Origin: Brevibacillus panacihumi W25
Lineage (GTDB): Bacteria; Bacillota; Bacilli; Brevibacillales; Brevibacillaceae
Direction of reading: 5' to 3'
NCBI RefSeq assembly: GCF_000503775.1
Contig: NZ_KI629786.1
Span: 62,001 to 126,000 of the forward strand
Length of the DNA stretch: 64,000 nt
Each line of letters opens with the position of its first letter. Within the stretch, counting starts at the first letter, position 1. The notes beneath the pieces were generated by a model, which saw nothing but the letters and a program-made list of their open reading frames with translations, was not told the DNA's origin and did no database searches. Below are positions 1-64,000 of the stretch, in pieces. The position numbers and the translations under genes were made by a program.

Positions 1-484
1 GCTCTTCTTGGAAAACCTTCACTTGTTCAATCAGTGGATGGTTGATTGGGCCTGTGACGAACGCTCCGTCCAGCCCCACATCCAGTACCTCCTGAAGCAA
101 ATGCTCTGTTACTCCTGCCTTAAGCGATAAATCCACTTGCGGATACTGACTGCAATAAGAGGATAAGAGGTCGGGAAGCGCATGGATCGTCTCCACCATC
201 CCAATCGCCAAAACCCCGGAAGGCGTGGAGGTTTGATTGAAATAACGATGCATGTCTTCCACTTTCACCAGTATATCCCGTGAGAATTCCAGAAGTCTCC
301 TCCCTTCTGCATTCAACGTCATCCCTCGCTTGTTACGATAAAACAAGGGCGTCCCCAGCTCCTTTTCCAGCAGTTTGATTCTTGCCGTCACGTTGGATTG
401 CACGTAACTCAGCTCGGACGCCGCCTTGCTCACGCTGCCTAGCGTAGCCACCATTTGGAAAATCCTCAAATCGTTCAGCTCCAC
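1..484 (-). CDS. LysR-family transcriptional regulator, N-terminal part (cut by window edge)
   Basis: Reading leftwards from a GTG at 484 gives a typical LysR winged-helix start ([20 protein letters not shown], then [19 protein letters not shown] and [15 protein letters not shown]) followed by the beginning of the effector-binding domain. The frame is open to base 1, so the C-terminal half lies outside the window. The GTG is preceded by a GAGGAGAG ribosome binding site. It is divergent from the EamA transporter that starts at 638, the usual LysR/target arrangement, so it probably controls that transporter. Ligand unknown. Confidence 0.9.
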
Positions 485-637
485 TTTTTCCCTCTCCTCA
501 TGCTTCCTCCCCAATGGAGTTCTTTCGATGTAACTATCACTAAAAATGATACAATACCTGATTTTCAATCATTATACTATCTTGTTTCCATCCCTTATGA
601 TCTTAGAGGAATCAAGATTGAAAGGGAGAGCTTCACC

Positions 638-1615
638 ATGAAAAACAAACCAATCATCACAGGATCAATCTTATGCATGATCGCCAGCGTGTCGTGGGGA
701 GCGATGTTTCCCGTCGCCCACATCGCCCTGCAGCAGATCGATCCATTTTATTTCTCGTTTCTTCGCTATTTCTTCGTTACTGTCATTCTGTGCGGCCTGC
801 TTTGGATCAAGGAGGGATTTTCTGCCTTTCGCTTGGAGGGGCGGGTGAAGGCTCTGGTGTTCTTTGGAACAATGGCATTTACGGTCTACAACATGGGGGT
901 CTTCCTGGGGCAGCATCTCATGGGCGAGGCAGGCACCATCGCTGCATCCATCATGGAAGTGCTTATGCCCATGATCTCCATCCTCCTTTTATCAGTCACC
1001 ACCAAAAAGCTTCCGCCCTCTTATACATGGACCAGCATCGCCATTGCCTTGGTTGGGGCATTGCTCGTGATTACGAAAGGGAGCCTGGCTTTTTTCGCCA
1101 CGGCAAGCGAGCAGGTTTTCCCGTTGCTGCTGATTTTCGCCGGTGTGGTAGGTTGGGTTGTCTACTCTCTCGGCGGAGGACATTTTAGCAATTGGTCTAC
1201 ACTGCGATATTCGACCTTGACATGCTTATTGGGAACTGCGGTTTCTTTCGTCATTGTTACGATCGGATCTCTCTTTCAATGGATTCCCGTCCCTAGCTGG
1301 GAGAGCATGATGTCCGTCAAATACGAAATGGCCTTCATGGTGCTTTTTCCTGGGTTGGCCGCCCTTTTGAGCTGGAATGCCGGTATTAAAGCCCTGACTC
1401 CGTTAAACGGCATTTTATTTATCAACCTGGTCCCTATTACCACTTTGATTATGATGTCTTTTCAAGGCTACGAGATCAGCATGTTTGAGTGTTACGGCAC
1501 CTTGCTCGTCATTTTTGCTTTGATCCGAAACAATCATTTTCAGAGAAAACAGCTTGGACACCGCGCAGCTGCACGAGAAAAAGGCAAGAGGTCCATCTCT
1601 TCCATTCCGTATTGA
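638..1615 (+). CDS. EamA/DMT-family membrane transporter
   Basis: Predicted ten-helix drug/metabolite transporter of about 325 aa. The chosen start MKNKPIITGSILCMIASVSW follows AAAGGGAGAG; the open frame continues upstream to 455 but that part is not hydrophobic and overlaps the promoter region. Two EamA repeats are visible: the first begins at CMIASVSWGAMFPVAHIAL, the second around VVGWVVYSLGGGHFSNW and ends with a conserved NLVPITTLI stretch. Such proteins export amino acids or other small metabolites, but the substrate cannot be read from sequence. The divergent LysR gene is the likely regulator. The C-terminal tail is basic and cytoplasmic. Confidence 0.88.
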   Translation: MKNKPIITGSILCMIASVSWGAMFPVAHIALQQIDPFYFSFLRYFFVTVILCGLLWIKEGFSAFRLEGRVKALVFFGTMAFTVYNMGVFLGQHLMGEAGTIAASIMEVLMPMISILLLSVTTKKLPPSYTWTSIAIALVGALLVITKGSLAFFATASEQVFPLLLIFAGVVGWVVYSLGGGHFSNWSTLRYSTLTCLLGTAVSFVIVTIGSLFQWIPVPSWESMMSVKYEMAFMVLFPGLAALLSWNAGIKALTPLNGILFINLVPITTLIMMSFQGYEISMFECYGTLLVIFALIRNNHFQRKQLGHRAAAREKGKRSISSIPY

Positions 1616-1668
1616 CCTTCTCGTCGCGTGAAGCTTTATGATGAGAAAAAACGTTGGAGGTAATCACG

Positions 1669-2286
1669 TTGGACAAAGAACAATTGCAGCAGATTTATTT
1701 ACAAGAAGAATACTATTGGGGGAAAGAGCCAAACAAGTTGCCACAGAAAGTATTGGAATACATCCCAAATGAGCAAATCCAAGGGAAAAAGGCGATTGAT
1801 TTGGGGGCAGGAGAAGGAAGAGACAGTGTTTTCTTGGCCAAGCAAGGTTTTGATATGACGGCAATGGATTTTGCTCCTGCTGGCCTCGCTAAAGCTGAAA
1901 GATTAGCAGAGGAAATGGGTACGACGATCAGAACCGTCGAAGGCGATATAAACCATTTTGTTTTCCCCCATCCTGTTGACTTGGTTTATTCCATTGGAAC
2001 ATTACAATATATTCATCCAAGCAATAGAGCGCAGCAGTTCAAGCATTTTAAAGAGAACACCTTGCCTGGCGGTCTGAATGTTTTATTCGCGTTCTCTGAA
2101 CATCCCGACATCGCGCTCGCCCCGGACTGGGGGAAAAATGAGTATCTCTATCAAAGAAATGAATTGCAAGGCTATTATGCAGATTGGAAGACACTATTCA
2201 CGGAAGAATTCATATTCGATTGCTATTCAAGCGGCGTTCCCCATCGTCATGCTTCAAGAATACTGATTGCCAAGAAGCCGTCTTAA
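1669..2286 (+). CDS. Class I SAM-dependent methyltransferase
   Basis: About 205 aa with the Rossmann motif I DLGAGEGRDSVFLA (around residue 45), an acidic residue at the end of strand 2 (AMDFAPAGL) and motif IV-like VDLVYSIGTLQYI. This is the arrangement of TehB/UbiE-like small-molecule methyltransferases. The open frame could begin at a TTG at 1654, but that TTG lies inside the GGAGG ribosome binding site, so the TTG at 1669 (8 bases downstream) is the better start. It ends close to, and converges on, pbuE. Substrate unknown. Confidence 0.85.
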   Translation: MDKEQLQQIYLQEEYYWGKEPNKLPQKVLEYIPNEQIQGKKAIDLGAGEGRDSVFLAKQGFDMTAMDFAPAGLAKAERLAEEMGTTIRTVEGDINHFVFPHPVDLVYSIGTLQYIHPSNRAQQFKHFKENTLPGGLNVLFAFSEHPDIALAPDWGKNEYLYQRNELQGYYADWKTLFTEEFIFDCYSSGVPHRHASRILIAKKPS

Positions 2287-2300
2287 AAAAACTCCTCGCT

Positions 2301-3506
2301 TCAACTCCCCGTCCTTCTGGCAGGGACTCCCTCAGACGAGGCCACCATCGTATTTCCTCTTACGATGGCCGGTCTTGTTAATGAAAAGACGGCACATAGC
2401 AAGGAGATTATGACAATGACACTCCCAAACCAGGCTGTACTGGAAACCGTACCAGTCTGGTTTAACACGATCCCGCCAATTGCCGATCCAAGCGAAATAC
2501 CGATTTGCAAGGCGGAATTATTAAAGCTTTGCTGAATATCGGACGTAGCAGGGTCGGTTTGAATCAAATAACTTTGTTGCGGTGGTGCCAGACCCCAGCT
2601 CAATGCACCCCACGCCATCATCATCGGTATGAATAGGAATAGGGAAAAAGTCGTAAAGGGCAATAAGCCTAATACAATAGCAAATGCACTAATCACGATG
2701 ATAATGCTTTTACGAGCGCCAATCCAATCCGAAAGTGTTCCGCCCAATGCCCCACCACATACAGCTGCAATACCAAATACAAAGTAGCAGATACTGACCC
2801 ACTGGGAATCCAGATGAAGATTCGTTTCTAAAAACGGCGTGAAGTAGGCATAAAGCGTATAATGTCCCGCTAGCATAAACATGGTAGCAAGATGGGCACT
2901 ACCCAATTTTGCACTGCCTACTGCTTTTACTTGCTGTGAAAGCGGAATCGTTTTTTCCCCAGGAATGCGCTCCAAAAAAAGTGAAATCAGCACCATGGAC
3001 CCGATTGATAACACAGCGATTCCCAGGAATATGACGCGCCACCCAAATGCATTGGAAATCAGGATTCCGAGTGGAACACCTAACACAAGTGACGAACTGA
3101 TTCCCATATAAATAAGCCCTAAAGCCTTTGCCCGGTGAGCAGGAGCAACTATTTTCGCAGCAATCGTCAAGGACAGTACGACGATCAAGGCCGTACTTGT
3201 TGCGGTCAGCACCCTTGCGATCATCATAAAGGTAAAGTTCGGACTGAAATAGGTCATGATATTGCCGAGAAAAAAAACGAACAGGGAAGCAAGATATACG
3301 TTCTTGCGTTCCAATTTGCTAGTTAATATGAGCAAAACTGGCCCGGCAATAGCGTACACAAGAGCAAACACTGAAATCAACTGTCCGGCAGCGCTTAGTG
3401 ATATGTGATAATCGTCAGCTATCGTCGGCAATATCCCACCTACGACCAACTCTACCAATCCAACTGCTACGGTCGATAAGGCTAATATGAAAACCTTCAC
3501 ATTCAT
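2301..3506 (-). CDS. pbuE: MFS purine base/nucleoside exporter PbuE
   Basis: A 401-aa, 12-helix DHA1-type major facilitator. The N-terminus ([20 protein letters not shown] then [20 protein letters not shown]) and the segments [34 protein letters not shown] and [20 protein letters not shown] match the B. subtilis PbuE/YdhL purine efflux pump as I recall it. The assignment is strengthened by a purine riboswitch directly upstream (3,583-3,650), the same regulation as B. subtilis pbuE. An inverted repeat, GCCACCATCGTA with TACGATGGC (about 2,340-2,370), overlaps the 3' end of the gene and may act as terminator toward the convergent methyltransferase gene. Confidence 0.9.
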
Positions 3507-3544
3507 AATCTGTTTTTCATCCTTTCGTGTTGATTGAAAATAAA

Positions 3545-3650
3545 AAAATCCTAATTACAAAAAATGAATCAATCATTTTCTGTAATCAGGATTTTTATGG
3601 TTCCTGGTAGAGACCCTCAAGCCATATTCTCGAGGTTATACAGGTACGTA
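3545..3650 (-). promoter_or_regulatory. Purine (adenine-type) riboswitch with overlapping terminator
   Basis: On the minus strand, TATAACCTCGAGAATATGGC, TTGAGGGTCTCTACCAGGAA and then CCATAAAAATCCTGATTACA follow the purine aptamer plan: J1/2 UAUAA, L2 AUAUGG, J2/3 UCUCUACC, P3 AGGAACC and J3/1 GAUUAC. The base at the xpt C74 position is U, which specifies adenine rather than guanine. P1 is weak (CUGU with ACAG). The P1 3' strand is shared with a long hairpin at 3,545-3,597 (AATCCTGATTACAGAAAATG pairing with its complement) followed by a U-run. This is the pbuE-type on-switch, where ligand disrupts the terminator. Confidence 0.88.
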
Positions 3651-3758
3651 TTCTGTTTAATAGTGTTGATCTTACTACACTTCATTTTACCTTTCAAGAG
3701 TAAAATCCCTCCACCGAGATTTCAACCAGCTACAAAGCTCTCCTTTTTTCATATACTT

Positions 3759-3917
3759 TTAATCTCCTGTTTCCTTAAATTTTTTCATACGCGCTTCAAT
3801 TCCAGCAGAGTACACATTCCACGCGTCACCCAAATATTTCTTTCCCCACGCTTCGGCCATTTGGCTTCGGCAAGAATTGCCCGTGCATAAAAAGTAAATC
3901 GTTTTTTTGTTTTCCAT
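3759..3917 (-). pseudogene. arsC: Arsenate reductase ArsC, internally deleted remnant
   Basis: Encodes 52 aa. Residues 1-42 ([20 protein letters not shown] and on to VYSAGIEA) are a perfect start of a thioredoxin-coupled ArsC, including the P-loop Cys of CTGNSCRS. They run straight into [10 protein letters not shown], which resembles the last residues of ArsC. About 85 residues are missing in frame, among them the two downstream redox cysteines, so it cannot be an active reductase. The ribosome binding site and start remain intact. It lies last in the ars operon. Confidence 0.85.
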
Positions 3918-3942
3918 GATAGGTTCACCCTCTCCGCTTTCA

Positions 3943-4392
3943 TTAAAGTTGTGTGTTGGCAAAATACTTCCGCTTGAACCACAATGCGACATGAACCAAA
4001 GCAATCATCACGGGGACTTCCATCAAAGGACCGACGATAGCTGCAAAGGCGGCACCGGAGTGAATTCCAAAGACACCAACTGCCACAGCGATGGCCAACT
4101 CAAAGTTATTACTCCCCGCTGTAAACGCAAGGGTCGTCGTAACCGGATAATTGGCGCCTATCTTCCTGCCCATGAAGAAAGAAACGAAGAACATCAAGAT
4201 GAAATAGAGAAGAAGTGGAATCGCGATGCGAACGACATCTAATGGTATGCTTACGATATTGTCTCCTTGTATGGAGAACATAACGACAATCGTAAAGAGC
4301 AATGCAATCAGTGTGATCGGGCTGATTTTGGGGATAAACACTTTCTCATCCAAAGGGGTAAGAAACGATCGAGAAATTATAGTTGTTTCATG
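3943..4392 (-). pseudogene. acr3: ACR3-type arsenite efflux permease, C-terminal remnant
   Basis: The frame contains the C-terminal 150 or so residues of an ACR3/ArsB (BART superfamily) arsenite permease: [20 protein letters not shown], then [20 protein letters not shown], then [20 protein letters not shown]. The latter two contain the conserved helix with the transport Cys/Glu region. The N-terminal half (roughly 200 residues) is absent: upstream the frame runs into the end of arsI with unrelated sequence, and there is no ribosome binding site in frame. A GGGG-preceded ATG at about 4,392 is out of frame. Together with the shortened arsC it shows decay of the export arm of the operon. Confidence 0.82.
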
Positions 4393-4412
4393 AAGTACCC
4401 CCCTTGTCTTGT

Positions 4413-4850
4413 CTAACAGCACGATTGGCTTGCTACTGTATGTGACGCTGTGCAGCAAGATGTGGCTTCAATTTTATGCATGTCGCTGTCGGACTTGGTG
4501 TAGAAGAATTCCCACTCATTACCGTCTGGATCTGTAACCCAAAACTTATCTTGTACGGCATAACAACATGTCGTATCTATCTCTTCACGTGCGAAAAAAC
4601 CTTCTTTTTCTAGCCTCTCCTTATGAACAATGATGTCCTCTGCACTTGCAACCTGGAATCCAAAGTGGCTGACTTGATTCCCACGAACTTCGTCCCGAAC
4701 ATTTAATGTAAAGTTAAGCCCAGGGGTCTCCAGCAGGAACTTCGCATAATCTGTCTTTACCTTCACAGGCTCTACTCCGAATACCTTCTGATAAAAATCA
4801 ACTGACTTCTCCAGGTTCGTAACGTTAATCCCAACGTGAACATATTTCAT
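4413..4850 (-). CDS. arsI: ArsI/CadI-type VOC protein (organoarsenical C-As lyase family)
   Basis: 145 aa, vicinal-oxygen-chelate fold: [20 protein letters not shown], then [13 protein letters not shown], then [20 protein letters not shown]. The metal ligands typical of the fold (His5, His of SHFGF, Glu of WEFFY) and the CC pair of [11 protein letters not shown] are present, as in ArsI dioxygenases that break the carbon-arsenic bond of methylated trivalent arsenicals. The C-terminus is Cys-rich ([12 protein letters not shown]). It is the second gene of the ars operon with an ArsR operator copy between it and arsR. CadI (cadmium-induced) is the alternative family name. Confidence 0.87.
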
Positions 4851-4882
4851 TTCGTATTCCTCCCTTAAAGTGAGTACTGTTA

Positions 4883-4898
4883 ATCAAAAAAAATTGAT
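4883..4898. promoter_or_regulatory. ArsR operator copy 1 (arsR-arsI gap)
   Basis: Perfect palindrome ATCAAAAAAAATTGAT. The same 16-mer occurs, as its complement, twice upstream of arsR. Its position between arsR and arsI suggests a second, internal regulated promoter. Confidence 0.7.
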
Positions 4899-4916
4899 GT
4901 AAGGTGTAAAAAAAAA

Positions 4917-5231
4917 TTAGCAGCAGGTGCCTTTACCTGTTTTCCGGAAAATACAACAAAGCTCTTCCGACAACAACTGATTCACTTCACTGTCGTTCAA
5001 ATCGTAATAACTCCATGTCCCTTTTGTTTCTTTCATGATCAAGTTAGCGTCCAACAAGATCTTGAGATGATACGATAGCTTGGATTGGGGCATGTCAAAA
5101 ATTTCGGTTAGATCGCATACGCATGTTTTCCCTCTCTGGCAAAGCTCATACATGATTTCTAACCGTTTCTGATCAGCAAGAGCTTTGAATTTCTTCTCAT
5201 ATTGTTCCAACTTCTGTTTCAAATCGTTCAT
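4917..5231 (-). CDS. arsR: ArsR-family arsenic-responsive repressor
   Basis: About 104 aa winged-helix repressor: FKALADQKRLEIMYELCQRG, metal-sensing CVCDL at the start of the recognition region, then FDMPQSKLSYHLKILLDANL and the wing MKETKGTWSYYDLN. The CVC in alpha-3 is the classical As(III) site. A further Cys-rich tail (EELCCIF, GKGTCC) may add ligands. The frame opens at 5,246, but that ATG abuts the operator; the ATG at 5,231 has GAGG at proper distance and is preferred. It heads the ars operon and presumably represses it through the three ATCAA-A6-TTGAT sites. Confidence 0.9.
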   Translation of the reverse strand: MNDLKQKLEQYEKKFKALADQKRLEIMYELCQRGKTCVCDLTEIFDMPQSKLSYHLKILLDANLIMKETKGTWSYYDLNDSEVNQLLSEELCCIFRKTGKGTCC

Positions 5232-5248
5232 CGAAGAGTACCTCATTC

Positions 5249-5264
5249 ATCAATTTTTTTTGAT
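5249..5264. promoter_or_regulatory. ArsR operator copy 2 (arsR promoter)
   Basis: ATCAATTTTTTTTGAT, identical to copies 1 and 3, directly upstream of the arsR start and overlapping the probable transcription start region. Confidence 0.72.
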
Positions 5265-5308
5265 ATATTAATTATATGCACGGTTTCCAAGAAGATGCAA
5301 TAGTCAAT

Positions 5309-5324
5309 ATCAATTTTTTTTGAT
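5309..5324. promoter_or_regulatory. ArsR operator copy 3
   Basis: ATCAATTTTTTTTGAT again, exactly 60 bp from copy 2, so on nearly the same face of the helix over six turns, which could allow looping. Confidence 0.68.
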
Positions 5325-5415
5325 TAATCGTGGGGGTACAATAATGGAATTACTTCGACTATAGCAAAACGCATGCCGATGCTGGCATGCGCTTCTAAGA
5401 GCCAAATGATTCTTA

Positions 5416-5847
5416 TTATTTTTTTACCGACTCGGCATATGTTTTAAAGTTATCTAAAATGGCCTGCCATCCGGCTTGCTGCATCTCGACTGTGTTAGTC
5501 TCTTCCGCATCGAACGATTCGATGATTCGTGTGTCGTTCTCTTGGCGAAGAAAGACGATCTTCACTTTTCTACCGTCGCCCATCGTATAGGCAATACTCT
5601 CATTCGTACTCACTTCGTCGTATACTCCGCCGAAATCAAAGCCAAAACTGCCGTCTTTTGCTTCCATTCTGGAGACAAACTTTCCGCCTACCTTTAGATC
5701 ATTCTCGGCGTATGGCGTGTGCCAGTCATCCGAAGCGTTATTCCATTGCTTGATATGCTCCGGGTCCGTCCAATATTCCCACACCTTTTCAACGGGGGAA
5801 TGAACTACCGTTTCTACTGTTATTGTTACCGGATCAGTTTTAGCCAT
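5416..5847 (-). CDS. SRPBCC/AHSA1-domain protein
   Basis: About 143 aa. The START-like domain of the Aha1/YndB family is visible: ITVETVVHSPVEKVWEYWTD at the N-terminus, KVGGKFVSRMEAKDG in the middle and EMQQAGWQAILDNFKTYAES at the C-terminal helix. The frame extends upstream to 6,033, but ATG 5,847 is preceded by AGGAGG at good spacing and begins the domain. These proteins bind hydrophobic ligands or act with Hsp90-like partners; no specific role can be assigned. Confidence 0.88.
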   Translation of the reverse strand: MAKTDPVTITVETVVHSPVEKVWEYWTDPEHIKQWNNASDDWHTPYAENDLKVGGKFVSRMEAKDGSFGFDFGGVYDEVSTNESIAYTMGDGRKVKIVFLRQENDTRIIESFDAEETNTVEMQQAGWQAILDNFKTYAESVKK

Positions 5848-6048
5848 GAGACAGCCTCCTTCGTATAAGTAGAAGCAAACATGTAATTCGAGATAGAAGA
5901 ACAATTCACCTGCACATAATGTAACAGAAAGCTGTAACCAACATTTCTTTTCGATTGCTATTCTAAAAACACCGCTCATTCCACCAAATATTCGTCCAAG
6001 AACGCCAATACGAAAGCAGTTTCCCGCTCGCATTGGCGCAGATCGATG

Positions 6049-6612
6049 TCAATATCGTTCATCCCCTTTCACATGATAGATGAGCTGCACAACGCCAGAG
6101 GAGAACGTTCTTGTACGAACCAGTTTTACATTCAACCTCTCTTTTATATCAACAAACAATGGTTTTCCTTCTCCCAAAATGACAGGGTGAACAGATAATC
6201 GATATTCATCAACAAGCCCCAAATTGATAAAAGTGGTAATAAGGCTTGCTCCACCATATAGCCAGATGTCTTTACCAGGCTTATTCTTTAATGCATGTAC
6301 CTCTTCAAGAATATGATCATTTATAAATATTGCTCTATCATCAGTCGCCTTTTGTGTCCTAGAAAACACATATTTTTCTTTACTGTGAACGAGTCCCCAA
6401 AATTCTTTTTCAGTATCAGAATGTTCTATTTCTGGAGTAAATTGACCCCATAAATCATAACTTTTTCTTCCATATAAAATCGTATCAATTTGATGTAAGA
6501 AATTCATAAAATCCATCTCAGGGTCCATAATACACCAATCCACTTCCCCATTTTTCCCTTCAATAAAACCATCTAAAGTTACAGCTAGATCTAAAATGAT
6601 TCTTCGTTTCAT
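6049..6612 (-). CDS. Dihydrofolate reductase-like (RibD C-terminal family) protein, copy 1
   Basis: 187 aa, DHFR-like fold: RRIILDLAVTLDGFIEGKNG, DTILYGRKSYDLW, KDIWLYGGASLITTFINLGL and LSVHPVILGEGKPLF. This is the YyaP/YwjB group of small NADPH-dependent reductases of unknown substrate. It is a close paralogue of the gene at 24,963-25,520, and the homology extends through the ribosome binding site and promoter region (about 6,613-6,685). Upstream that homologous block stops exactly where a short-chain dehydrogenase gene is broken off. Confidence 0.88.
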   Translation of the reverse strand: MKRRIILDLAVTLDGFIEGKNGEVDWCIMDPEMDFMNFLHQIDTILYGRKSYDLWGQFTPEIEHSDTEKEFWGLVHSKEKYVFSRTQKATDDRAIFINDHILEEVHALKNKPGKDIWLYGGASLITTFINLGLVDEYRLSVHPVILGEGKPLFVDIKERLNVKLVRTRTFSSGVVQLIYHVKGDERY

Positions 6613-6663
6613 GGTTTATTTCTCCTTTCGTTGATCTACCTCCATTATAGATCTTTAAATAAG

Positions 6664-6978
6664 TCACCTTATGTCATATAATTCCTTAGAAAAATCCAAA
6701 TACACACCGGCATTATTAATCAACACGTCTACTCTTCCATATCGCTCATTTACTTCAATTGCTGCTTGACGAACGCTGTCTTGTTGATCGACAGCCATCT
6801 GCACAAATGAAACGTCTAATGCTAGCTCTTTCAGTTTTTGCGCAGCTTGATGCCCCTTCTCTGGATCCCGACTTGTCAAAATCACCTTATAGCCACTCAA
6901 AGCCAATTGTTTGACCATCTCAAATCCAACTCCTCGATTCCCACCAGTGACGAGCGCAACTTTGCTATTCTCTGACAT
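6664..6978 (-). pseudogene. Short-chain dehydrogenase/reductase, C-terminally truncated
   Basis: 104 aa from MSENSKVALVTGGNRGVGFE (ATG 6,978, RBS GGGAGG). The NAD(P)-binding TGGNRGVG and NNAG (LINNAGVYLD) motifs are intact, but the frame ends after about 100 residues with ELYDIR, before the catalytic Ser-Tyr-Lys. SDRs are normally about 240 aa. The last codons are already part of the block shared with the upstream region of the second DHFR-like gene (ATATGACA-AAGGTGAC), so the gene was cut by that junction. Probably non-functional. Confidence 0.83.
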
Positions 6979-7057
6979 TGAAATCCTCCCTTTCTCAGCT
7001 AAGGAAAGAGGCACACCGTTTTTGGCATGCCCCATACTAATTTGCAAAGATCAATCG

Positions 7058-8107
7058 TTATTCATTCTCCATCGTGCTAATGTCGATCACAAATCGATAC
7101 CGAACATCAGAAGCTAGTACACGCTCCCATGCCTCATCAATTTGCTTAGCAGAAATAACCTCGATTTCAGGAGCAATGCCGTGTTCAGCGCAAAAGTCGA
7201 GCATTTCCTGTGTTTCGCGAATTCCACCAATTGTCGAGCCGGCAAATGACCGACGAAACAGGATAAGTGGAAATGCGTTAACGGACATCGGTTCCGCCGG
7301 GGCGCCGACATTGACTAGTGTACCGTCCAGCGCCAGCAACGAAAGGTAGGCATTAACATCGATTTGCGCGCTAACCGTATTTACGATAAGGTCGAACGAG
7401 CTGGCCAGTTGCTTGAACGTCTCTGGATCGTTCGTGGCATAATAATGATCCGCGCCAAGCCGCAAGCCGTCCTCTTTTTTCTTCAACGTTTGTGATAAAA
7501 CCGTAACCTCTGCCCCCATCGCATGAGCGAGCTTCACAGTCATGTGTCCAAGCCCGCCAAGTCCTACTACAGCTACCTTCTTGCCAGGAGCAGCTCTCCA
7601 GTGGCGCAGCGGCGAATAGGTTGTGATGCCGGCACACAGCAAAGGAGCAGCGACATCAAGCTCCATACCGTCCGGAATTCGAACCACGAAATCTTCGGTT
7701 ACGACGATGTGGGTGGAATAACCACCCTGCGTATAGTGTCCGTACCTGTCGATGGCTGCATAGGTGTCCGTCTTTCCATGGAGGCAATACTGCTCTTCTC
7801 CGTCACGGCAGTGAGCGCACTCTCTGCAGGAATCAACCATGCAGCCTACCCCTACCCGGTCGCCAACGGCAAACTTTGTGACTTCCGAGCCAACCTGAGT
7901 GACAATTCCCGCGATCTCATGCCCTGGAACCAGGGGATAGTTCACCGGTCCCCACTCGCCGCGAGCTGTATGAATGTCAGAGTGGCAAATACCAGCGTAC
8001 TTAATCTCAATGAGGACATCATGCGGCTGGAGATCCCTGCGTTCTATCGTGGTCAGTTTGAATGGACCTTCTGGGCTGAATGTTGCGCGTGCATGAACAG
8101 TTATCAT
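7058..8107 (-). CDS. Zinc-dependent alcohol dehydrogenase (AdhA/CAD-type MDR)
   Basis: 349 aa medium-chain dehydrogenase. Catalytic zinc ligands: Cys in [12 protein letters not shown] (VPGHEIAG) and a downstream Cys ([14 protein letters not shown]). The structural-zinc lobe is visible as [16 protein letters not shown], and the cofactor loop as [15 protein letters not shown]. These features match NADP-preferring bacterial aldehyde/alcohol reductases such as YahK/AdhA. It is divergent from a TetR regulator with a palindromic site between them, so it is probably induced by an aldehyde or alcohol through that regulator. Confidence 0.9.
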
Positions 8108-8258
8108 AGTCTAACCTCCTGAAATTGATGGTATATTAGTGTTCTTTCCACTCAACAATCGCACTGATGCCAAATAAACAAAACAGGTTGTTTAATCAAC
8201 ACATGTCTATTATTATATGGTTAAGATGCGTACGATCAATGGTTAAAAACGCGCAAAA

Positions 8259-8274
8259 TGTTGATATCTCAACA
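8259..8274. promoter_or_regulatory. Probable TetR operator
   Basis: TGTTGATATCTCAACA, an almost perfect palindrome in the gap between the divergent adh and tetR genes. Related half-sites (GTTGTTTAATCAACA, AATGTTGATTATCTT) flank it, consistent with a multi-site operator. Confidence 0.6.
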
Positions 8275-8323
8275 GATTAATCAAAAATGTTGATTATCTT
8301 AGAAGGCCAGGTGGAGATTTTCA

Positions 8324-8872
8324 ATGACCAAAGTGGATCGGAGAATTCTAAAAACACAGGACTCCTTGAAAAAAGCTGTGATTGAGCTGATGACTGAAAA
8401 AAACTTCGATGAGATTACCATTCAGGATATTGCGGATCGGGCAAATGTAAACCGCGGGACCATTTATCTTCATTATCAGGACAAGTATGATTTATTGGAT
8501 AAACTCATAGAAACACACATTAACGAACTAGGAGAGATGGATAAGTGGGCATGTGAGATGGATTGGGTCGATGCTCTTGTGCCCTATTTTGAATATTTTG
8601 CGGAAAATTATTTGTTTTTTTCAACCATGCTAGCAAGTAAAGGAACCCCATCGTCTTTCCGAACTCGGCTCTTTGCTTCTTTTATTGAAGGATTCAGAGG
8701 TGAGATTGACAGAGAAAGCGGCAGAAATACTGATTTGAGCGAAGATGTTATGCTGCAATACGCTGGAAACGCCTATGTAGGGGTAATTGAGTGGTGGATT
8801 CGGAATGGGATGCCGTATCCACCGCAAGTCATGGCCAAACAAGTAGGGGCTTTGTTAGAGAGAAGTCTATAG
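8324..8872 (+). CDS. TetR/AcrR-family transcriptional regulator
   Basis: 182 aa. The N-terminal HTH is clear: RILKTQDSLKKAVIELMTEK, then FDEITIQDIADRANVNRGTI and YLHYQDKYDLLDKL. The C-terminal ligand domain is of the TetR_C_7/YbiH-like type (VMLQYAGNAYVGVIEWWIRN). It starts at ATG 8,324 behind AGGTGGAG. The adjacent divergent alcohol dehydrogenase and the palindrome at 8,259 make local repression likely. Inducer unknown. Confidence 0.9.
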   Translation: MTKVDRRILKTQDSLKKAVIELMTEKNFDEITIQDIADRANVNRGTIYLHYQDKYDLLDKLIETHINELGEMDKWACEMDWVDALVPYFEYFAENYLFFSTMLASKGTPSSFRTRLFASFIEGFRGEIDRESGRNTDLSEDVMLQYAGNAYVGVIEWWIRNGMPYPPQVMAKQVGALLERSL

Positions 8873-8878
8873 TTAGAT

Positions 8879-8920
8879 AGAGCAAGAGCGTCCTGATCAA
8901 TTCCAGGACGCTCTTGCTCT
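8879..8920. terminator. Bidirectional rho-independent terminator
   Basis: A perfect 17-bp stem AGAGCAAGAGCGTCCTG / CAGGACGCTCTTGCTCT, placed between the converging tetR and Rieske genes. Confidence 0.85.
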
Positions 8921-8940
8921 TTACTCCTATTTTTTTATTT

Positions 8941-10698
8941 TTACCCCTCTTCAAATAGCCGCTCGCCCCGATACAGACGTGTAGCAATGTGGGCAATATG
9001 CGGCAGTTCGCGGGGTGTGGGGGCATGGGCCGCCAAATAGCGGGTTGCCGCCAAAAGCATCGTTTCACCAGCACGGGCGGCAAAAGCGTCGCTGCGCTCT
9101 GCCCAGAGCTCATATTCGGCGACTGCCGCTTCGTACATTTGAAATGAATGGAATTCGGCGTCTTCGCGTAAGAGCGCATGGCCCAACGTATTAAGCAGGG
9201 CGCCTGGGTCGCCGCCGGCGTGTAGGTAGCCGACCGTCCAGCGCGCCGCTTCCTTCACCTGCTGGCGTTGATCCAAAATTTGCAGCAGCTGCTCCGGATT
9301 GGTAGTGTCCACGGGGGGGACGGTCGAGCCATCCGGGCGTTGTGCCGCTGGAATATTCAAAAAACGATCCAAATAAATGCTGATTATCCCGTGGTAGATT
9401 GCCCGGATGAGCAGAGGATGGGTCGAGCTGCGCAAACGCTCATGTACGGCATGGGTATAGGTAAAGGTATGCAAAACGGAGATCCAATCCCCGAAATCAT
9501 TCTGGGTATGGAAACGGACGATCCGTTCCGCTGCGGCCAAAGCAACCAGTTGGGCCAGTTGCGCCGGATGTGCGCCGGATTTCAAGACCTCTGTCACAAG
9601 GTTCACCGTTTCAAGGGGTTCGTCGCTTAACAGCTGCTCCACAATTTTCTTCTCGTCCGCTTCGGAAATATCTATATAGGGCTCAGTCAGAGGGAGGCTT
9701 TCCAACTGGACGAAGGCTTCCTTAAGCGGAGCGACAAGATTCACTGGCGACTGCCATTGATGAAGCTCCTCGCTGCGGGTCGGATTGGCGAGGAGCCGAA
9801 CCAGTGAGGTCAGCGTCTGCTCGGCGTGCTCTTCGCCGATAAGGCCAAGCGCTTCAAAGGCTTTATTATGGAAATCGAACGTATGGCCGCCGTCCAAATA
9901 AAAGTGGTCCGTCGCCGCGATCAACATCATCTCCGAAAGCTGCTCCCGGGTAGCTCCCTGACGGATCGCCGTGAGCAATACTCTTTCCGCCCCTTGTGTA
10001 TCGCGTACCTCGACACAGTTGCGGTACCATTCCGTCAGCCGCTCAAACGGCACATCTGCCCCTGGCAGCGGCTTAAGCAGATGTCGCGCCGCGGCACCGG
10101 AGCTATTCCGAGCCACATGGAGCAGCCCTTGGTAAAGAGCGAGGATCGTTCCCGCTTTATCTAGCTTCGGCAGCACATTTGCCATCGCGGTAAGGATGGT
10201 GAGTCCCGAATTCCAGCCTCTTCCATATGCGGTGCCGAACTTGATGCCGATCTGCGTGATTTCTGCTGCTGAAACACCGGCTTCCACCAAACCGACGACA
10301 GCTTTGGCAATCACGAGACCCAGATTTTGCTCCAGGCCTTCCCGCAACCGAAGTTTGTATTTCTCAATGCTGTTCGCCTGTTTTGGATGCGGATTCACCC
10401 AAACTACCCCATCTTCAATTTTCACTTCATAGGATGGAACATCGTCCGCCCACGGATCCAGTGTTCCACCGCTGCAGACGTCAAAGCGTGCATGATGCCA
10501 ATGACAGGTGAGTATCCCGTCGCACAAGCTACCCATATGCAGGGGAAATCCCAGGTGCGGACAGCGATTGTCTACCGCGTAAACCTGCTCCTCATGATAG
10601 AACACGGCGATCCCGCCGTGGATTAGCTTGTGGCCCTTCTCTTGGATTGACGCCAGTGTACCCGCATTGATCCAAGGCTGGCTTTGGTTTTGTTGCAT
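8941..10698 (-). CDS. Rieske [2Fe-2S] domain protein with large C-terminal helical domain
   Basis: 585 aa. Residues 1-105 are a Rieske domain with both ligand pairs: CPHLGFPLHMGSL and CHWHHARFDVCSGG, of the type seen in small dioxygenase-type ferredoxins. The remaining 480 residues are alpha-helical, rich in Ala/Leu, with His-bearing motifs (ATDHFYLDGGHTFDFHNKAF, YTHAVHERLRSS) that could bind metal. I do not recognise a catalytic family for this part. The fusion suggests an electron-transfer head attached to an unknown oxidoreductase or sensor domain. Single-gene unit with its own terminator. Confidence 0.8.
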   Translation of the reverse strand: MQQNQSQPWINAGTLASIQEKGHKLIHGGIAVFYHEEQVYAVDNRCPHLGFPLHMGSLCDGILTCHWHHARFDVCSGGTLDPWADDVPSYEVKIEDGVVWVNPHPKQANSIEKYKLRLREGLEQNLGLVIAKAVVGLVEAGVSAAEITQIGIKFGTAYGRGWNSGLTILTAMANVLPKLDKAGTILALYQGLLHVARNSSGAAARHLLKPLPGADVPFERLTEWYRNCVEVRDTQGAERVLLTAIRQGATREQLSEMMLIAATDHFYLDGGHTFDFHNKAFEALGLIGEEHAEQTLTSLVRLLANPTRSEELHQWQSPVNLVAPLKEAFVQLESLPLTEPYIDISEADEKKIVEQLLSDEPLETVNLVTEVLKSGAHPAQLAQLVALAAAERIVRFHTQNDFGDWISVLHTFTYTHAVHERLRSSTHPLLIRAIYHGIISIYLDRFLNIPAAQRPDGSTVPPVDTTNPEQLLQILDQRQQVKEAARWTVGYLHAGGDPGALLNTLGHALLREDAEFHSFQMYEAAVAEYELWAERSDAFAARAGETMLLAATRYLAAHAPTPRELPHIAHIATRLYRGERLFEEG

Positions 10699-10790
10699 AC
10701 CTGTCCCTCCTTACTATTCTGTATTTTCAAACAAAATTTACCATCGCCCTTTAACTTTGTCAATATTTTTATTTATAATGTATTGTAACA

Positions 10791-11894
10791 TCATTGACCC
10801 AACACTGATTCTTTCAGATCTGAAAGTGAAATTCTGTACAGCTTATCGTCATTCTCCTGTGGAGCCCCGCGCCCATCTGTGTTATTGCTGATGAAATAAA
10901 GAGAGTCATCTTCAATCAGAACATCTCGAATTCTGCCAAGACCCGTTATTACTTCACGATATCCACCTGTTTCAAGGTCAAACTCTAAAACCGCAGACCC
11001 TCTTAATGCGGCAACATACAATTTGCCATTAGAAAAGTCCATTCCAGATGGCGCCCAAGTTGCCTCATCTCCAGAAGTAAATTGCGGTGAAACCATCCCT
11101 TCTTGTTCCTCATAGCCTTTAATAATCGGCCAGCCATAATTTTGACCAGCTTCCACTTTATTTACCTCATCATTTGCATTGTTGCCGTGCTCGCTTGCAT
11201 ATAGCGTTCCGTCAGGCAGCCAGGTCATTCCTTGAGGATTTCGATGGCCATAACTATAGATGTAGGAGTTGGGAAATGGGTTGCTATCTGGAATCGATCC
11301 ATCAAGATTCATTCTTAGAATTTTTCCGCCTAATGATTGAAGATCTTGTGCTATACCCGCTTCAGATGCATCGCCGGCTGTTGCATAAAGCTTTCCATCG
11401 GGCCCAATTTTCAGCCTTCCTCCGTGATGATAGGTACCGCTTGGAATTTTATCGAGAAGCAAGCTTTCTTCTCTCCAAACGTTATCCTCCAAACGAAGGG
11501 TAATGATACGGTTAAATTGTCCAGAGTTGTCCTCATACGTATAATAAGCATACGCTCGTTGCGATTCTAAAAAGTCAGGAGCAAGTACAAATCCCAATAA
11601 CCCCGCCTCTGAAGCTGTGGAAATCTCTTTCTCAAATTTCACACTTTGCCGAACCATTTTACCGCTCTCAACTTTTACGATCGAGCCTGCTCTTTCAGTC
11701 AAATAGAATGTATTACCAAGCTTTTCGATAGACCAGGGAGCTTCAAGGTTTTCTGCCAGTACTTCGTATCTTTGATTTTGGGGCTCATCTACAGAATTTT
11801 CCTGTGCCATTCCTGTCGTTTGTTGCTCACTCTCAGAACAGCCCGCTATGAAAGGGATTGCCAGCATACATGCTGCTAAAAATTTGATCACCAC
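10791..11894 (-). CDS. PQQ-type sugar (glucose/sorbosone) dehydrogenase-like lipoprotein
   Basis: About 367 aa beta-propeller of the GSDH/YliI (Asd) family: VLAENLEAPWSIEKLG, LGFVLAPDF, YHHGGRLKIGPDGKLYATAG, NPFPNSYIYSYGHRNPQGMT, WLPDGTLYASEHGNNANDEV and NYGWPIIKGY. A lipoprotein signal peptide is visible (ACMLAIPFIAGC), so it is anchored outside the membrane. The frame opens at ATG 11,912, but that ATG is followed by GGAGAGGTGA, which is a better ribosome binding site for the GTG at 11,894. Bacillales often lack PQQ synthesis, so the cofactor may be scavenged. Confidence 0.87.
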   Translation of the reverse strand: MVIKFLAACMLAIPFIAGCSESEQQTTGMAQENSVDEPQNQRYEVLAENLEAPWSIEKLGNTFYLTERAGSIVKVESGKMVRQSVKFEKEISTASEAGLLGFVLAPDFLESQRAYAYYTYEDNSGQFNRIITLRLEDNVWREESLLLDKIPSGTYHHGGRLKIGPDGKLYATAGDASEAGIAQDLQSLGGKILRMNLDGSIPDSNPFPNSYIYSYGHRNPQGMTWLPDGTLYASEHGNNANDEVNKVEAGQNYGWPIIKGYEEQEGMVSPQFTSGDEATWAPSGMDFSNGKLYVAALRGSAVLEFDLETGGYREVITGLGRIRDVLIEDDSLYFISNNTDGRGAPQENDDKLYRISLSDLKESVLGQ

Positions 11895-11976
11895 TTTACT
11901 CACCTCTCCCATGATAAATCAACATCTGTTTATAATTATAAATTGAAACATAATCCCCTCAATAAAAATCAAAAGC

Positions 11977-12034
11977 TTCAGTGAAATAAAGGATTAGACC
12001 GGACCCCCTCATGGTAAAAGGAGTTCCGGTCTAA
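11977..12034 (-). terminator. Terminator hairpin of the sigma/anti-sigma operon (repeat copy A)
   Basis: TTAGACCGGACCCC and GGAGTTCCGGTCTAA form a stem downstream of the anti-sigma stop. The adjacent TTCAGTGAAATAAAGG recurs beside the similar hairpin at 14,541-14,599. Confidence 0.65.
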
Positions 12035-12089
12035 TTATTTACTTCCAGCTTCGGTAAGCCGTTTGCTTTTCCGCTTGCCCCATGCTCTC

Positions 12090-13859
12090 CTATTTTTCTG
12101 AGAGTACGGGGATATCCCAGTCTACATTGCGATGCTCAACCATCCTTTTCGTAGCGGTGATGGTCAGTTGCTTTGGAAACGGCTCGATGTTTAGCACGAT
12201 CAGCGAGCCAGTCAATTCCGCCCGCCCATTTTTATAGTCGGTTCGATCGATAAAATACTGTACGTCGTCGTACTTTTTGCCGTTTTCGTCCGTAATGGAC
12301 CAATAGGCACGAAATGGGGACATAGCCGCGGCCTCTTCCCCAAGCATTCCTTCAAAGGCAAGATGGTATCCTTCCAGTTTTGTAGCGGTTCCATCGGTGT
12401 TAAAGCTGTAGGCACCATCATCAAAACCTTCGACATCAACCACTCTATTCGCATCTTTCACATACTCATACTTTTTAAAGGTAAAGCGATCACCTTGATC
12501 TTCTGCTGTAACCGGTGCTTTTTCTATGCGATCAAGGTCAAGTGTTGCACGGAATGCCGCCGATTCTTCTGTATATACAGAACCAAGTCTGAAGGAAATA
12601 GATGTACTTGGATCAATGGGCTGGAAATAATGAAAATCTCTGGACCCGCTCTCCATGGGCAAAGAATGGCGCCATTTCAAACCATCGATCACGTTTCTTT
12701 GTTTGCTGGCTTTCCTCAATATTTCCTTAGAATCCCATGCTCCAAGAACAGTCCCCCGGTCATCTACAAGCTCATAGCTGTAGTCCTTTCTCCGTTTGTC
12801 CTCTGCATCGCTTCGATCGATTACCATTTCCACTCCACTCGGTGCAAACGTGATCTGTTTCACATCTAACTTGAGTCCTTGCGGGGTGGTGTAGGACTTA
12901 TTGATTTCGTGTGTTTTTGTCGTGGCTTTTGCCTTTTTCATGTCAACAGGCACTGACAGCTTCCAGTTTCCTTTTGTATCGCCCATTTTTTTGATATCGA
13001 ATTCTACAAGCAGCTCGTCTGGAACCTTGCTTAGATCACCAAAATAGCTTCGTAGCTCCCGATTCAAGAACAGAAAGCCGTCCGTATTTCTTGCACTATC
13101 CCACTCTTCATTGGGGTTATGGATGGATTCTTTGCTTGTGTCAGAAGGGTGTGCAGGCAGGAGAATGTTCCCCTTTTGGTCCTTGATTGTAAAAATGGGC
13201 TCTTGGTCGGTTCTTGCAAACATATCCTGCCAAAAGATTTCGAGTGGCTTGCCGTTTTCATCTCTCACGGAAGCCAGTATGCTAATTCGCAGAGGGTCAG
13301 CCACAACCTCTTTTATTTCGAGCGTGATTCCTTGATCGGTCGTGCTTTTATTAACTGGTTGCGCAAATCCATTTTGGGCAGCTTTGCGAATACCGATGTC
13401 GTAAGCCATTTGCCGTAAATCATTACTCTCAGTCGCTTCGGGTGCAGTTTTATCGATTGGGCTGCTCGTGAAAGCGGCATGTACATAGCTGGCAAAGGTC
13501 GGGGAAATGAGCATTCCCGAAGAGACTACGACTGTTAAGGCGGCGGCAGCAAATGTCACTCTTTTCATGATGATGATACTCCTTTTCTTCCACAAGGATG
13601 TGGTTGGCATAGGGTTGGCACGATTCAAAACTCTCACTGGATGCGGAGAGAGCGTGCTGATAATTTTTTGGTCCAGGTCCTCTGAGAGGGTGTTTTCCCA
13701 AGAGGTTTCAACGGTTTCTTCCAAATGATCAATCCATTGCTCCAGCTGTTTTTGGCAGAAGCTGCAATGATCGAGGTGACTTTCTAGTTTCTGTTTGTTC
13801 ACTGCTGATAAACGATCTTCCATGTAAGCGATCAGTTGCTCATGCGTAAGGCACTTCAA
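12090..13859 (-). CDS. Anti-sigma factor with zf-HC2 and DUF4179 domains
   Basis: 589 aa from the TTG at 13,859, which overlaps the sigma-factor stop and follows GGGGGG. The N-terminus carries the zinc anti-sigma motif H-x3-C-x2-C (LDHCSFCQKQLE). A transmembrane segment follows near residue 115 (RVTFAAAALTVVVSSGMLIS). The extracellular part resembles the DUF4179 family of RsiW/YlaD-like regulators. It should hold the ECF sigma factor inactive at the membrane until an envelope signal arrives. The frame runs further upstream to 14,165, but that is out-of-frame reading of the sigma gene. Confidence 0.85.
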   Translation of the reverse strand: MKCLTHEQLIAYMEDRLSAVNKQKLESHLDHCSFCQKQLEQWIDHLEETVETSWENTLSEDLDQKIISTLSPHPVRVLNRANPMPTTSLWKKRSIIIMKRVTFAAAALTVVVSSGMLISPTFASYVHAAFTSSPIDKTAPEATESNDLRQMAYDIGIRKAAQNGFAQPVNKSTTDQGITLEIKEVVADPLRISILASVRDENGKPLEIFWQDMFARTDQEPIFTIKDQKGNILLPAHPSDTSKESIHNPNEEWDSARNTDGFLFLNRELRSYFGDLSKVPDELLVEFDIKKMGDTKGNWKLSVPVDMKKAKATTKTHEINKSYTTPQGLKLDVKQITFAPSGVEMVIDRSDAEDKRRKDYSYELVDDRGTVLGAWDSKEILRKASKQRNVIDGLKWRHSLPMESGSRDFHYFQPIDPSTSISFRLGSVYTEESAAFRATLDLDRIEKAPVTAEDQGDRFTFKKYEYVKDANRVVDVEGFDDGAYSFNTDGTATKLEGYHLAFEGMLGEEAAAMSPFRAYWSITDENGKKYDDVQYFIDRTDYKNGRAELTGSLIVLNIEPFPKQLTITATKRMVEHRNVDWDIPVLSEK

Positions 13860-14413
13860 AGCGGGTGCCCCCCTTTTTTCTCCGTTTTGATAAGCTGCTC
13901 GCGTAGCTTTTTTCTGGCATGGGACAGTCGCATTCGCACCGTATCTACAGACAAAGACAGCTTGCTGCTGATCTCTTGATAGCTCAACTGCTGAAGATAA
14001 TGAAGAGCCAGAACGGTTCGGTGTTCCAAATCGAGGACCATCATCTGCCGCCTGAGGCCCGTGCGTTGTTCCTTCACCAGATAGGCATCCTCTGGAGCCG
14101 GACCATCGTCTTTCAGCTCTACATCCATCTCTGCCAGTAAAGGAGCCCGTTTTCGCTTGCGCCACTCATCAATCCCGCGATTAATGGCGATCCGATACAG
14201 CCAGGCTGAGAAGGAATGGTTGGGCTTGTAGTCTGGCAGGCTGTAGTAAGCTTTAATAAACACTTCCTGCACGATGTCCTCAATGTCATTAGAATGCGGG
14301 AAGCTTTTTTGGAGAATAGAAGCGACTTTCCCTTTGTATTTGTTGACGATCAGAGCATAAGCTCCTTTGTTTCCTTGAAGAACCTTCGCAATGATCTCCT
14401 GATCATCTTGCAT
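13856..14413 (-). CDS. ECF-type RNA polymerase sigma factor
   Basis: 185 aa from ATG 14,413 (RBS AGGAGGT). Region 2: DIEDIVQEVFIKAYYSLPDY and FSAWLYRIAINRGIDEWRKR. Region 4: VLALHYLQQLSYQEISSKLS and DTVRMRLSHARKKLREQLI. Typical of the SigW/SigV/YlaC groups. It is translationally coupled to the anti-sigma factor. A separate ATG at 14,431 is possible but lies upstream of the ribosome binding site. Confidence 0.92.
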   Translation of the reverse strand: MQDDQEIIAKVLQGNKGAYALIVNKYKGKVASILQKSFPHSNDIEDIVQEVFIKAYYSLPDYKPNHSFSAWLYRIAINRGIDEWRKRKRAPLLAEMDVELKDDGPAPEDAYLVKEQRTGLRRQMMVLDLEHRTVLALHYLQQLSYQEISSKLSLSVDTVRMRLSHARKKLREQLIKTEKKGGHPL

Positions 14414-14540
14414 GCTGTTACCTCCTAGCAAAAAGGGTGCTGCGCAGCCGTTCCTTTTTGTTCGTTCACTACTATATACGATGGGGGAAAGCTACCCCTC
14501 TCGAACTTTTTACAAAACGATAGAAAAAAGATGCTCTTCC

Positions 14541-14637
14541 TGTTCAGTGAAAATAAAGTATTAGACCGGAACCCCTACTGGCACAAGGAGTTCCGGTCTT
14601 CTTTATCACGAGATATTTGAAAATTAGTTTTAGAATC
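14541..14637. repeat. Terminator hairpin plus Tn7-like left-end sequence (repeat copy B)
   Basis: TGTTCAGTGAAAATAAAGTA, followed by TTAGACC, is nearly identical to the start of the sequence at 24,791. In both, a second degenerate copy of the site (GAAAATTAGTTTTAGAATC here) lies 70 bp further. An internal stem (AGACCGGAAC at 14,563 with GTTCCGGTCT at 14,590) can also terminate the isomerase gene. Either reading, terminator or old transposon left end, fits; both may be true. Nothing else is seen in the 14,414-14,775 gap. Confidence 0.5.
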
Positions 14638-14775
14638 AACGATAGAGTGAAGTCATTCATGGCTCTAAACTGAATCATGTGTTTCTAGGTCTTGAAAAAC
14701 TTATTGCAATTTGTTCACCGTTAGCCCCTACTATTAAAAGCAAAACGCCGAATAAGAAAAATCCAACAGGAATTC

Positions 14776-15585
14776 TTACTCCACGATCAAACTCCGTTCG
14801 CGTAATGCTTCCAGCCTTTTTGCTCGTTCAAACGCTTTATGTAAAAACTCTTTAGCCGATAAATTCTCATAATCCCAATTCATGGCCTCTATTGCAGTCG
14901 CACCTGAATAATTCGTTTCCGCAATTTTTTTCATAGTTGTTGACCAATCAATCGTACCGTCAAAAGGTAACCCGTGTTGGGCATGACTCCCATTATTATC
15001 ATGTAAATGTAGTGCCATCACCCGGGACCCGAACATGGATAATAAATCATCGCTTGGATAGTAGCGGTAGTGATGCCCGCAGTCATAACAGAATCCGATA
15101 CGCAGGGAATCCACTTGCTCCAGGACATATGCCAAATTGGTAAGGTTCCGCAAATTCTCCAGTGCAACATTGACCCCAAGCTGTTCAGCTTTTTCGGTGA
15201 TTCTCTTGATTCTATCCAGTCCCAGTGCGTTATATGGTTTGGAATCATTAGGCAGGTGCACCACCATTGTCGGAATCTCAAACTCGGCGCAATCTGCAAC
15301 ACATTGCAAATAACAATCGGTTAAGGCTTCACCGTCCAGATTGTCAAGCCAGAGGTTGTTTTGGTTTTTGACAGGCGCGTGGATATTTTCTATAAAAAGA
15401 CCCACTTCTCGCGCAGATTGCGGCCCGTTGCGGTAATCGTCATTCCGATTAAAGTCTTCACTCCACCACATTAAAACGCCATCAAATCCGGCTTCTTTTA
15501 TTAACTGATAACGTTCTTTTATCGGCAATTCATAGCCAAACCAATCATAAATGGTAATCATAAGTCGATTCCCTGGTACATTCAT
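14776..15585 (-). CDS. Sugar phosphate isomerase/epimerase-like TIM-barrel protein
   Basis: 269 aa xylose-isomerase-like barrel (AP endonuclease family 2 fold): WFGYELPIKERYQLIKEAGF, DGVLMWWSEDF, VALENLRN (metal Glu), GFCYDCGHHYRY (Asp/His ligands), MALHLHDNNGSHAQHG (His/Asp/His) and a C-terminal AIEAMNWDYENLSAKEFL Glu. All expected metal ligands are present, so an active epimerase/isomerase is likely. Substrate unknown. Start ATG 15,585 behind GAGGAGG. Confidence 0.87.
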   Translation of the reverse strand: MNVPGNRLMITIYDWFGYELPIKERYQLIKEAGFDGVLMWWSEDFNRNDDYRNGPQSAREVGLFIENIHAPVKNQNNLWLDNLDGEALTDCYLQCVADCAEFEIPTMVVHLPNDSKPYNALGLDRIKRITEKAEQLGVNVALENLRNLTNLAYVLEQVDSLRIGFCYDCGHHYRYYPSDDLLSMFGSRVMALHLHDNNGSHAQHGLPFDGTIDWSTTMKKIAETNYSGATAIEAMNWDYENLSAKEFLHKAFERAKRLEALRERSLIVE

Positions 15586-15761
15586 AAGAATCCTCCTCGT
15601 TTCCCAATAATTGGTGCGTGTGAAGCTATGTTATTATACTATGAATGAATTGGCATAGGTGTAAACGAAAAAGAGCTACCCCGGCACAGGTAACTCAATT
15701 AACAGACCATCTCCAAGTATTGAAAGTTATCTTCAGGCACAAAATCCACCTATCGAATGCT

Positions 15762-16640
15762 TTACACCTCAAACTTGCTAACATAACGCAAATACTCTTC
15801 CATCTCTTCTAAATCATACCGATTTCGCATAAAAGCATCGGGATGAATAACGATGGTCAGCTTCTCACTGAATTTGCAGCATTCTACAGCAAGCATAAAC
15901 GTATTTACGATATCGTGGATCAGCTCATAACGGTTCACGTTCAAACGGTTTCTTCCGCTACCGATTACAGGGATGATCAAATGTTCTTTTCTGCCTCGCT
16001 TACCGATATAGTCCCACAAGCTATTCAACGCTGTCCTAAATTGCTCACGATTCGGTATTGCCCTGCCATACTCATTAAGTTCAGCCGTTGCAACAACATA
16101 CGCACCCTTCACTTTAGCCGAATTAAGTTCAAGACGTGCAGCTGTGCCGATAGGATATTTCCTTACTTGATTCCCTTGCAAAGTAATCATTTCACTTGGC
16201 TCATGCTTGAGCACGTCCTCCAACACCCGTTCAAAAGCGGCCGGATTCTCGTAAAACTGGTTCCGCAGCTGTGCCTGTACGGCTCCTTCATCCAGATGAT
16301 CGTGTTTAAACAGGACATTGGACGGGACGATTACCGCACCGCCGCCGACACGGAAGACGTCATGAACGGTAATTTGCAGCGTAATGTCTTTGTCCTGCAG
16401 CTTTACGGTTCGGGTCAGTCTCGGACGGCTCATCCACAGCGCCAAGGCGATCCCGATGAGCAGAGCGGCCCAAACAGGCGGTTTTACAGGGGAGCCGTCC
16501 CTTTCGAAAAAAAATCCGGCAAATTCGATAAACGTCCAAATGACCGAAAACATCGTGATCCAATGTACAAGGAAACGTTTCATCACAAACGAATACTTCC
16601 ATGCATGTGTCGAAAAAAATGCCCTTATTCTTTTTCTCAA
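15762..16640 (-). CDS. Membrane-anchored macro-domain protein (ThsA macro/DUF6430-like)
   Basis: 292 aa from a TTG at 16,640 preceded by GGGGA. Two transmembrane helices near residues 20-42 and 55-70 are followed by a macro-like domain: VFRVGGGAVIVPSNVLFKHD, then LIIPVIGSGRNRLNVNRYEL, and a Rossmann-like TIVIHPDAFM. This TM-TM-macro plan is what I know from type II Thoeris ThsA effectors, which bind TIR-made ADP-ribose derivatives and damage the membrane. No TIR gene is nearby; the partners here are a nitrilase-fold protein and an SMC-like ATPase. The likely role, by inference, is effector of a defence operon. Confidence 0.72.
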   Translation of the reverse strand: MRKRIRAFFSTHAWKYSFVMKRFLVHWITMFSVIWTFIEFAGFFFERDGSPVKPPVWAALLIGIALALWMSRPRLTRTVKLQDKDITLQITVHDVFRVGGGAVIVPSNVLFKHDHLDEGAVQAQLRNQFYENPAAFERVLEDVLKHEPSEMITLQGNQVRKYPIGTAARLELNSAKVKGAYVVATAELNEYGRAIPNREQFRTALNSLWDYIGKRGRKEHLIIPVIGSGRNRLNVNRYELIHDIVNTFMLAVECCKFSEKLTIVIHPDAFMRNRYDLEEMEEYLRYVSKFEV

Positions 16641-16686
16641 GGCTGCGTTCCCCTTTGTCTAGCAAGTCGCGCACTGCATCCCCGGC

Positions 16687-19600
16687 CTATAGCTGCAGGA
16701 CACGCACCGCACGTTCTTGGTCGGGTACAAAAGACTGAACCTGGATGCGAACCGGTCCTTCCGGATAACGCTGCAGGTGATAGGACTGGAAGCGCTCCTG
16801 TAAAAAGCTGAATTTCCGCCGAAACAGCGTAGCTACCTGCGGGTTGGCTGTTGTAAAAAATATCTGGGTTCCGTGCGTAATCGTGATCTGCCGCAAGAAG
16901 TCCAGCAATCCAAGCACATTCAACTCGTCCATATTGGCTACCGGTTCATCCAGCATCAAAATCCTCGGTGCTGTATCCATGACCAGGTGCATCACGAAAA
17001 ACACGGCGAGGATCACAGTCGTCCGCTGACCGGTGCTCATCTGATTGATGGTGCAGCTTACACTGCTTCCTTTTCGCTTGGCGACGATCTGATTGTTCTC
17101 ATTCCATTGGAGCGCCTCGAACTCATTCGGTGCATGCAGCGCAACGAATAGCTGGCTGATCGCCTCGAAGTTGCTTCGGACGAATTCATCTCCGTACTCT
17201 GCAAGCTGCTTCAGCCCAAAGAGTACTCTTAGCGCTTGGTCGCAGCGACGCAATCGTTCCGTTTCGGTTTGGATCTGCTGCATCAGTTCTAAAGCTACAC
17301 TTTCTCTTTGCTCCAGCAACAGGCGCGGTTTGAGGATTTCCGTCAAGCTCGAACACTCCGCGATCAATTGCTCCAGGTAGGAGCGCCAATCTCGCCAGGA
17401 ATGCTCCACACTGATGTGAACATTATGCTCGTGCAATCGCTCATATGCCTGTTCAGCCGCAACCAGATGCTGCCTGGCGCTGGAAAGCTCTCTCTCCAGC
17501 TTCTCCAGCTCTTCCATGCGTTTTCTTAACTCCTGGTGGTGATTCTCTGCTTGTCGAATCAGTTCCTCGACCGTTGCGGATTCTTCAAGGGCCTTCTCGA
17601 TTTCCTTTTGGTGCAAATTCGCCCGCTTCTCAAGTCCTCGTACGAGCTGTTGTCCTGTTGCCTCCGTCCCCATCTCCGTCCGGACGGATTCGAGCTGCGG
17701 CGATTCCAGAAGAGCATCCAGCTCGGCCATCAGCTGTAACGTAAACCCTCGTCTGTCCAAATCTTGCGCTTCCTGCTCAAACTGGCGGCGCTCAGCTGTT
17801 TTCTGTTTTTGTTGTTCTGTGCATGTTTTCAGCACACGCTGCAAGTGCGCGGGATCAAAGGCTTCCGGGATTTTAACCATCATCAAGCGGTTCTTGCGTG
17901 CCAACAAATAGGCGTGCAGTTCCTGGAATCGAATCAATACACGGTAGCGTTCTTTGGCGGCTTCATAGACTTCATGCTGTGCCTGCGAGCGTATTTTGCT
18001 GTGCTCTTCCTCTTCCAGAAGCTTGGTAAGCCATTCGTCGTCAGAATGGATTCCCTTTTCAATGGCTTGCAAAAGCGTTTCCGAGGTCGTATGATCATGC
18101 CCGCACATGGGGCAGCGGGATTCACCCGGATTTGCCTCCAAGTAGTGACGGCCATCTACTTTGATCTCCGAAGCAAGCCTTTGCAGGAAAGAGGAACGCT
18201 CCTGCTGAGCCTTTGTTCGCGCCATCGCCTCCTGGTAATGCCTTCTCGCATCCCCCCATTGGGTTTCCGCTTCGTCCATCTGTTTTCTCGCTTCGTGTAC
18301 ATCTGCATACTCGGTCGCTGCATCTGCTACATCCCCGTAAAGGCGAATGACAGCCTCTATCTCCAACAACTCTTCTTGAAGCTCGGCCAATCTCTGCTCG
18401 ATCCATTTCCTGCGATCACGGGAACTGCTTTGATCAAATATCCCCACTTTGCCTTGAAGCTGCTGGGCCAGTTGAAGATACTGATCGCGTATTTTTTCGT
18501 GATCCGATATGAGCATTCGCAAAGCATTCCGCTGCTCCACCAATTTCTCAGCAGACGAAACCGTTTTGAGCTGTTCCAATACTTCGTTCTTTTTGTTTTG
18601 GCAGTCGGTTAGTTCCGCGTGGTTAGCGGCGATCGCCGACTTTAGCTGTCTGCCACTTTGAATCTCCCCTAAATTCGGATGGATCAGGGGGCGACTCACG
18701 ATCTCCAGCTCTGTCAGGCGAGGCTCCAGATGCTGCAGCCACGTTTCGACCTCGGACAGAGTCGCATCCTCCTCCAATATCGGGTACGCGTAATGGCAGT
18801 TTTTCATCCATTTCGAGATCGCGTTTCGTTTCATTGCGGCTCTGGCTCTCATCAATTCGGTTTCTTGCGCCTGCCCGTCTTGCTGCTCGGCAAGATTTGC
18901 TTCCAGGCTTGCCAGAGTGCGCTGAATCCGATTGGCTCTTTTCTGCATTTCATCTCTATGCTGCTTCCATCGTCTCTCGACACGCTCTAATTGCTCGCCG
19001 TAAATCACGCGGGCAAAAGCGGTCCGGTAATCGATTTGGCTGTCGTGGTTAAAGCAAAATTGGTGGACTGCCTCGGAAGAAAAGTAATTATACTGATGAA
19101 ACATCCGATTGATCTGGCTTCGCGCTTTAGGTGCCACCTTCTGCCTGTAGTATGCGATCTCGCGCTCTTTCTTTTCCTGTTCGGAAGGCACTCCCTCGAA
19201 TACCCTTTCGTCTCCCGAAAAGGTCATTCGTCCATCCCATGATTCTCTTATTTCTGAATCAGAGAGCAGATTCCGTTGAATCGCCCCGGTAAATGCCAGC
19301 TCGATGCACTCTAGCACAGAGGTTTTTCCCATCCCGTTCGGACCTGACAGCAGATTGACTTGGGCAAATTCCAATTCTGGCGCACTCGACAAAAAATGAG
19401 AGCGATACGCTTCTCCAAATTGCAGCGTTCGAATCGGGCCAGTCGGCTTTTGAGGAGGGGCTTCCATCGTTTCTTTGTGAGACTCCTGGGGAATCGATTC
19501 CATCGTGTCATCCAGGTAATGACCAATCGAGGCATCACTGTAATCCTGCAGACAAAACCCCAGACCAAAAGGGGCCAAAGCCTGTTCCCACTCCTTGAGC

Positions 19601-20031
19601 GGGTCTGCGGCTACTTGCCCATCCATGCGAGTCGGCAGCTTGGCTGTCGGCAGCCGCCTGGCAAGATCGGACCAGGTTAGGATCAGCTTCTTGCCGTAGC
19701 GTTTTCCCCGCTCCACCCGCACCATTCGCTCTATCGGGACTTGCTTCAAGTCATCCTCTTCCAAAATGAAACATAAATAAAGGTTCCAGCTCCAGTCCCC
19801 TTTCAGCCGAAAGTAGAACGGCGCCAACACTTGCTCTTCAAATCTCTCGTATTCCTGGAGATTGGCCGTAACGCCCAGAAAGTCATCCAGCGCCATCGGG
19901 ACCAATATGTACTTACCCAGCGTCACCTCTTGCCATCTATGGGTCGCTTCATAGACTTCCCCGTACAGATGATGTTTCCGGACAAAGCTGAGACCGCACG
20001 CGCGGATTAGCTTAATCAAACGGTTGTTCAA
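16687..20031 (-). CDS. SMC/Rad50-like ABC ATPase with zinc hook
   Basis: About 1,114 aa from a TTG at 20,031 behind GGAGG; an ATG at 20,046 overlaps the upstream gene and has no ribosome binding site. Residues 1-200 form a domain I do not recognise. Walker A is GPNGMGKTSV (around 233), followed by long coiled coils around a Rad50-type hook CPMCGHDH near residue 640. The ABC signature MSTGQRTTVI and Walker B ILMLDEPVANMDE are at the C-terminus. It resembles the ATPases of ABC-type conflict systems. It overlaps the nitrilase gene by 20 bp, indicating one operon, and probably senses DNA or nucleoprotein. Confidence 0.82.
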   Translation of the reverse strand: MNNRLIKLIRACGLSFVRKHHLYGEVYEATHRWQEVTLGKYILVPMALDDFLGVTANLQEYERFEEQVLAPFYFRLKGDWSWNLYLCFILEEDDLKQVPIERMVRVERGKRYGKKLILTWSDLARRLPTAKLPTRMDGQVAADPLKEWEQALAPFGLGFCLQDYSDASIGHYLDDTMESIPQESHKETMEAPPQKPTGPIRTLQFGEAYRSHFLSSAPELEFAQVNLLSGPNGMGKTSVLECIELAFTGAIQRNLLSDSEIRESWDGRMTFSGDERVFEGVPSEQEKKEREIAYYRQKVAPKARSQINRMFHQYNYFSSEAVHQFCFNHDSQIDYRTAFARVIYGEQLERVERRWKQHRDEMQKRANRIQRTLASLEANLAEQQDGQAQETELMRARAAMKRNAISKWMKNCHYAYPILEEDATLSEVETWLQHLEPRLTELEIVSRPLIHPNLGEIQSGRQLKSAIAANHAELTDCQNKKNEVLEQLKTVSSAEKLVEQRNALRMLISDHEKIRDQYLQLAQQLQGKVGIFDQSSSRDRRKWIEQRLAELQEELLEIEAVIRLYGDVADAATEYADVHEARKQMDEAETQWGDARRHYQEAMARTKAQQERSSFLQRLASEIKVDGRHYLEANPGESRCPMCGHDHTTSETLLQAIEKGIHSDDEWLTKLLEEEEHSKIRSQAQHEVYEAAKERYRVLIRFQELHAYLLARKNRLMMVKIPEAFDPAHLQRVLKTCTEQQKQKTAERRQFEQEAQDLDRRGFTLQLMAELDALLESPQLESVRTEMGTEATGQQLVRGLEKRANLHQKEIEKALEESATVEELIRQAENHHQELRKRMEELEKLERELSSARQHLVAAEQAYERLHEHNVHISVEHSWRDWRSYLEQLIAECSSLTEILKPRLLLEQRESVALELMQQIQTETERLRRCDQALRVLFGLKQLAEYGDEFVRSNFEAISQLFVALHAPNEFEALQWNENNQIVAKRKGSSVSCTINQMSTGQRTTVILAVFFVMHLVMDTAPRILMLDEPVANMDELNVLGLLDFLRQITITHGTQIFFTTANPQVATLFRRKFSFLQERFQSYHLQRYPEGPVRIQVQSFVPDQERAVRVLQL

Positions 20032-21754
20032 TCGACACACCTCCATGTGAGATATCCGTCCTGTTTTCTACCCGGTCGGGGCTGGTAAATTCCTCGCTGA
20101 CTTGAGGGTAATGCGTGATTTCCCCCGTGGGTTTCCTAGCAAAAACGCAAATGGAATCTCCCAACAATTGATTCTTCCGCAAAATCCCCTCGGCTGTCTC
20201 TATCATTTCGCTTTCTCTCTCCACATAGCTGACGAGGGCCCCGCCTTTTTCATTCCCCGATTTGGGGATCAAGTTAAAGGGAGTCTCCTTTGCCAGCATA
20301 AACTGATACCCTCCCTGCAGCTTTCGGAGCTGAGCAGGCAGCGTCCTTTCGCTTTTCAAAATGCGAATCAGATTCGCTACCCTGTCTGCCTGACGCATCC
20401 GCCCCGGCTCGCAGGCATCGTCAATGTGATAGCTAATCCGGGAGCTTTGCTCACTCTCAGACAAGGTGAGCTCTCCTTTTTCAAAGTGACCCAGGCAAAG
20501 TCCGAAAAATTTGTCTCGCTCTTCGACGCTGGCATGGACGGGAAAAGCGAACTCGCCTGTGGCTTCTCGCGCTAATTCGTCCGGCAAAGCGGTTTGAAAA
20601 TGCAGGGTGGAAGCTTCCCATCCATCGTTTCTCTCAGTGGGCAGGTATAGCTTGCTGGCTTGTACCGTACCCGAGGGTTTCAGGATGGCCGGACCTCCTC
20701 CATACGGCTTGCGGACAACAAGCAACTGAAGATGTTCATTCTTATGCGCGAACCACACCTTGTATTTCTTATAATCTTCGAATGCGAAGCCGAGCCCGTG
20801 CTTGATATTCTCATTTCGAACGCTGCGCAGCTTTTCGGCCCACTCATCGCCGCCATAGTTATGAAACCGGCGATAGATACTCGACCACGGTGTTTGAACC
20901 ATATGTTTTGCCCCCGGTATCTGTTCCGGAAAAATCGCGCTGCCTGCCGCCCAGTTTGCGGTAATATAGATTGTCGAGTTCCCCCACTCCTGGCTGAACA
21001 GATTGTTCCGCAAGCTTGCCAATTCGCCGTTTCGCGGGGCTGGATTCATCTGCGGATGCAAGATGATCAATTTCCGCTCATTGCCCCCCGGAAAAAACTT
21101 GCTAGAGTCTTTCAAGTCTGGGTGAAAAGCATCCGCGCAAATAATCGAGACCAGCTGGTTGGGCTTCTGATCTCCAAAGAGTACGACGTGTTTTCCTCTG
21201 GATAGCCCATCTCCCTCGCAAACAAAGATGTCTTCTCTCATTGGTTGAAGCTTTAGCTGCGGCACGATACAAAGCTTGTCTCCTCGTTTGGATTGAAACA
21301 GGTAGAGAAGAAACCCCGCAAAGTTTTTCCTGTACGCCTCTTCCAGCGCCTTTTTGCCAACGTAGGCACGATCCGACCACTCATTTATTTTCTCTTCGAA
21401 TATCTCCCAGGGCACGCCTTCGCAGCATAGACACCACAGCTTATTCGGATGCGGCTGCAATTCAGTCGTTCGAATAATCTCGTCAATCAAGGGAAGCGGA
21501 ATCGCATACTCGGGCGTAAGGAAGATATCTGCCCGATGAGCTCTCGCCAGTTTCAGCGCCTCCCTACATTTATCTGCATGCAACTCGCTCGCATTTCGCA
21601 CTCCCATTTCCGGATGCGCGAGGACGTCCCCTTTGCACTGCATGCGCAACAGTCGAAACGTCGGGTCCTCAATCTCCAGAAAGTCAAAAGAAGGCACGAT
21701 GTCTTCGCTCTCAACCCCAAAGCACCGTTCTATCGGAATAACTGATATCGTCAT
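20012..21754 (-). CDS. Nitrilase/carbon-nitrogen hydrolase-fold protein
   Basis: 580 aa from ATG 21,754 (RBS GGGAGGG). The catalytic triad of the nitrilase superfamily can be placed in order: Glu82 in IFLTPEYAIPL, Lys168 in PQLKLQPMRED, and Cys206 in SIICADAFHPD. A C-terminal half of about 250 residues has no family that I recognise. Free-standing nitrilases are usually metabolic and about 270-300 aa, so this double-length protein in an operon with an SMC-like ATPase and a TM-macro protein is unusual. It may make or cleave an amide-containing signal or NAD-related molecule (inference). Confidence 0.75.
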   Translation of the reverse strand: MTISVIPIERCFGVESEDIVPSFDFLEIEDPTFRLLRMQCKGDVLAHPEMGVRNASELHADKCREALKLARAHRADIFLTPEYAIPLPLIDEIIRTTELQPHPNKLWCLCCEGVPWEIFEEKINEWSDRAYVGKKALEEAYRKNFAGFLLYLFQSKRGDKLCIVPQLKLQPMREDIFVCEGDGLSRGKHVVLFGDQKPNQLVSIICADAFHPDLKDSSKFFPGGNERKLIILHPQMNPAPRNGELASLRNNLFSQEWGNSTIYITANWAAGSAIFPEQIPGAKHMVQTPWSSIYRRFHNYGGDEWAEKLRSVRNENIKHGLGFAFEDYKKYKVWFAHKNEHLQLLVVRKPYGGGPAILKPSGTVQASKLYLPTERNDGWEASTLHFQTALPDELAREATGEFAFPVHASVEERDKFFGLCLGHFEKGELTLSESEQSSRISYHIDDACEPGRMRQADRVANLIRILKSERTLPAQLRKLQGGYQFMLAKETPFNLIPKSGNEKGGALVSYVERESEMIETAEGILRKNQLLGDSICVFARKPTGEITHYPQVSEEFTSPDRVENRTDISHGGVSIEQPFD

Positions 21755-21822
21755 GGAAGTTCCCTCCCTACTATCACCAAATATTTCCATAGTTTTACTA
21801 TTTATACAATAACATCAATGTA

Positions 21823-21860
21823 GGGTGAAAGTAACGTGCTAACTCTAATGTTTCACCCTG
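21823..21860. promoter_or_regulatory. Inverted repeat upstream of the nitrilase operon
   Basis: AGGGTGAAA and TTTCACCCT form a 9-bp inverted repeat. The intervening AACTCTAATGTTT matches the 20-bp repeats at 24,741-24,780, so it may instead be a lone transposon end repeat. Confidence 0.45.
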
Positions 21861-21950
21861 TATTTTTATAAAAAAGAGTAAAGGACATGTCTCCTCTACT
21901 CTTAAAGTACAGCTTTATTTTTGTTTACTCTCCATTTCCGATCCGCTTTG

Positions 21951-22289
21951 TTACAGAGAACTGGATGCTTTAGTCAAAAGCTCAGCCAACATATTGTAAT
22001 CGGGTAAATCGCCTTCACGAATTTTGAGCCATTTCCGTTCAGCAGGGCCTTCAAATCCCTTAGGCACTTCCAGACCAGTTGCATTCATGATCATAAATGC
22101 AATAGCGTCCTTGGAAGGGGAAATTACCGCGGCGTAGTGTCCATTTTTTAAGAAATGTGGCTTTTTGTACTGGATTCGTTCTTCTACTTCAGGAATGGAT
22201 ACATGGATAATCTGGCGGAGTTGATTAGAAACTTCAACCTGCCACGGCTGACTAAGGCTTTCAATAAAAGATGTGACCTCCTGGTTCAT
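21951..22289 (-). CDS. DUF1801 (YdhG-like) domain protein
   Basis: 112 aa from ATG 22,289 (AAGGAG). SFIESLSQPWQVEVSNQLRQ and VEERIQYKKPHFLKNGHYAA are the signature of the YdhG/DUF1801 alpha-beta proteins related to YdeI/iron-chaperone-like domains. GFEGPAERKWLKI completes the domain. A weak hairpin (AAGAGTA...TACTCTT, about 21,873-21,902) follows the gene. Function unknown. Confidence 0.8.
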   Translation of the reverse strand: MNQEVTSFIESLSQPWQVEVSNQLRQIIHVSIPEVEERIQYKKPHFLKNGHYAAVISPSKDAIAFMIMNATGLEVPKGFEGPAERKWLKIREGDLPDYNMLAELLTKASSSL

Positions 22290-22551
22290 TGCGTACTGCT
22301 CCTTCCTGGTAATAAGTGGTGAGAATTTTACCCTACGAAGACAATACAGCATCCGAATTTCTTATACAGATTTTACTAATGCAATCATAGCATGATGGTC
22401 GCAGCAAGATTTCTTTTAGATTGCTGTGATGCCTTACTGCCTGTTAGCGTAAAGCTACCTAACTTCATCGCGGCAGCTTTGTCGTGTGCTTGTGCATTCA
22501 TGGCTCGACTTATGATAAAGTGTTTTAGAAGAAAAAAGGAGGATGGCATGT

Positions 22552-22905
22552 ATGCAAAATCAATTGGGTTCTGACGCTTTACCCCCAAAAACCTGTACAA
22601 TCGATCGTTTAATTACCGTGAAGTCGGATATCGAGAAAGTATTGTCGGGACAAAAAACCGCGACACGGCGCAATGGACGCTACGCAGATGTTGGTGAAAT
22701 CATGACACTCGAAGGCCACAAATTTGTCATAGACAAGGTTTATTCACAGTCGCTCGGGGAAGTAACGGATGATCATGCCAAACAAGAGGGATATTCAAAT
22801 GTAGAGGAATATAAGCAATCCATTTTATCAATTCATCCAGGGATGCCTTGGCTGCCGCAAATGCGTGTGTGGGTCCATGAATTTAGCCGGGGCAAGGAAA
22901 AATAA
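22552..22905 (+). CDS. ASCH-domain protein
   Basis: 117 aa. LITVKSDIEKVLSGQKTATR, then NGRYADVGEIMTLEGHKFVI and a GMPWLPQMRVWVHEF end are typical of small ASCH/PUA-like RNA-binding domains. The start at 22,552 has GGAGG nine bases upstream. The next gene begins two bases after its stop, so the two are co-transcribed. Confidence 0.78.
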   Translation: MQNQLGSDALPPKTCTIDRLITVKSDIEKVLSGQKTATRRNGRYADVGEIMTLEGHKFVIDKVYSQSLGEVTDDHAKQEGYSNVEEYKQSILSIHPGMPWLPQMRVWVHEFSRGKEK

Positions 22906-22907
22906 CG

Positions 22908-23351
22908 GTGAACATTCTATTATATAAGACGATTCTTTATCTACATATTATCAGTGCCATGATGTCCATTGGCCCGTTTTTTGTTCTGTTACCCATGATG
23001 AAAAGATTGCGAGAGGCTGACCTCACCAAACAAGAAGCCTATCTGGATACATTCAGGTCTACCACACGTTTGGCGAAGCATGCCGGTCATGTTTTGGTCA
23101 TATCCGGGGTATTGCTTGTCATGGGTGGGTATTGGTCATGGAAGTCGTCCTGGATCGTGATGACTGTATTGATCCTGGTAAGCTCCTTGTATTTCCTAGC
23201 ACGCGCATTTTCCCCGAAGATACGGAAGTTTCATGAAACTGACCAGGACAAGGATAAATTGGTGCAGTCGCTTACTCGTTCGATCTGGATCTATTTGTTT
23301 CTTTTGCTGGCCATGCTATGGTTCATGGTGGTAAAGCCTGAAGTATGGTAG
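22908..23351 (+). CDS. Small four-helix membrane protein (DUF2269-like)
   Basis: 147 aa from GTG 22,908. Four hydrophobic segments are visible: TILYLHIISAMMSIGPFFVL, AGHVLVISGVLLVMGGYW, WIVMTVLILVSSLYFLA and IWIYLFLLLAMLWFMVV. His residues in the first and second helix (LHIIS, KHAGH) recall cytochrome-like integral membrane proteins of the DUF2269 group. Co-transcribed with the ASCH gene. Confidence 0.72.
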   Translation: MNILLYKTILYLHIISAMMSIGPFFVLLPMMKRLREADLTKQEAYLDTFRSTTRLAKHAGHVLVISGVLLVMGGYWSWKSSWIVMTVLILVSSLYFLARAFSPKIRKFHETDQDKDKLVQSLTRSIWIYLFLLLAMLWFMVVKPEVW

Positions 23352-23364
23352 AAATGATCGTCCT

Positions 23365-23775
23365 TCACTTGGGATCCATGTTCATGTAGTTAATGGCCCA
23401 CAGATGCCCTTCCAAGTCCACGAAGCCCCAATGATACATGAACCCATGATCTTCAGGTTCAGCGTGCAATTTCCCGCCCAAGGATACCGCGGTATTCACG
23501 ATTTCATCGACCTTTTCCCGGCTCTCGAAGGCCAATGCGATCGTCATCTGCGCATATTTGCTCGTATCGACGGATTCCTTCTCCGTGAGCGTATTAAAGA
23601 ATGCTTGATTGATCAGCATGACCTGCAGGTTGTCGCCGATCACGATGGCTACCGAATTCTCGTTCTCGGGGAATTGCGGGTTGAGCTCGAATCCGAGTCC
23701 GGTGAAGAACGCTTTCGATTGTTCTACGTTTTTTACAGGCAGGTTGAAGCTCGTGAATGCGGACGTTAATGCCAT
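23365..23775 (-). CDS. VOC-family glyoxalase-like protein
   Basis: 136 aa. MALTSAFTSFNLPVKNVEQS, KAFFTGLGFELNPQF, MTIALAFESREKVDEIV and a C-terminal GFVDLEGHLWAINYM form the two beta-alpha-beta3 units of a VOC protein. This is the group related to PhnB/extradiol-dioxygenase-like lactoylglutathione lyases. ATG 23,775 is preferred over the TTG two codons upstream because of its distance from AGAGGTG. Confidence 0.82.
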   Translation of the reverse strand: MALTSAFTSFNLPVKNVEQSKAFFTGLGFELNPQFPENENSVAIVIGDNLQVMLINQAFFNTLTEKESVDTSKYAQMTIALAFESREKVDEIVNTAVSLGGKLHAEPEDHGFMYHWGFVDLEGHLWAINYMNMDPK

Positions 23776-23903
23776 TTTCAAAACACCTCTTCGTCAAATT
23801 AGTTTGTGAGGTCGGCTACTATCCAGCATCCTCTGATGCCGCTACAGCCGGTGAATCCCTATTAAAGTAACGTGCCCTTTAGGCCGCTGGGTCAACCTCA
23901 CAA

Positions 23904-24440
23904 CTAAGCTGGAACGTAGGTCAACCTGATCACCTTCTCGCCAATTCGATCGCTTGCCACGAGGCGCAGCGGCGGCCGCGGACCGGCGAAGAACGGCTTG
24001 CCGTGACCCAGCACGACTGGATGGAGATAGAGTCGATACTCATCAACGAGACCGAGCTCCGTTAGACTGTGGGCCAACTCCGGCCCGGCAACTTCAATCT
24101 CCCCTTCATGCTGAGCCTTCAGCCCACGTATGACCGCTGCGAGGTCGCCCTCAATCAGAGAAGCGTTCGGACCGACGGACTTTAACGTCCTCGACACCAC
24201 CCACTTCGGTTTGCTTTGCCACGCCGCTGCGTATTCCCGTTCCGGCGCATCCCATTCAAAATGGTCTCCGTCCCAATACCGCATGGTCTCGTACATGCGG
24301 CGCCCGTACAGGCAGCCCGCCAGGCCGCGCACGTCGTCGATGAAATGACGGAATAGCACGGGGTCGGGCTGAAATGCCGTGTGGTCGTGGTCGACGAATC
24401 CGTCCAAAGACTGGTTCAATGCGAAAACGATCTTTGCCAT
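23904..24440 (-). CDS. Dihydrofolate reductase-like (RibD C-terminal family) protein
   Basis: 178 aa from ATG 24,440 (GGGAGGAG). KIVFALNQSLDGFVDHDHTA, GCLYGRRMYETMRYW, PKWVVSRTLKSVGP and LYLHPVVLGHGKPFF are diagnostic of the bacterial bifunctional deaminase-reductase C-terminal domain family. It is only distantly similar to the two YyaP-like copies at 6.0 and 25.0 kb and is more GC-rich, so it has a separate origin. Confidence 0.85.
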   Translation of the reverse strand: MAKIVFALNQSLDGFVDHDHTAFQPDPVLFRHFIDDVRGLAGCLYGRRMYETMRYWDGDHFEWDAPEREYAAAWQSKPKWVVSRTLKSVGPNASLIEGDLAAVIRGLKAQHEGEIEVAGPELAHSLTELGLVDEYRLYLHPVVLGHGKPFFAGPRPPLRLVASDRIGEKVIRLTYVPA

Positions 24441-24690
24441 GCGACTGACTCTCCTCCCTGGTTTTCTCGCACATTCATCATCAAGATTACACGTTCCATT
24501 GCAGCCTCTTTTATGTCTACATTTTATCATCCAACAGCATGTCCGGTTTCTCATGGATTGCTAATGTGCACAGTCCTGGCCTGACCGAATACAAATTTAA
24601 TGTAACGAAGGATGGTAAATTAAACAATTCTGTCCGTTAATGCAATACCCCAATATTTTGTTTGCACTTTAATTTGGCAAAAAGAGAATC

Positions 24691-24716
24691 AGCCCGATTC
24701 CAACTAGAATCGGGCT
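24691..24716 (-). terminator. Terminator inside an old transposon right end
   Basis: Stem AGCCCGATTC / GAATCGGGCT followed on the minus strand by GATTCTCTTTTT. It sits just inside the 20-bp repeats at 24,741-24,780, the same layout as at 25,733 and 61,920. Confidence 0.65.
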
Positions 24717-24740
24717 GTGCGAATGCAATTTATACTTACT

Positions 24741-24780
24741 AACTCTAATGTAAATTTACCAACTCTAATGTCATTGAACA
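24741..24780. repeat. Tn7-like right-end relic with AACTCTAATG repeats
   Basis: Two 20-bp units in register, AACTCTAATGTAAATTTACC and AACTCTAATGTCATTGAACA, the second ending in AACA as do the other right ends here. A diverged third element (ACGCTAATGTTCAC) follows. The unit sequence differs from the other end families, so it belonged to a different transposon. Confidence 0.55.
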
Positions 24781-24790
24781 GTAACGCTAA

Positions 24791-24884
24791 TGTTCACAGA
24801 AAATAAAGTATTAGACTGCAATTGTTGATTTGACGCGGTTTTTGTGCTAAAAAATCGTCAGCGTTTGAGAAATAAGTTTTAGAC
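24791..24884. repeat. Tn7-like left-end sequence
   Basis: Begins TGTTCACAGAAAATAAAG and continues TATTAGAC; a second site GAGAAATAAGTTTTAGAC lies 70 bp on. These are inverted relative to the repeats at 25,648-25,727 and nearly identical to 14,541-14,637. Confidence 0.55.
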
Positions 24885-24962
24885 TGCCGCTGCTTTGTTT
24901 AACTATTGTTATTTCGTTTAGTTGAAGAAGTGACAATTACTATCCAGTATTTCCTGATGATA

Positions 24963-25520
24963 TTATTCTTTCTCATTCAAATGATAGATTAGTTGCACAA
25001 CGCCAGAGGAGAATGTTCTTGTATTAACCATTTTTAAATTCAACCTCTGTTTTATATCTATAAACAGAGGTTTTCCTTCTCCCAAAATAACAGGGTGCAC
25101 AGATAATCTAAACTCATCAACAAGCCCTAAATCCATAAAAGTTGTAATGAGACTTGCTCCGCCATATAGCCACATGTCTTTACCAGGCTTATTCTTTAAT
25201 TTATTTACTTCTTCAAGAATATTATCATTTATGAATATTGCTTTATTATCAGTCCCTTTTTTTGTCCTGGAAAACACATATTTTTCTTTACTATGATATA
25301 ATCCCCACATTTCTTTTTCAGTATCAGTAAGTTCAGTTTCTGGAGTAAATTCTCCCCATAAATCATAGCTTTTTCTTCCATATAAAATAGTATCAATTTG
25401 ATTTAAGAAATCAATAAACCCCATGTCAGAGTCCGCGATGCACCAATCAACTTCCCCATTCTTCCCTTCAATAAAACCATCTAAAGTAACTGCTAAATCT
25501 AAAAGTATTCTTCGTTTCAT
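24963..25520 (-). CDS. Dihydrofolate reductase-like (RibD C-terminal family) protein, copy 2
   Basis: 185 aa from ATG 25,520 (GAAAGGAGG). Very close to copy 1: RRILLDLAVTLDGFIEGKNG, DTILYGRKSYDLWGEFTPE and LSVHPVILGEGKPLF are shared almost residue for residue. It is the only gene between a Tn7-like left end (24,791) and right end (25,727), so it may be the sole cargo of a very small non-autonomous element. Catalytic substrate unknown. The spread with transposon ends would fit a mobile resistance-type gene, but no antifolate role is shown. Confidence 0.86.
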   Translation of the reverse strand: MKRRILLDLAVTLDGFIEGKNGEVDWCIADSDMGFIDFLNQIDTILYGRKSYDLWGEFTPETELTDTEKEMWGLYHSKEKYVFSRTKKGTDNKAIFINDNILEEVNKLKNKPGKDMWLYGGASLITTFMDLGLVDEFRLSVHPVILGEGKPLFIDIKQRLNLKMVNTRTFSSGVVQLIYHLNEKE

Positions 25521-25647
25521 AATTTGTTCCTCCTTTCGTTGATCTACCACCCATTATAGATTTTTAATATGTCACCTTGTGTCATATATATAACATAAAT
25601 GGTATCTTTTTAACTATCCTGCCCGTTAGCTTAGTCAGTAGGCGTAA

Positions 25648-25727
25648 GTCTAATACTTTATTTCCCGAGTCTACAACTTTATTTCTCAGTCTAATACTAT
25701 TTTTTCTCAGTCTACTTTCATCTAACA
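25648..25727. repeat. Tn7-like right end, family GTCTAATACTTTATTTC
   Basis: Four adjacent units of 21, 20, 21 and 18 bp, each starting GTCTA (GTCTAATACTTTATTTCCC, GTCTACAACTTTATTTCTCA, GTCTAATACTATTTTTTCTC, GTCTACTTTCATCTAACA), ending in TAACA. Tight packing is typical of a TnsB-bound right end. Confidence 0.65.
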
Positions 25728-25732
25728 AAAAT

Positions 25733-25771
25733 AGCCCCAGTTATGACCAATTTATTTGGCACACTGGGGCT
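25733..25771 (-). terminator. Terminator inside the older Tn7-like right end
   Basis: AGCCCCAGT / ACTGGGGCT stem with ATTTTTG after it on the minus strand. It lies just inside the right-end repeats at 25,781-25,876. Confidence 0.7.
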
Positions 25772-25780
25772 GATAATGAT

Positions 25781-25876
25781 CTTAAATTAAGTGACAAACT
25801 ATATTACTTGGTAGCAGACTTTTTTATTTAGTGGCAAAGTCTATTATTTAGTGACAGACATTATTATCACTTAACA
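25781..25876. repeat. Right end of an older tandem Tn7-like element
   Basis: Four 20-bp units in exact register (CTTAAATTAAGTGACAAACT, ATATTACTTGGTAGCAGACT, TTTTTATTTAGTGGCAAAGT, CTATTATTTAGTGACAGACA) and the terminus TTATTATCACTTAACA. The terminus matches that of the intact element (TTTTTTATCACGTAACA), and GCTTT follows directly. The body of this older element to the left is no longer recognisable, and its left end was not found. Confidence 0.78.
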
Positions 25877-25881
25877 GCTTT
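25877..25881. repeat. 5-bp target duplication (left), GCTTT
   Basis: GCTTT between the older right end and the left end of the complete element; the same five bases follow the right end at 62,045-62,049. Confidence 0.8.
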
Positions 25882-26020
25882 TGACAGGTGTAAAAAAACT
25901 CTGGAACTACTTTTGTGGAATTTTACTGGTTTTGATGCGACACGTGATAAACATGAAAAAAGGAAAGTGTGAAACCACTAGAAATTACCATAAAAAGAAA
26001 GTTGGGAACCATTGTTTGAT
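25882..26020. repeat. Left end of the Tn7-like transposon
   Basis: The terminal 30 bases match the inverted right end. Three spaced imperfect sites in plus orientation are visible: CTCTGGAACTACTTTTG near 25,899, GTGTGAAACCACTAGAAAT near 25,967 and GTTGGGAACCATTGTTT near 26,001. They resemble TGTGCAACCAGTAAAAAA of the right end. Wide spacing is expected of a Tn7 left end. Between 26,021 and 26,291 only a weak AAAAGG...CCTTTT hairpin is seen. Confidence 0.7.
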
Positions 26021-26635
26021 CATAAGGAGCACAGATCATAGACTAACCAGTGTTGTTCATTTCAATTTTCAAATCTCTTCCCAGTTTTGTTAAGAATTTT
26101 GTGTAAACTCAGTCAACCGATTTATGAAAAGGTTTCATCCCCCTAATTGGGATATCCTTTTCGTAGACAACGGAGTCAAGGGCGTAAGGCGAAGCGAATC
26201 CTTGACACGTTGGTAGAGAAAATGACAATCCCTTCGGGAGTGACGCCTTCATTTTAAGCTGATATACGGCTTTACTTGATCCTCAAAGAAACTAGAATAA
26301 AACTAAATTTCCAGTTTTCTTAAAGTGCCTTTCTGCTCTTCTTAGCATAATTAACGATACTAATATCAACACAACTAAGACTAACAACAAAGTTCCTAAA
26401 TCAGGTAATATGTCAAAAAAAGAAGCTTTAGACATTAATAGTTTTCTAACAACATTTATAGAATACGTAAGAGGAAAACAAAATGAAACTAATTTTGCCC
26501 AAAGTGGAAAAGCCATTTGTGGGACTCTTACACCAGAAAAGATATTCATTGGTTCGTCTACAACAGTGAACAGAATACTACAATGCTCCCATAGGCTGAG
26601 ACACGGGAGCGTGATAAATAAGTTATAATGAAGCC

Positions 26636-26929
26636 ATGGAAAAACGGAACCGATATACCCCAGAATTTAAAACGAAGGTCGTGCTTGAGGTTCTTCAGGA
26701 AGAGCAGACCGTGAATCAAATTGCCGCCAAATATGAGCTGAATCCGGTGATGATCAGCCGGTGGAAAGCCGAGTTTCTTGAGCGAGCCTCGATGGTGTTC
26801 GAGAAGGGAACCAGTGAAGCGGACAAACTGAGAAAGGAGTACGAGAGCAAACAAGAACATCTGGAAAAGCTGGTCGGTCAACTAACCGTGGAGATCGACT
26901 GGCTCAAAAAAAAATCTGGCCTTAAATAA
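26636..26929 (+). CDS. IS3-family transposase OrfA
   Basis: 97 aa, HTH_Tnp_1/OrfA type: RNRYTPEFKTKVVLEVLQEE, VNQIAAKYELNPVMISRWKA and a leucine zipper. Near its end the run CTCAAAAAAAAATC offers the usual minus-one slippage site for making the OrfAB fusion. Confidence 0.9.
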   Translation: MEKRNRYTPEFKTKVVLEVLQEEQTVNQIAAKYELNPVMISRWKAEFLERASMVFEKGTSEADKLRKEYESKQEHLEKLVGQLTVEIDWLKKKSGLK

Positions 26930-26951
26930 ATCCGTCAAAGAGCGCCAAGCC

Positions 26952-27779
26952 ATGATTGAGCGCGATCATCCCACAATTAACATTAAGCGCCAAGCTTCTT
27001 TGTTAGGTGTTAATCGTACAAGTGTGTACCGCAAGCCCGCAGGAACGGAGGAGAGCGCTGAAAACATTCAAATCATGCACGTGATTGATGCCATCTACAC
27101 CGACAAGCCCTTCTTCGGGTACAGGCGGATCACCGTCAAACTGCGGGAAATGGGTTTCAACGTCAATCGCAAACGTGTACGGCGTCTGATGAGACTCATG
27201 GGGATTCACGGAATCCATCCACAGCCCAATTTGAGCAAGCGACTGCATGCAAAGTACGTTCGCCCTTACTTGTTACGGGGACTGGACATCCATCGCCCCA
27301 ATCACGTTTGGGGAGTAGATATCACATACCTTCGCATGGGGAAAGGATTTATGTACCTGTTCACCATCATAGACTGGTTCAGTCGCAAGGTGGTTGATTA
27401 CGAGTTGTCGAGCACGCTAGAGAAAGGGTTTGTCATGACCTGTCTGAAACGAGCATTTCGTCGCTGTAAGCCAGAAATCATCAACAGTGATCAAGGCAGC
27501 CATTTTACGAATGCAGATTATCTCAATCTGTTGGCAGAACATGAAATCCAGGTATCGATGGATGGCAAGGGACGTGCGACGGACAATAGTCGTACAGAAC
27601 GATTCTTTCGAGCTTTAAAGTATGAATGTATCTATCTGAATGAATTTGAAAATCCACGAGAATTACGGAAAGGCATCAAACGGTACGTCACGTTCTACAA
27701 TACGGACCGTCCTCATCAATCTTTGGACTATGCAACACCAGACAGGATTTACTACGAGCATGTAACATCGGTAGCATAG
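26952..27779 (+). CDS. IS3-family transposase OrfB (DDE integrase)
   Basis: 275 aa from the first ATG; in the fusion the frame starts earlier. HTH_21 region YRRITVKLREMGFNVNRKRV, then the rve core: WGVDITYLRMGKGF (first Asp), INSDQGSHFTNADY (second Asp) and GRATDNSRTERFFRALKYEC (Glu). Catalytic residues are intact, so the element may be active. Confidence 0.9.
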   Translation: MIERDHPTINIKRQASLLGVNRTSVYRKPAGTEESAENIQIMHVIDAIYTDKPFFGYRRITVKLREMGFNVNRKRVRRLMRLMGIHGIHPQPNLSKRLHAKYVRPYLLRGLDIHRPNHVWGVDITYLRMGKGFMYLFTIIDWFSRKVVDYELSSTLEKGFVMTCLKRAFRRCKPEIINSDQGSHFTNADYLNLLAEHEIQVSMDGKGRATDNSRTERFFRALKYECIYLNEFENPRELRKGIKRYVTFYNTDRPHQSLDYATPDRIYYEHVTSVA

Positions 27780-28507
27780 GCAGCTTTACATGGAGGGGCG
27801 GGCATGATAGGCTAGTTAGCCTCGCGATGCTAGCTTACTAGCCATCGCCCGATCGCGAGCAGTCATGCCCGCAGAGGCTCCATGTCAAGCGGCCTTCGGA
27901 ACTGTACCACCATTCAAAAAGATGGGAGGACATAACTTATTTTCGTTCTCAAAGTGTCTTGACAAAGGGGGGCATTACATACTAGCATCTCTAGAGAAAA
28001 GAAAAGCAATAGTTAAAAAACCTCCCCAAACTACCGCTGAAACTAATAATATTATGAACGCTAAAGGTATTGATAACCAGCCATTAATTTGAATTCCTTC
28101 TACCAAAAACATTACTATTACAATAAAAGTGAAATATAACCAGATTCCTTCAATAAGTGACGATAACGAACGCCCATAAATAAATGCTAATCTATTTACA
28201 GGTGTAATAAATATCATTTCAAGTGTACCAGATTGTCTCTCATAGCTCATTCTCCAGGCTGACTGCACAAGACACCAGAAAAAAGTGTAGCATAGATATC
28301 CAGTTAATAAGAATAATGTAAGTGATCCTGAATCCATGAATCTCTCTATAGGCGAATTTTTACCAGTAAAAAAAGGTTTAAAAGAATAAAATGCAATTAA
28401 AAATTTTAAAATTGGCCAAAAAAGAAGTGAAAAATAAATCAAATTACTTTGGAACATATTCCTATGCTCTTTCTTAAATTCTGCAATTATGAATGTTTTC
28501 CAGCCTT

Positions 28508-29494
28508 TCATGCACTTGTCCTCTCTGACATTAATAAAATTACATCTTCTAAGCTAGGTTTTTCCGACACAATATTAAGAATACGTAAGTTGTGGTATGC
28601 CAGTAGTGAAACTATAGAATTTGTCATATCTTTTTCTGATTTTATTATCAAATCATATTCATCATCATCTGTACTTTGAATTTGCCACGTTCCCTTGTTT
28701 TGGCTAATTTCATTATTTAACTTAGTATGTAGTGAATCTGGTATCTCTGAAACCGTGATCTTTAAGGTATTCTCCTTAAAGAAGAGGTTAGTTAACCTTT
28801 CAGGCTTGTCTTGCATAACCAATGATCCTTTATCAATAATAAGTACCTCATCACATAACTCTTCTACTTCTTTCATATAATGACTCGTTAGAATAATTGC
28901 TTTTCCTTTTTCCTTTGCTAATTCCTTGACATAATTTCTTAAATGCTTTGCGATTGATGCATCCAAACCTAAGGTTGGCTCGTCAAGAAATAGATATTTG
29001 GGGTTATTAATTAGACCTCTTGCAATCTGTAATCGTTGCTTCATGCCTTTAGAAAATTGTTCTACAGGAATATTAGATTTTATATCTAAGCCTACTTCCC
29101 TTAATAAACTAGTTATTCGATGATCCAATTCAGCTTCCTTAAGTCCGTAAAGGCTTCCAAAATACCTTAAATTTTCTTTCGCAGTTAGTTTCCAATATAG
29201 CATCCGCTCTCCACCAGCAATCATATTGACAATTGATTTTACTTTTTTATCATTTTTTACAATATCCATCCCATCAACAAATATAGTACCACTGCTAGGT
29301 TCAAGCAATGTTGAACACATTTTTATTGTTGTTGTCTTTCCAGCACCATTGATACCTAATAATCCAACAATTTGACCTGGTTCAACTTTAAATGATAAGT
29401 TGTTAACTGCAATATTTTCTTGCCATTCACTCTTGAACCAACCTAGTCTCTGTTTTGTTCTATAAATTTTACTTACATCATTAACTATTAACAT
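28508..29494 (-). CDS. ABC transporter ATP-binding protein
   Basis: 328 aa, DrrA/CcmA type. Walker A GINGAGKTTTIK, signature FSKGMKQRLQIARGL, Walker B KYLFLDEPTLGLDAS, H-loop ILTSHYMKEVEEL, then a C-terminal domain as in antibiotic exporters. With the two ABC-2 permeases it forms the export pump of the peptide/nucleotide cluster. It probably exports the mature product and gives immunity. The downstream permease is broken by an IS, so function may be impaired. Confidence 0.92.
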   Translation of the reverse strand: MLIVNDVSKIYRTKQRLGWFKSEWQENIAVNNLSFKVEPGQIVGLLGINGAGKTTTIKMCSTLLEPSSGTIFVDGMDIVKNDKKVKSIVNMIAGGERMLYWKLTAKENLRYFGSLYGLKEAELDHRITSLLREVGLDIKSNIPVEQFSKGMKQRLQIARGLINNPKYLFLDEPTLGLDASIAKHLRNYVKELAKEKGKAIILTSHYMKEVEELCDEVLIIDKGSLVMQDKPERLTNLFFKENTLKITVSEIPDSLHTKLNNEISQNKGTWQIQSTDDDEYDLIIKSEKDMTNSIVSLLAYHNLRILNIVSEKPSLEDVILLMSERTSA

Positions 29495-29506
29495 TTTTTC
29501 CTCCTA

Positions 29507-30313
29507 CTAGTAGTGCTGTTCAATAATTCGTTTCTCCATATGTTTGATTGATATTGACCCTATAAATAAATAGGTAATTGAAAGTACTAACAAATGGATA
29601 ACATCATTAATATGCAAGCTTATTAATTGTCCTTCTATAACTACGCTCCTGAACATAGTCAAGGATGGAAAGAGAGGCATAATATAGCTGAGTGGTTTTA
29701 TCCAATCCGGTAAATAAGCCACTGGAAAGGTGACACCTGATACAAAAGACATTATAAAAAACAGCGTATTTTGACTAATATAAGTATCGCGAAAATATAG
29801 CATTATACTTCCCAAAAAAAGAGCCTGGCAAAAGAAACTGAATATTGATAACACCCAAATTAATATAGCCCCAAATATGTTAATTTTACTTAAATCAAGT
29901 CCGAAAATAAGACCAAATGTAACAATTATAATGAATTCGAGTGAGGTTCGCATAATTTGTTGTGTTACATTACCAATAAAATATCCCTTCCTCGAAAAGG
30001 GCGATATAAGTAATCCTTCTAAAGTCCCTTCTCTATATTCTGTTATTAAGGAACGACTTACATTCATTAATGTTGAAACTGCAAATGAATAAAGTGCACC
30101 ACCTAAAATAACATAACTTAGATAATCGTTTGAACCCGCATATATTTTGAATCTTGGATCTAAGCTTCCCTTAAATACGTATGTATATGTAAAATAAGCA
30201 AAAAGTACCGTATAAACACCCGTAAGTATATGGCCAAGGAAAAATGACCATGGGTATGCTCTATACATTGCTATCGTATTTCTAACAAATGTTGCTTTAA
30301 TAACCGAAAACAT
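29507..30313 (-). CDS. ABC-2 type permease
   Basis: 268 aa with six hydrophobic segments (WSFFLGHILTGVYTVLFAYF, YLSYVILGGALYSFAVSTLM, IFGAILIWVLSIFSFFCQAL and others). It shares the LLISPF and FPVAYLPDW motifs of ABC-2 antibiotic exporters. It sits between the CPBP protease-like gene and the ATPase gene with short gaps. Confidence 0.87.
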   Translation of the reverse strand: MFSVIKATFVRNTIAMYRAYPWSFFLGHILTGVYTVLFAYFTYTYVFKGSLDPRFKIYAGSNDYLSYVILGGALYSFAVSTLMNVSRSLITEYREGTLEGLLISPFSRKGYFIGNVTQQIMRTSLEFIIIVTFGLIFGLDLSKINIFGAILIWVLSIFSFFCQALFLGSIMLYFRDTYISQNTLFFIMSFVSGVTFPVAYLPDWIKPLSYIMPLFPSLTMFRSVVIEGQLISLHINDVIHLLVLSITYLFIGSISIKHMEKRIIEQHY

Positions 30314-30342
30314 TTACTTCCCCCATTATTATTAATCATCGG

Positions 30343-31071
30343 TTAACAATCTACAGACTTATTCCTTTGAATCAAAAATCGATAGACATAATTAAATGCC
30401 ACTATTAAATTATATGTAAGATGAACCAAAATAGCTGTTATTATATCACCAGTAACACAGTACATGATTCCCCCACAAATACTCAGGAGAAATTGGAATA
30501 AGTAATCTTTAATTACAAATGATTTTGTAGCCCAGTAGTGGAGAAAATGTTCAACCATAAAAAGCAATGATGAAATGAAAACTCCTAAAGTTCCTCCGAC
30601 GAATGGATATAGTAGTACTAATACAAATGCCTTATAGTATGTTTCTTGAAAAACTGCTGAACCAATTTTAGTATACAATTCAATTGTGACAGTCTTGAAA
30701 GAAACAGGTGGTAATAACGATATAAAATCCTTATTATAAAATGGGCTTAGTTCTTTAAGGCGTGGAATAATGAAACAGATACCTATGATAATAGAGATTA
30801 GGTAAAGTCCCCCATCTTGTCTTATTTCGTTCATATGACTGGTTGGTAAGAACAATAAACAAAGCAAGTACGGTAAGAAATATACTGAGCGCCTAACCCA
30901 ATCAGCACCTTTAAACCAATTATTTTTAATTAAATGAGCATGCCTATTAATGAAATAATTTAAGTTTGTGAATATTAGTAAATAATACATTTCTGTTGTT
31001 TTAAATGATATAACAAACATGATTAACATAGCTTCTATAATAACTAGACTTATCCACTGATACTTACTCAT
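30343..31071 (-). CDS. CPBP (CAAX-like) intramembrane protease family protein
   Basis: 242 aa with about seven transmembrane helices. The CPBP motifs appear in weakened form: QETYYKAFVLVLLYPF (motif 1, EExxxR position is ETYYK), LLFMVEHFLHYW (motif 2 His) and ILVHLTYNLIVAF (motif with His and Asn). Such proteins occur in bacteriocin clusters as leader-processing or immunity factors. Here it follows a PqqD-like gene and precedes the exporter, so cleavage of leader peptides or immunity is a reasonable inference. Confidence 0.7.
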   Translation of the reverse strand: MSKYQWISLVIIEAMLIMFVISFKTTEMYYLLIFTNLNYFINRHAHLIKNNWFKGADWVRRSVYFLPYLLCLLFLPTSHMNEIRQDGGLYLISIIIGICFIIPRLKELSPFYNKDFISLLPPVSFKTVTIELYTKIGSAVFQETYYKAFVLVLLYPFVGGTLGVFISSLLFMVEHFLHYWATKSFVIKDYLFQFLLSICGGIMYCVTGDIITAILVHLTYNLIVAFNYVYRFLIQRNKSVDC

Positions 31072-31129
31072 AAATCACCTCAAATAATAAAAGTAGATCA
31101 AAATGGTGAGAATATAAATTCCCACCGGC

Positions 31130-31384
31130 CTATTCAACTTCTACTAATTCTTTACTGAGTAATTCTTGAATAAACTCCTGTAAATCGGATAAAACTGTTC
31201 CTTTGTCAACATTATAATTAGCAGCAATAGAGGCAGCTATTTCTTCTAATGGGGTTTTTCCATCAATTGATTTCCAAACAATTTCACCAATCTCATCTAG
31301 TTGATAAATTTCATTATTCTTTGCTAGATAGTTTATCCCATTTAATACGCGGCTTTGAACAAAAATATCTCTACTTAATATCAT
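31130..31384 (-). CDS. PqqD-like peptide-recognition protein 3
   Basis: 84 aa. The PqqD/RRE winged-helix pattern is visible: FVQSRVLNGINYLAKNNEIY, QLDEIGEIVWKSIDGKTPLE, IAASIAANYNVDKGTVLSDL and QEFIQELLSKELVEV. This fold binds leader peptides of ribosomally made natural products. It lies directly downstream of the 19-aa precursor-like gene, separated by a perfect hairpin. Confidence 0.83.
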   Translation of the reverse strand: MILSRDIFVQSRVLNGINYLAKNNEIYQLDEIGEIVWKSIDGKTPLEEIAASIAANYNVDKGTVLSDLQEFIQELLSKELVEVE

Positions 31385-31421
31385 TTAATATTCTCCTTTA
31401 AATTGTGTTTTATAGGGGGCT

Positions 31422-31448
31422 GGTACCGATGGGAATCCCATCGGTACC
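31422..31448. promoter_or_regulatory. Perfect 13-bp hairpin between precursor 3 and PqqD 3
   Basis: GGTACCGATGGGA-A-TCCCATCGGTACC with no U-run on the minus strand. Probably an mRNA stabiliser or partial attenuator that raises precursor yield over the downstream genes. Confidence 0.65.
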
Positions 31449-31455
31449 TAAAAAA

Positions 31456-31515
31456 TTAGGCATTTTCCATTCCGGCGAGCAATTTTACACTTTTCAGTTT
31501 TGGCGCTTTGTACAT
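31456..31515 (-). CDS. Precursor-like peptide 3 (19 aa)
   Basis: Complete short frame MYKAPKLKSVKLLAGMENA with a textbook AGGAGGTG ribosome binding site. It shares the start pattern M-x-x-(Y/A)-x-x-P-x-L with the other two peptides (here M-Y-K-A-P-K-L) and is next to a PqqD-like gene. It is too short to be an ordinary enzyme. The last residues, GMENA, could be the modified part. It could also be a regulatory leader peptide; the hairpin immediately after it is compatible with both. Confidence 0.68.
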   Translation of the reverse strand: MYKAPKLKSVKLLAGMENA

Positions 31516-31541
31516 TTTTATCACCTCCTTTCAATATAATG

Positions 31542-32369
31542 TTAACTTAGCTGTTTATCTCTTAATGATCCTTGAACCCTAAGATTTAACTCTTGGCAAT
31601 ACTTCACTACTTCTTTAACGTATTTCTTTGAATCATTAATATATTCAGGTGAGATTAAATAACTCTGATATTTATCAAGTAAGGTATGGTCTCCTGTTGT
31701 CTGTTGGTATCTCTTTATTTTTCTAAACATCCATTTTGGATTAGGATTTGTCTCTCCATATACTGACAAATAAGAGTTAACAACAACATCAAGTAATAAT
31801 CTAGCCATAACAACTGCAGAACCAATATCCTCCGATATAATAGAACCTTGTAAATCCTCAAGTAAACCTGCATATCTCTCTGACGAGGTAACCACGCTAT
31901 AATAATTTAAATTTTCAAATTCTATTTTCTCGTATATATTATAGAAAGTAGTAGGGTTTACTAATGGTTTAGCAAATTTTAAACGATGTAATAGATCAAA
32001 CTCACTATAAGTCAATCGATCCAAATAATTTTCGGTTTTAAAATCAAGTTTATTAAGACGATTAATCATATCATTGAAACAATTCCAACTCCAAAACTCA
32101 AAATCGTATCGTACTCCATCAACTCTTACATTCCATACAACACATTGTTCAACCTGTAAAACAGCATCATTAGAAGAAAACTGATTTTTTAATCGATCCA
32201 AATTCTCATCGTGGCAAATAACATAAATGTCAACATCTGATTTTACATTACCAAACCCCTCAGCAATTGAGCCTGCTACATAAACAAGGGAACTATTTAT
32301 ATCAATCGAACTTATCATTTTCGTAATAGTTTCAGGAGTAACAAGGACCTTTTCTAACAATGGGTGCAT
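31542..32369 (-). CDS. Nucleotidyltransferase-fold protein 2
   Basis: 275 aa of the pol-beta type nucleotidyltransferase superfamily: VYVAGSIAEGFGNVKSDVDI has the GS-x10-DxD active-site pattern complete, followed by a third acidic position (VRYDFEFWSW). The C-terminal helical half resembles KNTase/aminoglycoside nucleotidyltransferases. It could attach a nucleotide to a peptide or small molecule. Its neighbours are precursor 3 and the PLP decarboxylase. Confidence 0.78.
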   Translation of the reverse strand: MHPLLEKVLVTPETITKMISSIDINSSLVYVAGSIAEGFGNVKSDVDIYVICHDENLDRLKNQFSSNDAVLQVEQCVVWNVRVDGVRYDFEFWSWNCFNDMINRLNKLDFKTENYLDRLTYSEFDLLHRLKFAKPLVNPTTFYNIYEKIEFENLNYYSVVTSSERYAGLLEDLQGSIISEDIGSAVVMARLLLDVVVNSYLSVYGETNPNPKWMFRKIKRYQQTTGDHTLLDKYQSYLISPEYINDSKKYVKEVVKYCQELNLRVQGSLRDKQLS

Positions 32370-32387
32370 AGATTCTCACTCCTTACA

Positions 32388-33683
32388 CTAATGTAAATTT
32401 TCAACATTTTTATTTGAAAATAGAATTTGATCTCTAAAAACATCTTCAGCCATTTGCCTTTTTCTTATCATACAACTACCAATTTCATTATTATTTGAAT
32501 AAACCCAAATTTCAGTACAATAACCTTGACTTAGGAATAATGATGGGCTAGCTGTTAATCCATATGCACCGGATCCCTTTAACACAATTAGATCTCCTTG
32601 CTCCAATTCAGGTAGTAGTACGTTTTCTAATAACATATCTGCTGGAGTGCACAAGGGACCACCCACGTTTTGAATAATATTATTACGATTGTTCGAACTG
32701 ATTACCTCTGTTATAAAGTTACCATCAGTATTTTTCCTAATTCCTCCAGCTGCAGCTATGTTTTGGTGTATACCTCCATCAGTTATGGCAAACCTTTTTC
32801 CTCTAGATTCTTTGGTATATAATACTTTAGTTACGTAAAACCCACATTGCGCAACAAGATATCTTCCTGACTCTAAAATCAATCTTGGAACGTATCCGAG
32901 GTCATTAATGTAACTATCAATAAAAGGAGATAAATGCTTTTTAATTTCATCAAGATTAACTGATCCTTGTTGTTCATATACTGTAGGCATCAACCCTCCG
33001 CCAAAATCTATCATTTCCAACTTGAAATTATGCTTAGATGAAAGTCTAGCTGCCATTTCTAAGATATATTTTGTATTTTCAAAGAAGATTCGCCAGTCCA
33101 ATATTCCAGTCCCCATATATGTATGAATACCTATTATATGTACAAACTTATATTTGTTATTAATATCACTCTCTGAATAAAACCAATCTTCATCAATACC
33201 AAATTTTGATGACGTTCCACTCATTATTAACTCGGAACCTCTTCCAACAAGAGAAGGATTTACACGAAGAGCAATATTGATTTTTCGGTTGTATTTCAGA
33301 CCAATAGTATTTATTAAATCAAGTTCTTGAATTGATTCAACAACAATACAATAAACATCATGTGAAATTGCAAATTCTATTTCATGTGCAGTCTTGCCGG
33401 GTCCAACAAAAATAATATCTTTAGAATTTGCCCCAGCTTTTAATGCACAAATCAATTCTGATTCTGATGATATTTCAAGTCCTGCTCCCAGATTGTTAAT
33501 ATGATTAACGATTGTTACATTCGGATTAGCTTTAACAGAGTAGAACACTTCAATTTTTTCATGAAGAGCATTTTTCAGCTTATTATAGGTATTGGTTAGT
33601 ATTTGTTCATCATATACAAAGAATGGTGTTTTATATTCGATCGATAGGTTCTTTAAAAGATTCTTTGTAATTAGGTGATCCAC
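32388..33683 (-). CDS. PLP-dependent decarboxylase, fold type III (DapDC/Orn-Lys decarboxylase-like)
   Basis: 431 aa. PLP lysine Lys51 in FYSVKANPN, phosphate-binding GGGL (IDFGGGLMPTVYEQ), HIIGIHTYMG, SGRYLVAQCGFYVTKVLYTK and the C-terminal GPLCTPADMLLENV with the cross-subunit Cys and Asp. AYGLTASPSLF is also typical. The family includes diaminopimelate, ornithine/arginine and carboxynorspermidine decarboxylases and BtrK, which acts on a carrier-bound glutamyl group. Here it could supply an amine, or act on an amino acid joined to the nucleotide or peptide. Confidence 0.85.
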   Translation of the reverse strand: MDHLITKNLLKNLSIEYKTPFFVYDEQILTNTYNKLKNALHEKIEVFYSVKANPNVTIVNHINNLGAGLEISSESELICALKAGANSKDIIFVGPGKTAHEIEFAISHDVYCIVVESIQELDLINTIGLKYNRKINIALRVNPSLVGRGSELIMSGTSSKFGIDEDWFYSESDINNKYKFVHIIGIHTYMGTGILDWRIFFENTKYILEMAARLSSKHNFKLEMIDFGGGLMPTVYEQQGSVNLDEIKKHLSPFIDSYINDLGYVPRLILESGRYLVAQCGFYVTKVLYTKESRGKRFAITDGGIHQNIAAAGGIRKNTDGNFITEVISSNNRNNIIQNVGGPLCTPADMLLENVLLPELEQGDLIVLKGSGAYGLTASPSLFLSQGYCTEIWVYSNNNEIGSCMIRKRQMAEDVFRDQILFSNKNVENLH

Positions 33684-33701
33684 GATCTCGCATCTCCTTT
33701 A

Positions 33702-34310
33702 TTATTGATTAATACAAAATTCTTTAACAAATCGAGAGTACTTACCATTTCCAACAGTTGATTCAGAGTCAATTTCCAACTTCTTTAACAATTTCATAAG
33801 TTTGTTTTCAGCAAATTCAGATTCACTAGTTTCTAATTCAATTTCATAATCGTGTTTTCCAAAATACAAACTATGATCCAAACTTAGTATCCCCAAATCT
33901 GTAACATAGTTAGTTCTTTTTGTATTTAAACTTCCGAGTATTCTAATTTTATAGGGGTTAACATTTTTTTCAGCAATACAATGTACAACATCTACAGGAA
34001 TGCGGTTATTTAACAACATATAAACCGCCTCCTCAATTGAAAGATTTCTTTTAATTTCAGTAGAGGTGGTTAAACTACGTTCCTCCATTTTTTGTTTTAA
34101 ACAAATTTGGAAATTACCTTGCTTTTCACGTATCCTTAATGTTACCTTCTTTTTTTGCAGACAAAAATTATACGTGTCAAAATAGTAATTAGTTTGTATT
34201 ACTGTTTCTTTTTCATATTTTGTGTCCAAATAGTTAGCTAATTTATTGAAGTCATCTGCATTTAATAATCTTTTATATTCTTGTTCATTAACAATTTCCA
34301 CCTCAGTCAC
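33702..34310 (-). CDS. CYTH-domain protein (triphosphate-binding tunnel fold)
   Basis: 202 aa. EVEIVNEQEYKRLL is the ExExK-like N-terminal motif, followed by TNYYFDTYNFCLQKKKVTLR, FQICLKQKMEERSLTTSTEI, LSLDHSLYFGKHDYEIELET and FAENKLMKLLKKLEI, the expected strand order of the YjbK/ThTPase tunnel. CYTH enzymes handle triphosphates or nucleotides. It overlaps the kinase-like gene upstream by 8 bases. A role in hydrolysing or binding an unusual NTP would fit the cluster. Confidence 0.82.
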   Translation of the reverse strand: MTEVEIVNEQEYKRLLNADDFNKLANYLDTKYEKETVIQTNYYFDTYNFCLQKKKVTLRIREKQGNFQICLKQKMEERSLTTSTEIKRNLSIEEAVYMLLNNRIPVDVVHCIAEKNVNPYKIRILGSLNTKRTNYVTDLGILSLDHSLYFGKHDYEIELETSESEFAENKLMKLLKKLEIDSESTVGNGKYSRFVKEFCINQ

Positions 34311-34929
34311 TCCTAATTAATTCAGTAATTCTTCCCGTAATCGATTCGAAGATTGATTCTATCGAGTTTATTGCATTTAATTTAAGTGTTTGTTCTTTAT
34401 ATACATAAGATGAATATCTCATTCTCATGAGTTGTTGATATTTTAAGTAACTTTCTTCTAAATTATTTGAAAGTCCGAGATCTAAACCTGCGCTAGCTGG
34501 AGAAACACCTTTTACCCTTCGTCGATTTAATGATTCTTGCTCAGGAAGATCAAAAATGAGTGTTAAATCGGGTGTTTTTGCAAAACTATAGCATTTTTCT
34601 AAATAATCTAACGGCACTCCCTTTATTGAGTCACGCACAAAAGCAGTATAAACCCACCTATCCGCTAAGACGATTTTGCCACTATTTAAGGCTGGTTTGA
34701 CGATTTTCTCGTATCGTAAAATGAAATCTGCTAAGTGCATTGAAAACCAAATTAAAGGTGTGAACCCTTGAAGCTTAATCGAGTCAGTAAAAGGCTTAAT
34801 TTCAGATGAGTTCCATTTCGTGTCAACCACTTCATATCCTTCAGATATAAGATGTTCTTTAATTAGTTTTATTTGAGTTGTTTTTCCACAAGCATAGATA
34901 CCTTCAAATACGATTAATTTGCCGTTCAA
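34303..34929 (-). CDS. Thymidylate kinase-like P-loop kinase 2
   Basis: 208 aa. P-loop FEGIYACGKTTQIKLI, the DRW (VLADRWVYTAFV) equivalent of the DRY/DRH motif, DLTLIFDLPEQESLNRR and the LID arginines. The protein fits the Tmk fold but is shuffled enough (ACGKTT, no TREP motif) that its nucleotide is probably not dTMP. Possibly phosphorylates the modified pyrimidine nucleotide made by the thymidylate-synthase homologues. Confidence 0.82.
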   Translation of the reverse strand: MNGKLIVFEGIYACGKTTQIKLIKEHLISEGYEVVDTKWNSSEIKPFTDSIKLQGFTPLIWFSMHLADFILRYEKIVKPALNSGKIVLADRWVYTAFVRDSIKGVPLDYLEKCYSFAKTPDLTLIFDLPEQESLNRRRVKGVSPASAGLDLGLSNNLEESYLKYQQLMRMRYSSYVYKEQTLKLNAINSIESIFESITGRITELIRSD

Positions 34930-34951
34930 GTTCTGTAACGCCCCCAGTGTA

Positions 34952-35065
34952 TTAAATAAGCATTGTTGCTACTGGCATTTTCGTTTGTTTGAGAAGAGGT
35001 TTTTCATATTTTATATCATTAATTTTTTTAACAAGTATTAATTTTGGCTTTTTATATTCCTTCAT
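34952..35065 (-). CDS. Precursor-like peptide 2 (37 aa)
   Basis: Short frame starting MKEYKKPKLILVKKINDI behind GGAGGCG and ending KMPVATMLI. Its first 12 residues align with precursor 1 (MKQYECPELLLV) and match the pattern of precursor 3. The middle is Lys-rich and the end hydrophobic, with Thr but no Cys. It lies between the first nucleotidyltransferase and the second kinase-like gene. The shared leader implies recognition by the PqqD-like proteins; modification sites are unknown. Confidence 0.72.
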   Translation of the reverse strand: MKEYKKPKLILVKKINDIKYEKPLLKQTKMPVATMLI

Positions 35066-35078
35066 TATTTTACGCCTC

Positions 35079-35846
35079 CTAATCTACTTTCCTTAAAATA
35101 ATCACCTGGCTAAGCTGTAATATCTCCTCGACTTTTTGCGATATTTGATTAAGGTTTTCTATACTTTGTGATGCCCAGTACTTATTAACCAATTTGTGAT
35201 CATTTCCTACTAAATCTTCAAACACCTTGTAATACCACTTTTGCTTGGTTTGAGGTTTTCCGTGTTCTCCACAATAAACACCTAATGCTTTATATAATGC
35301 AGAAGTTGCTAGATAGTACGCTTCTTTGTATCTATTGTCTTTAAAGAAGTTGACTGCATCTTGGTATTCAGAATAGTATTCTAAGTAGCAAGTATGTGTT
35401 ATCGCCCGCTTTAATAACTCTAGGTCAATACTTTTTATGGCTTCCTCAACTGTTTTACTACGATTGATAACTACACTCTTTTTTAATCGGTAAAGAATTT
35501 TCAATTTTGCCATTGAAATAAATGGATCAAGCTCGTTGGTTAATGAAAATTTTCCGAGCCTCTCTATAGTTTCAAGGAGATTTTCAATCTCTATTTTCTC
35601 TATGTCTAAGATCATATTATTAATTTTAACGGTTTCAGCTGATCGCCTTTCCTTTTTCCCCTCAATAACGTGATATATATCAATATCTGAAGACCTTGTT
35701 CCAAGACCCTCAAAATAAGAAGACCACAAAATGAAGGAGCCTTTTGGATCCACTTCTACCAGTTTAGTACTCAATTCATTAAAACTTGATTTATGTTGTT
35801 TCAGTTGCTCCTTTAAAATATCGATATTCTTCATATTAAAATTCAT
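35079..35846 (-). CDS. Nucleotidyltransferase-fold protein 1
   Basis: 255 aa. FILWSSYFEGLGTRSSDIDI is the active-site strand-turn of the pol-beta superfamily, with DID and a later acidic position (MILDIEKIE); the usual GS is replaced by SS. A helical C-terminal domain follows, with YYLATSALYKALGVYCGEHG as in HEPN/KNTase-C regions. It starts 10 bases inside the PqqD 2 gene, so the two proteins are translationally coupled, suggesting that they act together on peptide 2, encoded just downstream. Confidence 0.77.
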   Translation of the reverse strand: MNFNMKNIDILKEQLKQHKSSFNELSTKLVEVDPKGSFILWSSYFEGLGTRSSDIDIYHVIEGKKERRSAETVKINNMILDIEKIEIENLLETIERLGKFSLTNELDPFISMAKLKILYRLKKSVVINRSKTVEEAIKSIDLELLKRAITHTCYLEYYSEYQDAVNFFKDNRYKEAYYLATSALYKALGVYCGEHGKPQTKQKWYYKVFEDLVGNDHKLVNKYWASQSIENLNQISQKVEEILQLSQVIILRKVD

Positions 35847-36123
35847 CCTTTATAACAATATATGCCAAATCATTTTCCAATAACATATCTTGGAATTCTA
35901 ACAAGTCTTTTTCAATTTCTATCTTATCCAACATATAATCTTTTGCTATTTTTTCAATAATCTCTTCGTTTGATGTTTCTCCGTCTAATAACTGCCAAAT
36001 CAACCATGCTACACCTGATAACTCAAAAGCAGTACCGTCAAGCTTCCCGATATATGCCTTGTCTTCAACTTTTCTAAAAATAACATCAATGGCTCGCTTT
36101 AAGTAAGCTGGTTTTACAAGCAT
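35836..36123 (-). CDS. PqqD-like peptide-recognition protein 2
   Basis: 95 aa. VIFRKVEDKAYIGKLDGTAF, ELSGVAWLIWQLLDGETSNE, IIEKIAKDYMLDKIEIEKDL and EFQDMLLENDLAYIV fit the PqqD winged-helix pattern. It overlaps both neighbours (glycosylase-like and nucleotidyltransferase genes). Confidence 0.82.
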   Translation of the reverse strand: MLVKPAYLKRAIDVIFRKVEDKAYIGKLDGTAFELSGVAWLIWQLLDGETSNEEIIEKIAKDYMLDKIEIEKDLLEFQDMLLENDLAYIVIKDEF

Positions 36124-36821
36124 CTATGTTCACTCCCTTGCAAAAAATTATAAAAGATACTTTTAAAGCCATTAAATGTGTTACCTGTTCTTCCAAAATA
36201 CATTAAATGTCTAATTGCAAAGACATAAATCAAATGGTTTTCTAAGTATATGTATGCAACTGGTCCCAAATTCTCAATTACATTTATGTCTTCTGCTTTA
36301 TTCATTAAATAATAGCTAATTTTCTTTTTTAGTAATAAATTTAATAAACTGTTGAAAGCTTCTTTACCGTGAATAATTAATATATTCGGTTTAAATATTT
36401 TCAGTGTCTTAATAAACAGATCTTGACTAATTGAAATTATTTCTGTATTAATTTTTTTAAGTTCCCTAGAGGAACTTGTTGGATAAGTAGTCACATTTGT
36501 TTCTATAACTTGTTTTTTAGAAATATACTCAATCCAAGATGTGAGATTATCAATCCCTATTCTGGTTCTTGATATTCCTTTCTTTCCTTGGTTTAATCTT
36601 TTGTTAATATAAAATTTCTTGAAATTATTGTAATCACATAAGAGACTTATGTAATCTTTATACGCTAAATCACTAGGATAAATTGGTGTTGCAGGATTTA
36701 TTCCAACTATGAAAATGCCTATTTCTTTTGGATAAGTTTTGCATAAAAATGGACGTAAATACGGCTCCTTTTGAGATATATAGATGTCTTCAAGAAAAAA
36801 CTTTTTCGTTATATCAACCAT
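36114..36821 (-). CDS. Uracil-DNA glycosylase superfamily-like protein
   Basis: 235 aa. GIFIVGINPATPIYPSDLAY resembles motif A (GxNPxxxxxxxxxY) of UDG-fold enzymes, KPNILIIHGKEAF the central strand, and VFAIRHLMYFGRTGNTFNGF the place of motif B with its His. It is not a canonical Ung. In a non-DNA setting it could cleave or bind a nucleoside base; phage pathways for hypermodified thymine use glycosylase relatives as base-modifying enzymes. It overlaps the kinase gene by 8 bases and the PqqD gene by 10. Confidence 0.66.
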   Translation of the reverse strand: MVDITKKFFLEDIYISQKEPYLRPFLCKTYPKEIGIFIVGINPATPIYPSDLAYKDYISLLCDYNNFKKFYINKRLNQGKKGISRTRIGIDNLTSWIEYISKKQVIETNVTTYPTSSSRELKKINTEIISISQDLFIKTLKIFKPNILIIHGKEAFNSLLNLLLKKKISYYLMNKAEDINVIENLGPVAYIYLENHLIYVFAIRHLMYFGRTGNTFNGFKSIFYNFLQGSEHRCL

Positions 36822-37443
36822 CTAGAAACCTACTTTTAATTAATTCTATAGCCATGTCTGTTACTTGGTTTGTTGATAATGTTGCATCCAACCTTTCTAC
36901 ACTAATTGATTCTATTTTGAAAAAGTAATCATATAGCTTAATCGCTTCTTGTAATTTTTCTGGCGTTTCTTTTGGAGTTAGTTTTTTGCCCCTTTCTTTT
37001 AATCTTTGCCAAGCAATTTCATGAGGAACTTCAAGATACACATTCAAATCAGGCTTAATCAAAAGGTTATTTATTCTTCTCAATATTCCAATATCTACAT
37101 TATTTATATATGGATAAACTAAGTTGCAAATCGAATACCTATCTGTAATAACAGTTTTTCCGGATCCTAAAGCTGGTTCGATATGATACATTGATTTATG
37201 AAGTAAGTCTAAACCCCACGATCCCCCCCTTAATATTGGCGAAAAGCACTCTCTTCGCGAGGTATTTAACTTCTTTGCTACTGCTTCTAATTCAGGTGTA
37301 AATATCGCATCTTCTTGAGAATAAAATGTTTTTACCTCATTAAAATTGCTTAAATATGTTGAAATATTTTGAGCTAATGTTGATTTACCTGATCCATCAA
37401 TTCCATATATACAAATAAATTTCCCATGAATATTCATAGCCAA
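36814..37443 (-). CDS. Thymidylate kinase-like P-loop kinase 1
   Basis: 209 aa. P-loop CIYGIDGSGKSTLAQNI is close to authentic Tmk (GIDGSGKST). TVITDRYSICNLVYPYI supplies the DRY motif and LNVYLEVPHEIAWQRLKERG the following strand. The LID lacks the normal RxxxR spacing. It probably phosphorylates a nucleoside monophosphate analogue. Tight spacing with NUDIX upstream and the glycosylase-like gene downstream. Confidence 0.83.
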   Translation of the reverse strand: MAMNIHGKFICIYGIDGSGKSTLAQNISTYLSNFNEVKTFYSQEDAIFTPELEAVAKKLNTSRRECFSPILRGGSWGLDLLHKSMYHIEPALGSGKTVITDRYSICNLVYPYINNVDIGILRRINNLLIKPDLNVYLEVPHEIAWQRLKERGKKLTPKETPEKLQEAIKLYDYFFKIESISVERLDATLSTNQVTDMAIELIKSRFLDG

Positions 37444-37449
37444 TCCTCT

Positions 37450-37950
37450 CTATATATTTATAGGAGTAATATTTTCAATTTTCCATTCGATATGATTATC
37501 TGGTAAACACCATTCAACACGTGCATTCATGAATTCATCCTTGAAAAGCATTCTTGAAATAAAAGCTTTATGATATTCAGGTATAGCATTGTGAGATTCG
37601 ATGTCTTTCATATCTATCCAGCATGGTTGTACCTTTTCTGGTTCATTATTTTGAAGTTCTCCCTCAACGGAGTTACTTACAAAAAAGAAACAAACTGAAT
37701 GATATGAACTCGTGTGAGCAATAAATGAAACGACACCCTTCATTTTAAGGTTAACTACTGATAATCCCGTTTCTTCTTGCATTTCTCTTCTACATGCCTC
37801 TTCTAATGTCTCGTGAAGTTCAACATGCCCACCAGGTGGAATAAACTTATTATAATTAGATGACTGAGGATTTAATCTTTTAATAAAGGCTAATTTATTA
37901 TCCCTAAATGCTAAACATGAAACCTGCACTCTAATTTGCATAGACAACAT
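37450..37950 (-). CDS. NUDIX hydrolase
   Basis: 166 aa with a perfect NUDIX box, GGHVELHETLEEACRREMQE followed by ETGL. The N-terminal strand CLAFRDNKLAFIKRLNPQSS and the tail VQPCWIDMKDIESHNAIPEY complete the fold. These enzymes cleave nucleoside diphosphates linked to another group. It could release the monophosphate from a triphosphate or a nucleotide conjugate, or act as a housecleaning enzyme that keeps the unusual nucleotide out of DNA. It overlaps the hydroxymethylase-like gene by 20 bases. Confidence 0.88.
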   Translation of the reverse strand: MLSMQIRVQVSCLAFRDNKLAFIKRLNPQSSNYNKFIPPGGHVELHETLEEACRREMQEETGLSVVNLKMKGVVSFIAHTSSYHSVCFFFVSNSVEGELQNNEPEKVQPCWIDMKDIESHNAIPEYHKAFISRMLFKDEFMNARVEWCLPDNHIEWKIENITPINI

Positions 37951-38800
37951 CCTCCTTTACACTCTTCTTATCTCCGTAATCTTTCAAGTGTTGAGCTAGA
38001 ATTTTAAAATAATCATTAAACTGGCTCAAATTAATTTCTTTACCTCTTCTTAAATTACTTTCGTAATAAATGAGCATTTCAATTTGTTCTTCTTGCTGCA
38101 TAAAGGGCATCGCTGGCATTTCATATATATATTCTGGTTTGCTGTGTCCTATTTCAGCAACAATTTGAATATGCTTATCGTAAACATGTAAACTATTAAC
38201 TAAATGAGTGTAAGTCCCAATACTAACCCCAAGCATAGAAGCAACATACTCTTGCATCATAGAAAAATTAAAAACATCATATGGTAAGCCTAAATAAACA
38301 TCGTTAGATCTCATATGAACCATTGCATGTAATTGTTGATCTCTTATTAAAAATTGAATTCCACACGTACAAGGTATATCTTTACTGTTTACTGCTACAT
38401 CCCGATGAGAATATATTGGAATCAGCGCTCTTCGTGTATCTGGGTCCCTTTTTAGTAAGCTAATAACTTTTGGTAACTCACCAATAAATCTAGGACCATA
38501 TGCTCCGTATAATGTTTCTCCGTCATCAGAATATTTTCCGTAACTTGGAGCATAGTACTCTAACATTTTTAAATTATTTGAACCTTTTATGCACCATAAC
38601 CATTCAGCAATTGCAAAAGGTATTGATATATTTCTCTTTTTGTTTTGTAACATTCTTGTTCTAGGATTATTAATCCTTACGAATGCTCCTAATATTTCAT
38701 GTGTATGAAGACCACGTGGCGATGAAATATTACCATTTTCAGTTATATATTTACATACTTGAGTATAAACAGAATCAAAGTCGTCCCCAATTATATACAT
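37931..38800 (-). CDS. Thymidylate synthase homologue with dCMP-hydroxymethylase-type Asn-to-Asp change
   Basis: 289 aa. Catalytic Cys144 (DIPCTCGIQFL), phosphate-binding Arg pair (DTRRALI, 123-124), Arg164 and Asp167 (VHMRSNDVYLGL), and His205/Tyr207 (NSLHVYDKH) all align with E. coli ThyA at an offset of two. The residue equivalent to ThyA Asn177, which reads the uracil base, is Asp175 (LGLPYDVFNF). In dCMP/CMP hydroxymethylases this position is Asp and selects cytosine. Prediction: makes a 5-substituted (hydroxymethyl) cytidine nucleotide. Confidence 0.87.
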   Translation of the reverse strand: MYIIGDDFDSVYTQVCKYITENGNISSPRGLHTHEILGAFVRINNPRTRMLQNKKRNISIPFAIAEWLWCIKGSNNLKMLEYYAPSYGKYSDDGETLYGAYGPRFIGELPKVISLLKRDPDTRRALIPIYSHRDVAVNSKDIPCTCGIQFLIRDQQLHAMVHMRSNDVYLGLPYDVFNFSMMQEYVASMLGVSIGTYTHLVNSLHVYDKHIQIVAEIGHSKPEYIYEMPAMPFMQQEEQIEMLIYYESNLRRGKEINLSQFNDYFKILAQHLKDYGDKKSVKEDVVYAN

Positions 38801-38817
38801 ACATACACCCCCTAAAA

Positions 38818-39744
38818 TTACTTTGTAATATCTAAGCAGAAATTAATTAACTTAATTCTCTCTTTTACAACAGTAATTAAGTTTTCAATTTTAATTGAAT
38901 CGTAAATATATATCGGGAAATTACTTTGGATAAGGTAACTTAGTAATTGTTGTATAATTTTTTCGATACTAAATTCTGCTTTAGATACGAAAGAGTAGCA
39001 CTCAAGAAAATAGCACATTTTCTTTACATCATAATTGCTTAATAATACAGCCGCCCTACCTATTTCAATCCATAGATCATTAATCCCGGCATAATCAAAA
39101 TCAATAAATTTTACTTTTTCTCCTTCGCAATGGCTAATAATTATATTACTAGGTTTCAAATCTCCATGAGTTAGCGACAAATGCTGTGGAGAAAAAGAGA
39201 TTTTATTTTTCTGAATAATTCTATAACGTAAGTCTAGTAAATCACTAATGTAATTTATAGCAATATTTTCTGATGTTCTCGTATGAAAGTAAGATTGATA
39301 ATTCACTATTTCATTCATAATCTCTTCATAATTTTTTGATAGTTTTCTATTGGGTAATTCTATATTTTTAGAAACCACATGCATTACATGCATATGTTGA
39401 GCGATGGCATTTAACGTATGCTGATTACATTCTGTGCTAGGATGTTCACCTTCTAAATATTCCTGCATAGTAAACATATGATTTTCTTCGACTGTAATAA
39501 ATGAATTTTCTTCATTTAAAAGTACTGATGGTGCAATATTATGTTCAGAACAATTACTTTGTATCTTCAGTACTCTTTCCAATGTAGAGTGGGTTATATT
39601 CTTATAAAATTTCAAGATAAAGTATTTTTGATCACTTTTAATTTTATATACATTATTAAGACTATCGACATTTATTTTCTCAATAGTATTAACACTGATT
39701 TTTGGATAATTATTACTTAAATACCGGAGTATACTGTCATACAT
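38818..39744 (-). CDS. Aminoglycoside-phosphotransferase-like kinase
   Basis: 308 aa. N-lobe YKIKSDQKYFILKFYKNITH with the ATP-binding Lys, catalytic loop LTHGDLKPSNIIISH (Brenner-type HGD-x4-N) and metal motif VKFIDFDYAGINDLWIEIGR. The group includes choline, homoserine and methylthioribose kinases and antibiotic kinases. As part of this operon it may phosphorylate a nucleoside or the product (self-protection). It starts directly after the second TS-like gene, overlapping by a base. Confidence 0.83.
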   Translation of the reverse strand: MYDSILRYLSNNYPKISVNTIEKINVDSLNNVYKIKSDQKYFILKFYKNITHSTLERVLKIQSNCSEHNIAPSVLLNEENSFITVEENHMFTMQEYLEGEHPSTECNQHTLNAIAQHMHVMHVVSKNIELPNRKLSKNYEEIMNEIVNYQSYFHTRTSENIAINYISDLLDLRYRIIQKNKISFSPQHLSLTHGDLKPSNIIISHCEGEKVKFIDFDYAGINDLWIEIGRAAVLLSNYDVKKMCYFLECYSFVSKAEFSIEKIIQQLLSYLIQSNFPIYIYDSIKIENLITVVKERIKLINFCLDITK

Positions 39745-40745
39745 TAAACCACTTCCAAAGATTTGTGTGCTGGATTTGAAATAAAATACTCAAAGCTAAT
39801 CCTCAAATCCGATTGTTCTAACAATGATAATTTCTCTCTAATCAACTCTTCGTTTCGATTTTCACCGTATAATACTCCTAATAACAAAACTTTCAGCCAA
39901 TATTTTAGAAAATACGGTAGTTCGTAATGGTTTATGGAAGAAAAGTAATTCTCAACATTATCACTTATTCCATTCTGGTGCCACTTAGTTAATACATCCA
40001 GTGTAAAGGAAAATTTTTCCCTATATGAGGAATAGTCACATTCGACTTTTATATTCTGTCCTGAAGAGACGTTATAGTTAATTATCGGTCCCCTGTTAAT
40101 TAACTCATTCGCTTTTATAAACGGCTCAGTAACATGTAAGCAGGTAGAACTATAATACATGCGTCCAACCTCAACCTTTAACCACCCAGCCATCAATTCT
40201 AATAATGTAGAATAAGTATGTGTGTCACTATTTGTAAAATCGAGCATATGGGTCGCTCTATAATTCAAATACATGTCGAGCTTACCTTCTCTGATAAGGA
40301 ACTGAATATAAGTTGAACAAGGCATATGTTTTTGTTTAGGATTCATCAAACATATTATTGCTTGCCTTGACTCATGATCTTCAGACAAAACAGCTAAACA
40401 CTTTGCTATTTGATCTCCATAAATTGAGTATAATCTTGGTCCAACTGCCTCTGGAAAATGTCCATTTTGATCAAAAAACTCCATTGCTCCTTTATATTGT
40501 TTTAAAACGTATGAGTCTGTTCGTCCTGATAAAACAAATATTGTTTCTACAATGTCAAAAAGCATACACGATAGGCTTTGAAATTCACATTTCAGCAAGG
40601 GTTTATCAATTTCACAAAAGACAAAATCTATTTGTCTCGCATTTAAAACCTTATTAAATTTTGTTTCTCTTCCTTCTTGTACCACTTTGCGAAGCATACC
40701 ATGAAACATTTCCCCAGGCGTTCGAAAGCGATAGTAATTCATCAT
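39744..40745 (-). CDS. Divergent thymidylate synthase homologue
   Basis: 333 aa. Keeps the core: MPCSTYIQFLIREGKLDMYL with Cys143, Arg127 in ESRQAIICL, Arg163 in LNYRATHMLD, and His204 in CLHVTEPF. The substrate loop reads DFTNSDTHTYSTLLELMAGW instead of LGxPFNIAxYAxL, so folate or base specificity must differ. The C-terminus is about 60 residues longer than ThyA and lacks the PFDLVI-type ending. It may form a hetero-oligomer with the next TS homologue or act on a different base. Confidence 0.8.
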   Translation of the reverse strand: MMNYYRFRTPGEMFHGMLRKVVQEGRETKFNKVLNARQIDFVFCEIDKPLLKCEFQSLSCMLFDIVETIFVLSGRTDSYVLKQYKGAMEFFDQNGHFPEAVGPRLYSIYGDQIAKCLAVLSEDHESRQAIICLMNPKQKHMPCSTYIQFLIREGKLDMYLNYRATHMLDFTNSDTHTYSTLLELMAGWLKVEVGRMYYSSTCLHVTEPFIKANELINRGPIINYNVSSGQNIKVECDYSSYREKFSFTLDVLTKWHQNGISDNVENYFSSINHYELPYFLKYWLKVLLLGVLYGENRNEELIREKLSLLEQSDLRISFEYFISNPAHKSLEVV

Positions 40746-40750
40746 GACAG

Positions 40751-41035
40751 TTAATTTCCTCCCACACTTACTATTAATTTATTTCTAAGTAAACTATAAA
40801 TAAATGCTATTAAATCCTCTTCCAACTTAATAGGAGACACATTGTATTCATTCTTCAAAATTAAAATAATCTCTTCGACAGTCTTAATTCCATCCAATTC
40901 ACTCCAAATGCGTTCACTTATTCCTTTAAGAAAGTAATATTTGTCGTCAATAAAACTATGTATCCCAATACCTTCTTCCGTATTAAATATTTTCAGGTCT
41001 AGACTATAGTAATAAACGTTATTTTTACTTAACAT
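40751..41035 (-). CDS. PqqD-like peptide-recognition protein 1
   Basis: 94 aa. VYYYSLDLKIFNTEEGIGIH, YFLKGISERIWSELDGIKTV, EEIILILKNEYNVSPIKLEE and DLIAFIYSLLRNKLIVSV match the PqqD fold. It lies directly after precursor 1 and begins the large block of nucleotide enzymes, four bases before the divergent TS gene. Confidence 0.82.
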   Translation of the reverse strand: MLSKNNVYYYSLDLKIFNTEEGIGIHSFIDDKYYFLKGISERIWSELDGIKTVEEIILILKNEYNVSPIKLEEDLIAFIYSLLRNKLIVSVGGN

Positions 41036-41058
41036 CCAATAATTACTCTCCTTACTAT

Positions 41059-41083
41059 GGACGGAGGCACATTACCTCCGCCC
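41059..41083. promoter_or_regulatory. Hairpin downstream of precursor 1
   Basis: On the minus strand GGGCGGAGG-TAATGTG-CCTCCGTCC, without a U-run, between precursor 1 and PqqD 1. It mirrors the hairpin after precursor 3 and probably sets precursor-to-enzyme ratio. Confidence 0.62.
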
Positions 41084-41098
41084 AAAAACATTGTTAAG

Positions 41099-41248
41099 TT
41101 ACGCTCTGCATTTACTGAAAGTAAGATCTGTTCTACATTTGTTGAAATCTGTTCTGCACTTATTGAAAGTAGAGAACTCATTCAGATAGGAGACCATTTC
41201 TTCCAAATCACCAACCAAAAGCAACTCAGGGCATTCATATTGTTTCAT
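41099..41248 (-). CDS. Precursor-like peptide 1 (49 aa) with three KCR repeats
   Basis: Frame from ATG 41,248 with AGGAGGTG upstream. Residues 1-24 form a leader (MKQYECPELLLVGDLEEMVS and so on). Residues 28-48 hold three repeats, FNKCRTD, FNKCRTD and FSKCRA, visible also as repeats in the DNA. The repeated K-C-R is the obvious candidate for enzyme modification, with Cys as nucleophile. It is followed by a hairpin and PqqD 1. It resembles multi-core RiPP precursors; I do not recognise a named family. Confidence 0.78.
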   Translation of the reverse strand: MKQYECPELLLVGDLEEMVSYLNEFSTFNKCRTDFNKCRTDLTFSKCRA

Positions 41249-41266
41249 TTAATTCACCTCCTTTCT

Positions 41267-42304
41267 CTATTTAAAAATCAACGTTGCATCCCCAAATTCA
41301 TAGAACAGATACTCTTTTTGTATTGCTTCTCTGTAAGCGTCCATTATTAAACTTTGTCCAGCCATGGCTGCAGCTAAGGCGATTCGACTTGTTCTTGGCC
41401 CATGAAAGTTAGTTACTATACCATCAATGACTTTAAACTCAAAGCCTGGATAAATATATAGATTAGTCCAAGAGCTTCCACTTTGAATAACCCCGTTTTC
41501 ATTAACAGAACTTTCTAATGTCCGAGTAACAGTAGTACCTATTGCTATTATTTTATTACCTTTTTCTTTAGTCTCATTAATTTTACGAGCAGTATTCTCT
41601 GATATAGAATAACTTTCAGAGTACATTTGGTGCTCTTCCAGTTCTTCTGTTTCTATGGTCATTGAACTTAAACCCGTGTGAAGAGTGATATACTCTATTT
41701 CTATTCCTGAATTTTTCAATTCCTCTAATAATGTTTTTGTAAAATGTCTCCCTGCTGCAGGTAACTCTACTGATCCAGGAATTGTTGCATACTCATTTTG
41801 GTAATATTCAAGTGACCACATTTTTTCAGTGTAGTTTGAAATTATTGGTCTCCCGTATTTTTCAGATAGGAAGATAAGCTCTTCTTCATGAATTAACTCC
41901 AATTCGAATAGACCATATATATCATTACTTGGGCCAATTATCTTAAATTCTAGCCCCTCACCTACTTCAAAGATTTGATTTGCCATATTATCCTTAAAAG
42001 TATTATGTAATGTAGCTAACCAACGTCGTTTGTCTAATTGACTGCATAAGGCTACACTTACAAAACCCACATTTTTATTTTTTCCTTGAAAAACAGCATT
42101 AATAGTTTTGCTGTTATTTAAAACGATTAGGTCACCTTCACTTAGATAGCTCCCAATATTTCTAATATTGTCATGAATTATTTTATTCTGACTTTTTTGG
42201 ATGACCAACATACGACTATCACTTCTATTTTGACCATCTATTTCTCTTGGTCTTCTTGCTAATAATTTTGGAGGAAGTTCAAAATCGAGTTCACTAACCT
42301 TCAT
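41267..42304 (-). CDS. QueA-like S-adenosylmethionine:tRNA ribosyltransferase-isomerase homologue
   Basis: 345 aa. LDFELPPKLLARRPREIDGQ, SRMLVIQKSQNKIIHDNIRN, LSEGDLIVLNNSKTINAVFQ, ATIPGSVELPAAGRHFTKTL and YPGFEFKVIDGIVTNFHGPR follow QueA from end to end. Several usually fixed residues differ (GPRTS in place of LPKSTL, ELPAAG in place of APTAG). QueA transfers the ribosyl of SAM to preQ1 in tRNA. A paralogue at the head of a peptide/nucleotide operon probably transfers a SAM-derived group to a different acceptor. Confidence 0.85.
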   Translation of the reverse strand: MKVSELDFELPPKLLARRPREIDGQNRSDSRMLVIQKSQNKIIHDNIRNIGSYLSEGDLIVLNNSKTINAVFQGKNKNVGFVSVALCSQLDKRRWLATLHNTFKDNMANQIFEVGEGLEFKIIGPSNDIYGLFELELIHEEELIFLSEKYGRPIISNYTEKMWSLEYYQNEYATIPGSVELPAAGRHFTKTLLEELKNSGIEIEYITLHTGLSSMTIETEELEEHQMYSESYSISENTARKINETKEKGNKIIAIGTTVTRTLESSVNENGVIQSGSSWTNLYIYPGFEFKVIDGIVTNFHGPRTSRIALAAAMAGQSLIMDAYREAIQKEYLFYEFGDATLIFK

Positions 42305-42397
42305 TCTTTTCTCCCCTTCTATTTATTTTTATTTATTAAATTGCAATTCATTCTGAGAAATTATCAAAATTTGTAAACACCCCAACCTCTTTTCCAT

Positions 42398-42426
42398 ATT
42401 TTATCAGGGTTTTTTTGGAATATCAA
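42398..42426 (-). promoter_or_regulatory. Sigma-A-type promoter of the peptide/nucleotide cluster
   Basis: On the minus strand TTGATA (42,421-42,426), 17-bp spacer, TAAAAT (42,398-42,403), about 95 bp before the QueA-like start. It is the only clear promoter I found for the roughly 20 colinear genes. Confidence 0.7.
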
Positions 42427-42673
42427 CTCTGTTTTTACATTTTTTTGTCGATTTAACAACCCTACCAGTTTGGTCCATATTCTTTTGGCAGTTCATTCAC
42501 ACTATTAACTTATAAAATATCAAGTTGATTAAGGATTTGAGAATGATAATCTCATTCTTGATCACTTTGTGGTATACGCTTACAAGCTTACAAAAAAATT
42601 GCCCCTGAGCACCTCTTTCCTGTATCTTAAAGTTGCTTAGACTACAAGATAAAGAGGAAAGAAAATACTTCAG

Positions 42674-44508
42674 ATGGCTAATTATGAGTTTGTCAGTAAA
42701 CCCGTAGACAAGATATCCAAACCTAAGCCAAAGCCAGTCACTGAATCTGTTCAACCAATCATCTTGAAGTGACTACGTCAAGATGAACAAGCCCTTACGA
42801 AAGCAGCGGTACACTGCGAAACGCATTTACCAAAGACTTATGGTAGATTATGATTTCACAGGCGGTGAATTAAATATTGGTGCTATGTTAGACAACTACA
42901 GCGTCTCTCTACCAAAAGCATCTCCCGCCAGGGAAGTTTGCTTAAATTGACTAAGTTGAGGTTGATATTCTGCTGTTTGGAAAGCAAGTTACCATCCAGG
43001 TGTTACTTTTTGCGTTGCACGTATAGCCGGAAAATCTTTGTCCAAACGTTCAAAACAGGAAGCACTTTTACACGGTCATGTAAATGCCTTCGTGTTTCTT
43101 GGAGCTGTACCTCAAGCTATTATTTATGACAATTTAAAAACTGTCGTGAAGAAGATTCTGGAGGGGAAAAATAGAGGAGGAGCAAGAGTAGTTATTCGAT
43201 TACGGGCACACTATTTGTTCGAAAGTTACTTCAGTGAATCTTCAAAAGGGAATTAAAAGGGTCAGGTTGAGAACCTTGTTAAAGTAGTCAATCAACAGTT
43301 TTTTTACGCTACTGCCTTCTATATCCTCTTTTATATGAGCTAAATGGTTAGCTATTGGAAAAAGGCGTAACTTATGAAAACACGAAAGTTCTTCGATCAA
43401 CAACTACATTGGCTGAAGCCTATATTGAAGTTCAGGAGCACATGTTGCCACTTCCATCTCAGCCCATAGATTGCTATCGGGTCGTACCGGACAAGAGTAC
43501 ATTCCCTCTCTTTATTTATCTTTGAGCAAAACGCGTACTCCGTACCCGTTTCTTACGCCTCTAAAGGAGTTAGTGTGTCGCGTTTATGCTGATGATCTTG
43601 CGATCTATCATAATGGAGAGCTTATCACTACCTGTAAACGCTGTCTTGAGAAAAAAATAGGTTTTTGACTATGATCATTATCTAGATCTCACGTGGATCC
43701 GAACTGGAAATGTTCTATACACCCAGCACTTGCAGAAGGCAGAATTACCTGATGTTTATGATCGGTGCAAACATCGGTCTGGAAGAATGAAAAACTTTAT
43801 CCGCATTTTCTTAATAAAATGTCCCTGTTTTCCAAAAAAAGTCCCCTATGTTTACCCAGTATAATGACTTATTGCAAAAAAGATTATGGTTCTTTGAATA
43901 CATTATTTCTGCCCAGAATCAAGAAATTCTTTACGGTAATAGCTTGCTGCAATGGAACGTCAAATCCCTTATGAAGAATTCCTTTTGGTTCCTTTGGAAC
44001 AAGAAGTTTTGCAACGAGATACGAATCAAATTGCAACCAGTACGCAAACAGGCAAGGTTTACTGTAAGTACATCAAGAAGGCTGAGAATGTAATCTTTAT
44101 CGGAGATTCGGGCCTAAGAAAACACATTTATCAGTCTCCCTTAGGGTGGAGGCTTTCCTTACACTGTTCAATTCTGAAAACTCGTTAAATTATGTAATAA
44201 GACGATGGAGGCTCAATCAAAGAAGCGTTTACTTCAATTGGTGAAACAGTGGTCAAAAGTCGATCTTGCCATTCTTGAAGAAGTAAGGTTTATTCCTTTA
44301 AAAAACATGAGCGGAACTACTCTTTAATTCTGTGTTGACCGCTACGAAAAAGGAAGAATGATCATACCGAGTAATTGAGACTTCGCAGATTTGAATCAAT
44401 CAGGATGTGCAGATAACGACTGCTTTAGTGGATCGACTTACCCATCGTGCACATATTTTTTTGAAACGAACAGCGACAGTTACCGGTTTAAGCAAAGCCT
44501 AAAACAAT
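42674..44508 (+). pseudogene. IS21-family relic (istA and istB, heavily decayed)
   Basis: Pieces of IstA in several frames: KPLRKQRYTAKRIYQRLMVD near 42,790, FVFLGAVPQAIIYDNLKTVV near 43,090, and ESSKGN*KGQVENLVK near 43,240 (the CNP...EKG-VE motif). Then pieces of IstB: NQIATSTQTGK, VIFIGDSGLRK, DRYEKGRMIIPSN and TALVDRLTHRAHI near 44,410-44,460. Many stops and frameshifts; dead. No gene is seen from 44,509 to 45,010 except a hairpin at 44,903-44,933. Confidence 0.8.
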
Positions 44509-44902
44509 CGTAATCATGAGAAGGTTACCCATCCATCGTGGGAATAATTTTTCCATAGTGGTCAATCTTTTGACTGACATTCATGGAGTTAACTTACTAT
44601 TTACAGCGATTTCAACGGTTAAATTCCTGATCCCTTGGGTAACAAAATTTGAATAGTTTTTCATTGCACGCTCCGTTGAGATTAGCAAGCAATAACTCGG
44701 TTCTCTGTCTTATTTTTGGTCAATTATAATATCCTAAACTCCTTAAATACAAATGTGAAGGTTTAGGCTGCCAGTTGGTACAAATCATTTATAAATTTTT
44801 TGTTTAGAACTTCCGTGAATGTAAATAAAGGCTGTTTAGCATAGAATAATAGATTAGTTAAGTTAACCTAGAAATCCCTTTGGACCCTCCCTAAGTCAAA
44901 AA

Positions 44903-44933
44903 ATAAACCTAGACTAGACTCCTCTAGGTTTAT
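44903..44933 (-). terminator. Probable terminator after the dCMP deaminase gene
   Basis: Perfect 11-bp stem ATAAACCTAGA / TCTAGGTTTAT downstream of the deaminase stop. The U-run on the minus strand is short (TATTTTTTG). Confidence 0.6.
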
Positions 44934-45010
44934 CCTTAACTTCAAATTTTAGAAGAACACAAATTTCATTGGGTAACTTTAAAAAAATAGCATGTAAAAT
45001 AAGCTAATAG

Positions 45011-45517
45011 TTATCGACTTATCAATGCGGAATTTCCGAACTTTTCCATATATTCAACTGGATTTATCACGACTTCTTCGAATAAGGCTATATTTATTTT
45101 TGCTTCCTCTAAAATACTTACTGTCTCCTCTCTTTTTCTATAACTATCTAAGTATACAACTCCAATAATTCCTTTTTTTATTATCACTTTTGCACAATTT
45201 ATACATGGAAAATGTGTAACAAATAAAATACAATCCGCTGCATCTTGTACATCTAATAAACAATTAATCTCTGCGTGTATACTACGAAGACAATGATTAT
45301 CAACCATTAAATGCCCAACTTCATCACAATGTGGATGTCCAGATAATGAAGAATTATAACCCATACTTTTAATACTTTTTTTCTTAGGATCATACAAAAC
45401 TGCTCCTACTTGCGCTCGATCACAAGTAGATAATTGACCGATTCTTATAGCAAACTCCATATTGATTTTAAAACGTTCCTTTAATCTTTCAAAGCTTTTT
45501 ATATCTCTTTGGTTCAT
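45011..45517 (-). CDS. dCMP deaminase-like zinc enzyme (ComEB/CDA family)
   Basis: 168 aa. Zinc motif HAE in RSIHAEINCLLDV and PC-x2-C in THFPCINCAKVIIKKG, with the dCMP-deaminase first motif CDRAQVGAVLYDPKKKSIKS and GYNSSLSGHPHCDEVGHLM. All three zinc ligands and the Glu are present. It converts dCMP, possibly a modified dCMP, to the uridine nucleotide. It lies 2.7 kb upstream of the peptide/nucleotide cluster on the same strand, separated by the IS21 relic, so it may have belonged to that pathway before the insertion. Confidence 0.87.
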   Translation of the reverse strand: MNQRDIKSFERLKERFKINMEFAIRIGQLSTCDRAQVGAVLYDPKKKSIKSMGYNSSLSGHPHCDEVGHLMVDNHCLRSIHAEINCLLDVQDAADCILFVTHFPCINCAKVIIKKGIIGVVYLDSYRKREETVSILEEAKINIALFEEVVINPVEYMEKFGNSALISR

Positions 45518-46442
45518 TTCTTAGCCTCCTCCATTGTTGTTAGTTTATAATAATTATTCTATTTCTTTTAGCTCATAAATCACTGTTGTGAAAATTATTT
45601 AATATCGGATTATGCAATTTACAGATCAATATTTTATAACTTAACACTGGTCTCGTAAATATTTTCGAACAACCATTTTCTACGGTTCAATTCAGAGGAA
45701 AACCTAGTTTGGTTGACGGGAGATAGGTACTACCAATTATTCGAATACCACAGAAACCTAAAAAACTCTCTATGGAGCTCTCAATTCAAGAGAGTCAAAT
45801 CTATTCGTAACTTTCCCAATTTATTTTTGGCAAGTTCATAAATCGTTCATCTAGCATAGCCTTTGAGAGAGCAATGTTTTCATCTCACTTGATATCCCTC
45901 TATAAGATCGTTGGCACACAAAAATGTTATCTTCACGGCTTTATATCCATAATATCTTCCTTGACCATCCCTTCTCTTTTCCTTCCGGTTGAACCTTTCA
46001 CTAACGATAATAATTTTATCTTCATCATGATGAGATTTGGCCATAACATACGTGATAGATTCAAACGGATATATCTTTTGAGTACTATTCTTCTTTAAAA
46101 TCCGAGTAATGCACTAATGTTCATATTACATACCATACATACTTTAGGGTGAGATCTAGATAGATAGGACTATTGAAGTAATAGTGTATTAACTAGGCAT
46201 TAAATAAAATTAATTCGCACCGTTACCTACTTTTCCAAATGTCTTACCCCTAGTCGTTATTGTGTAATGTCCAAAGTTCGGTTACCACGTACCCATTAAT
46301 CCATGCTTAATTTTGCGGAGTAATTCCACGAAGATTTCAAACCTTCTTGGTATAAGACAACGGAGTATTCTTGTTTTCGTAATCCTAATTGAAGGTACGC
46401 CTTGTGACATCTTATTACATTTTTGGACCTGTTCACACAAAC
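45518..46442. other. Gap without a convincing gene
   Basis: AT-rich, with stops in all frames and no ribosome binding site of note. The 74-codon plus-strand frame at 45,874-46,098 has no family features. A small inverted repeat CTCTCAATTCAAGAGAG is near 45,777. Confidence 0.5.
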
Positions 46443-46516
46443 TGTTTGCGGTTTAACCCCTCAAAATTAGAGTCTTTCTCCCTTATTCTCGCATTTTCAT
46501 ATGATTCTTCCTTCTT

Positions 46517-46629
46517 CCCTACTTCAACCACCTTGGAGTCGGAGTCTAGAAAGGAAACCGTCTAGCGTCAAGGAGATCACTTGACCCCAGACGGTTTCCT
46601 TTCTGCTTGTCAGCTAGGTTGAAGTAGGG
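46517..46629. repeat. 113-bp imperfect palindrome
   Basis: Outer arms CCCTACTTCAACC / GGTTGAAGTAGGG and inner arms AGAAAGGAAACCGTCT / AGACGGTTTCCTTTCT enclose a TCAAG-GAGATCA-CTTGA centre. It may be a MITE-like insertion or a strong terminator within the IS. Confidence 0.7.
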
Positions 46630-46653
46630 ATCGTTCTGCAATCCTTTGCCACA

Positions 46654-47583
46654 CTACACTTTCACAACAAATGGTGTAATGCGTTGCAGGGTAAAAGCTT
46701 TACCAAATTCTACAGGTGATAAATCGTACAAGCTTCCGTGAATCCGGCGCTGATTGTAAAAGAGCAGATAGTTTGTCACGGTTTCATAGGCTTCTTGATA
46801 GCTCTGAAATTCATTCCGCTGCAAACATTCTTTCTCCAAAACGCTGTGAAAGGACTCAATGTGAGCGTTTTTGTTTGGCGTCTTTGGAGGAATTCGTTCG
46901 TGAACGGTTCGGAAGCTTTGACAGGCCTCCTCGAATACATGACTAATAAACTGCGGACCGTTATCCGTACGGATAACAGGGGGATTCTCGTTGTCGAATT
47001 GTTGCCGTTTCCACAAAGCTCTTTGAAGAATCTGAGATGCATGTTTTCCTTCGCATGACAAACCAAAATGATAGTCTACGATCGCTCGATCATAGACGTC
47101 AATGAGACTCATCAGGAAAAAGAAACGATGTTCCCCGGCGATAAATCCGTATTTTACGTCCATCTCCCACAATTGATTCGGAGCGGTGATCTCTCGGTTA
47201 TTGGCAAGCCTCCGGGGATGATGACTATTCTTTTTTCGTTGTGGTTGTAAAAGTCCTTCTTCTTTCAGCAGGCGGTACACTTTTTTCTTGTTGATGATCA
47301 ACTGGTGATCTCGCCGCAGGCAGACCGTAAGCTTTCGATAGCCATAAGCAGATTCTTCATCCGCAATCAGTTCCGATATCCATTCTTTAATTTGCTCGTC
47401 ACTGACAGGTTGTCCGTCCGTTGACAATGAATAACCAGGGATCGGCCGCCCTCCATGGTAAACCCGTGGCTTTTGAGAGGCCTTATTTTTCCGATAGTAG
47501 TAGGTTGCTTCAAGGATGCCGACAATACGTAGCACCAATTTGGCTGTATACCCCAGCTGTATCCACTTGTCGGCTATTTCCAC
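46654..47583 (-). CDS. IS3-family transposase OrfB
   Basis: 309 aa. YGYRKLTVCLRRDHQLIINK (HTH_21), LWEMDVKYGFIAGEHRFFFL (first Asp), VIRTDNGPQFISHVFEEACQ (second Asp), NKNAHIESFHSVLEKECLQR (Glu). It begins with a GTG that overlaps the orfA end, so it may be made by translational coupling rather than by slippage. Confidence 0.88.
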   Translation of the reverse strand: MEIADKWIQLGYTAKLVLRIVGILEATYYYRKNKASQKPRVYHGGRPIPGYSLSTDGQPVSDEQIKEWISELIADEESAYGYRKLTVCLRRDHQLIINKKKVYRLLKEEGLLQPQRKKNSHHPRRLANNREITAPNQLWEMDVKYGFIAGEHRFFFLMSLIDVYDRAIVDYHFGLSCEGKHASQILQRALWKRQQFDNENPPVIRTDNGPQFISHVFEEACQSFRTVHERIPPKTPNKNAHIESFHSVLEKECLQRNEFQSYQEAYETVTNYLLFYNQRRIHGSLYDLSPVEFGKAFTLQRITPFVVKV

Positions 47584-47906
47584 TTTGTCCGATAAGCTGG
47601 GTTCACCTTTTTTACAAGATCACGGAGGATCGCGATTTCCAAATCCTTTTCTCCAAGTAGTTTCTTCAGTTGATCATTCTCGGTTTCCAATTCACGAAAT
47701 TCTCCCGGGCTCGGAGTATAACTCGTTACCGCTTTGGCTTCGGCAGGAGTGTTTTTCCAATCCGCATGTTTCGAATCACGTATCCAACGATACAACATTT
47801 TCGCATCGATCCCATGCCGTCTGGCAACTTGGCTTGCATTTCCTGCATCTTGGGCTTCTTGAACCAGCTGTTGTTTAAACTCGATTGGATAGCGTTTTCG
47901 TTGCAT
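47574..47906 (-). CDS. IS3-family transposase OrfA
   Basis: 110 aa from ATG 47,906 (RBS AGAGGGGG). HTH: RYPIEFKQQLVQEAQDAGNA, SQVARRHGIDAKMLYRWIRD; leucine zipper near the C-terminus (LETENDQLKKLLGEKDLEIA). The frame opens further upstream but the ribosome binding site fixes the start. Confidence 0.88.
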   Translation of the reverse strand: MQRKRYPIEFKQQLVQEAQDAGNASQVARRHGIDAKMLYRWIRDSKHADWKNTPAEAKAVTSYTPSPGEFRELETENDQLKKLLGEKDLEIAILRDLVKKVNPAYRTKWK

Positions 47907-48081
47907 AAAAAATCCCCCTCTGTTCTTCTGATACCAGCTTAACAAGATAAGGGGGGTAGACTCAAATCCAATTTTGGGGCTTAAGAGTTTGGAGTACATC
48001 TACAATCAATTGTATACTTACTTTTTTGTTCAATGCCACCTATTGGATTTTCCTTAAGAATACCACTGAATGTCGTTCTAT

Positions 48082-48264
48082 TTAAAAATAGTGTTCGGAA
48101 TCCTTTGTTCTAATGATGTTAGTGGAAAGTTCTCTTTGCTTTATTTCTCGCCATAATTCAACTGTTGGAAGTGTATTCATAATTATTTCGCATAGTTCGT
48201 CAACATGATCACGCATGGCTATATATAGAGCAGCCACCTCATTATCATAATCGTTTAGCCAATT
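48082..48264 (-). other. Gap 47,999-48,477 with a short orphan reading frame
   Basis: A 60-codon open stretch, NWLNDYDNEVAALYIAMRDH and on to TKDSEHYF, with an internal ATG at 48,216 but no ribosome binding site. It has a coding-like composition and may be the C-terminal remnant of a gene lost when the IS inserted. The remaining gap (48,265-48,477) shows nothing more. Confidence 0.35.
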
Positions 48265-48477
48265 TTATATACTAATAGTTTACCAAAGAACAACCTCAAC
48301 CAACATAGACGTCACGATTTTCTAGATGATGAATTCCCCAGGAAAGATAAAAAACTATACCATATGGCAAATGATCCCCTTTTTTTATTTTTCACATACT
48401 TCATTGCGAGTTAATCGAACAACCTTAGATCATCCAAAAAAGGAGTCCCTTTGACTACGGACTCCTTACTCGTAAAT

Positions 48478-50382
48478 TTATTCGTTTAATTCTCTTAACC
48501 TCTCACTAATTACAATCTTAAAATCATCTGTTATCCCGCGATAAGACCTTCTATAAGCTTGAATTGTTTCGACCGTAATCTGCTTATAGTTATAATACGT
48601 TTTGAGCTGCCAAACTAATGCAGGCAAATGTCGGAGCTGGTACTGCTCTTTTGTTTCGGAACATTCTATAAGTGCATTATTGCTTTTGGGTAGATGTTGT
48701 ATGTAAGTCTTAAGTCTACCTACCTCTTTTTTCGAAAGAGTTGCCATAATTGAATATTTACCTACCCTTGTATTAGGATTTGATTCTATTAATTTTTTGG
48801 CAGAGTCTCTAATTTTCTTTTCTAATGTCACGTCAAACTCGTTCCAATCAAACCTTACAAATGACTTTGAAAGAGGTAAGTTTTCTTCAAACCATATCGC
48901 ATCATTTCGTCTTAACCAAGCATACTCTTTTCTATACTTAGTAAGAATTTGATTCCTACTAAACTCAGGGTTTCTCTGCATAAAATTCACAATCGTCTGT
49001 CTATATTGTTTTTTTTGTTGGCTTTCTTCGGAAATTTCACTTGTTGCTGCAATTTCATTCCCTACTATCAGTAGTTTAAATTGCATACTCATGGAATGTT
49101 CTTTAGCCACTTTACGAACGAAATCCACAGAACAGAAAAGTTTTGTGGCAATTCGCCCCAATGTTTCACCTTCCCCTAAGAGGTGTACAACTTGATCTTC
49201 TTTTGCCTTTGAGAAAAAAACATTATTACGATAACGACTCCTCTTAATTACCGAACCCTTTTTCCACTCCATAACATACCCTGCCTGGCAACATTCACAA
49301 ATAAACTGGCCTTTTATTCCCCCTAGCCCATTTTTCGTACGAGCGCATTTATGAATGGTACTTTGCATATACTCAGGGCAATTCTTATTTTTACAAACCC
49401 ACGGACCATTTCCGAACGGAATTTCACTGACGAATGGAACTGGTTTTAATATGAACCTTTCTAGGGAACCAGCTAAAAACTTGATCAGCAACAGGCTAAG
49501 AGGTACATTGACTACCAAAGGATCGGTCTTGTAACCTAAGATTCGTTCGATTGAGTTCCATTTTTTAATATAGTTTATTTCAATACCCATCCTCAAAAAT
49601 TGTTCATGTGTAAAAGCATTAAGAAATTCCTTTATAAAAACTTGCTGTCGTATTTGCTTACCACCAATTTTAAGAAAACCTTTTACATTAAGGTATTCCC
49701 AAAATCTTTGCTTAAATAGCCATAGTTTTATTTCTGTTGAATGAATAAATAAAAACTTCAAATCCATGTGTAATTCTTTTTCAAACTGATCATTCATGTT
49801 GCTACTTTTTCTATACATTATATTATGTCCACTTTTACATCTGCCCAAAATAGGGGTGTACATTAGTTCTGTTCCACAGTCATCACATTGTGTTATTAAG
49901 TCTACAGAATGCTTAAAACAGGTATGGATAAATGCATATTGATGTTCACGATGAATGTATGAAACCCCATAAATTTCCCAATCTTCTTCTATGCATTGAG
50001 GGCAATATTTAATCTCCTCAGATACACTCTTTCCATATTTACTCCCCACCAATTTCCCTACGCAGATTTCCTCTAGCTCTGCTCTATGTAAAATGTCCTT
50101 GAGAATAGAATTAGTACGACTCTCAGAAAGAAAAGGAAGGAAAGTAGGCAACAAAGTATGTTTCTCAATAATAGTCTGGGCTTGTAACTCTTTGCAAAAA
50201 GGAAGTTTTTGTAGCAAAATTTCTAGTGACCTAGGGAATACTGTAAATTTCGATTTGGAACCAAATAACTCAATATTTGTGTCGGTAATTTCTCGATTTA
50301 GTGAGTACATATGATAACGATACAATATACTTCTGAAGTCTTCATTTGGTAATGGGGTTGGAAAAAACATTATGTTCTCCAC
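48478..50382 (-). CDS. TniQ/TnsD-family target-selection protein 2
   Basis: 634 aa from GTG 50,382. N-terminal TniQ: FPTPLPNEDFRSILYRYHMY, then the zinc-finger domain KYCPQCIEEDWEIYGVSYIH, REHQYAFIHTCFKH, CDDCGTEL and a second set CKNKNCPEYM / FICECCQAGY. The C-terminal half is helical with HTH-like regions (LLGEGETLGRIATKLFCSVD). It differs strongly from the first TniQ next to it, suggesting the transposon has two targeting routes, one for glmS and one for another site or for mobile DNA. Confidence 0.85.
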   Translation of the reverse strand: MENIMFFPTPLPNEDFRSILYRYHMYSLNREITDTNIELFGSKSKFTVFPRSLEILLQKLPFCKELQAQTIIEKHTLLPTFLPFLSESRTNSILKDILHRAELEEICVGKLVGSKYGKSVSEEIKYCPQCIEEDWEIYGVSYIHREHQYAFIHTCFKHSVDLITQCDDCGTELMYTPILGRCKSGHNIMYRKSSNMNDQFEKELHMDLKFLFIHSTEIKLWLFKQRFWEYLNVKGFLKIGGKQIRQQVFIKEFLNAFTHEQFLRMGIEINYIKKWNSIERILGYKTDPLVVNVPLSLLLIKFLAGSLERFILKPVPFVSEIPFGNGPWVCKNKNCPEYMQSTIHKCARTKNGLGGIKGQFICECCQAGYVMEWKKGSVIKRSRYRNNVFFSKAKEDQVVHLLGEGETLGRIATKLFCSVDFVRKVAKEHSMSMQFKLLIVGNEIAATSEISEESQQKKQYRQTIVNFMQRNPEFSRNQILTKYRKEYAWLRRNDAIWFEENLPLSKSFVRFDWNEFDVTLEKKIRDSAKKLIESNPNTRVGKYSIMATLSKKEVGRLKTYIQHLPKSNNALIECSETKEQYQLRHLPALVWQLKTYYNYKQITVETIQAYRRSYRGITDDFKIVISERLRELNE

Positions 50383-50399
50383 TCCGTGATCCCCCTTCT

Positions 50400-52244
50400 C
50401 TAATTACTCTCCTGGCTATTAATTATTTCATTAAACCTATCCTGAACTCGTTTACTAAGAGGCTTTTTAAGTCCCGCAGTTTTCTGTAACCTCCATGCTA
50501 TAATCATGTTCCCCCCTTCCCTTATTTGTTTTGCAGTCCATTCTAATCGACGTATCTGAAATTGTTCAGTAGTTTCAATTTGTTCATATAAAAACTCACT
50601 AGCTCTCGGTAATTTATGCAGACATTTTTCTAGTACTACTGGAAGATTATTCTCTATATTTCTTATTGTTGCAGCTACAGTAATTCGTTTAGGTGGGGTA
50701 GCTTCTTTGATCTCGGAAACAGCATGCTGTATCTCCTTTAATATAAATTCGTCCCTCTTTTGCCAGTCTACGATTGTATGTTGTGATTTATATTGATTTC
50801 TTATTTCTTTTCGAATAACTCTACCCAACCAAATACAATCATGCCTGTATAACCAGGTATAATCCTTTCCATTCAAACTCCTAACAGAAATGTTCTTACT
50901 ATTTGCCTCATTGAGTGAATTAAGAAACCGCTTTCGTCGAATAAGTAATTCTTTTTTAGTACCACTTCTATTATTTTTTAAGTCTTTGGAGTGTAAATGG
51001 AAATTTTGTCTTTTAACCGTACCTGGGTCAACACCCAATAAATTAGCTATTTTTCGTAAAGATAAGTCCTGCAGGCTTAGCTCGTTTAACTTTTGATACC
51101 ATGTATGGCCAAAAGATTTTATTCTTCCAATCCTAATTCTTGCATCTTTCGTCTTATCAGGACCACTTCTTGAGTAAATAAACCCACACTCACAACTAAA
51201 AGTGCCGATAGGAATTCCGTCTTTTGAAGATCGTGTTATGGTACATTGCTCAACAACTGGTTTTCCAAAATGTTCTGCAGCTTTGTTGAGGCAAGGCCAT
51301 GGTCCTTCCCCAAATGGGAGGTATTTTTGTTTAATTTGGTGACCATTTATATCTAAGAACAAGTAAAAAAGTAAATGACGTAGTGGATGCCATACCTCAT
51401 AAGGATCTCGCATCATTTTATGAAACCATGAATCATAAGATTTGATATCGCACCCCATTTGCTCAAGGAATTCATCCGTGTAATAGTTTCGAAAATCTTG
51501 CGTTAGCTTAACAAATTTGATCCTCCCAGTAGGGGAAATATATCCTTTATCGCTAAGCACACCTGTGTAACTCGGGATAGACATGATTCCACGTTCATGG
51601 GAATTTAATAACTTTGCAGATTCTTTTGCTAGTAATAACATATAATTCTGCCAGTCTCTTTTAATTTCGATATCCTTACATTTATCAAGTCCAATTTGTA
51701 CTAGTGGGGCAAACATAAATTTCCTATCTGTTGTGGAGTAACGAATATTCGATTCAGTTAACGGAACTTCGTGTATGTGACAAATGTTAACTCCAGGAAT
51801 TTGATGTGCCCGGTGCCAGTATGGTTCCGTATACTTAGCAGTATCTTGGGTATAGCAAACCTTACAGAACTTTAAATATTTCGATGACTTAATTCGACAT
51901 GAAGGCATTCCTAATGTTATATGTACTTCTCCCGATGGCGAACTGCGTACCATGCGCTTGTATATCTCAGTAGATTTCTCCGTGTTTAAAAAAGAAGAAT
52001 AATAGGGGAAAATCGTATGCTTCCTTATAAGAGTTTCAACAGAATACGCATTATGAAGCTGTTCTGATAAATAGTTCAAATTACTAGGTAAGTCTATTGT
52101 TGCGCTTGTAAGTTGATTACCAAACAGGTCTTTTATTGTCTGTTTTTCTGAATTATTACCTGACGTCAGATGATATCTGGCTAGTCCGCTATACAATAAT
52201 TCGTCAGGTAATAATCTTGGGAAATGCGCTAGCAATAGAATCAT
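50400..52244 (-). CDS. tnsD: TniQ/TnsD-family target-selection protein 1 (probable glmS-site TnsD)
   Basis: About 614 aa. TniQ part AHFPRLLPDELLYSGLARYH, zinc finger KFCKVCYTQDTAKYTEPYWH, RAHQIPGVNICHIHEVPL, CSCECGF-like FSCECGFIYSRSG, then helical DNA-binding region LQDLSLRKIANLLGVDPGTV. Length and place directly after tnsC match Tn7 TnsD, which binds the 3' end of glmS. The ATG at 52,244 abuts its ribosome binding site (AAAGGG); a TTG at 52,235 has better spacing. Confidence 0.87.
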   Translation of the reverse strand: MILLLAHFPRLLPDELLYSGLARYHLTSGNNSEKQTIKDLFGNQLTSATIDLPSNLNYLSEQLHNAYSVETLIRKHTIFPYYSSFLNTEKSTEIYKRMVRSSPSGEVHITLGMPSCRIKSSKYLKFCKVCYTQDTAKYTEPYWHRAHQIPGVNICHIHEVPLTESNIRYSTTDRKFMFAPLVQIGLDKCKDIEIKRDWQNYMLLLAKESAKLLNSHERGIMSIPSYTGVLSDKGYISPTGRIKFVKLTQDFRNYYTDEFLEQMGCDIKSYDSWFHKMMRDPYEVWHPLRHLLFYLFLDINGHQIKQKYLPFGEGPWPCLNKAAEHFGKPVVEQCTITRSSKDGIPIGTFSCECGFIYSRSGPDKTKDARIRIGRIKSFGHTWYQKLNELSLQDLSLRKIANLLGVDPGTVKRQNFHLHSKDLKNNRSGTKKELLIRRKRFLNSLNEANSKNISVRSLNGKDYTWLYRHDCIWLGRVIRKEIRNQYKSQHTIVDWQKRDEFILKEIQHAVSEIKEATPPKRITVAATIRNIENNLPVVLEKCLHKLPRASEFLYEQIETTEQFQIRRLEWTAKQIREGGNMIIAWRLQKTAGLKKPLSKRVQDRFNEIINSQESN

Positions 52245-52307
52245 CCCTTTCTTAGATTCTATTACTAGTTTTTCTAATAATGGTCTAGTTTAAAACACAA
52301 TTCATTT

Positions 52308-54053
52308 TTACACGATTAATTTAGCCAATTCGTCCTCGTTGGGTACATTACCGAGCTCAACGAGCTTTTGATAAATTACCTCTCCTTTATCAGTCTTACT
52401 CTGAACTGCATTTGTTAAATTATCTTCATCACGTACTTGAGGAGCTATCTTTTTCCTTCCTTTTCGTACTGGCCCTTTACTACTTTCTTCCTCATCTACA
52501 GATTTATCAATCTCCTTGTCTACGTTAGTTACACTCACCTCGTGCACTACTTGTTTACGTAACTTAACGAAGTCACACTCTGCCTCGTTCCGATTTAATA
52601 CTCTCTGAGCAATCACTTCAGCAACTTCGGGAGATGCACCAAAGTCCATTGCCGTTTTGATGAGTTCTTCGAGTTTATCCTGATCTTGTTCTACCATGGC
52701 ATCTCGTATCATCCTAGTTCTAATTTGGCCTTGCAAATTTATCTTCTCAGTAGCCTTTTGCATAAATTGGTCCAACTCTTCCCATTTGGGATATAAATCA
52801 TCGACTGACGCATATGAATTCGGATCATTGCGTTTTAGAACTTTTAGGAGGGGTTGGACCAGCTGCATATGACGATCTGCCACGGATTTTAATAATTGTG
52901 CAGTTATTTTTTCATTTCCCTCTTCATCCTCCATAGCTTCCCATTGAGCAAGCATATAAAGTTTAACCGCAATATCCACTATTCCCTGCGATAATTCATA
53001 CATTCGTTTTTTTATAGGCGATGTCAGTGCAGTTTGTTTAGACGTCCACTGATATTTCCATAGATTTTCAATAAAATAGTCCCATTCATCCCCTTCCATT
53101 AGTCGATCCAATATTAAATCTCCTTGTCCCGTGCTTCTTCTTGCTTGGCTAAATGATCCCGATAATAGCTTCATAGCTTTAAACGTCCCAATTAATACCA
53201 CTGGTACCCCTATCGTATTAATCAATTGGGTAAAATAATTGAGCATTCTTTCTGCTCCACCACTCTTCATAAAGCTCAGATTTTGAATCTCATCTATCAC
53301 GAGTACACCTAGTCCATGGAGTGTAGCAATATGAGCCATTACGGGAATCAAAATATCTACAGATGAACCTTTAGAAACAATTTTTTGAAAGTAATTGGTG
53401 CCAAGGTGTGAATCAACTGCCTGTAGGAAATTTAAACACAGACCCTTTAAAGATCCGTCAAATGGGCAATTTAACTTAAGCCATACCAACTGTTTGCGTA
53501 TGAATGGCTGATCCTTATAAGTCGAATGGTGAATAACTTGTGGATATAACAGAAGAGTACTTTCAATTGCAGTTGTCTTCCCTTGCCCACTTACACCAAG
53601 AATAGCAAATCCTGCAGCAGTAGATCTGAGACCTGCTAAATTGACTCCAGCTTCATCAATACCCGCTTGAAGAATATCCTTGAAGCCAATATGGAATTGC
53701 CTTACACTCTCTGCTGCAAACGGATTTCTCGCCTTATAACCATGCCTGATTAATCTAGATAAACGTTGCTCCACAAGCAAATGTGCCGGCAATGGTTCAA
53801 CATAATCAGAAATCTGCTGAACTAGATGTAACCGTGTTTGCTTTCCAAGTTTACGTTGCTCCTCGTGGTAGTGTGGATATTTGCCTATATTAGCTGCCAC
53901 ATAGGATTCTTCAAATATGGGCGGCAGTGCTTCAATGAACGGATTGTCCTGATAGCCCACTACCTCTTGTGATAAATACTGAGCCTCGACTTGCCGTCCA
54001 ATAAGACTGGGCGTATATTGATACTTTGACTCACTACTTACTCTCATAACCAT
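52308..54053 (-). CDS. tnsC: TnsC AAA+ ATPase, transposition regulator
   Basis: About 581 aa. Walker A LGVSGQGKTTAIESTLLLYP, Walker B HGLGVLVIDEIQNLSFMKSG, sensor-1 VPVVLIGTFKAMKLL, arginine-rich sensor region SFSQARRSTGQGDLILDRLM. This is the Tn7 TnsC/TniB architecture; it bridges TniQ-bound target and the TnsAB transposase. The start at 54,053 is preferred over 54,059 because of its distance from GGAGG; it overlaps tnsB. Confidence 0.92.
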   Translation of the reverse strand: MVMRVSSESKYQYTPSLIGRQVEAQYLSQEVVGYQDNPFIEALPPIFEESYVAANIGKYPHYHEEQRKLGKQTRLHLVQQISDYVEPLPAHLLVEQRLSRLIRHGYKARNPFAAESVRQFHIGFKDILQAGIDEAGVNLAGLRSTAAGFAILGVSGQGKTTAIESTLLLYPQVIHHSTYKDQPFIRKQLVWLKLNCPFDGSLKGLCLNFLQAVDSHLGTNYFQKIVSKGSSVDILIPVMAHIATLHGLGVLVIDEIQNLSFMKSGGAERMLNYFTQLINTIGVPVVLIGTFKAMKLLSGSFSQARRSTGQGDLILDRLMEGDEWDYFIENLWKYQWTSKQTALTSPIKKRMYELSQGIVDIAVKLYMLAQWEAMEDEEGNEKITAQLLKSVADRHMQLVQPLLKVLKRNDPNSYASVDDLYPKWEELDQFMQKATEKINLQGQIRTRMIRDAMVEQDQDKLEELIKTAMDFGASPEVAEVIAQRVLNRNEAECDFVKLRKQVVHEVSVTNVDKEIDKSVDEEESSKGPVRKGRKKIAPQVRDEDNLTNAVQSKTDKGEVIYQKLVELGNVPNEDELAKLIV

Positions 54054-56211
54054 GTTCATTACCTCCCGATCTAATTTTTAATAGGAAAGCGATTTTTGAC
54101 TTTGGCTTATATGAATCAATGGTAGCTACTCTATCCTCTGTTTCTCTATTAGCTTCATTTTGTTTCGCTTTATTTAATTCGAATCGTTGTTCTTTGCGGA
54201 GTCGGTCCCGTGTTTCTTTTTTATTCTGCCGAATGCCGGTCTTTCGTTCCGTTTTAGTTAAATTAGCATCACGTAGGTCTTCCATTCTTTGCTCTGCTTT
54301 GGATTTGATGTCTTCTAATTTTGCACTTAACTCTACTTCTTTTTGAAGTTGAACCGTATCGTTATACAAGGCCTTATTAATCTTCTCTTCATGTCGAATT
54401 TCTTTAACTTCTTCCAAACTCAAATCATAAAATCGGGATGATTTTTCGAGTAGATTACATTTGATAAAACTCTTCCCGTCATGTGACTTCACATACACAT
54501 GGTTTACACTGCGCCGATCATATGCGATTAGAGTTTTTATTGATTTTCCTTGCACAAACCATCCCTGCTCAGCAAGCTCTCCACAACCATAGTACATACC
54601 CTCAAAATATATACCTTCACGACTAGCGGTTACTTTGGCTTCTGGTAAAACGTTTAACCGTACAATATCCGGGTGGACCTCTTTTAGGAAATGATCATGC
54701 TTTATCCCCCAGCACCACAAATCTCTGGCAATCGGCTTAACTTTGTCCCTCAACATCGCTTTATCTAATGGGTAATATTCCATGTAATGATAATTATTTC
54801 GATGGAGAATCGTTTCAATCATCATTTTAGTAAAATCTTTAAGAGTCAACTTTGCATCTAGAACATAATCTGGACCACCACGCTTGATATATTCTTTTTT
54901 GATAGCACCGGGCATCCACGGCTGGACAGTAACATTCAACGTGCGAAATTGTTGTTCTACAATACCTTTTAAATCAGCTCGATAAGGAGGAGCATTCTTG
55001 AGTTTTATTCCTAATGCTTTGCTTAGCGAATCCGCATTCTTGCTCTCCATCTCTCCTCTATCTGCATAGAACGACTCAGGTAAATGGTGACAGGGCCACT
55101 CTTCTTGTTCGATAGAGATACCGTAATCCGCACAAAAATCGACCTTATTGACTGCCGTATTTTCAATAGCCATCATTACACCTTGCCAGGATGGCCCCTC
55201 AAAGCCGATATACATACCAACTACCATATGTGTCCAGACATCAACCACGACATAGACAACAGGTCTACCAATTATCAAATTAGGATCTTCTGCACTCACT
55301 AAGTAAACGTCTGCTACCGTTGCGTCTACTTGAAATATATGACCTGGTCCTGCTGCTTTTCTCGTTTCTGAACCAAGTAATGGTCTAAAATCGCGGTCAA
55401 AGGTAACGCTGCCCTCTCGTGCTATTAATGTGTCTTTTCTTCTGTAATGTGTTCGAATATGATATCTTAACTGTGCAATACTGGGGACCTTATATCCTGG
55501 AGGGATAATAGGTATCTCTCTTCCATTCTTTATTTCCATTCCTATGTTAAAACGTTTCTTTAGCATCTCGATGTATGTGAATCTTACAGAATCCCTTCGA
55601 TTTACCTTTAAATAGACCAATCGAATAAACTCATCAAATATTTTCCGCACGCCCTCATTCACAGATACACCAACATGTTCAGGACTAATTATCGCAGTAA
55701 GTCTAGGCCTCCCCATTTTCTTCTTTGGGTTTTTAAGTTTGCCTTTCCCCCCGCACTTTCGAAATCGTGGAAGCAGTGCATTCTCCATCTTCCCACCCAT
55801 CCAATAATAACGGAGATATTTATAAATATATTTTTTTGTTTTCCCAGTTTTCGAACACACTTCTTTTATCATTTGATATCTTTCATGGGGGTCGTATATA
55901 TTCGGTTCCAAGTCAACGATATCTTTTATACAAAGCCAAGCATTATCTCTAACTTTGAGTTCGTTAGTTGTTAACTTCTCTTCAGGAACCATATATTGTG
56001 AATACGGTTCGAACTCGAGTTTAAGTACTTTTCCCTCCTCTATCTCTTGCTCGAGCTCGGATAGTATCTTCCGCACTGGTAGGGCCTTTTTGTCTATTAT
56101 AGAAATCGTGATGACCGCATCCTTTTCGCGATTCATCCACAGTACTCTTTCGCATTCGATAAGCTTTCCATCTTTTTTATACTCAAAAACATTGTTAACA
56201 AATAATCTCAT
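54034..56211 (-). CDS. tnsB: TnsB DDE transposase
   Basis: 725 aa. Rve core: GHIFQVDATVADVYLVSAED (first Asp), FYADRGEMESKNADSLSKAL (second Asp), NAPPYRADLKGIVEQQFRTL (Glu), then the Mu-transposase beta-barrel domain (ASREGIYFEGMYYGCGELAE). N-terminal helical regions should bind the 20-bp end repeats. A coiled, charged tail interacts with TnsC in known systems. Start ATG overlaps the tnsA stop (ATGA), so translation is coupled. Confidence 0.94.
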   Translation of the reverse strand: MRLFVNNVFEYKKDGKLIECERVLWMNREKDAVITISIIDKKALPVRKILSELEQEIEEGKVLKLEFEPYSQYMVPEEKLTTNELKVRDNAWLCIKDIVDLEPNIYDPHERYQMIKEVCSKTGKTKKYIYKYLRYYWMGGKMENALLPRFRKCGGKGKLKNPKKKMGRPRLTAIISPEHVGVSVNEGVRKIFDEFIRLVYLKVNRRDSVRFTYIEMLKKRFNIGMEIKNGREIPIIPPGYKVPSIAQLRYHIRTHYRRKDTLIAREGSVTFDRDFRPLLGSETRKAAGPGHIFQVDATVADVYLVSAEDPNLIIGRPVVYVVVDVWTHMVVGMYIGFEGPSWQGVMMAIENTAVNKVDFCADYGISIEQEEWPCHHLPESFYADRGEMESKNADSLSKALGIKLKNAPPYRADLKGIVEQQFRTLNVTVQPWMPGAIKKEYIKRGGPDYVLDAKLTLKDFTKMMIETILHRNNYHYMEYYPLDKAMLRDKVKPIARDLWCWGIKHDHFLKEVHPDIVRLNVLPEAKVTASREGIYFEGMYYGCGELAEQGWFVQGKSIKTLIAYDRRSVNHVYVKSHDGKSFIKCNLLEKSSRFYDLSLEEVKEIRHEEKINKALYNDTVQLQKEVELSAKLEDIKSKAEQRMEDLRDANLTKTERKTGIRQNKKETRDRLRKEQRFELNKAKQNEANRETEDRVATIDSYKPKSKIAFLLKIRSGGNEHGYESK

Positions 56212-57047
56212 AATAATGTTTCACCAACCTTATAAAATCTGTTAAGTTCAACATCAAGTGGATCCATAGTTGGGCGAATTCTTATAGTCATGTCCACCAA
56301 CCAAATTCGATTTGCAATTAGGTACTTAACTATTTGGATACATGTACCTGGTGCAAGCCCCAGTTTCTTATCAAGTTCCTGTGTTGTTTTGGCAAGAGGC
56401 TTATCCTTTTTCTGAATAGCTTCTAAAAGACTCTGCGCTATCTTACCAATGATTGGTGGAATATTATGATCTAACCCTTCGAGATTACGTGAAGAGTGTA
56501 GCCATTCAACATTTTTAGCTAAATCATAATTTATCTGATTTTCTGTAATGAGGCTCCATTTTATTCCAATGTCCTTGAAATACTGTCTCTCAATCTCCAG
56601 TTTTTCTAAAACCCTCTTATTTAAGTTGGAAATCGGTTTTATAGAATGGGCTAAGTATTCATGACCGTCCGCTCCATTTACAGTTAGCAACATATCGACA
56701 GTCATAACGATTGGATGCTTTGTTTTTGGGTCAATCGGATGCCTTACACCTAATTTATTTGCAATGAATAAAGTCTTTTCGAGAGGCAAAAGTGGATATT
56801 GTTCACGTATATCTATGACACCCTGAGCCCACTCCAATTGGTAATGATGCGATAGCTCATAATTTTCGGACAAATAGTGATGTAATCTACCACTCTTCCA
56901 CCCGAAAATTCTTGTGACTACTCCTTTAGAAGGGACATCATGAATAGTTAACCAGGGTTTATAATCTGCAAAATTCCCTTTCCCTCTCCCTTCCCTAATT
57001 CTTCTTTCAATGACTGATGCTGTTGTTGAGCACTTTCGCTTTGACAC
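56208..57047 (-). CDS. tnsA: TnsA endonuclease
   Basis: 279 aa from GTG 57,047 (GGGGG upstream). Restriction-enzyme-like fold: YELSHHYQLEWAQGVIDIRE (catalytic Glu region), PIVMTVDMLLTVN (Asp) and YLAHSIKPISNLN (Lys in place of Gln-x-Lys), then a C-terminal winged helix. TnsA cuts the 5' ends and makes the element cut-and-paste. It is the first gene of the tnsABC-tniQ-tniQ operon, which reads away from the right end. Confidence 0.9.
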   Translation of the reverse strand: MSKRKCSTTASVIERRIREGRGKGNFADYKPWLTIHDVPSKGVVTRIFGWKSGRLHHYLSENYELSHHYQLEWAQGVIDIREQYPLLPLEKTLFIANKLGVRHPIDPKTKHPIVMTVDMLLTVNGADGHEYLAHSIKPISNLNKRVLEKLEIERQYFKDIGIKWSLITENQINYDLAKNVEWLHSSRNLEGLDHNIPPIIGKIAQSLLEAIQKKDKPLAKTTQELDKKLGLAPGTCIQIVKYLIANRIWLVDMTIRIRPTMDPLDVELNRFYKVGETLL

Positions 57048-57274
57048 GTTTTTACATACCCCCTAATGTTTGTTTTTCACATACACTTTTAGGTTTTCCA
57101 ATAATTTTTATGTTTACACAAAAAAATATTGATATATCGATATTTTGGAGTTCGATCATTTTCTATAATCTTTCTACCTCATTTCTCGTGAACTCTTGTT
57201 ATATGAATAGTATTATAAGAAAAGATAGTTTTATTTATTGGCGCAAAATTATCGATTTTTGGCGCAAATCGGAG

Positions 57275-58645
57275 ATGAATACCCTGAATAATTTGATTAA
57301 TAAGTTTGAAACTGATAGTACTAAATGGAGAGTTGAGTTTGAAAAAGCTTATGTAGAGTGGGTTGACCTTGATCTGATAAACGTATTACTTCAAAGTATT
57401 GATTGCTCAGTTCGTTTTCTTTGTGAAATGATTAATGATACAACAAGGTGGCCATCCAAAATAAACAAAGGTTTAAAAACAGTAAGTTATCCAAGAATAC
57501 GAGATGCAGCTGATTTCTTAGGTATTCCACCATGGCTATTATTCAACCATAAAGAAAAGAACTCCAAATTAAAGGAGCTCTTCGAAAACACAACCACTAT
57601 TCATCAACCACTGCAACTACCATATTTCAGTGAACATAAACGCCTATCCCTTTATGAAGATTTTTTGTCTGAACTATCTATAAGAGTCAATGAAGATGAC
57701 TATTACTTTCTTTCTTCAAAACTTGAAGCTCTATTTCAAAATAAAAATTATAGCGATGTAATCACAGGAAATTGGAAGGCACTTGCTACTTATCTAATGG
57801 ATATTAGACGCGACTTTTCAGGTGGGGCAACATTTTCGTACAGGAATGTAGAGAGAAGCATCTTTAATGGACATCTCCGCGTTAACTTCGCAACACATCA
57901 AAAAAATCATCAGTGGTCGTTAATTAAATCCGGTTGGTTAGCCCTAGATATGGAGCAATTTGAATTGAGCCATGATAGTGAATACCATTCTTTTCTCTCT
58001 ACCATAGTTTCCGATACTTATTGGATTTTTGAGCATTCTCCATGGATATTCAATATAGATACTCCTAATAAACAGATCAAATTACTAACATGGCATTCAC
58101 TACGAAAATCAGACGTACATTTTGAATCTGTTTCCGAACTTATTAACCGAAAGTTACCCGAAGCAAATTTTACAATGAATATCCAAAATCAATTGATTCA
58201 AGATCAAACAGTACTTTTTGTTAAGAAGGAAAATATTTTTGCGGATTTTATTCAATTAATTAAAGAAGATGTTCCCCATGTGACTTCTCGTCATCAAAAA
58301 AAACGGAGATCTAACACGTTACAAATATTGTTTGACAACAAAGTGTTACACCACGGGGATGAAATAATACTTATACCACCTAAAAAATTGAATGAATTCG
58401 ACGAGAAAGATCCTCGCTATAAAGCAACAATCGTGAAGGAACCCAACAAAATACTTGTACAGTGGCACTCGGATGGCAAAGTATACTCTATTTCTGGTTT
58501 AACAAGGTTAATATTTAATCAATCCAAAATCCAGCACTACTCAGATAAAACTCATTTGAATGGAAATATTCATTGGCGCTTACTGTGTGTTGAAAACTCC
58601 CTTTACTCAATGGCTGAGGATTTGATTTCGTCCCAAAAAATATAG
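57275..58645 (+). CDS. Uncharacterised cargo protein with possible C-terminal RAMA-like domain
   Basis: About 456 aa from ATG 57,275. No start has a clear ribosome binding site; ATG 57,203 (in frame) is an alternative. No known enzyme motif in the first 350 residues. The end, LQILFDNKVLHHGDEIILIP, YKATIVKEPNKILVQWHSDG, KVYSISGLTRLIF and NGNIHWRLL, has the pattern of RAMA domains (adenine-methylase/restriction-associated). Divergent from tnsA; the tandem TTGGCGCAAA repeats at 57,239 and 57,259 could be a shared operator. A nucleic-acid-sensing or defence role is inference. Confidence 0.6.
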   Translation: MNTLNNLINKFETDSTKWRVEFEKAYVEWVDLDLINVLLQSIDCSVRFLCEMINDTTRWPSKINKGLKTVSYPRIRDAADFLGIPPWLLFNHKEKNSKLKELFENTTTIHQPLQLPYFSEHKRLSLYEDFLSELSIRVNEDDYYFLSSKLEALFQNKNYSDVITGNWKALATYLMDIRRDFSGGATFSYRNVERSIFNGHLRVNFATHQKNHQWSLIKSGWLALDMEQFELSHDSEYHSFLSTIVSDTYWIFEHSPWIFNIDTPNKQIKLLTWHSLRKSDVHFESVSELINRKLPEANFTMNIQNQLIQDQTVLFVKKENIFADFIQLIKEDVPHVTSRHQKKRRSNTLQILFDNKVLHHGDEIILIPPKKLNEFDEKDPRYKATIVKEPNKILVQWHSDGKVYSISGLTRLIFNQSKIQHYSDKTHLNGNIHWRLLCVENSLYSMAEDLISSQKI

Positions 58646-59162
58646 AAAAGGCGGGTATATTCTTAGTTAATTTTAGAGGAGATTCAGGGATATATCTTTA
58701 TGTTTATAAAAATATTCAGAATGGCCGATGCGGTGCATTGGAAGACAACTATTTCCCTCCATCGAATCATCATCTCCTCAATCCCACTGCTGCTTATTGC
58801 AATACTATTGCTTTTTTTACCGTGAAACCAGAATATCCGATCCTTAATCCTTATATAAATTTACAGCGTTCTGATCGTTGTTAAAATTTTTGAAAACCAT
58901 TTATTACAAAAAATCTTGACATTCATTAATCTTCTGAATATACTAAGTAATACAAAACCAAATACACCAGCCTTCAAAACTTATAACGGCAATTTCCCGA
59001 GAGGGTGCCAACAAGTAGGAAGCGCGATGAAAAGCTTGGTTAAGACGCATGCTATATTTATGCATTGTCCGTCTATTCCTTTCTGTACATTACCGCCCCT
59101 ACTCTGTAGCGTGGTGGTTTTTTGGTTTCCAAAATCAAATTACAGAAAGTGGGTAGTCGTTT
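58646..59162. other. Gap between cargo genes
   Basis: No gene with good support. A 41-codon frame at 58,699-58,824 ends in a hydrophobic helix (SSIPLLLIAILLLFLP) but its ribosome binding site is too far away (GAGGAG about 20 bases upstream). The last 100 bases presumably hold the promoter of the GTPase gene. Confidence 0.4.
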
Positions 59163-61346
59163 ATGAAGCTGATCGACAAATTAATTCAAGCCCCGTCTCA
59201 AGTGACACTTCGACCGAATGGAATCACCGCATTGCTTTTCGCTCCTACCGCTTCCGGGAAAACAACGGCAACAGCTCAGTTTACAACGGAGGAAGCAGCA
59301 AGAATTTTACGGCTAACGATTGGTGAAGGTAGCTCAACAATTATTAACAGGCACCTCGTGTTTACCAATGAAATCGATAATCACATCGTTGTTAGCGTAA
59401 AACCTAAAACTCCATATGTTTCCCTCTCAGAATTTATTCACTTAGTGACTTCCCGTATGGCCGGAAAAATCTCTAGCTATCACAAAAAACTACATACAAT
59501 GGATATATCCGACCTTGAATCTGAAGTCAAAAAAGACCTACAGATTGTGTTCACCAACACAATCAATACAAAGGCACAGTACTCTCTTGCATCAGAAGAA
59601 CAGCGTTTGATTGCAGTACGCTTGTTATGCCGACCACTTGCCACTTTCCTAAAAACTTACGGTTTCGAAATTTTCAACCATGCATCAAATAGCCTAGATG
59701 CAAATGAAGCCAAAAAAAGCTCTAAGAAACTAAAGGAAGCCATCGATGACAAAATGCTTTCTTTCATTGAATCAGACCCACAAGTTCAAGATGTGTTATC
59801 CCAAGTGTACTTGCAGCTAAACGAATCATTGGATCAATATTTCCATTCGTTTTTTGCGAAATCAGACCTATCTTTCGACGGTTATTATTTTTACATCATC
59901 GATGTTAATACCCCATCGTTACACAAGGATTTCATATTGGCATTTTTCTCAAACAATAACATCCAACAAGGTAAAAAATTATCGGTTGAGGTACTTTGCG
60001 ATGAAATAGTGATACACCTACCGATGAGCAAACCTGTTCGGGAAGCGATTGAAGCAGATAAAATAAACCATCCAGTTCGTTCCGTGTATGAGAATCTTAA
60101 CGGTTACTATAACTTTACATTAATCGATACACAGGGTCTTTACCACAGTAGTGCCGATGAAAATACGGAACAGGAACGTTTAGAAAATATGCTTTACCGT
60201 GCAAGATACGATGCTTTGATCTGCCTCACACCAATGCACGGAAATCCAAACGGAACAAAATTCGAAATTCAGTTGTCCCAAGAACTTACTAAATTCAAAA
60301 AAGGTGCACCAGTACTGCTCCTTTGCAATAAAGCAGACGAGTACGCAGACAATCTGCAGAAAGAGAAGCATTCCTTAAACAGCATCGATGATCTATTTGG
60401 TGACGGTCCGGTAAAGAATTCGAAAGATATTCAAGTAGAAGTGTTGGAACGGGCTGAGCAACAAACTCTCTCCATTAAAGAAGCACTGAACCAACGAAAA
60501 CAAGGAAATGCATATGTTCTTCCTGCCATGTTCAAAGAACCTGTTAGTATGCAAGATAAGCAAAGCTTAACTCCACTTTTCGGTGTCGATGCGGTAGTAA
60601 AAAAAATCATCAATGTGATTTCAGAAAATCAAGGGAATGCTGAGAATTTCATTAAGTTCCGTCTCAGTAATAATCTTTCTTGGACGAAGCAACCGTCTGA
60701 TGTAAACACAGAGAAAGTGTTTCAGTGTTTAAGAAATGTTTGGGAAGAAGCGGAGACAAAAAAGCAAGTCATAGACCCTGCCGTTCAAAATATTGCCCAC
60801 AATCAAGGCAGGCGGCCCCAAGGCAATGGATTCAATGCATTGGTACGCCGCTTAAAAATCGGCGAAGGTTGGGATTCTAACATCGATCGTAATTATTACA
60901 AGCATTTCGATTCGTTCCATGTTCGTTATCCGGCAAATCTTGCAAATCTTATTTCTGCCTCATTCATCGCTAGATTGACAGAATCTGCAGTAGATTATAA
61001 TGGTGTATTTGAAACTGAAGAAGATAAAAAACGATTTGTAACCACAGTTATTCAACAATTAGTTAGCGAGGACTTTGCTGCAGATGTACTGTATTATCAG
61101 ATTCTAAGCAACCTCATGAAAACTGCCTACACGAGACAATCCATTTTCGATGGATTACTGGCTGAATCCTTAAAGCTTTTTCATATTGACCAAACCCAGT
61201 TTGATATGTATGCCAAGTTTATAACTAATGTTGAGCAAGAAGTTCCAAGTGAAGTGGAGCATGTTAATATGCTAGTAACGGCATTGCAAAGACAAATGGA
61301 AACTGCATTGTCCCTTGTCTTCAACAAGTACACATATCTTGCTTAA
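59163..61346 (+). CDS. Large GTPase-like cargo protein
   Basis: 727 aa. G1/P-loop LFAPTASGKTTATAQF (about residue 27), G3 FTLIDTQGLYHSS (about residue 325), G4 VLLLCNKADEYAD (about residue 388); roughly 280 residues are inserted between G1 and G3. Apart from these GTPase signatures I do not recognise the family. Long helical C-terminus as in dynamin-like proteins or in GTPase conflict systems. Close to the right end of the transposon, where defence cargo often sits. Confidence 0.68.
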   Translation: MKLIDKLIQAPSQVTLRPNGITALLFAPTASGKTTATAQFTTEEAARILRLTIGEGSSTIINRHLVFTNEIDNHIVVSVKPKTPYVSLSEFIHLVTSRMAGKISSYHKKLHTMDISDLESEVKKDLQIVFTNTINTKAQYSLASEEQRLIAVRLLCRPLATFLKTYGFEIFNHASNSLDANEAKKSSKKLKEAIDDKMLSFIESDPQVQDVLSQVYLQLNESLDQYFHSFFAKSDLSFDGYYFYIIDVNTPSLHKDFILAFFSNNNIQQGKKLSVEVLCDEIVIHLPMSKPVREAIEADKINHPVRSVYENLNGYYNFTLIDTQGLYHSSADENTEQERLENMLYRARYDALICLTPMHGNPNGTKFEIQLSQELTKFKKGAPVLLLCNKADEYADNLQKEKHSLNSIDDLFGDGPVKNSKDIQVEVLERAEQQTLSIKEALNQRKQGNAYVLPAMFKEPVSMQDKQSLTPLFGVDAVVKKIINVISENQGNAENFIKFRLSNNLSWTKQPSDVNTEKVFQCLRNVWEEAETKKQVIDPAVQNIAHNQGRRPQGNGFNALVRRLKIGEGWDSNIDRNYYKHFDSFHVRYPANLANLISASFIARLTESAVDYNGVFETEEDKKRFVTTVIQQLVSEDFAADVLYYQILSNLMKTAYTRQSIFDGLLAESLKLFHIDQTQFDMYAKFITNVEQEVPSEVEHVNMLVTALQRQMETALSLVFNKYTYLA

Positions 61347-61357
61347 GATTTATTTAC

Positions 61358-61392
61358 TCAAGGTGGCGGAATTTTCTGCTGCCTTGATTTTC
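61358..61392 (+). terminator. Terminator of the GTPase gene
   Basis: TCAAGG-TGGC and GCTGCCTTGA form a stem followed by TTTTCTT, 12 bases after the stop. Confidence 0.7.
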
Positions 61393-61539
61393 TTATGACG
61401 TGTTGTACGTAAAGCAGAATAAATACACATAAACTACAATATATAAACCAGGGAATTTATCAAACCTTTAAAGTTCTTAAGAGACTTATAGCGAAGTCAA
61501 AATCTATGTTTTCTTTGTTTTAAAAATTTCTTCAAAATA

Positions 61540-61893
61540 CTACTGCCCGTATCTCATTATTTTTAATTGAATAAAATCCATAATTTCTTCTTGATCCAAA
61601 GCTTTAAGTCTTCTAAACTCCGATATCAAGACTCCCTCTTTCTCACTAATATAGTGAGTACGAAACATCACTTGAGTTTCCTCTAAAGATTCTTTTGTAA
61701 CCCCGAGTAGCAACCATTCAATATTTACCCCATACTTTGTAGCTAAAGCCGTTATAGTATCAACTGAGGGCTTATATTTATCTTGCTCCAATTCGCTTAG
61801 AGTAGCTTGAGAAATTCCTATTTGATTGGCAAAGGTTTCTTGGTTCACATTATTCGTCTTTCGAACCATTTTTATTCGTCTGCCTATCGTCAC
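61540..61893 (-). CDS. XRE-family transcriptional regulator
   Basis: 117 aa. HTH_3: IGRRIKMVRKTNNVNQETFA, NQIGISQATLSELEQDKYKP, SVDTITALATKYGVNIEWLL. The C-terminal 45 residues (EGVLISEFRRLKALDQEEIM) are typical of phage-like repressors. Being the gene nearest the right end, it may control the cargo or the tns operon. Confidence 0.87.
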   Translation of the reverse strand: MTIGRRIKMVRKTNNVNQETFANQIGISQATLSELEQDKYKPSVDTITALATKYGVNIEWLLLGVTKESLEETQVMFRTHYISEKEGVLISEFRRLKALDQEEIMDFIQLKIMRYGQ

Positions 61894-61919
61894 ATTGAAT
61901 CACCCTCTAAAAAGAATAA

Positions 61920-61948
61920 AGTCCCGATGCAACTCCATCATCGGGACT
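61920..61948 (-). terminator. Terminator inside the transposon right end, facing glmS
   Basis: AGTCCCGATG / CATCGGGACT stem followed on the minus strand by TTTATTCTTTTT. It would stop glmS transcripts that read into the transposon. Confidence 0.8.
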
Positions 61949-61960
61949 GAACTAAGCAGT

Positions 61961-62044
61961 TTCACACTTTTTTTACCGGTTGCACAGATTTTTTACTGGT
62001 TGCACACCTTTTTTACTGGTTGCACAGTTTTTTATCACGTAACA
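61961..62044. repeat. Right end of the Tn7-like transposon (TnsB-binding sites)
   Basis: 20-bp units in exact register: TTCACACTTTTTTTACCGGT, TGCACAGATTTTTTACTGGT, TGCACACCTTTTTTACTGGT and TGCACAGTTTTTTATCACGT, ending AACA at 62,044. Four tight sites plus terminus is the Tn7 right-end plan. Confidence 0.85.
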
Positions 62045-62049
62045 GCTTT
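62045..62049. repeat. 5-bp target duplication (right), GCTTT
   Basis: Same GCTTT as at 25,877-25,881. Marks the insertion point of the attTn7-like site, 20-24 bases past the glmS stop. Confidence 0.8.
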
Positions 62050-62068
62050 CACTAACCCTTCCCACACC

Positions 62069-63907
62069 CTACTCCACCGTCACACTCTTCGCCAAATTCC
62101 GTGGTTTATCCACGTCCAGGCCGCGAGCGACGGAAGCGTAGTAAGCAAGCAATTGCAATGGAATGACGGTCAAAATCGGTGTCAGCATCGGCAAGGTGGA
62201 TGGCATGTAAATTACTTCATCCACAGCCTTCGCCAGTTCGGTGTCGCCCTCGGTAGCGAAGCCCAGAATTCGGCCGCCACGCGCTTTGACTTCGACGATA
62301 TTGCTCACCATTTTTTCAAAGATATCTGGTTGGGTAGCCAGCGCGATGACTGGTACGTTATCTTCAATGAGCGCAAGGGTACCGTGCTTCAGTTCACCAG
62401 CAGGGTAAGCCTCGGAGTGAATGTAAGAGATCTCTTTCAGCTTCAGGGAGCCTTCCAGCGACACCGCGTAGTCGAGGCTGCGTCCGATGAAGAACACACT
62501 GCCAACCTCTTTGATGCTTGCGGCAAAATCGCGCATGCGCGATGCTTCCGACTCTTCCAGCATGGACGCAATCTTGCCGGGGATGGCTTGCAAATGCTCG
62601 ACGACATTCGCGATCTCGTCCGCTGGCAGCGTCCCTTTTACCTCTGCCAGGTAGAGGGCAAACAGATAGAGCGTGACTACTTGGGAGGTATACGCCTTGG
62701 TAGACGCCACCGCCACCTCTGGACCAGCCCATGTAAACAGCACTTCATCCGCTTCACGCGCTACGGAGCTCCCGACGACGTTGGTGATTGCCAGGACCTT
62801 GACGTTGCTCTTCTTGGCTTCACGCAGCGCTGCCAGGGTATCAGCCGTCTCACCAGACTGACTGATGACGATCATCAGGGTGTTGTCGGTGTAGATCGGG
62901 TCACGGTAACGGAATTCCGATGCGACCGCCACCTCGACTGGAACACGGGTCCATTTTTCGATGACGTCCTTCCCTACCAGACCCGCGTGCATGGATGTAC
63001 CGCAAGCCACGATATAGATTCGGTCATAGGCAGCCAGCTCGGTATCGCTCATTTTCAATTCAGGCAGCACGATGCGCTTCTTCTCCTGATCGATGCGCGC
63101 ACCCATGGTATCGCGAACGGCCTGCGGCTGCTCGTAAATTTCTTTCAGCATAAACGAGTCATAGCCGCCTTTTTCGGCTTGCACCAGGTCCCACTCGACA
63201 TGGAAAACGTCCCGCTCCACTTTTTTGCCTGTCTCCACGTCGAAAAGCTCCACGCCATCGCGGCTCAGCACAGCCATCTCGCCCTCATTCAAAATGTAGA
63301 CGTCGCGTGTATGCTCCAGGATCGCCGGAATGTCCGAACCGATAAAGCTCTCTCTTTCGCCGATTCCCACCACCAAAGGACTGGCCAAACGAATCGCCAC
63401 GAGTTTATCTGGCTCATGCTTGGTCATGATCCCGAGTGCGTAGGCACCGCGCATCCGTTGTACTGCTTTGCGAGCGGTAGAGACGATATCCCCATCGTAC
63501 ATGTCTGCCAACAGGTGAGCGATCACTTCTGTGTCCGTCTCGGAAGTAAAGGTATAGCCCTTTTTCAAAAGCTCTTCCTTGATCGGCATGAAGTTTTCGA
63601 TAATTCCGTTATGCACGACAGCAAAATCGCCCTTCTCATCCAGATGCGGATGGGAATTCTCATCGGACGGCTTGCCGTGTGTCGCCCAGCGCGTATGTCC
63701 GATCCCCATGAATCCGCCCAATGGCTGCGACTCCAGACGATCCTCCAGCACAGCCAGACGGCCTTGGGCTTTATCCATTTGCAGACCCTGTTCATTCAAG
63801 ACAGCGATTCCAGCCGAATCATAACCGCGATACTCCAGCTTGCGCAGTCCCCCAATGATGACCTCTTGCGCTGATTTATCTCCAATATATCCAACGATTC
63901 CGCACAT
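62069..63907 (-). CDS. glmS: Glutamine--fructose-6-phosphate aminotransferase (isomerizing)
   Basis: 612 aa from ATG 63,907: MCGIVGYIGDKSAQEVIIGG starts with the catalytic Cys1 of the glutaminase domain, followed by YRGYDSAGIAV, GIGHTRWATHGKPSDENSHP and the two SIS sugar-isomerase domains (IVACGTSMHAGLVGK, VISQSGETADTLAALR and SEAYPAGELKHGTLALIEDN). It ends DKPRNLAKSVTVE, the conserved TnsD-recognised end of GlmS. It makes glucosamine-6-phosphate for cell wall. Only 93 bases of its leader are in the window, so a glmS ribozyme can be neither confirmed nor excluded. Confidence 0.97.
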   Translation of the reverse strand: MCGIVGYIGDKSAQEVIIGGLRKLEYRGYDSAGIAVLNEQGLQMDKAQGRLAVLEDRLESQPLGGFMGIGHTRWATHGKPSDENSHPHLDEKGDFAVVHNGIIENFMPIKEELLKKGYTFTSETDTEVIAHLLADMYDGDIVSTARKAVQRMRGAYALGIMTKHEPDKLVAIRLASPLVVGIGERESFIGSDIPAILEHTRDVYILNEGEMAVLSRDGVELFDVETGKKVERDVFHVEWDLVQAEKGGYDSFMLKEIYEQPQAVRDTMGARIDQEKKRIVLPELKMSDTELAAYDRIYIVACGTSMHAGLVGKDVIEKWTRVPVEVAVASEFRYRDPIYTDNTLMIVISQSGETADTLAALREAKKSNVKVLAITNVVGSSVAREADEVLFTWAGPEVAVASTKAYTSQVVTLYLFALYLAEVKGTLPADEIANVVEHLQAIPGKIASMLEESEASRMRDFAASIKEVGSVFFIGRSLDYAVSLEGSLKLKEISYIHSEAYPAGELKHGTLALIEDNVPVIALATQPDIFEKMVSNIVEVKARGGRILGFATEGDTELAKAVDEVIYMPSTLPMLTPILTVIPLQLLAYYASVARGLDVDKPRNLAKSVTVE

Positions 63908-64000
63908 AAGTAAGTGATCCCCTTCCATATTGACGGGGACACAACCCAATGCCGATGATACGGGGGATGTGCCCCCGCCATTCCATTTGTTTGTATTTGT

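Follow-up and report, generated by a model that had tools for sequence, protein, structure and literature searches.

A rare block of genes, carried by the 64,000-nt stretch of Brevibacillus panacihumi W25 analysed here (the window; contig NZ_KI629786.1), is shared, with gene order mostly preserved, by three bacteria that are only distantly related, two of which have it on plasmids. We tentatively predict, with a little less than even confidence, that this operon makes a peptide-deoxycytidylate conjugate from an octapeptide precursor. If true, this would be a new route to peptide-nucleotide compounds; no class with this gene set appeared among the titles listed in open-licence literature searches.

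The operon occupies the minus strand from 42304 to 26295 of the window (Table 1), with a GC content of 31.6% as compared to 47.0% at positions 1–21800 and 53.8% at 62–64 kb. Seven neighbouring gene pairs overlap and the largest gap between listed genes is ≤71 nt, and the layout is thus that of an operon. The one-strand, AT-rich cluster of the preliminary description was confirmed, with all of its listed families on the minus strand. Its family calls largely stood when 20 proteins (19 of the operon and a deaminase) were scanned against Pfam and NCBIfam: most scored above the Pfam cut-offs, but the UDG-like protein did not, NTase1 had no Pfam match and NTase2 had sub-threshold matches only. As had also been stated, the usual RiPP cyclases (lanthipeptide, lasso, YcaO, radical SAM) are absent from these scans, and the lanthipeptide, YcaO and radical SAM classes were rejected for lack of their class-defining cyclase. 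The AT-rich stretch holding the block also contains Tn7-like genes (tnsA, B, C, D, D).

Table 1 Features of the operon (window coordinates)
Feature	Position	Strand	Evidence
QueA-like (SAM ribosyltransferase-isomerase family), dedicated second copy	41267..42304	-	PF02547, 307 bits (cut-off 25)
Likely precursor A, 49 aa; three KCR repeats follow a YECPEL leader motif	41099..41248	-	
PqqD1, leader-binding RRE type	40751..41035	-	PF05402, 45.2 bits (cut-off 23.4)
TS1, divergent thymidylate-synthase/CMP-hydroxymethylase paralogue	39744..40745	-	PF00303, 42.8 bits (cut-off 24.3)
APH-family kinase	38818..39744	-	Pfam, 47.9 bits (cut-off 23.2)
TS2, predicted dCMP-type 5-hydroxymethylase	37931..38800	-	Pfam, 105.9 bits (cut-off 24.3)
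NUDIX hydrolase	37450..37950	-	Pfam, 67.5 bits (cut-off 21.1)
Thymidylate-kinase-like NMP kinase 1 (Tmk1)	36814..37443	-	PF02223, 74.6 bits (cut-off 27)
UDG-superfamily-like protein, GINPATP motif	36114..36821	-	PF03167, 19.8 bits, below cut-off 24.3
PqqD2, overlaps NTase1	35836..36123	-	PF05402, 45.1 bits (cut-off 23.4)
NTase1, nucleotidyltransferase, predicted antibiotic-nucleotidyltransferase-like fold	35079..35846	-	Model and motif; no Pfam match
Likely precursor B, 37 aa; YxxPxL occurs twice, the second time with K and 8-residue tail MPVATMLI after it	34952..35065	-	
Thymidylate-kinase-like NMP kinase 2, window only	34303..34929	-	PF02223, 57.3 bits (cut-off 27)
CYTH triphosphate-tunnel protein	33702..34310	-	PF01928, 73.5 bits (cut-off 23.2)
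PLP-dependent decarboxylase, DAP/ornithine decarboxylase family	32388..33683	-	PF02784, 144.4 bits (cut-off 23.4)
NTase2, NTase1 paralogue	31542..32369	-	24% identity; Pfam sub-threshold only
Likely precursor C, 19 aa, YKAPKLKSVK and LLAGMENA, window only	31456..31515	-	
PqqD3	31130..31384	-	PF05402, 56.7 bits (cut-off 23.4)
CPBP (Rce1-like) intramembrane protease	30343..31071	-	PF02517, 37.7 bits (cut-off 22.4)
ABC-2 exporter permease 1	29507..30313	-	Domain scan
ABC exporter ATPase (DrrA-like)	28508..29494	-	Domain scans
ABC permease 2, N-terminal piece	27975..28511	-	Matches S. salivarius permease residues 2-174
IS3-type insertion element (presumed), two transposase frames, splits permease 2	26636..27779	+	Transposase/integrase-core domains
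ABC permease 2, C-terminal piece	26295..26603	-	S. salivarius permease residues 166-264; sub-threshold ABC2_membrane matches

The block, its order largely kept, also lies on the Geobacillus thermodenitrificans conjugative plasmid pGeo12a, and again on two Streptococcus salivarius plasmids, pSaLI10 and pSAL813. Of 20 window proteins used as tblastn queries, 15 have counterparts in the block of pGeo12a and 11 in that of pSaLI10, and pSAL813 has the same block by annotation; the comparison rests on three lineages (window, Geobacillus and S. salivarius). The preliminary description had taken these genes to belong together, and the neighbourhood search bore this out: precursor, PqqD, TS, Tmk and nucleotidyltransferase co-occur in both other lineages, and in all three the TS, kinases and NUDIX or CYTH-NUDIX share one block with PqqD and NTase. 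NTase1 was found in 3 of 72,556 plasmid records (pGeo12a, pSaLI10 and pSAL813), nowhere else in that collection, and none of 50,697 phage records matched it. A search of a 5.8-billion-protein database returned at least five proteins, two of them the window's own, a list that is incomplete because the Geobacillus NTase is missing from it. By tblastn, the S. salivarius locus has no counterpart of the UDG-like protein, PLP decarboxylase, CPBP protein or second kinase/NTase set, and for NMP kinase 2 the other clusters give just a paralogue match. Given this recurrence, the rarity of NTase1 and the conservation of the short frames, a ribosomal peptide plus a modified pyrimidine nucleotide, as proposed earlier, is the best-supported frame, here refined to a probable dCMP-type TS2 and a divergent TS1.

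Judging from their sequences, the short frames are likely precursors of two kinds, one with KCR repeats and the other with a leader, a lysine and an octapeptide. Three precursor-like peptides had been described before and three likely precursors are indeed present, but the two kinds had not been distinguished and a 50-aa frame at 41029–41181, which overlaps precursor A in another reading frame, was not the conserved one; the frames were corrected to those in Table 1. Also in keeping with the earlier reading, the short frames have counterparts in the related clusters. That of precursor A in Geobacillus (L004, 17486–17641) has the same position and layout, and the three KCR copies vary synonymously in their codons. 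This KCR-type precursor with a YxxPxL leader is found in the window and Geobacillus, and the S. salivarius candidate is 24 aa long, with neither YxxP motif nor KCR repeats. Precursor B has counterparts in the same position in Geobacillus and S. salivarius, and the layout YxxPx[LVI]xxxK plus eight residues is common to window B (where the spacing fits the second of two leader motifs, chosen after viewing the other precursors), Geobacillus B, S. salivarius B and window C. The octapeptide tails end in I, I, V and A and show little sequence conservation, with no conserved Ser, Thr, Tyr, Cys, Asp or Glu; because none of the first four is conserved, the proposal that peptide side chains accept the nucleotide is unsupported. 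Short ORFs with a ribosome-binding site and the motif Y..P.[LVIFA] number 3 of 27 in the cluster, against a mean of 0.12 and a maximum of 1 in 60 dinucleotide shuffles of it, and the three lineages have 3, 2 and 1 against shuffle means of 0.12, 0.10 and 0.07. The RRE-binding motif [Y/W]xxPx[L/V/I/F/A] is itself already known (PMC13381572), and an encoded precursor with a recognised leader, as expected of a RiPP, thus appears to be present by sequence.

The three PqqD proteins of the cluster are the sole PqqD matches in the genome. PqqD1 is 46% identical to its Geobacillus counterpart, that of S. salivarius has no Pfam match and a profile match at 94% probability, and PqqD3 is 34% identical to PqqD2. 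Each NTase pairs with one PqqD and one octapeptide precursor, in the order PqqD2-NTase1-precursor B in all three lineages and NTase2-precursor C-PqqD3 in the second module of the window. TS1 directly follows PqqD1 in the window (5 nt gap) and in Geobacillus.

Among solved structures, the nearest relative of both TS paralogues is MilA, from the mildiomycin/bacimethrin (MilA/BcmA) pathways; no PDB entry scores higher by profile against TS1, and against TS2 it reaches 149 bits, with the runner-up at 82. TS2 has the residues E, R, C, R, S, D, H and Y in all three cluster copies, and with them every catalytic residue (Glu, Cys, Arg, His and Tyr); its R/S/D signature, likewise in all three, matches the published dCMP rule, in which Lys133/Ala176/Asp186 denotes the CMP 5-hydroxymethylases MilA/BcmA (PMC5175136). 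The comparators have K/A/D (bacimethrin/mildiomycin-type L034, L036 and L007) or R/S/N (host ThyA, a separate housekeeping enzyme), and the dCMP signature is not unique to the cluster, since one of seven other TS homologues compared (L035) has it. We predict that TS2 is a deoxy, cytosine (dCMP) enzyme, neither a CMP nor a dUMP one; it also resembles phage TS/hydroxymethylases. Under the same rule (PMC5175136), a MilA/BcmA-type CMP enzyme was rejected for both paralogues, TS1 being R/A/D in Bacilli. Unlike those pathways, the operon has precursors, and its scans contained no nucleoside deoxyribosyltransferase-type (MilB-like) domain such as L034 and L036 have. TS1 forms a separate clade (support 100/100) that keeps the catalytic Cys and cytosine Asp in 7/7 sequences and has lost the sugar-contact positions. 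In streptococci TS1 has also lost the Glu, Arg and His catalytic positions and is partly degenerate, which a simple pathway leaves unexplained.

The AF2 model of NTase1 (pLDDT 85.2, from 5 sequences) was matched by Foldseek to 3c18, ANT(4''), KNTase and LinB with TM of 0.45–0.59 and rmsd of 5–7 Å over the best rows, suggesting moderate fold similarity to antibiotic nucleotidyltransferases. It also matches Hailong HalB; among the VIA rows ranked next, many cover just the helical C-terminal part (HEPN proteins). The motif G-S...DxD and a third Asp are invariant, and the model appears to combine the pol-beta motif with the NTase and helical domains that characterise antibiotic NTases. The resemblance of NTase2 to NTase1 has an E of 6e-9 for a single comparison. 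Since enzymes of related fold draw on ATP or on different NTPs, NTase1 might add AMP, with the modified dCMP used elsewhere, and hexose addition is what an NTase homologue has been associated with in the pseudomycoidin lasso cluster, so that NTase homology is no proof of nucleotidylation (PMC9266682). The modelled fold class mostly modifies small-molecule hydroxyls, and the octapeptides have no conserved hydroxyl residue.

In the predicted pathway, TS2 would turn dCMP, its presumed substrate, into 5-hydroxymethyl-dCMP, the Tmk-like kinases would raise this toward the triphosphate, and the NTase would transfer the modified nucleotide, its putative donor, to the octapeptide precursor bound by the associated PqqD protein. 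The acceptor there could be the carboxylate at the C-terminus, the invariant lysine or an N-terminus newly exposed by cleavage. The APH kinase (with HGD and IDF residues that do not vary among the three clusters; 14.5 bits as a class III LanKC vs a cut-off of 575) may phosphorylate the hydroxymethyl group or another hydroxyl. NUDIX and CYTH (PDB 2gfg/3sy3 by profile), which are one fused protein in S. salivarius, may keep the dNTP pool of the producer free of the modified triphosphate. CPBP would free the peptide and the ABC pump would export it. Precursor A, with PqqD1, TS1 and the QueA-like protein, could carry a second modification. The QueA-like protein is 62% identical to the Geobacillus copy and 41% to that of S. 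salivarius, and the genome holds a separate, stronger QueA match (480 bits) as its housekeeping copy. The PLP decarboxylase is 51% and the UDG-like protein 40% identical in Geobacillus, the latter having no profile PDB match and a single-sequence model with pLDDT 38. A far more specific scheme would make this a new RiPP class with two modifications that lack precedent, in which the NTase, of antibiotic-resistance fold, caps octapeptides with 5-hydroxymethyl-deoxycytidylate, TS1, now a peptide-thiol alkylating enzyme, couples a 5-methylene pyrimidine to the KCR cysteines, the QueA-like protein adds SAM ribose to the lysines next to them, both modified peptides are united in the end product and NUDIX-CYTH provides self-protection; taken whole, we regard it as highly improbable.

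In its logic, the predicted product would be a microcin-C-like peptide-nucleotide, probably a competition compound. Microcin C uses the ThiF-like MccB and is not known to involve an RRE, and no ThiF/MccB-type match was found among the 20 proteins scanned. MccA is a leaderless heptapeptide with the nucleotide on its C-terminal residue, whereas here a YxxPxL leader precedes the tails and the cluster has RRE-type proteins, a modelled antibiotic-NTase fold and a predicted dedicated modified-deoxycytidylate route; membership of the microcin C-like class was rejected on the lack of MccB among those 20 proteins and of a leaderless heptapeptide. The likeness lies in plasmid carriage, in the nucleotide expected on the peptide and in the small, constant size of the precursor (most McC clusters encode 7 aa, PMC6495379; the tail here has 8 aa), and a modified cytidylate has precedent (PMC9239234).

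Other readings of the operon have to be weighed against this one. The nucleotide could join the peptide via its base, a 5-methylene-cytosine electrophile (from TS1 or a kinase-activated hydroxymethyl) being caught by a KCR cysteine or lysine. The octapeptide would receive an ordinary nucleotide from the NTase and form a separate product or a partner. The adjacency of PqqD1 and TS1, the repeats maintained through synonymous codon changes and the residues that TS1 keeps and loses all favour this, and phage hypermodification kinases phosphorylate hydroxymethyl groups, as the APH kinase could. The KCR repeats are nevertheless absent in S. salivarius, no phage pyrophosphorylase homologue was found (Pfam and NCBIfam scans; PHROGs, 10 proteins) and we know of no thiol-acceptor TS, and we consider the idea unlikely. 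Quite unlikely, in our view, is that PqqD presents the peptides as mere scaffolds, on which a small nucleoside-amino-acid product is built, tailored by the PLP decarboxylase, QueA-like and UDG-like proteins, and cut off, the peptide being discarded. Poor conservation of the tails would suit it, as would a cluster on the Sinorhizobium meliloti plasmid pRmeGR4a, where a QueA-like gene overlaps a PqqD-like one (20.8 bits, cut-off 23.4) and a PLP decarboxylase and CPBP are likewise present; that stretch, however, has two radical SAM proteins, no annotated TS, Tmk or NTase and no YxxP short ORF. The exact 8-residue length and the KCR repeats suggest that the peptides matter, and the scans contained no peptide aminoacyl-tRNA ligase or NRPS-type enzyme.

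It is improbable that the genes are cargo for nucleotide metabolism or defence (immunity to phages through modified dCTP or an NTase) with regulatory peptides or chance frames. Tn7-like elements often carry defence cargo, and the Tn7-like genes, the HalB and HEPN matches of NTase1 and the phage-like TS2 point that way, as do single-family PADLOC matches (Tmk1, 60 and 48 bits; deaminase, 70 bits over 55 residues; APH and NTase2, ~20 bits). Yet these matches, among 10 proteins, are to general enzyme families that form no recognised system, and the scanned operon proteins include no DNA polymerase, methylase or nuclease. T4-type phage synthesis of 5-hydroxymethyl-dCMP has in common the dCMP-hydroxymethylase signature, an NMP kinase and candidate triphosphate-cleaving enzymes, but in place of phage replication genes there are RRE-type proteins, short frames with a leader motif and an exporter, which fit peptide biosynthesis. 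We likewise assign a low probability to NTase and PqqD acting in a paeninodin/LPP-like route (phospho- or glyco-peptide), with the nucleotide genes making an unrelated co-exported compound. LPP and paeninodin-like lasso clusters do also join discrete RREs with an NTP-transferase family member, and share the leader motif and Bacillota hosts (PMC13381572). The HprK-like kinase and SpI-like peptidase of LPP and the B2 protease and asparagine-synthetase-like macrolactam synthase (C) of lasso peptides are absent from the scans, however, and both classes were rejected; NTase1 lacks a Pfam match, and TS, Tmk, APH, NUDIX, CYTH and QueA-like are extra here, with TS, kinases and NUDIX or CYTH-NUDIX tied to PqqD and NTase in every lineage.

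The exporter is broken in W25, where the second permease gene is interrupted by an element that we take to be of the IS3 type (PF01527 in 26636–26929; PF13276 and PF00665 in 26952–27779). The intact S. salivarius permease aligns to the window as two pieces, 28499–27978 and 26603–26295.

The cluster was initially described as an AT-rich, one-strand group of genes in which short peptides lie among leader-binding and nucleotide enzymes, and all the listed families could indeed be placed within a single tightly packed operon (31.6% GC, seven pairs of adjacent genes overlapping). The UDG-like assignment is tentative: the protein scores 19.8 bits against a cut-off of 24.3, a profile search gave no PDB match and a single-sequence model reached pLDDT 38. 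Because a separate QueA (480 bits) and a separate ThyA (438 bits) are encoded outside the cluster, the QueA-like protein and the two thymidylate synthase (TS) paralogues of the operon are dedicated copies, and no further PqqD match was found outside the cluster in the 5.5 Mb genome. The reported absence of the usual RiPP cyclases was also confirmed: scans of 19 operon proteins brought up none of the lanthionine, YcaO, lasso or radical SAM enzymes. The second ABC permease gene is split by an insertion element, which we take to be of the IS3 type, and has intact copies on Streptococcus salivarius plasmids, and the annotation shows unbroken exporter genes on the Geobacillus plasmid pGeo12a; since the exporter gene of B. 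panacihumi W25 is interrupted, the strain itself may not export the product. A ComEB-like dCMP deaminase gene, separated from the operon by a 2.7 kb upstream gap, is without counterpart in the related clusters of Geobacillus and S. salivarius.

Coordinates and content of the features discussed, in the window and in related plasmid loci
Feature	Record	Coordinates	Strand	Content
Operon	window	42304-26295	minus	
Operon order, first part	window		minus	QueA-like, precursor A, PqqD1, TS1, APH kinase, TS2, NUDIX, Tmk1, UDG-like
Operon order, middle	window		minus	PqqD2, NTase1, precursor B, Tmk2, CYTH, PLP decarboxylase, NTase2, precursor C
Operon order, end	window		minus	PqqD3, CPBP, ABC permease, ATPase, second permease (split)
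Precursor A	window	41099-41248	minus	49-aa frame
Rejected frame	window	41029-41181		50-aa frame
Precursor B	window	34952-35065	minus	
Precursor C	window	31456-31515	minus	
Second ABC permease	window	26295-28511	minus	
ComEB-like dCMP deaminase	window	45011-45517	minus	
Tn7-like genes	window	48478-57047	minus	TnsA, Mu-type TnsB, TniB/TnsC, two TnsD/TniQ
Purine riboswitch	window	3563-3663	minus	Rfam RF00167, 70 bits
ATPase pair	window	16687-21790	minus	SMC-like ATPase (1119 aa); 592-aa protein
Fused CYTH-NUDIX protein	S. salivarius (L006)	22776-23825		
QueA-PqqD locus	Sinorhizobium meliloti pRmeGR4a (L032)	8165-14614		
TS-like locus	Sinorhizobium fredii plasmid (L008)	14962-20321		
Ketosynthase and TS locus	Apilactobacillus kunkeei plasmid (L005)	3208-22069		

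The neighbourhood search proposed in the preliminary description recovered the block of precursor, PqqD, TS and nucleotidyltransferase (NTase) genes in two further lineages. A tblastn search with TS1 against 72,556 plasmid records matched 27, of which six were examined, and three of these six carried the cluster: pGeo12a, a conjugative plasmid of Geobacillus thermodenitrificans, and pSaLI10 and pSAL813 of S. salivarius. Judging from tblastn, 15 of 20 window proteins have counterparts in the Geobacillus block and 11 of 20 in that of S. salivarius. With 39.7 and 52.9 bits the Geobacillus PqqD proteins clear the Pfam threshold, as does one from S. salivarius (44.2 bits), where the other was seen by profile only (94% probability). 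The order PqqD2-NTase1-precursor B is identical across all three lineages, which also share the order QueA-precursor A-PqqD1, with precursor A a weak candidate in S. salivarius (24 aa, carrying neither motif nor repeats). The PLP decarboxylase, APH, CYTH, CPBP and TS pair genes are shuffled between lineages, and CYTH and NUDIX are fused in S. salivarius. For nine of the ten window proteins with counterparts in both, Geobacillus is the closer, the exception being permease 1 (26% identity to Geobacillus versus 36% to S. salivarius); identities falling in step in this way are to be expected if most of the block has been passed on together.

Three precursor-like peptides had been proposed, and three motif-bearing frames do lie in the cluster, although one candidate, a 50-aa frame, gives way to the overlapping 49-aa frame conserved in Geobacillus. 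Conservation of the short frames was likewise borne out, for precursor B in all three lineages and for precursor A in the window and Geobacillus. Precursor A (51 aa in Geobacillus) starts with YxxPxLxxxG[D/N]LEEM and ends in three F[N/S/A]KCR repeats, whose KCR codons differ synonymously (AAG/AAA, TGC/TGT, AGA/CGT/CGA); this suggests that selection acts on the peptide. Precursors B and C share the layout Y-x-x-P-x-[LVI]-x-x-x-K, after which come exactly eight residues: MPVATMLI in window B (counted from the second motif), MPTAIVEI in Geobacillus B, LSASALLV in S. salivarius B and LLAGMENA in window C. All six motif-bearing precursor peptides fit the [Y/W]xxPx[L/V/I/F/A] motif that PMC13381572 describes for discrete RREs. 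Among short frames preceded by a ribosome-binding site, the motif occurred in 3 of 175 across the whole window, all three inside the cluster, and in 2 of 85 at the Geobacillus locus (L004), 1 of 86 at the S. salivarius locus (L006) and none of 46 at the S. meliloti locus; 60 shuffles per cluster gave means of 0.12 (window), 0.10 (Geobacillus) and 0.07 (S. salivarius), with a maximum of 1. Lysine stands at the layout position in 5/5 B/C-type motif copies (the fifth being the first copy in window B, read from the sequence) versus 4.4% (92/2109) in shuffles, a comparison to which no formal probability applies because the peptides are homologous to one another.

We next consider the nucleotide enzymes. 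The nearest solved relative of TS2 is the CMP 5-hydroxymethylase MilA (149 versus 82 bits for the next; by profile, 184 versus 95), in which, according to PMC5175136, Lys133 and Ala176 select ribose and Asp186 selects cytosine. In all three clusters TS2 keeps every catalytic residue and has Arg/Ser/Asp at these positions, compared with K/A/D in bacimethrin-type comparators and R/S/N in host ThyA. Arg/Ser/Asp is the deoxycytidylate signature and predicts a dCMP-type enzyme; on these residues TS2 was rejected as a bacimethrin-type CMP hydroxymethylase. The two comparator loci (L034 and L036), labelled bacimethrin-type from their gene neighbourhood, are different clusters, in which the MilA-like TS has a nucleoside-deoxyribosyltransferase-like protein and a methyltransferase as neighbours. 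TS1 falls in a clade of its own (support 100/100). In Bacilli it has R/A/D, with the ribose-contact Tyr absent in four of five, and the streptococcal TS1 has also lost the Glu, Arg and His positions while keeping Cys and Asp. TS1 may serve as a partner subunit, take a nucleotide that has been modified before as its substrate, or use a new acceptor.

In the pathway that we propose, TS2 would convert dCMP to hm-dCMP, which the Tmk-like kinases would phosphorylate, the last step falling to the host NDP kinase. NTase1 would then transfer the nucleotide to RRE-bound precursor B, and NTase2 would do the same for precursor C. APH possibly phosphorylates the hydroxymethyl group, CPBP would release the product for export by the ABC transporter, and NUDIX and CYTH would strip the modified triphosphate out of the producer's pool. 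The QueA-like protein, TS1, PqqD1 and precursor A would make up a second arm. In the S. meliloti locus, a QueA-like gene overlaps a PqqD-like gene (20.8 bits against a cut-off of 23.4) and is accompanied by a PLP decarboxylase, CPBP and SPASM and B12-binding radical SAM proteins, with no TS or NTase annotated near the pair; this hints that QueA-PqqD is a peptide-modifying pair in its own right. The locus appears from its genes to be a RiPP-like cluster employing a QueA homologue, a kind of cluster that is not known to us. S. medicae carries a QueA 92% identical to that of the locus.

As the preliminary description had supposed, no described class with this gene set emerged: among the open-licence titles listed, with subscription papers outside the scope, none dealt with such a class, whether the search joined thymidylate synthase to PqqD or RiPP, QueA to PqqD, or peptidyl nucleotides to RiPP. 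The nearest text match (PMC9867215) is unrelated, the thymidylate synthase in it being FAD-dependent and located in a genomic island. In outline the system would work like microcin C, a short fixed-length peptide joined to a nucleotide (PMC6495379, PMC9239234). It is nevertheless not a microcin C member: the scans showed no ThiF/MccB, and the cluster has a leader and RRE-type proteins. With LPP and paeninodin-like lasso clusters it has the RRE and the kind of leader in common, but the HprK, SpI, B2 and C genes of those clusters are missing. In the pseudomycoidin cluster, an NTase homologue is tied to hexose addition (PMC9266682), which cautions against inferring nucleotidylation from homology. 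We rate the cluster as new in category, given that the gene set recurs and that the scans showed none of the enzymes by which known RiPP classes are defined; were the product a plain peptide-nucleotide, a variant within already known compounds would be the fairer placing. If correct, our reading would provide a second natural route to peptide-nucleotides beside microcin C, built on leader and RRE, an antibiotic-resistance-fold NTase and a dedicated modified deoxynucleotide, with QueA and TS, textbook tRNA and DNA enzymes, recruited to peptide chemistry. In that case a mobile block that a human oral commensal carries as well would produce a compound of a new class, perhaps antimicrobial. Precursors and enzymes are now defined, and one plasmid cluster suffices for testing the prediction.

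The system is rare and mobile. NTase1 matched only the three cluster plasmids among the plasmid records, the same three returned by the S. salivarius NTase; a phage or defence origin was rejected, with no NTase1 match in 50,697 phage records and no PADLOC system recognised among the ten proteins scanned. An NTase profile retrieved five proteins from a 5.8-billion-protein database, two of them the window's own, a list that is not exhaustive because it misses the Geobacillus NTase. The TS1 profile retrieved 14, eight of them strong (E < 1e-70; one the window's own, one a shorter form of another), including S. salivarius-like proteins (54 and 62 member sequences) and one from Bacillus sp. BB56-3; the TS1 relatives include P0003, P0004, P0008 and, on a 119 kb contig of Bacillus sp. 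BB56-3, P0007. Scanning 84,980 species genomes with TS1 patterns, narrow enough that P0007 would fit one imperfectly, gave 47 pattern stretches and no relative, a QueA pattern scan of species genomes gave two unrelated loci, and viral contigs gave none. No cluster beyond the window was found in 149 related genomes, where 31 others match TS1 weakly (best 31 bits), or in 398 class genomes, where four others pass E 1e-15, all outside the TS1 clade. The Tn7-like genes lie in an AT-rich stretch shared with the cluster, which is probably cargo of that element; one search for transposon ends identified none.

Several related loci were set aside. TS matches in A. kunkeei (H3), Priestia (H20) and S. 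fredii (H2) lie in loci that are not the same cluster. The S. salivarius QueA matched 81 plasmid records, of which two were examined besides the cluster plasmids: the S. meliloti locus and one from Monoglobus, an ordinary queA-tgt pair. QueA-like loci L029 and L030 match no other of the 20 window proteins, and the QueA tree gave no clear placing of the cluster QueAs, as one clade or as several. On the S. fredii plasmid, a TS-like gene is grouped with genes for a metallophosphoesterase, an NTP pyrophosphohydrolase and a uracil-DNA glycosylase; the group may be a modified-nucleotide cassette of a different type. The A. kunkeei plasmid carries ketosynthase genes and, farther along, a TS homologue with K/A/N residues adjoining genes annotated as nucleotide N-hydrolase and D-Ala-D-Ala ligase, which may be a nucleoside pathway. 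Elsewhere in the window lie a purine riboswitch unrelated to the cluster and an SMC-like ATPase gene, with a sub-threshold match to an ABC-3C middle component, paired with a protein without Pfam match; the pair is possibly a defence system.
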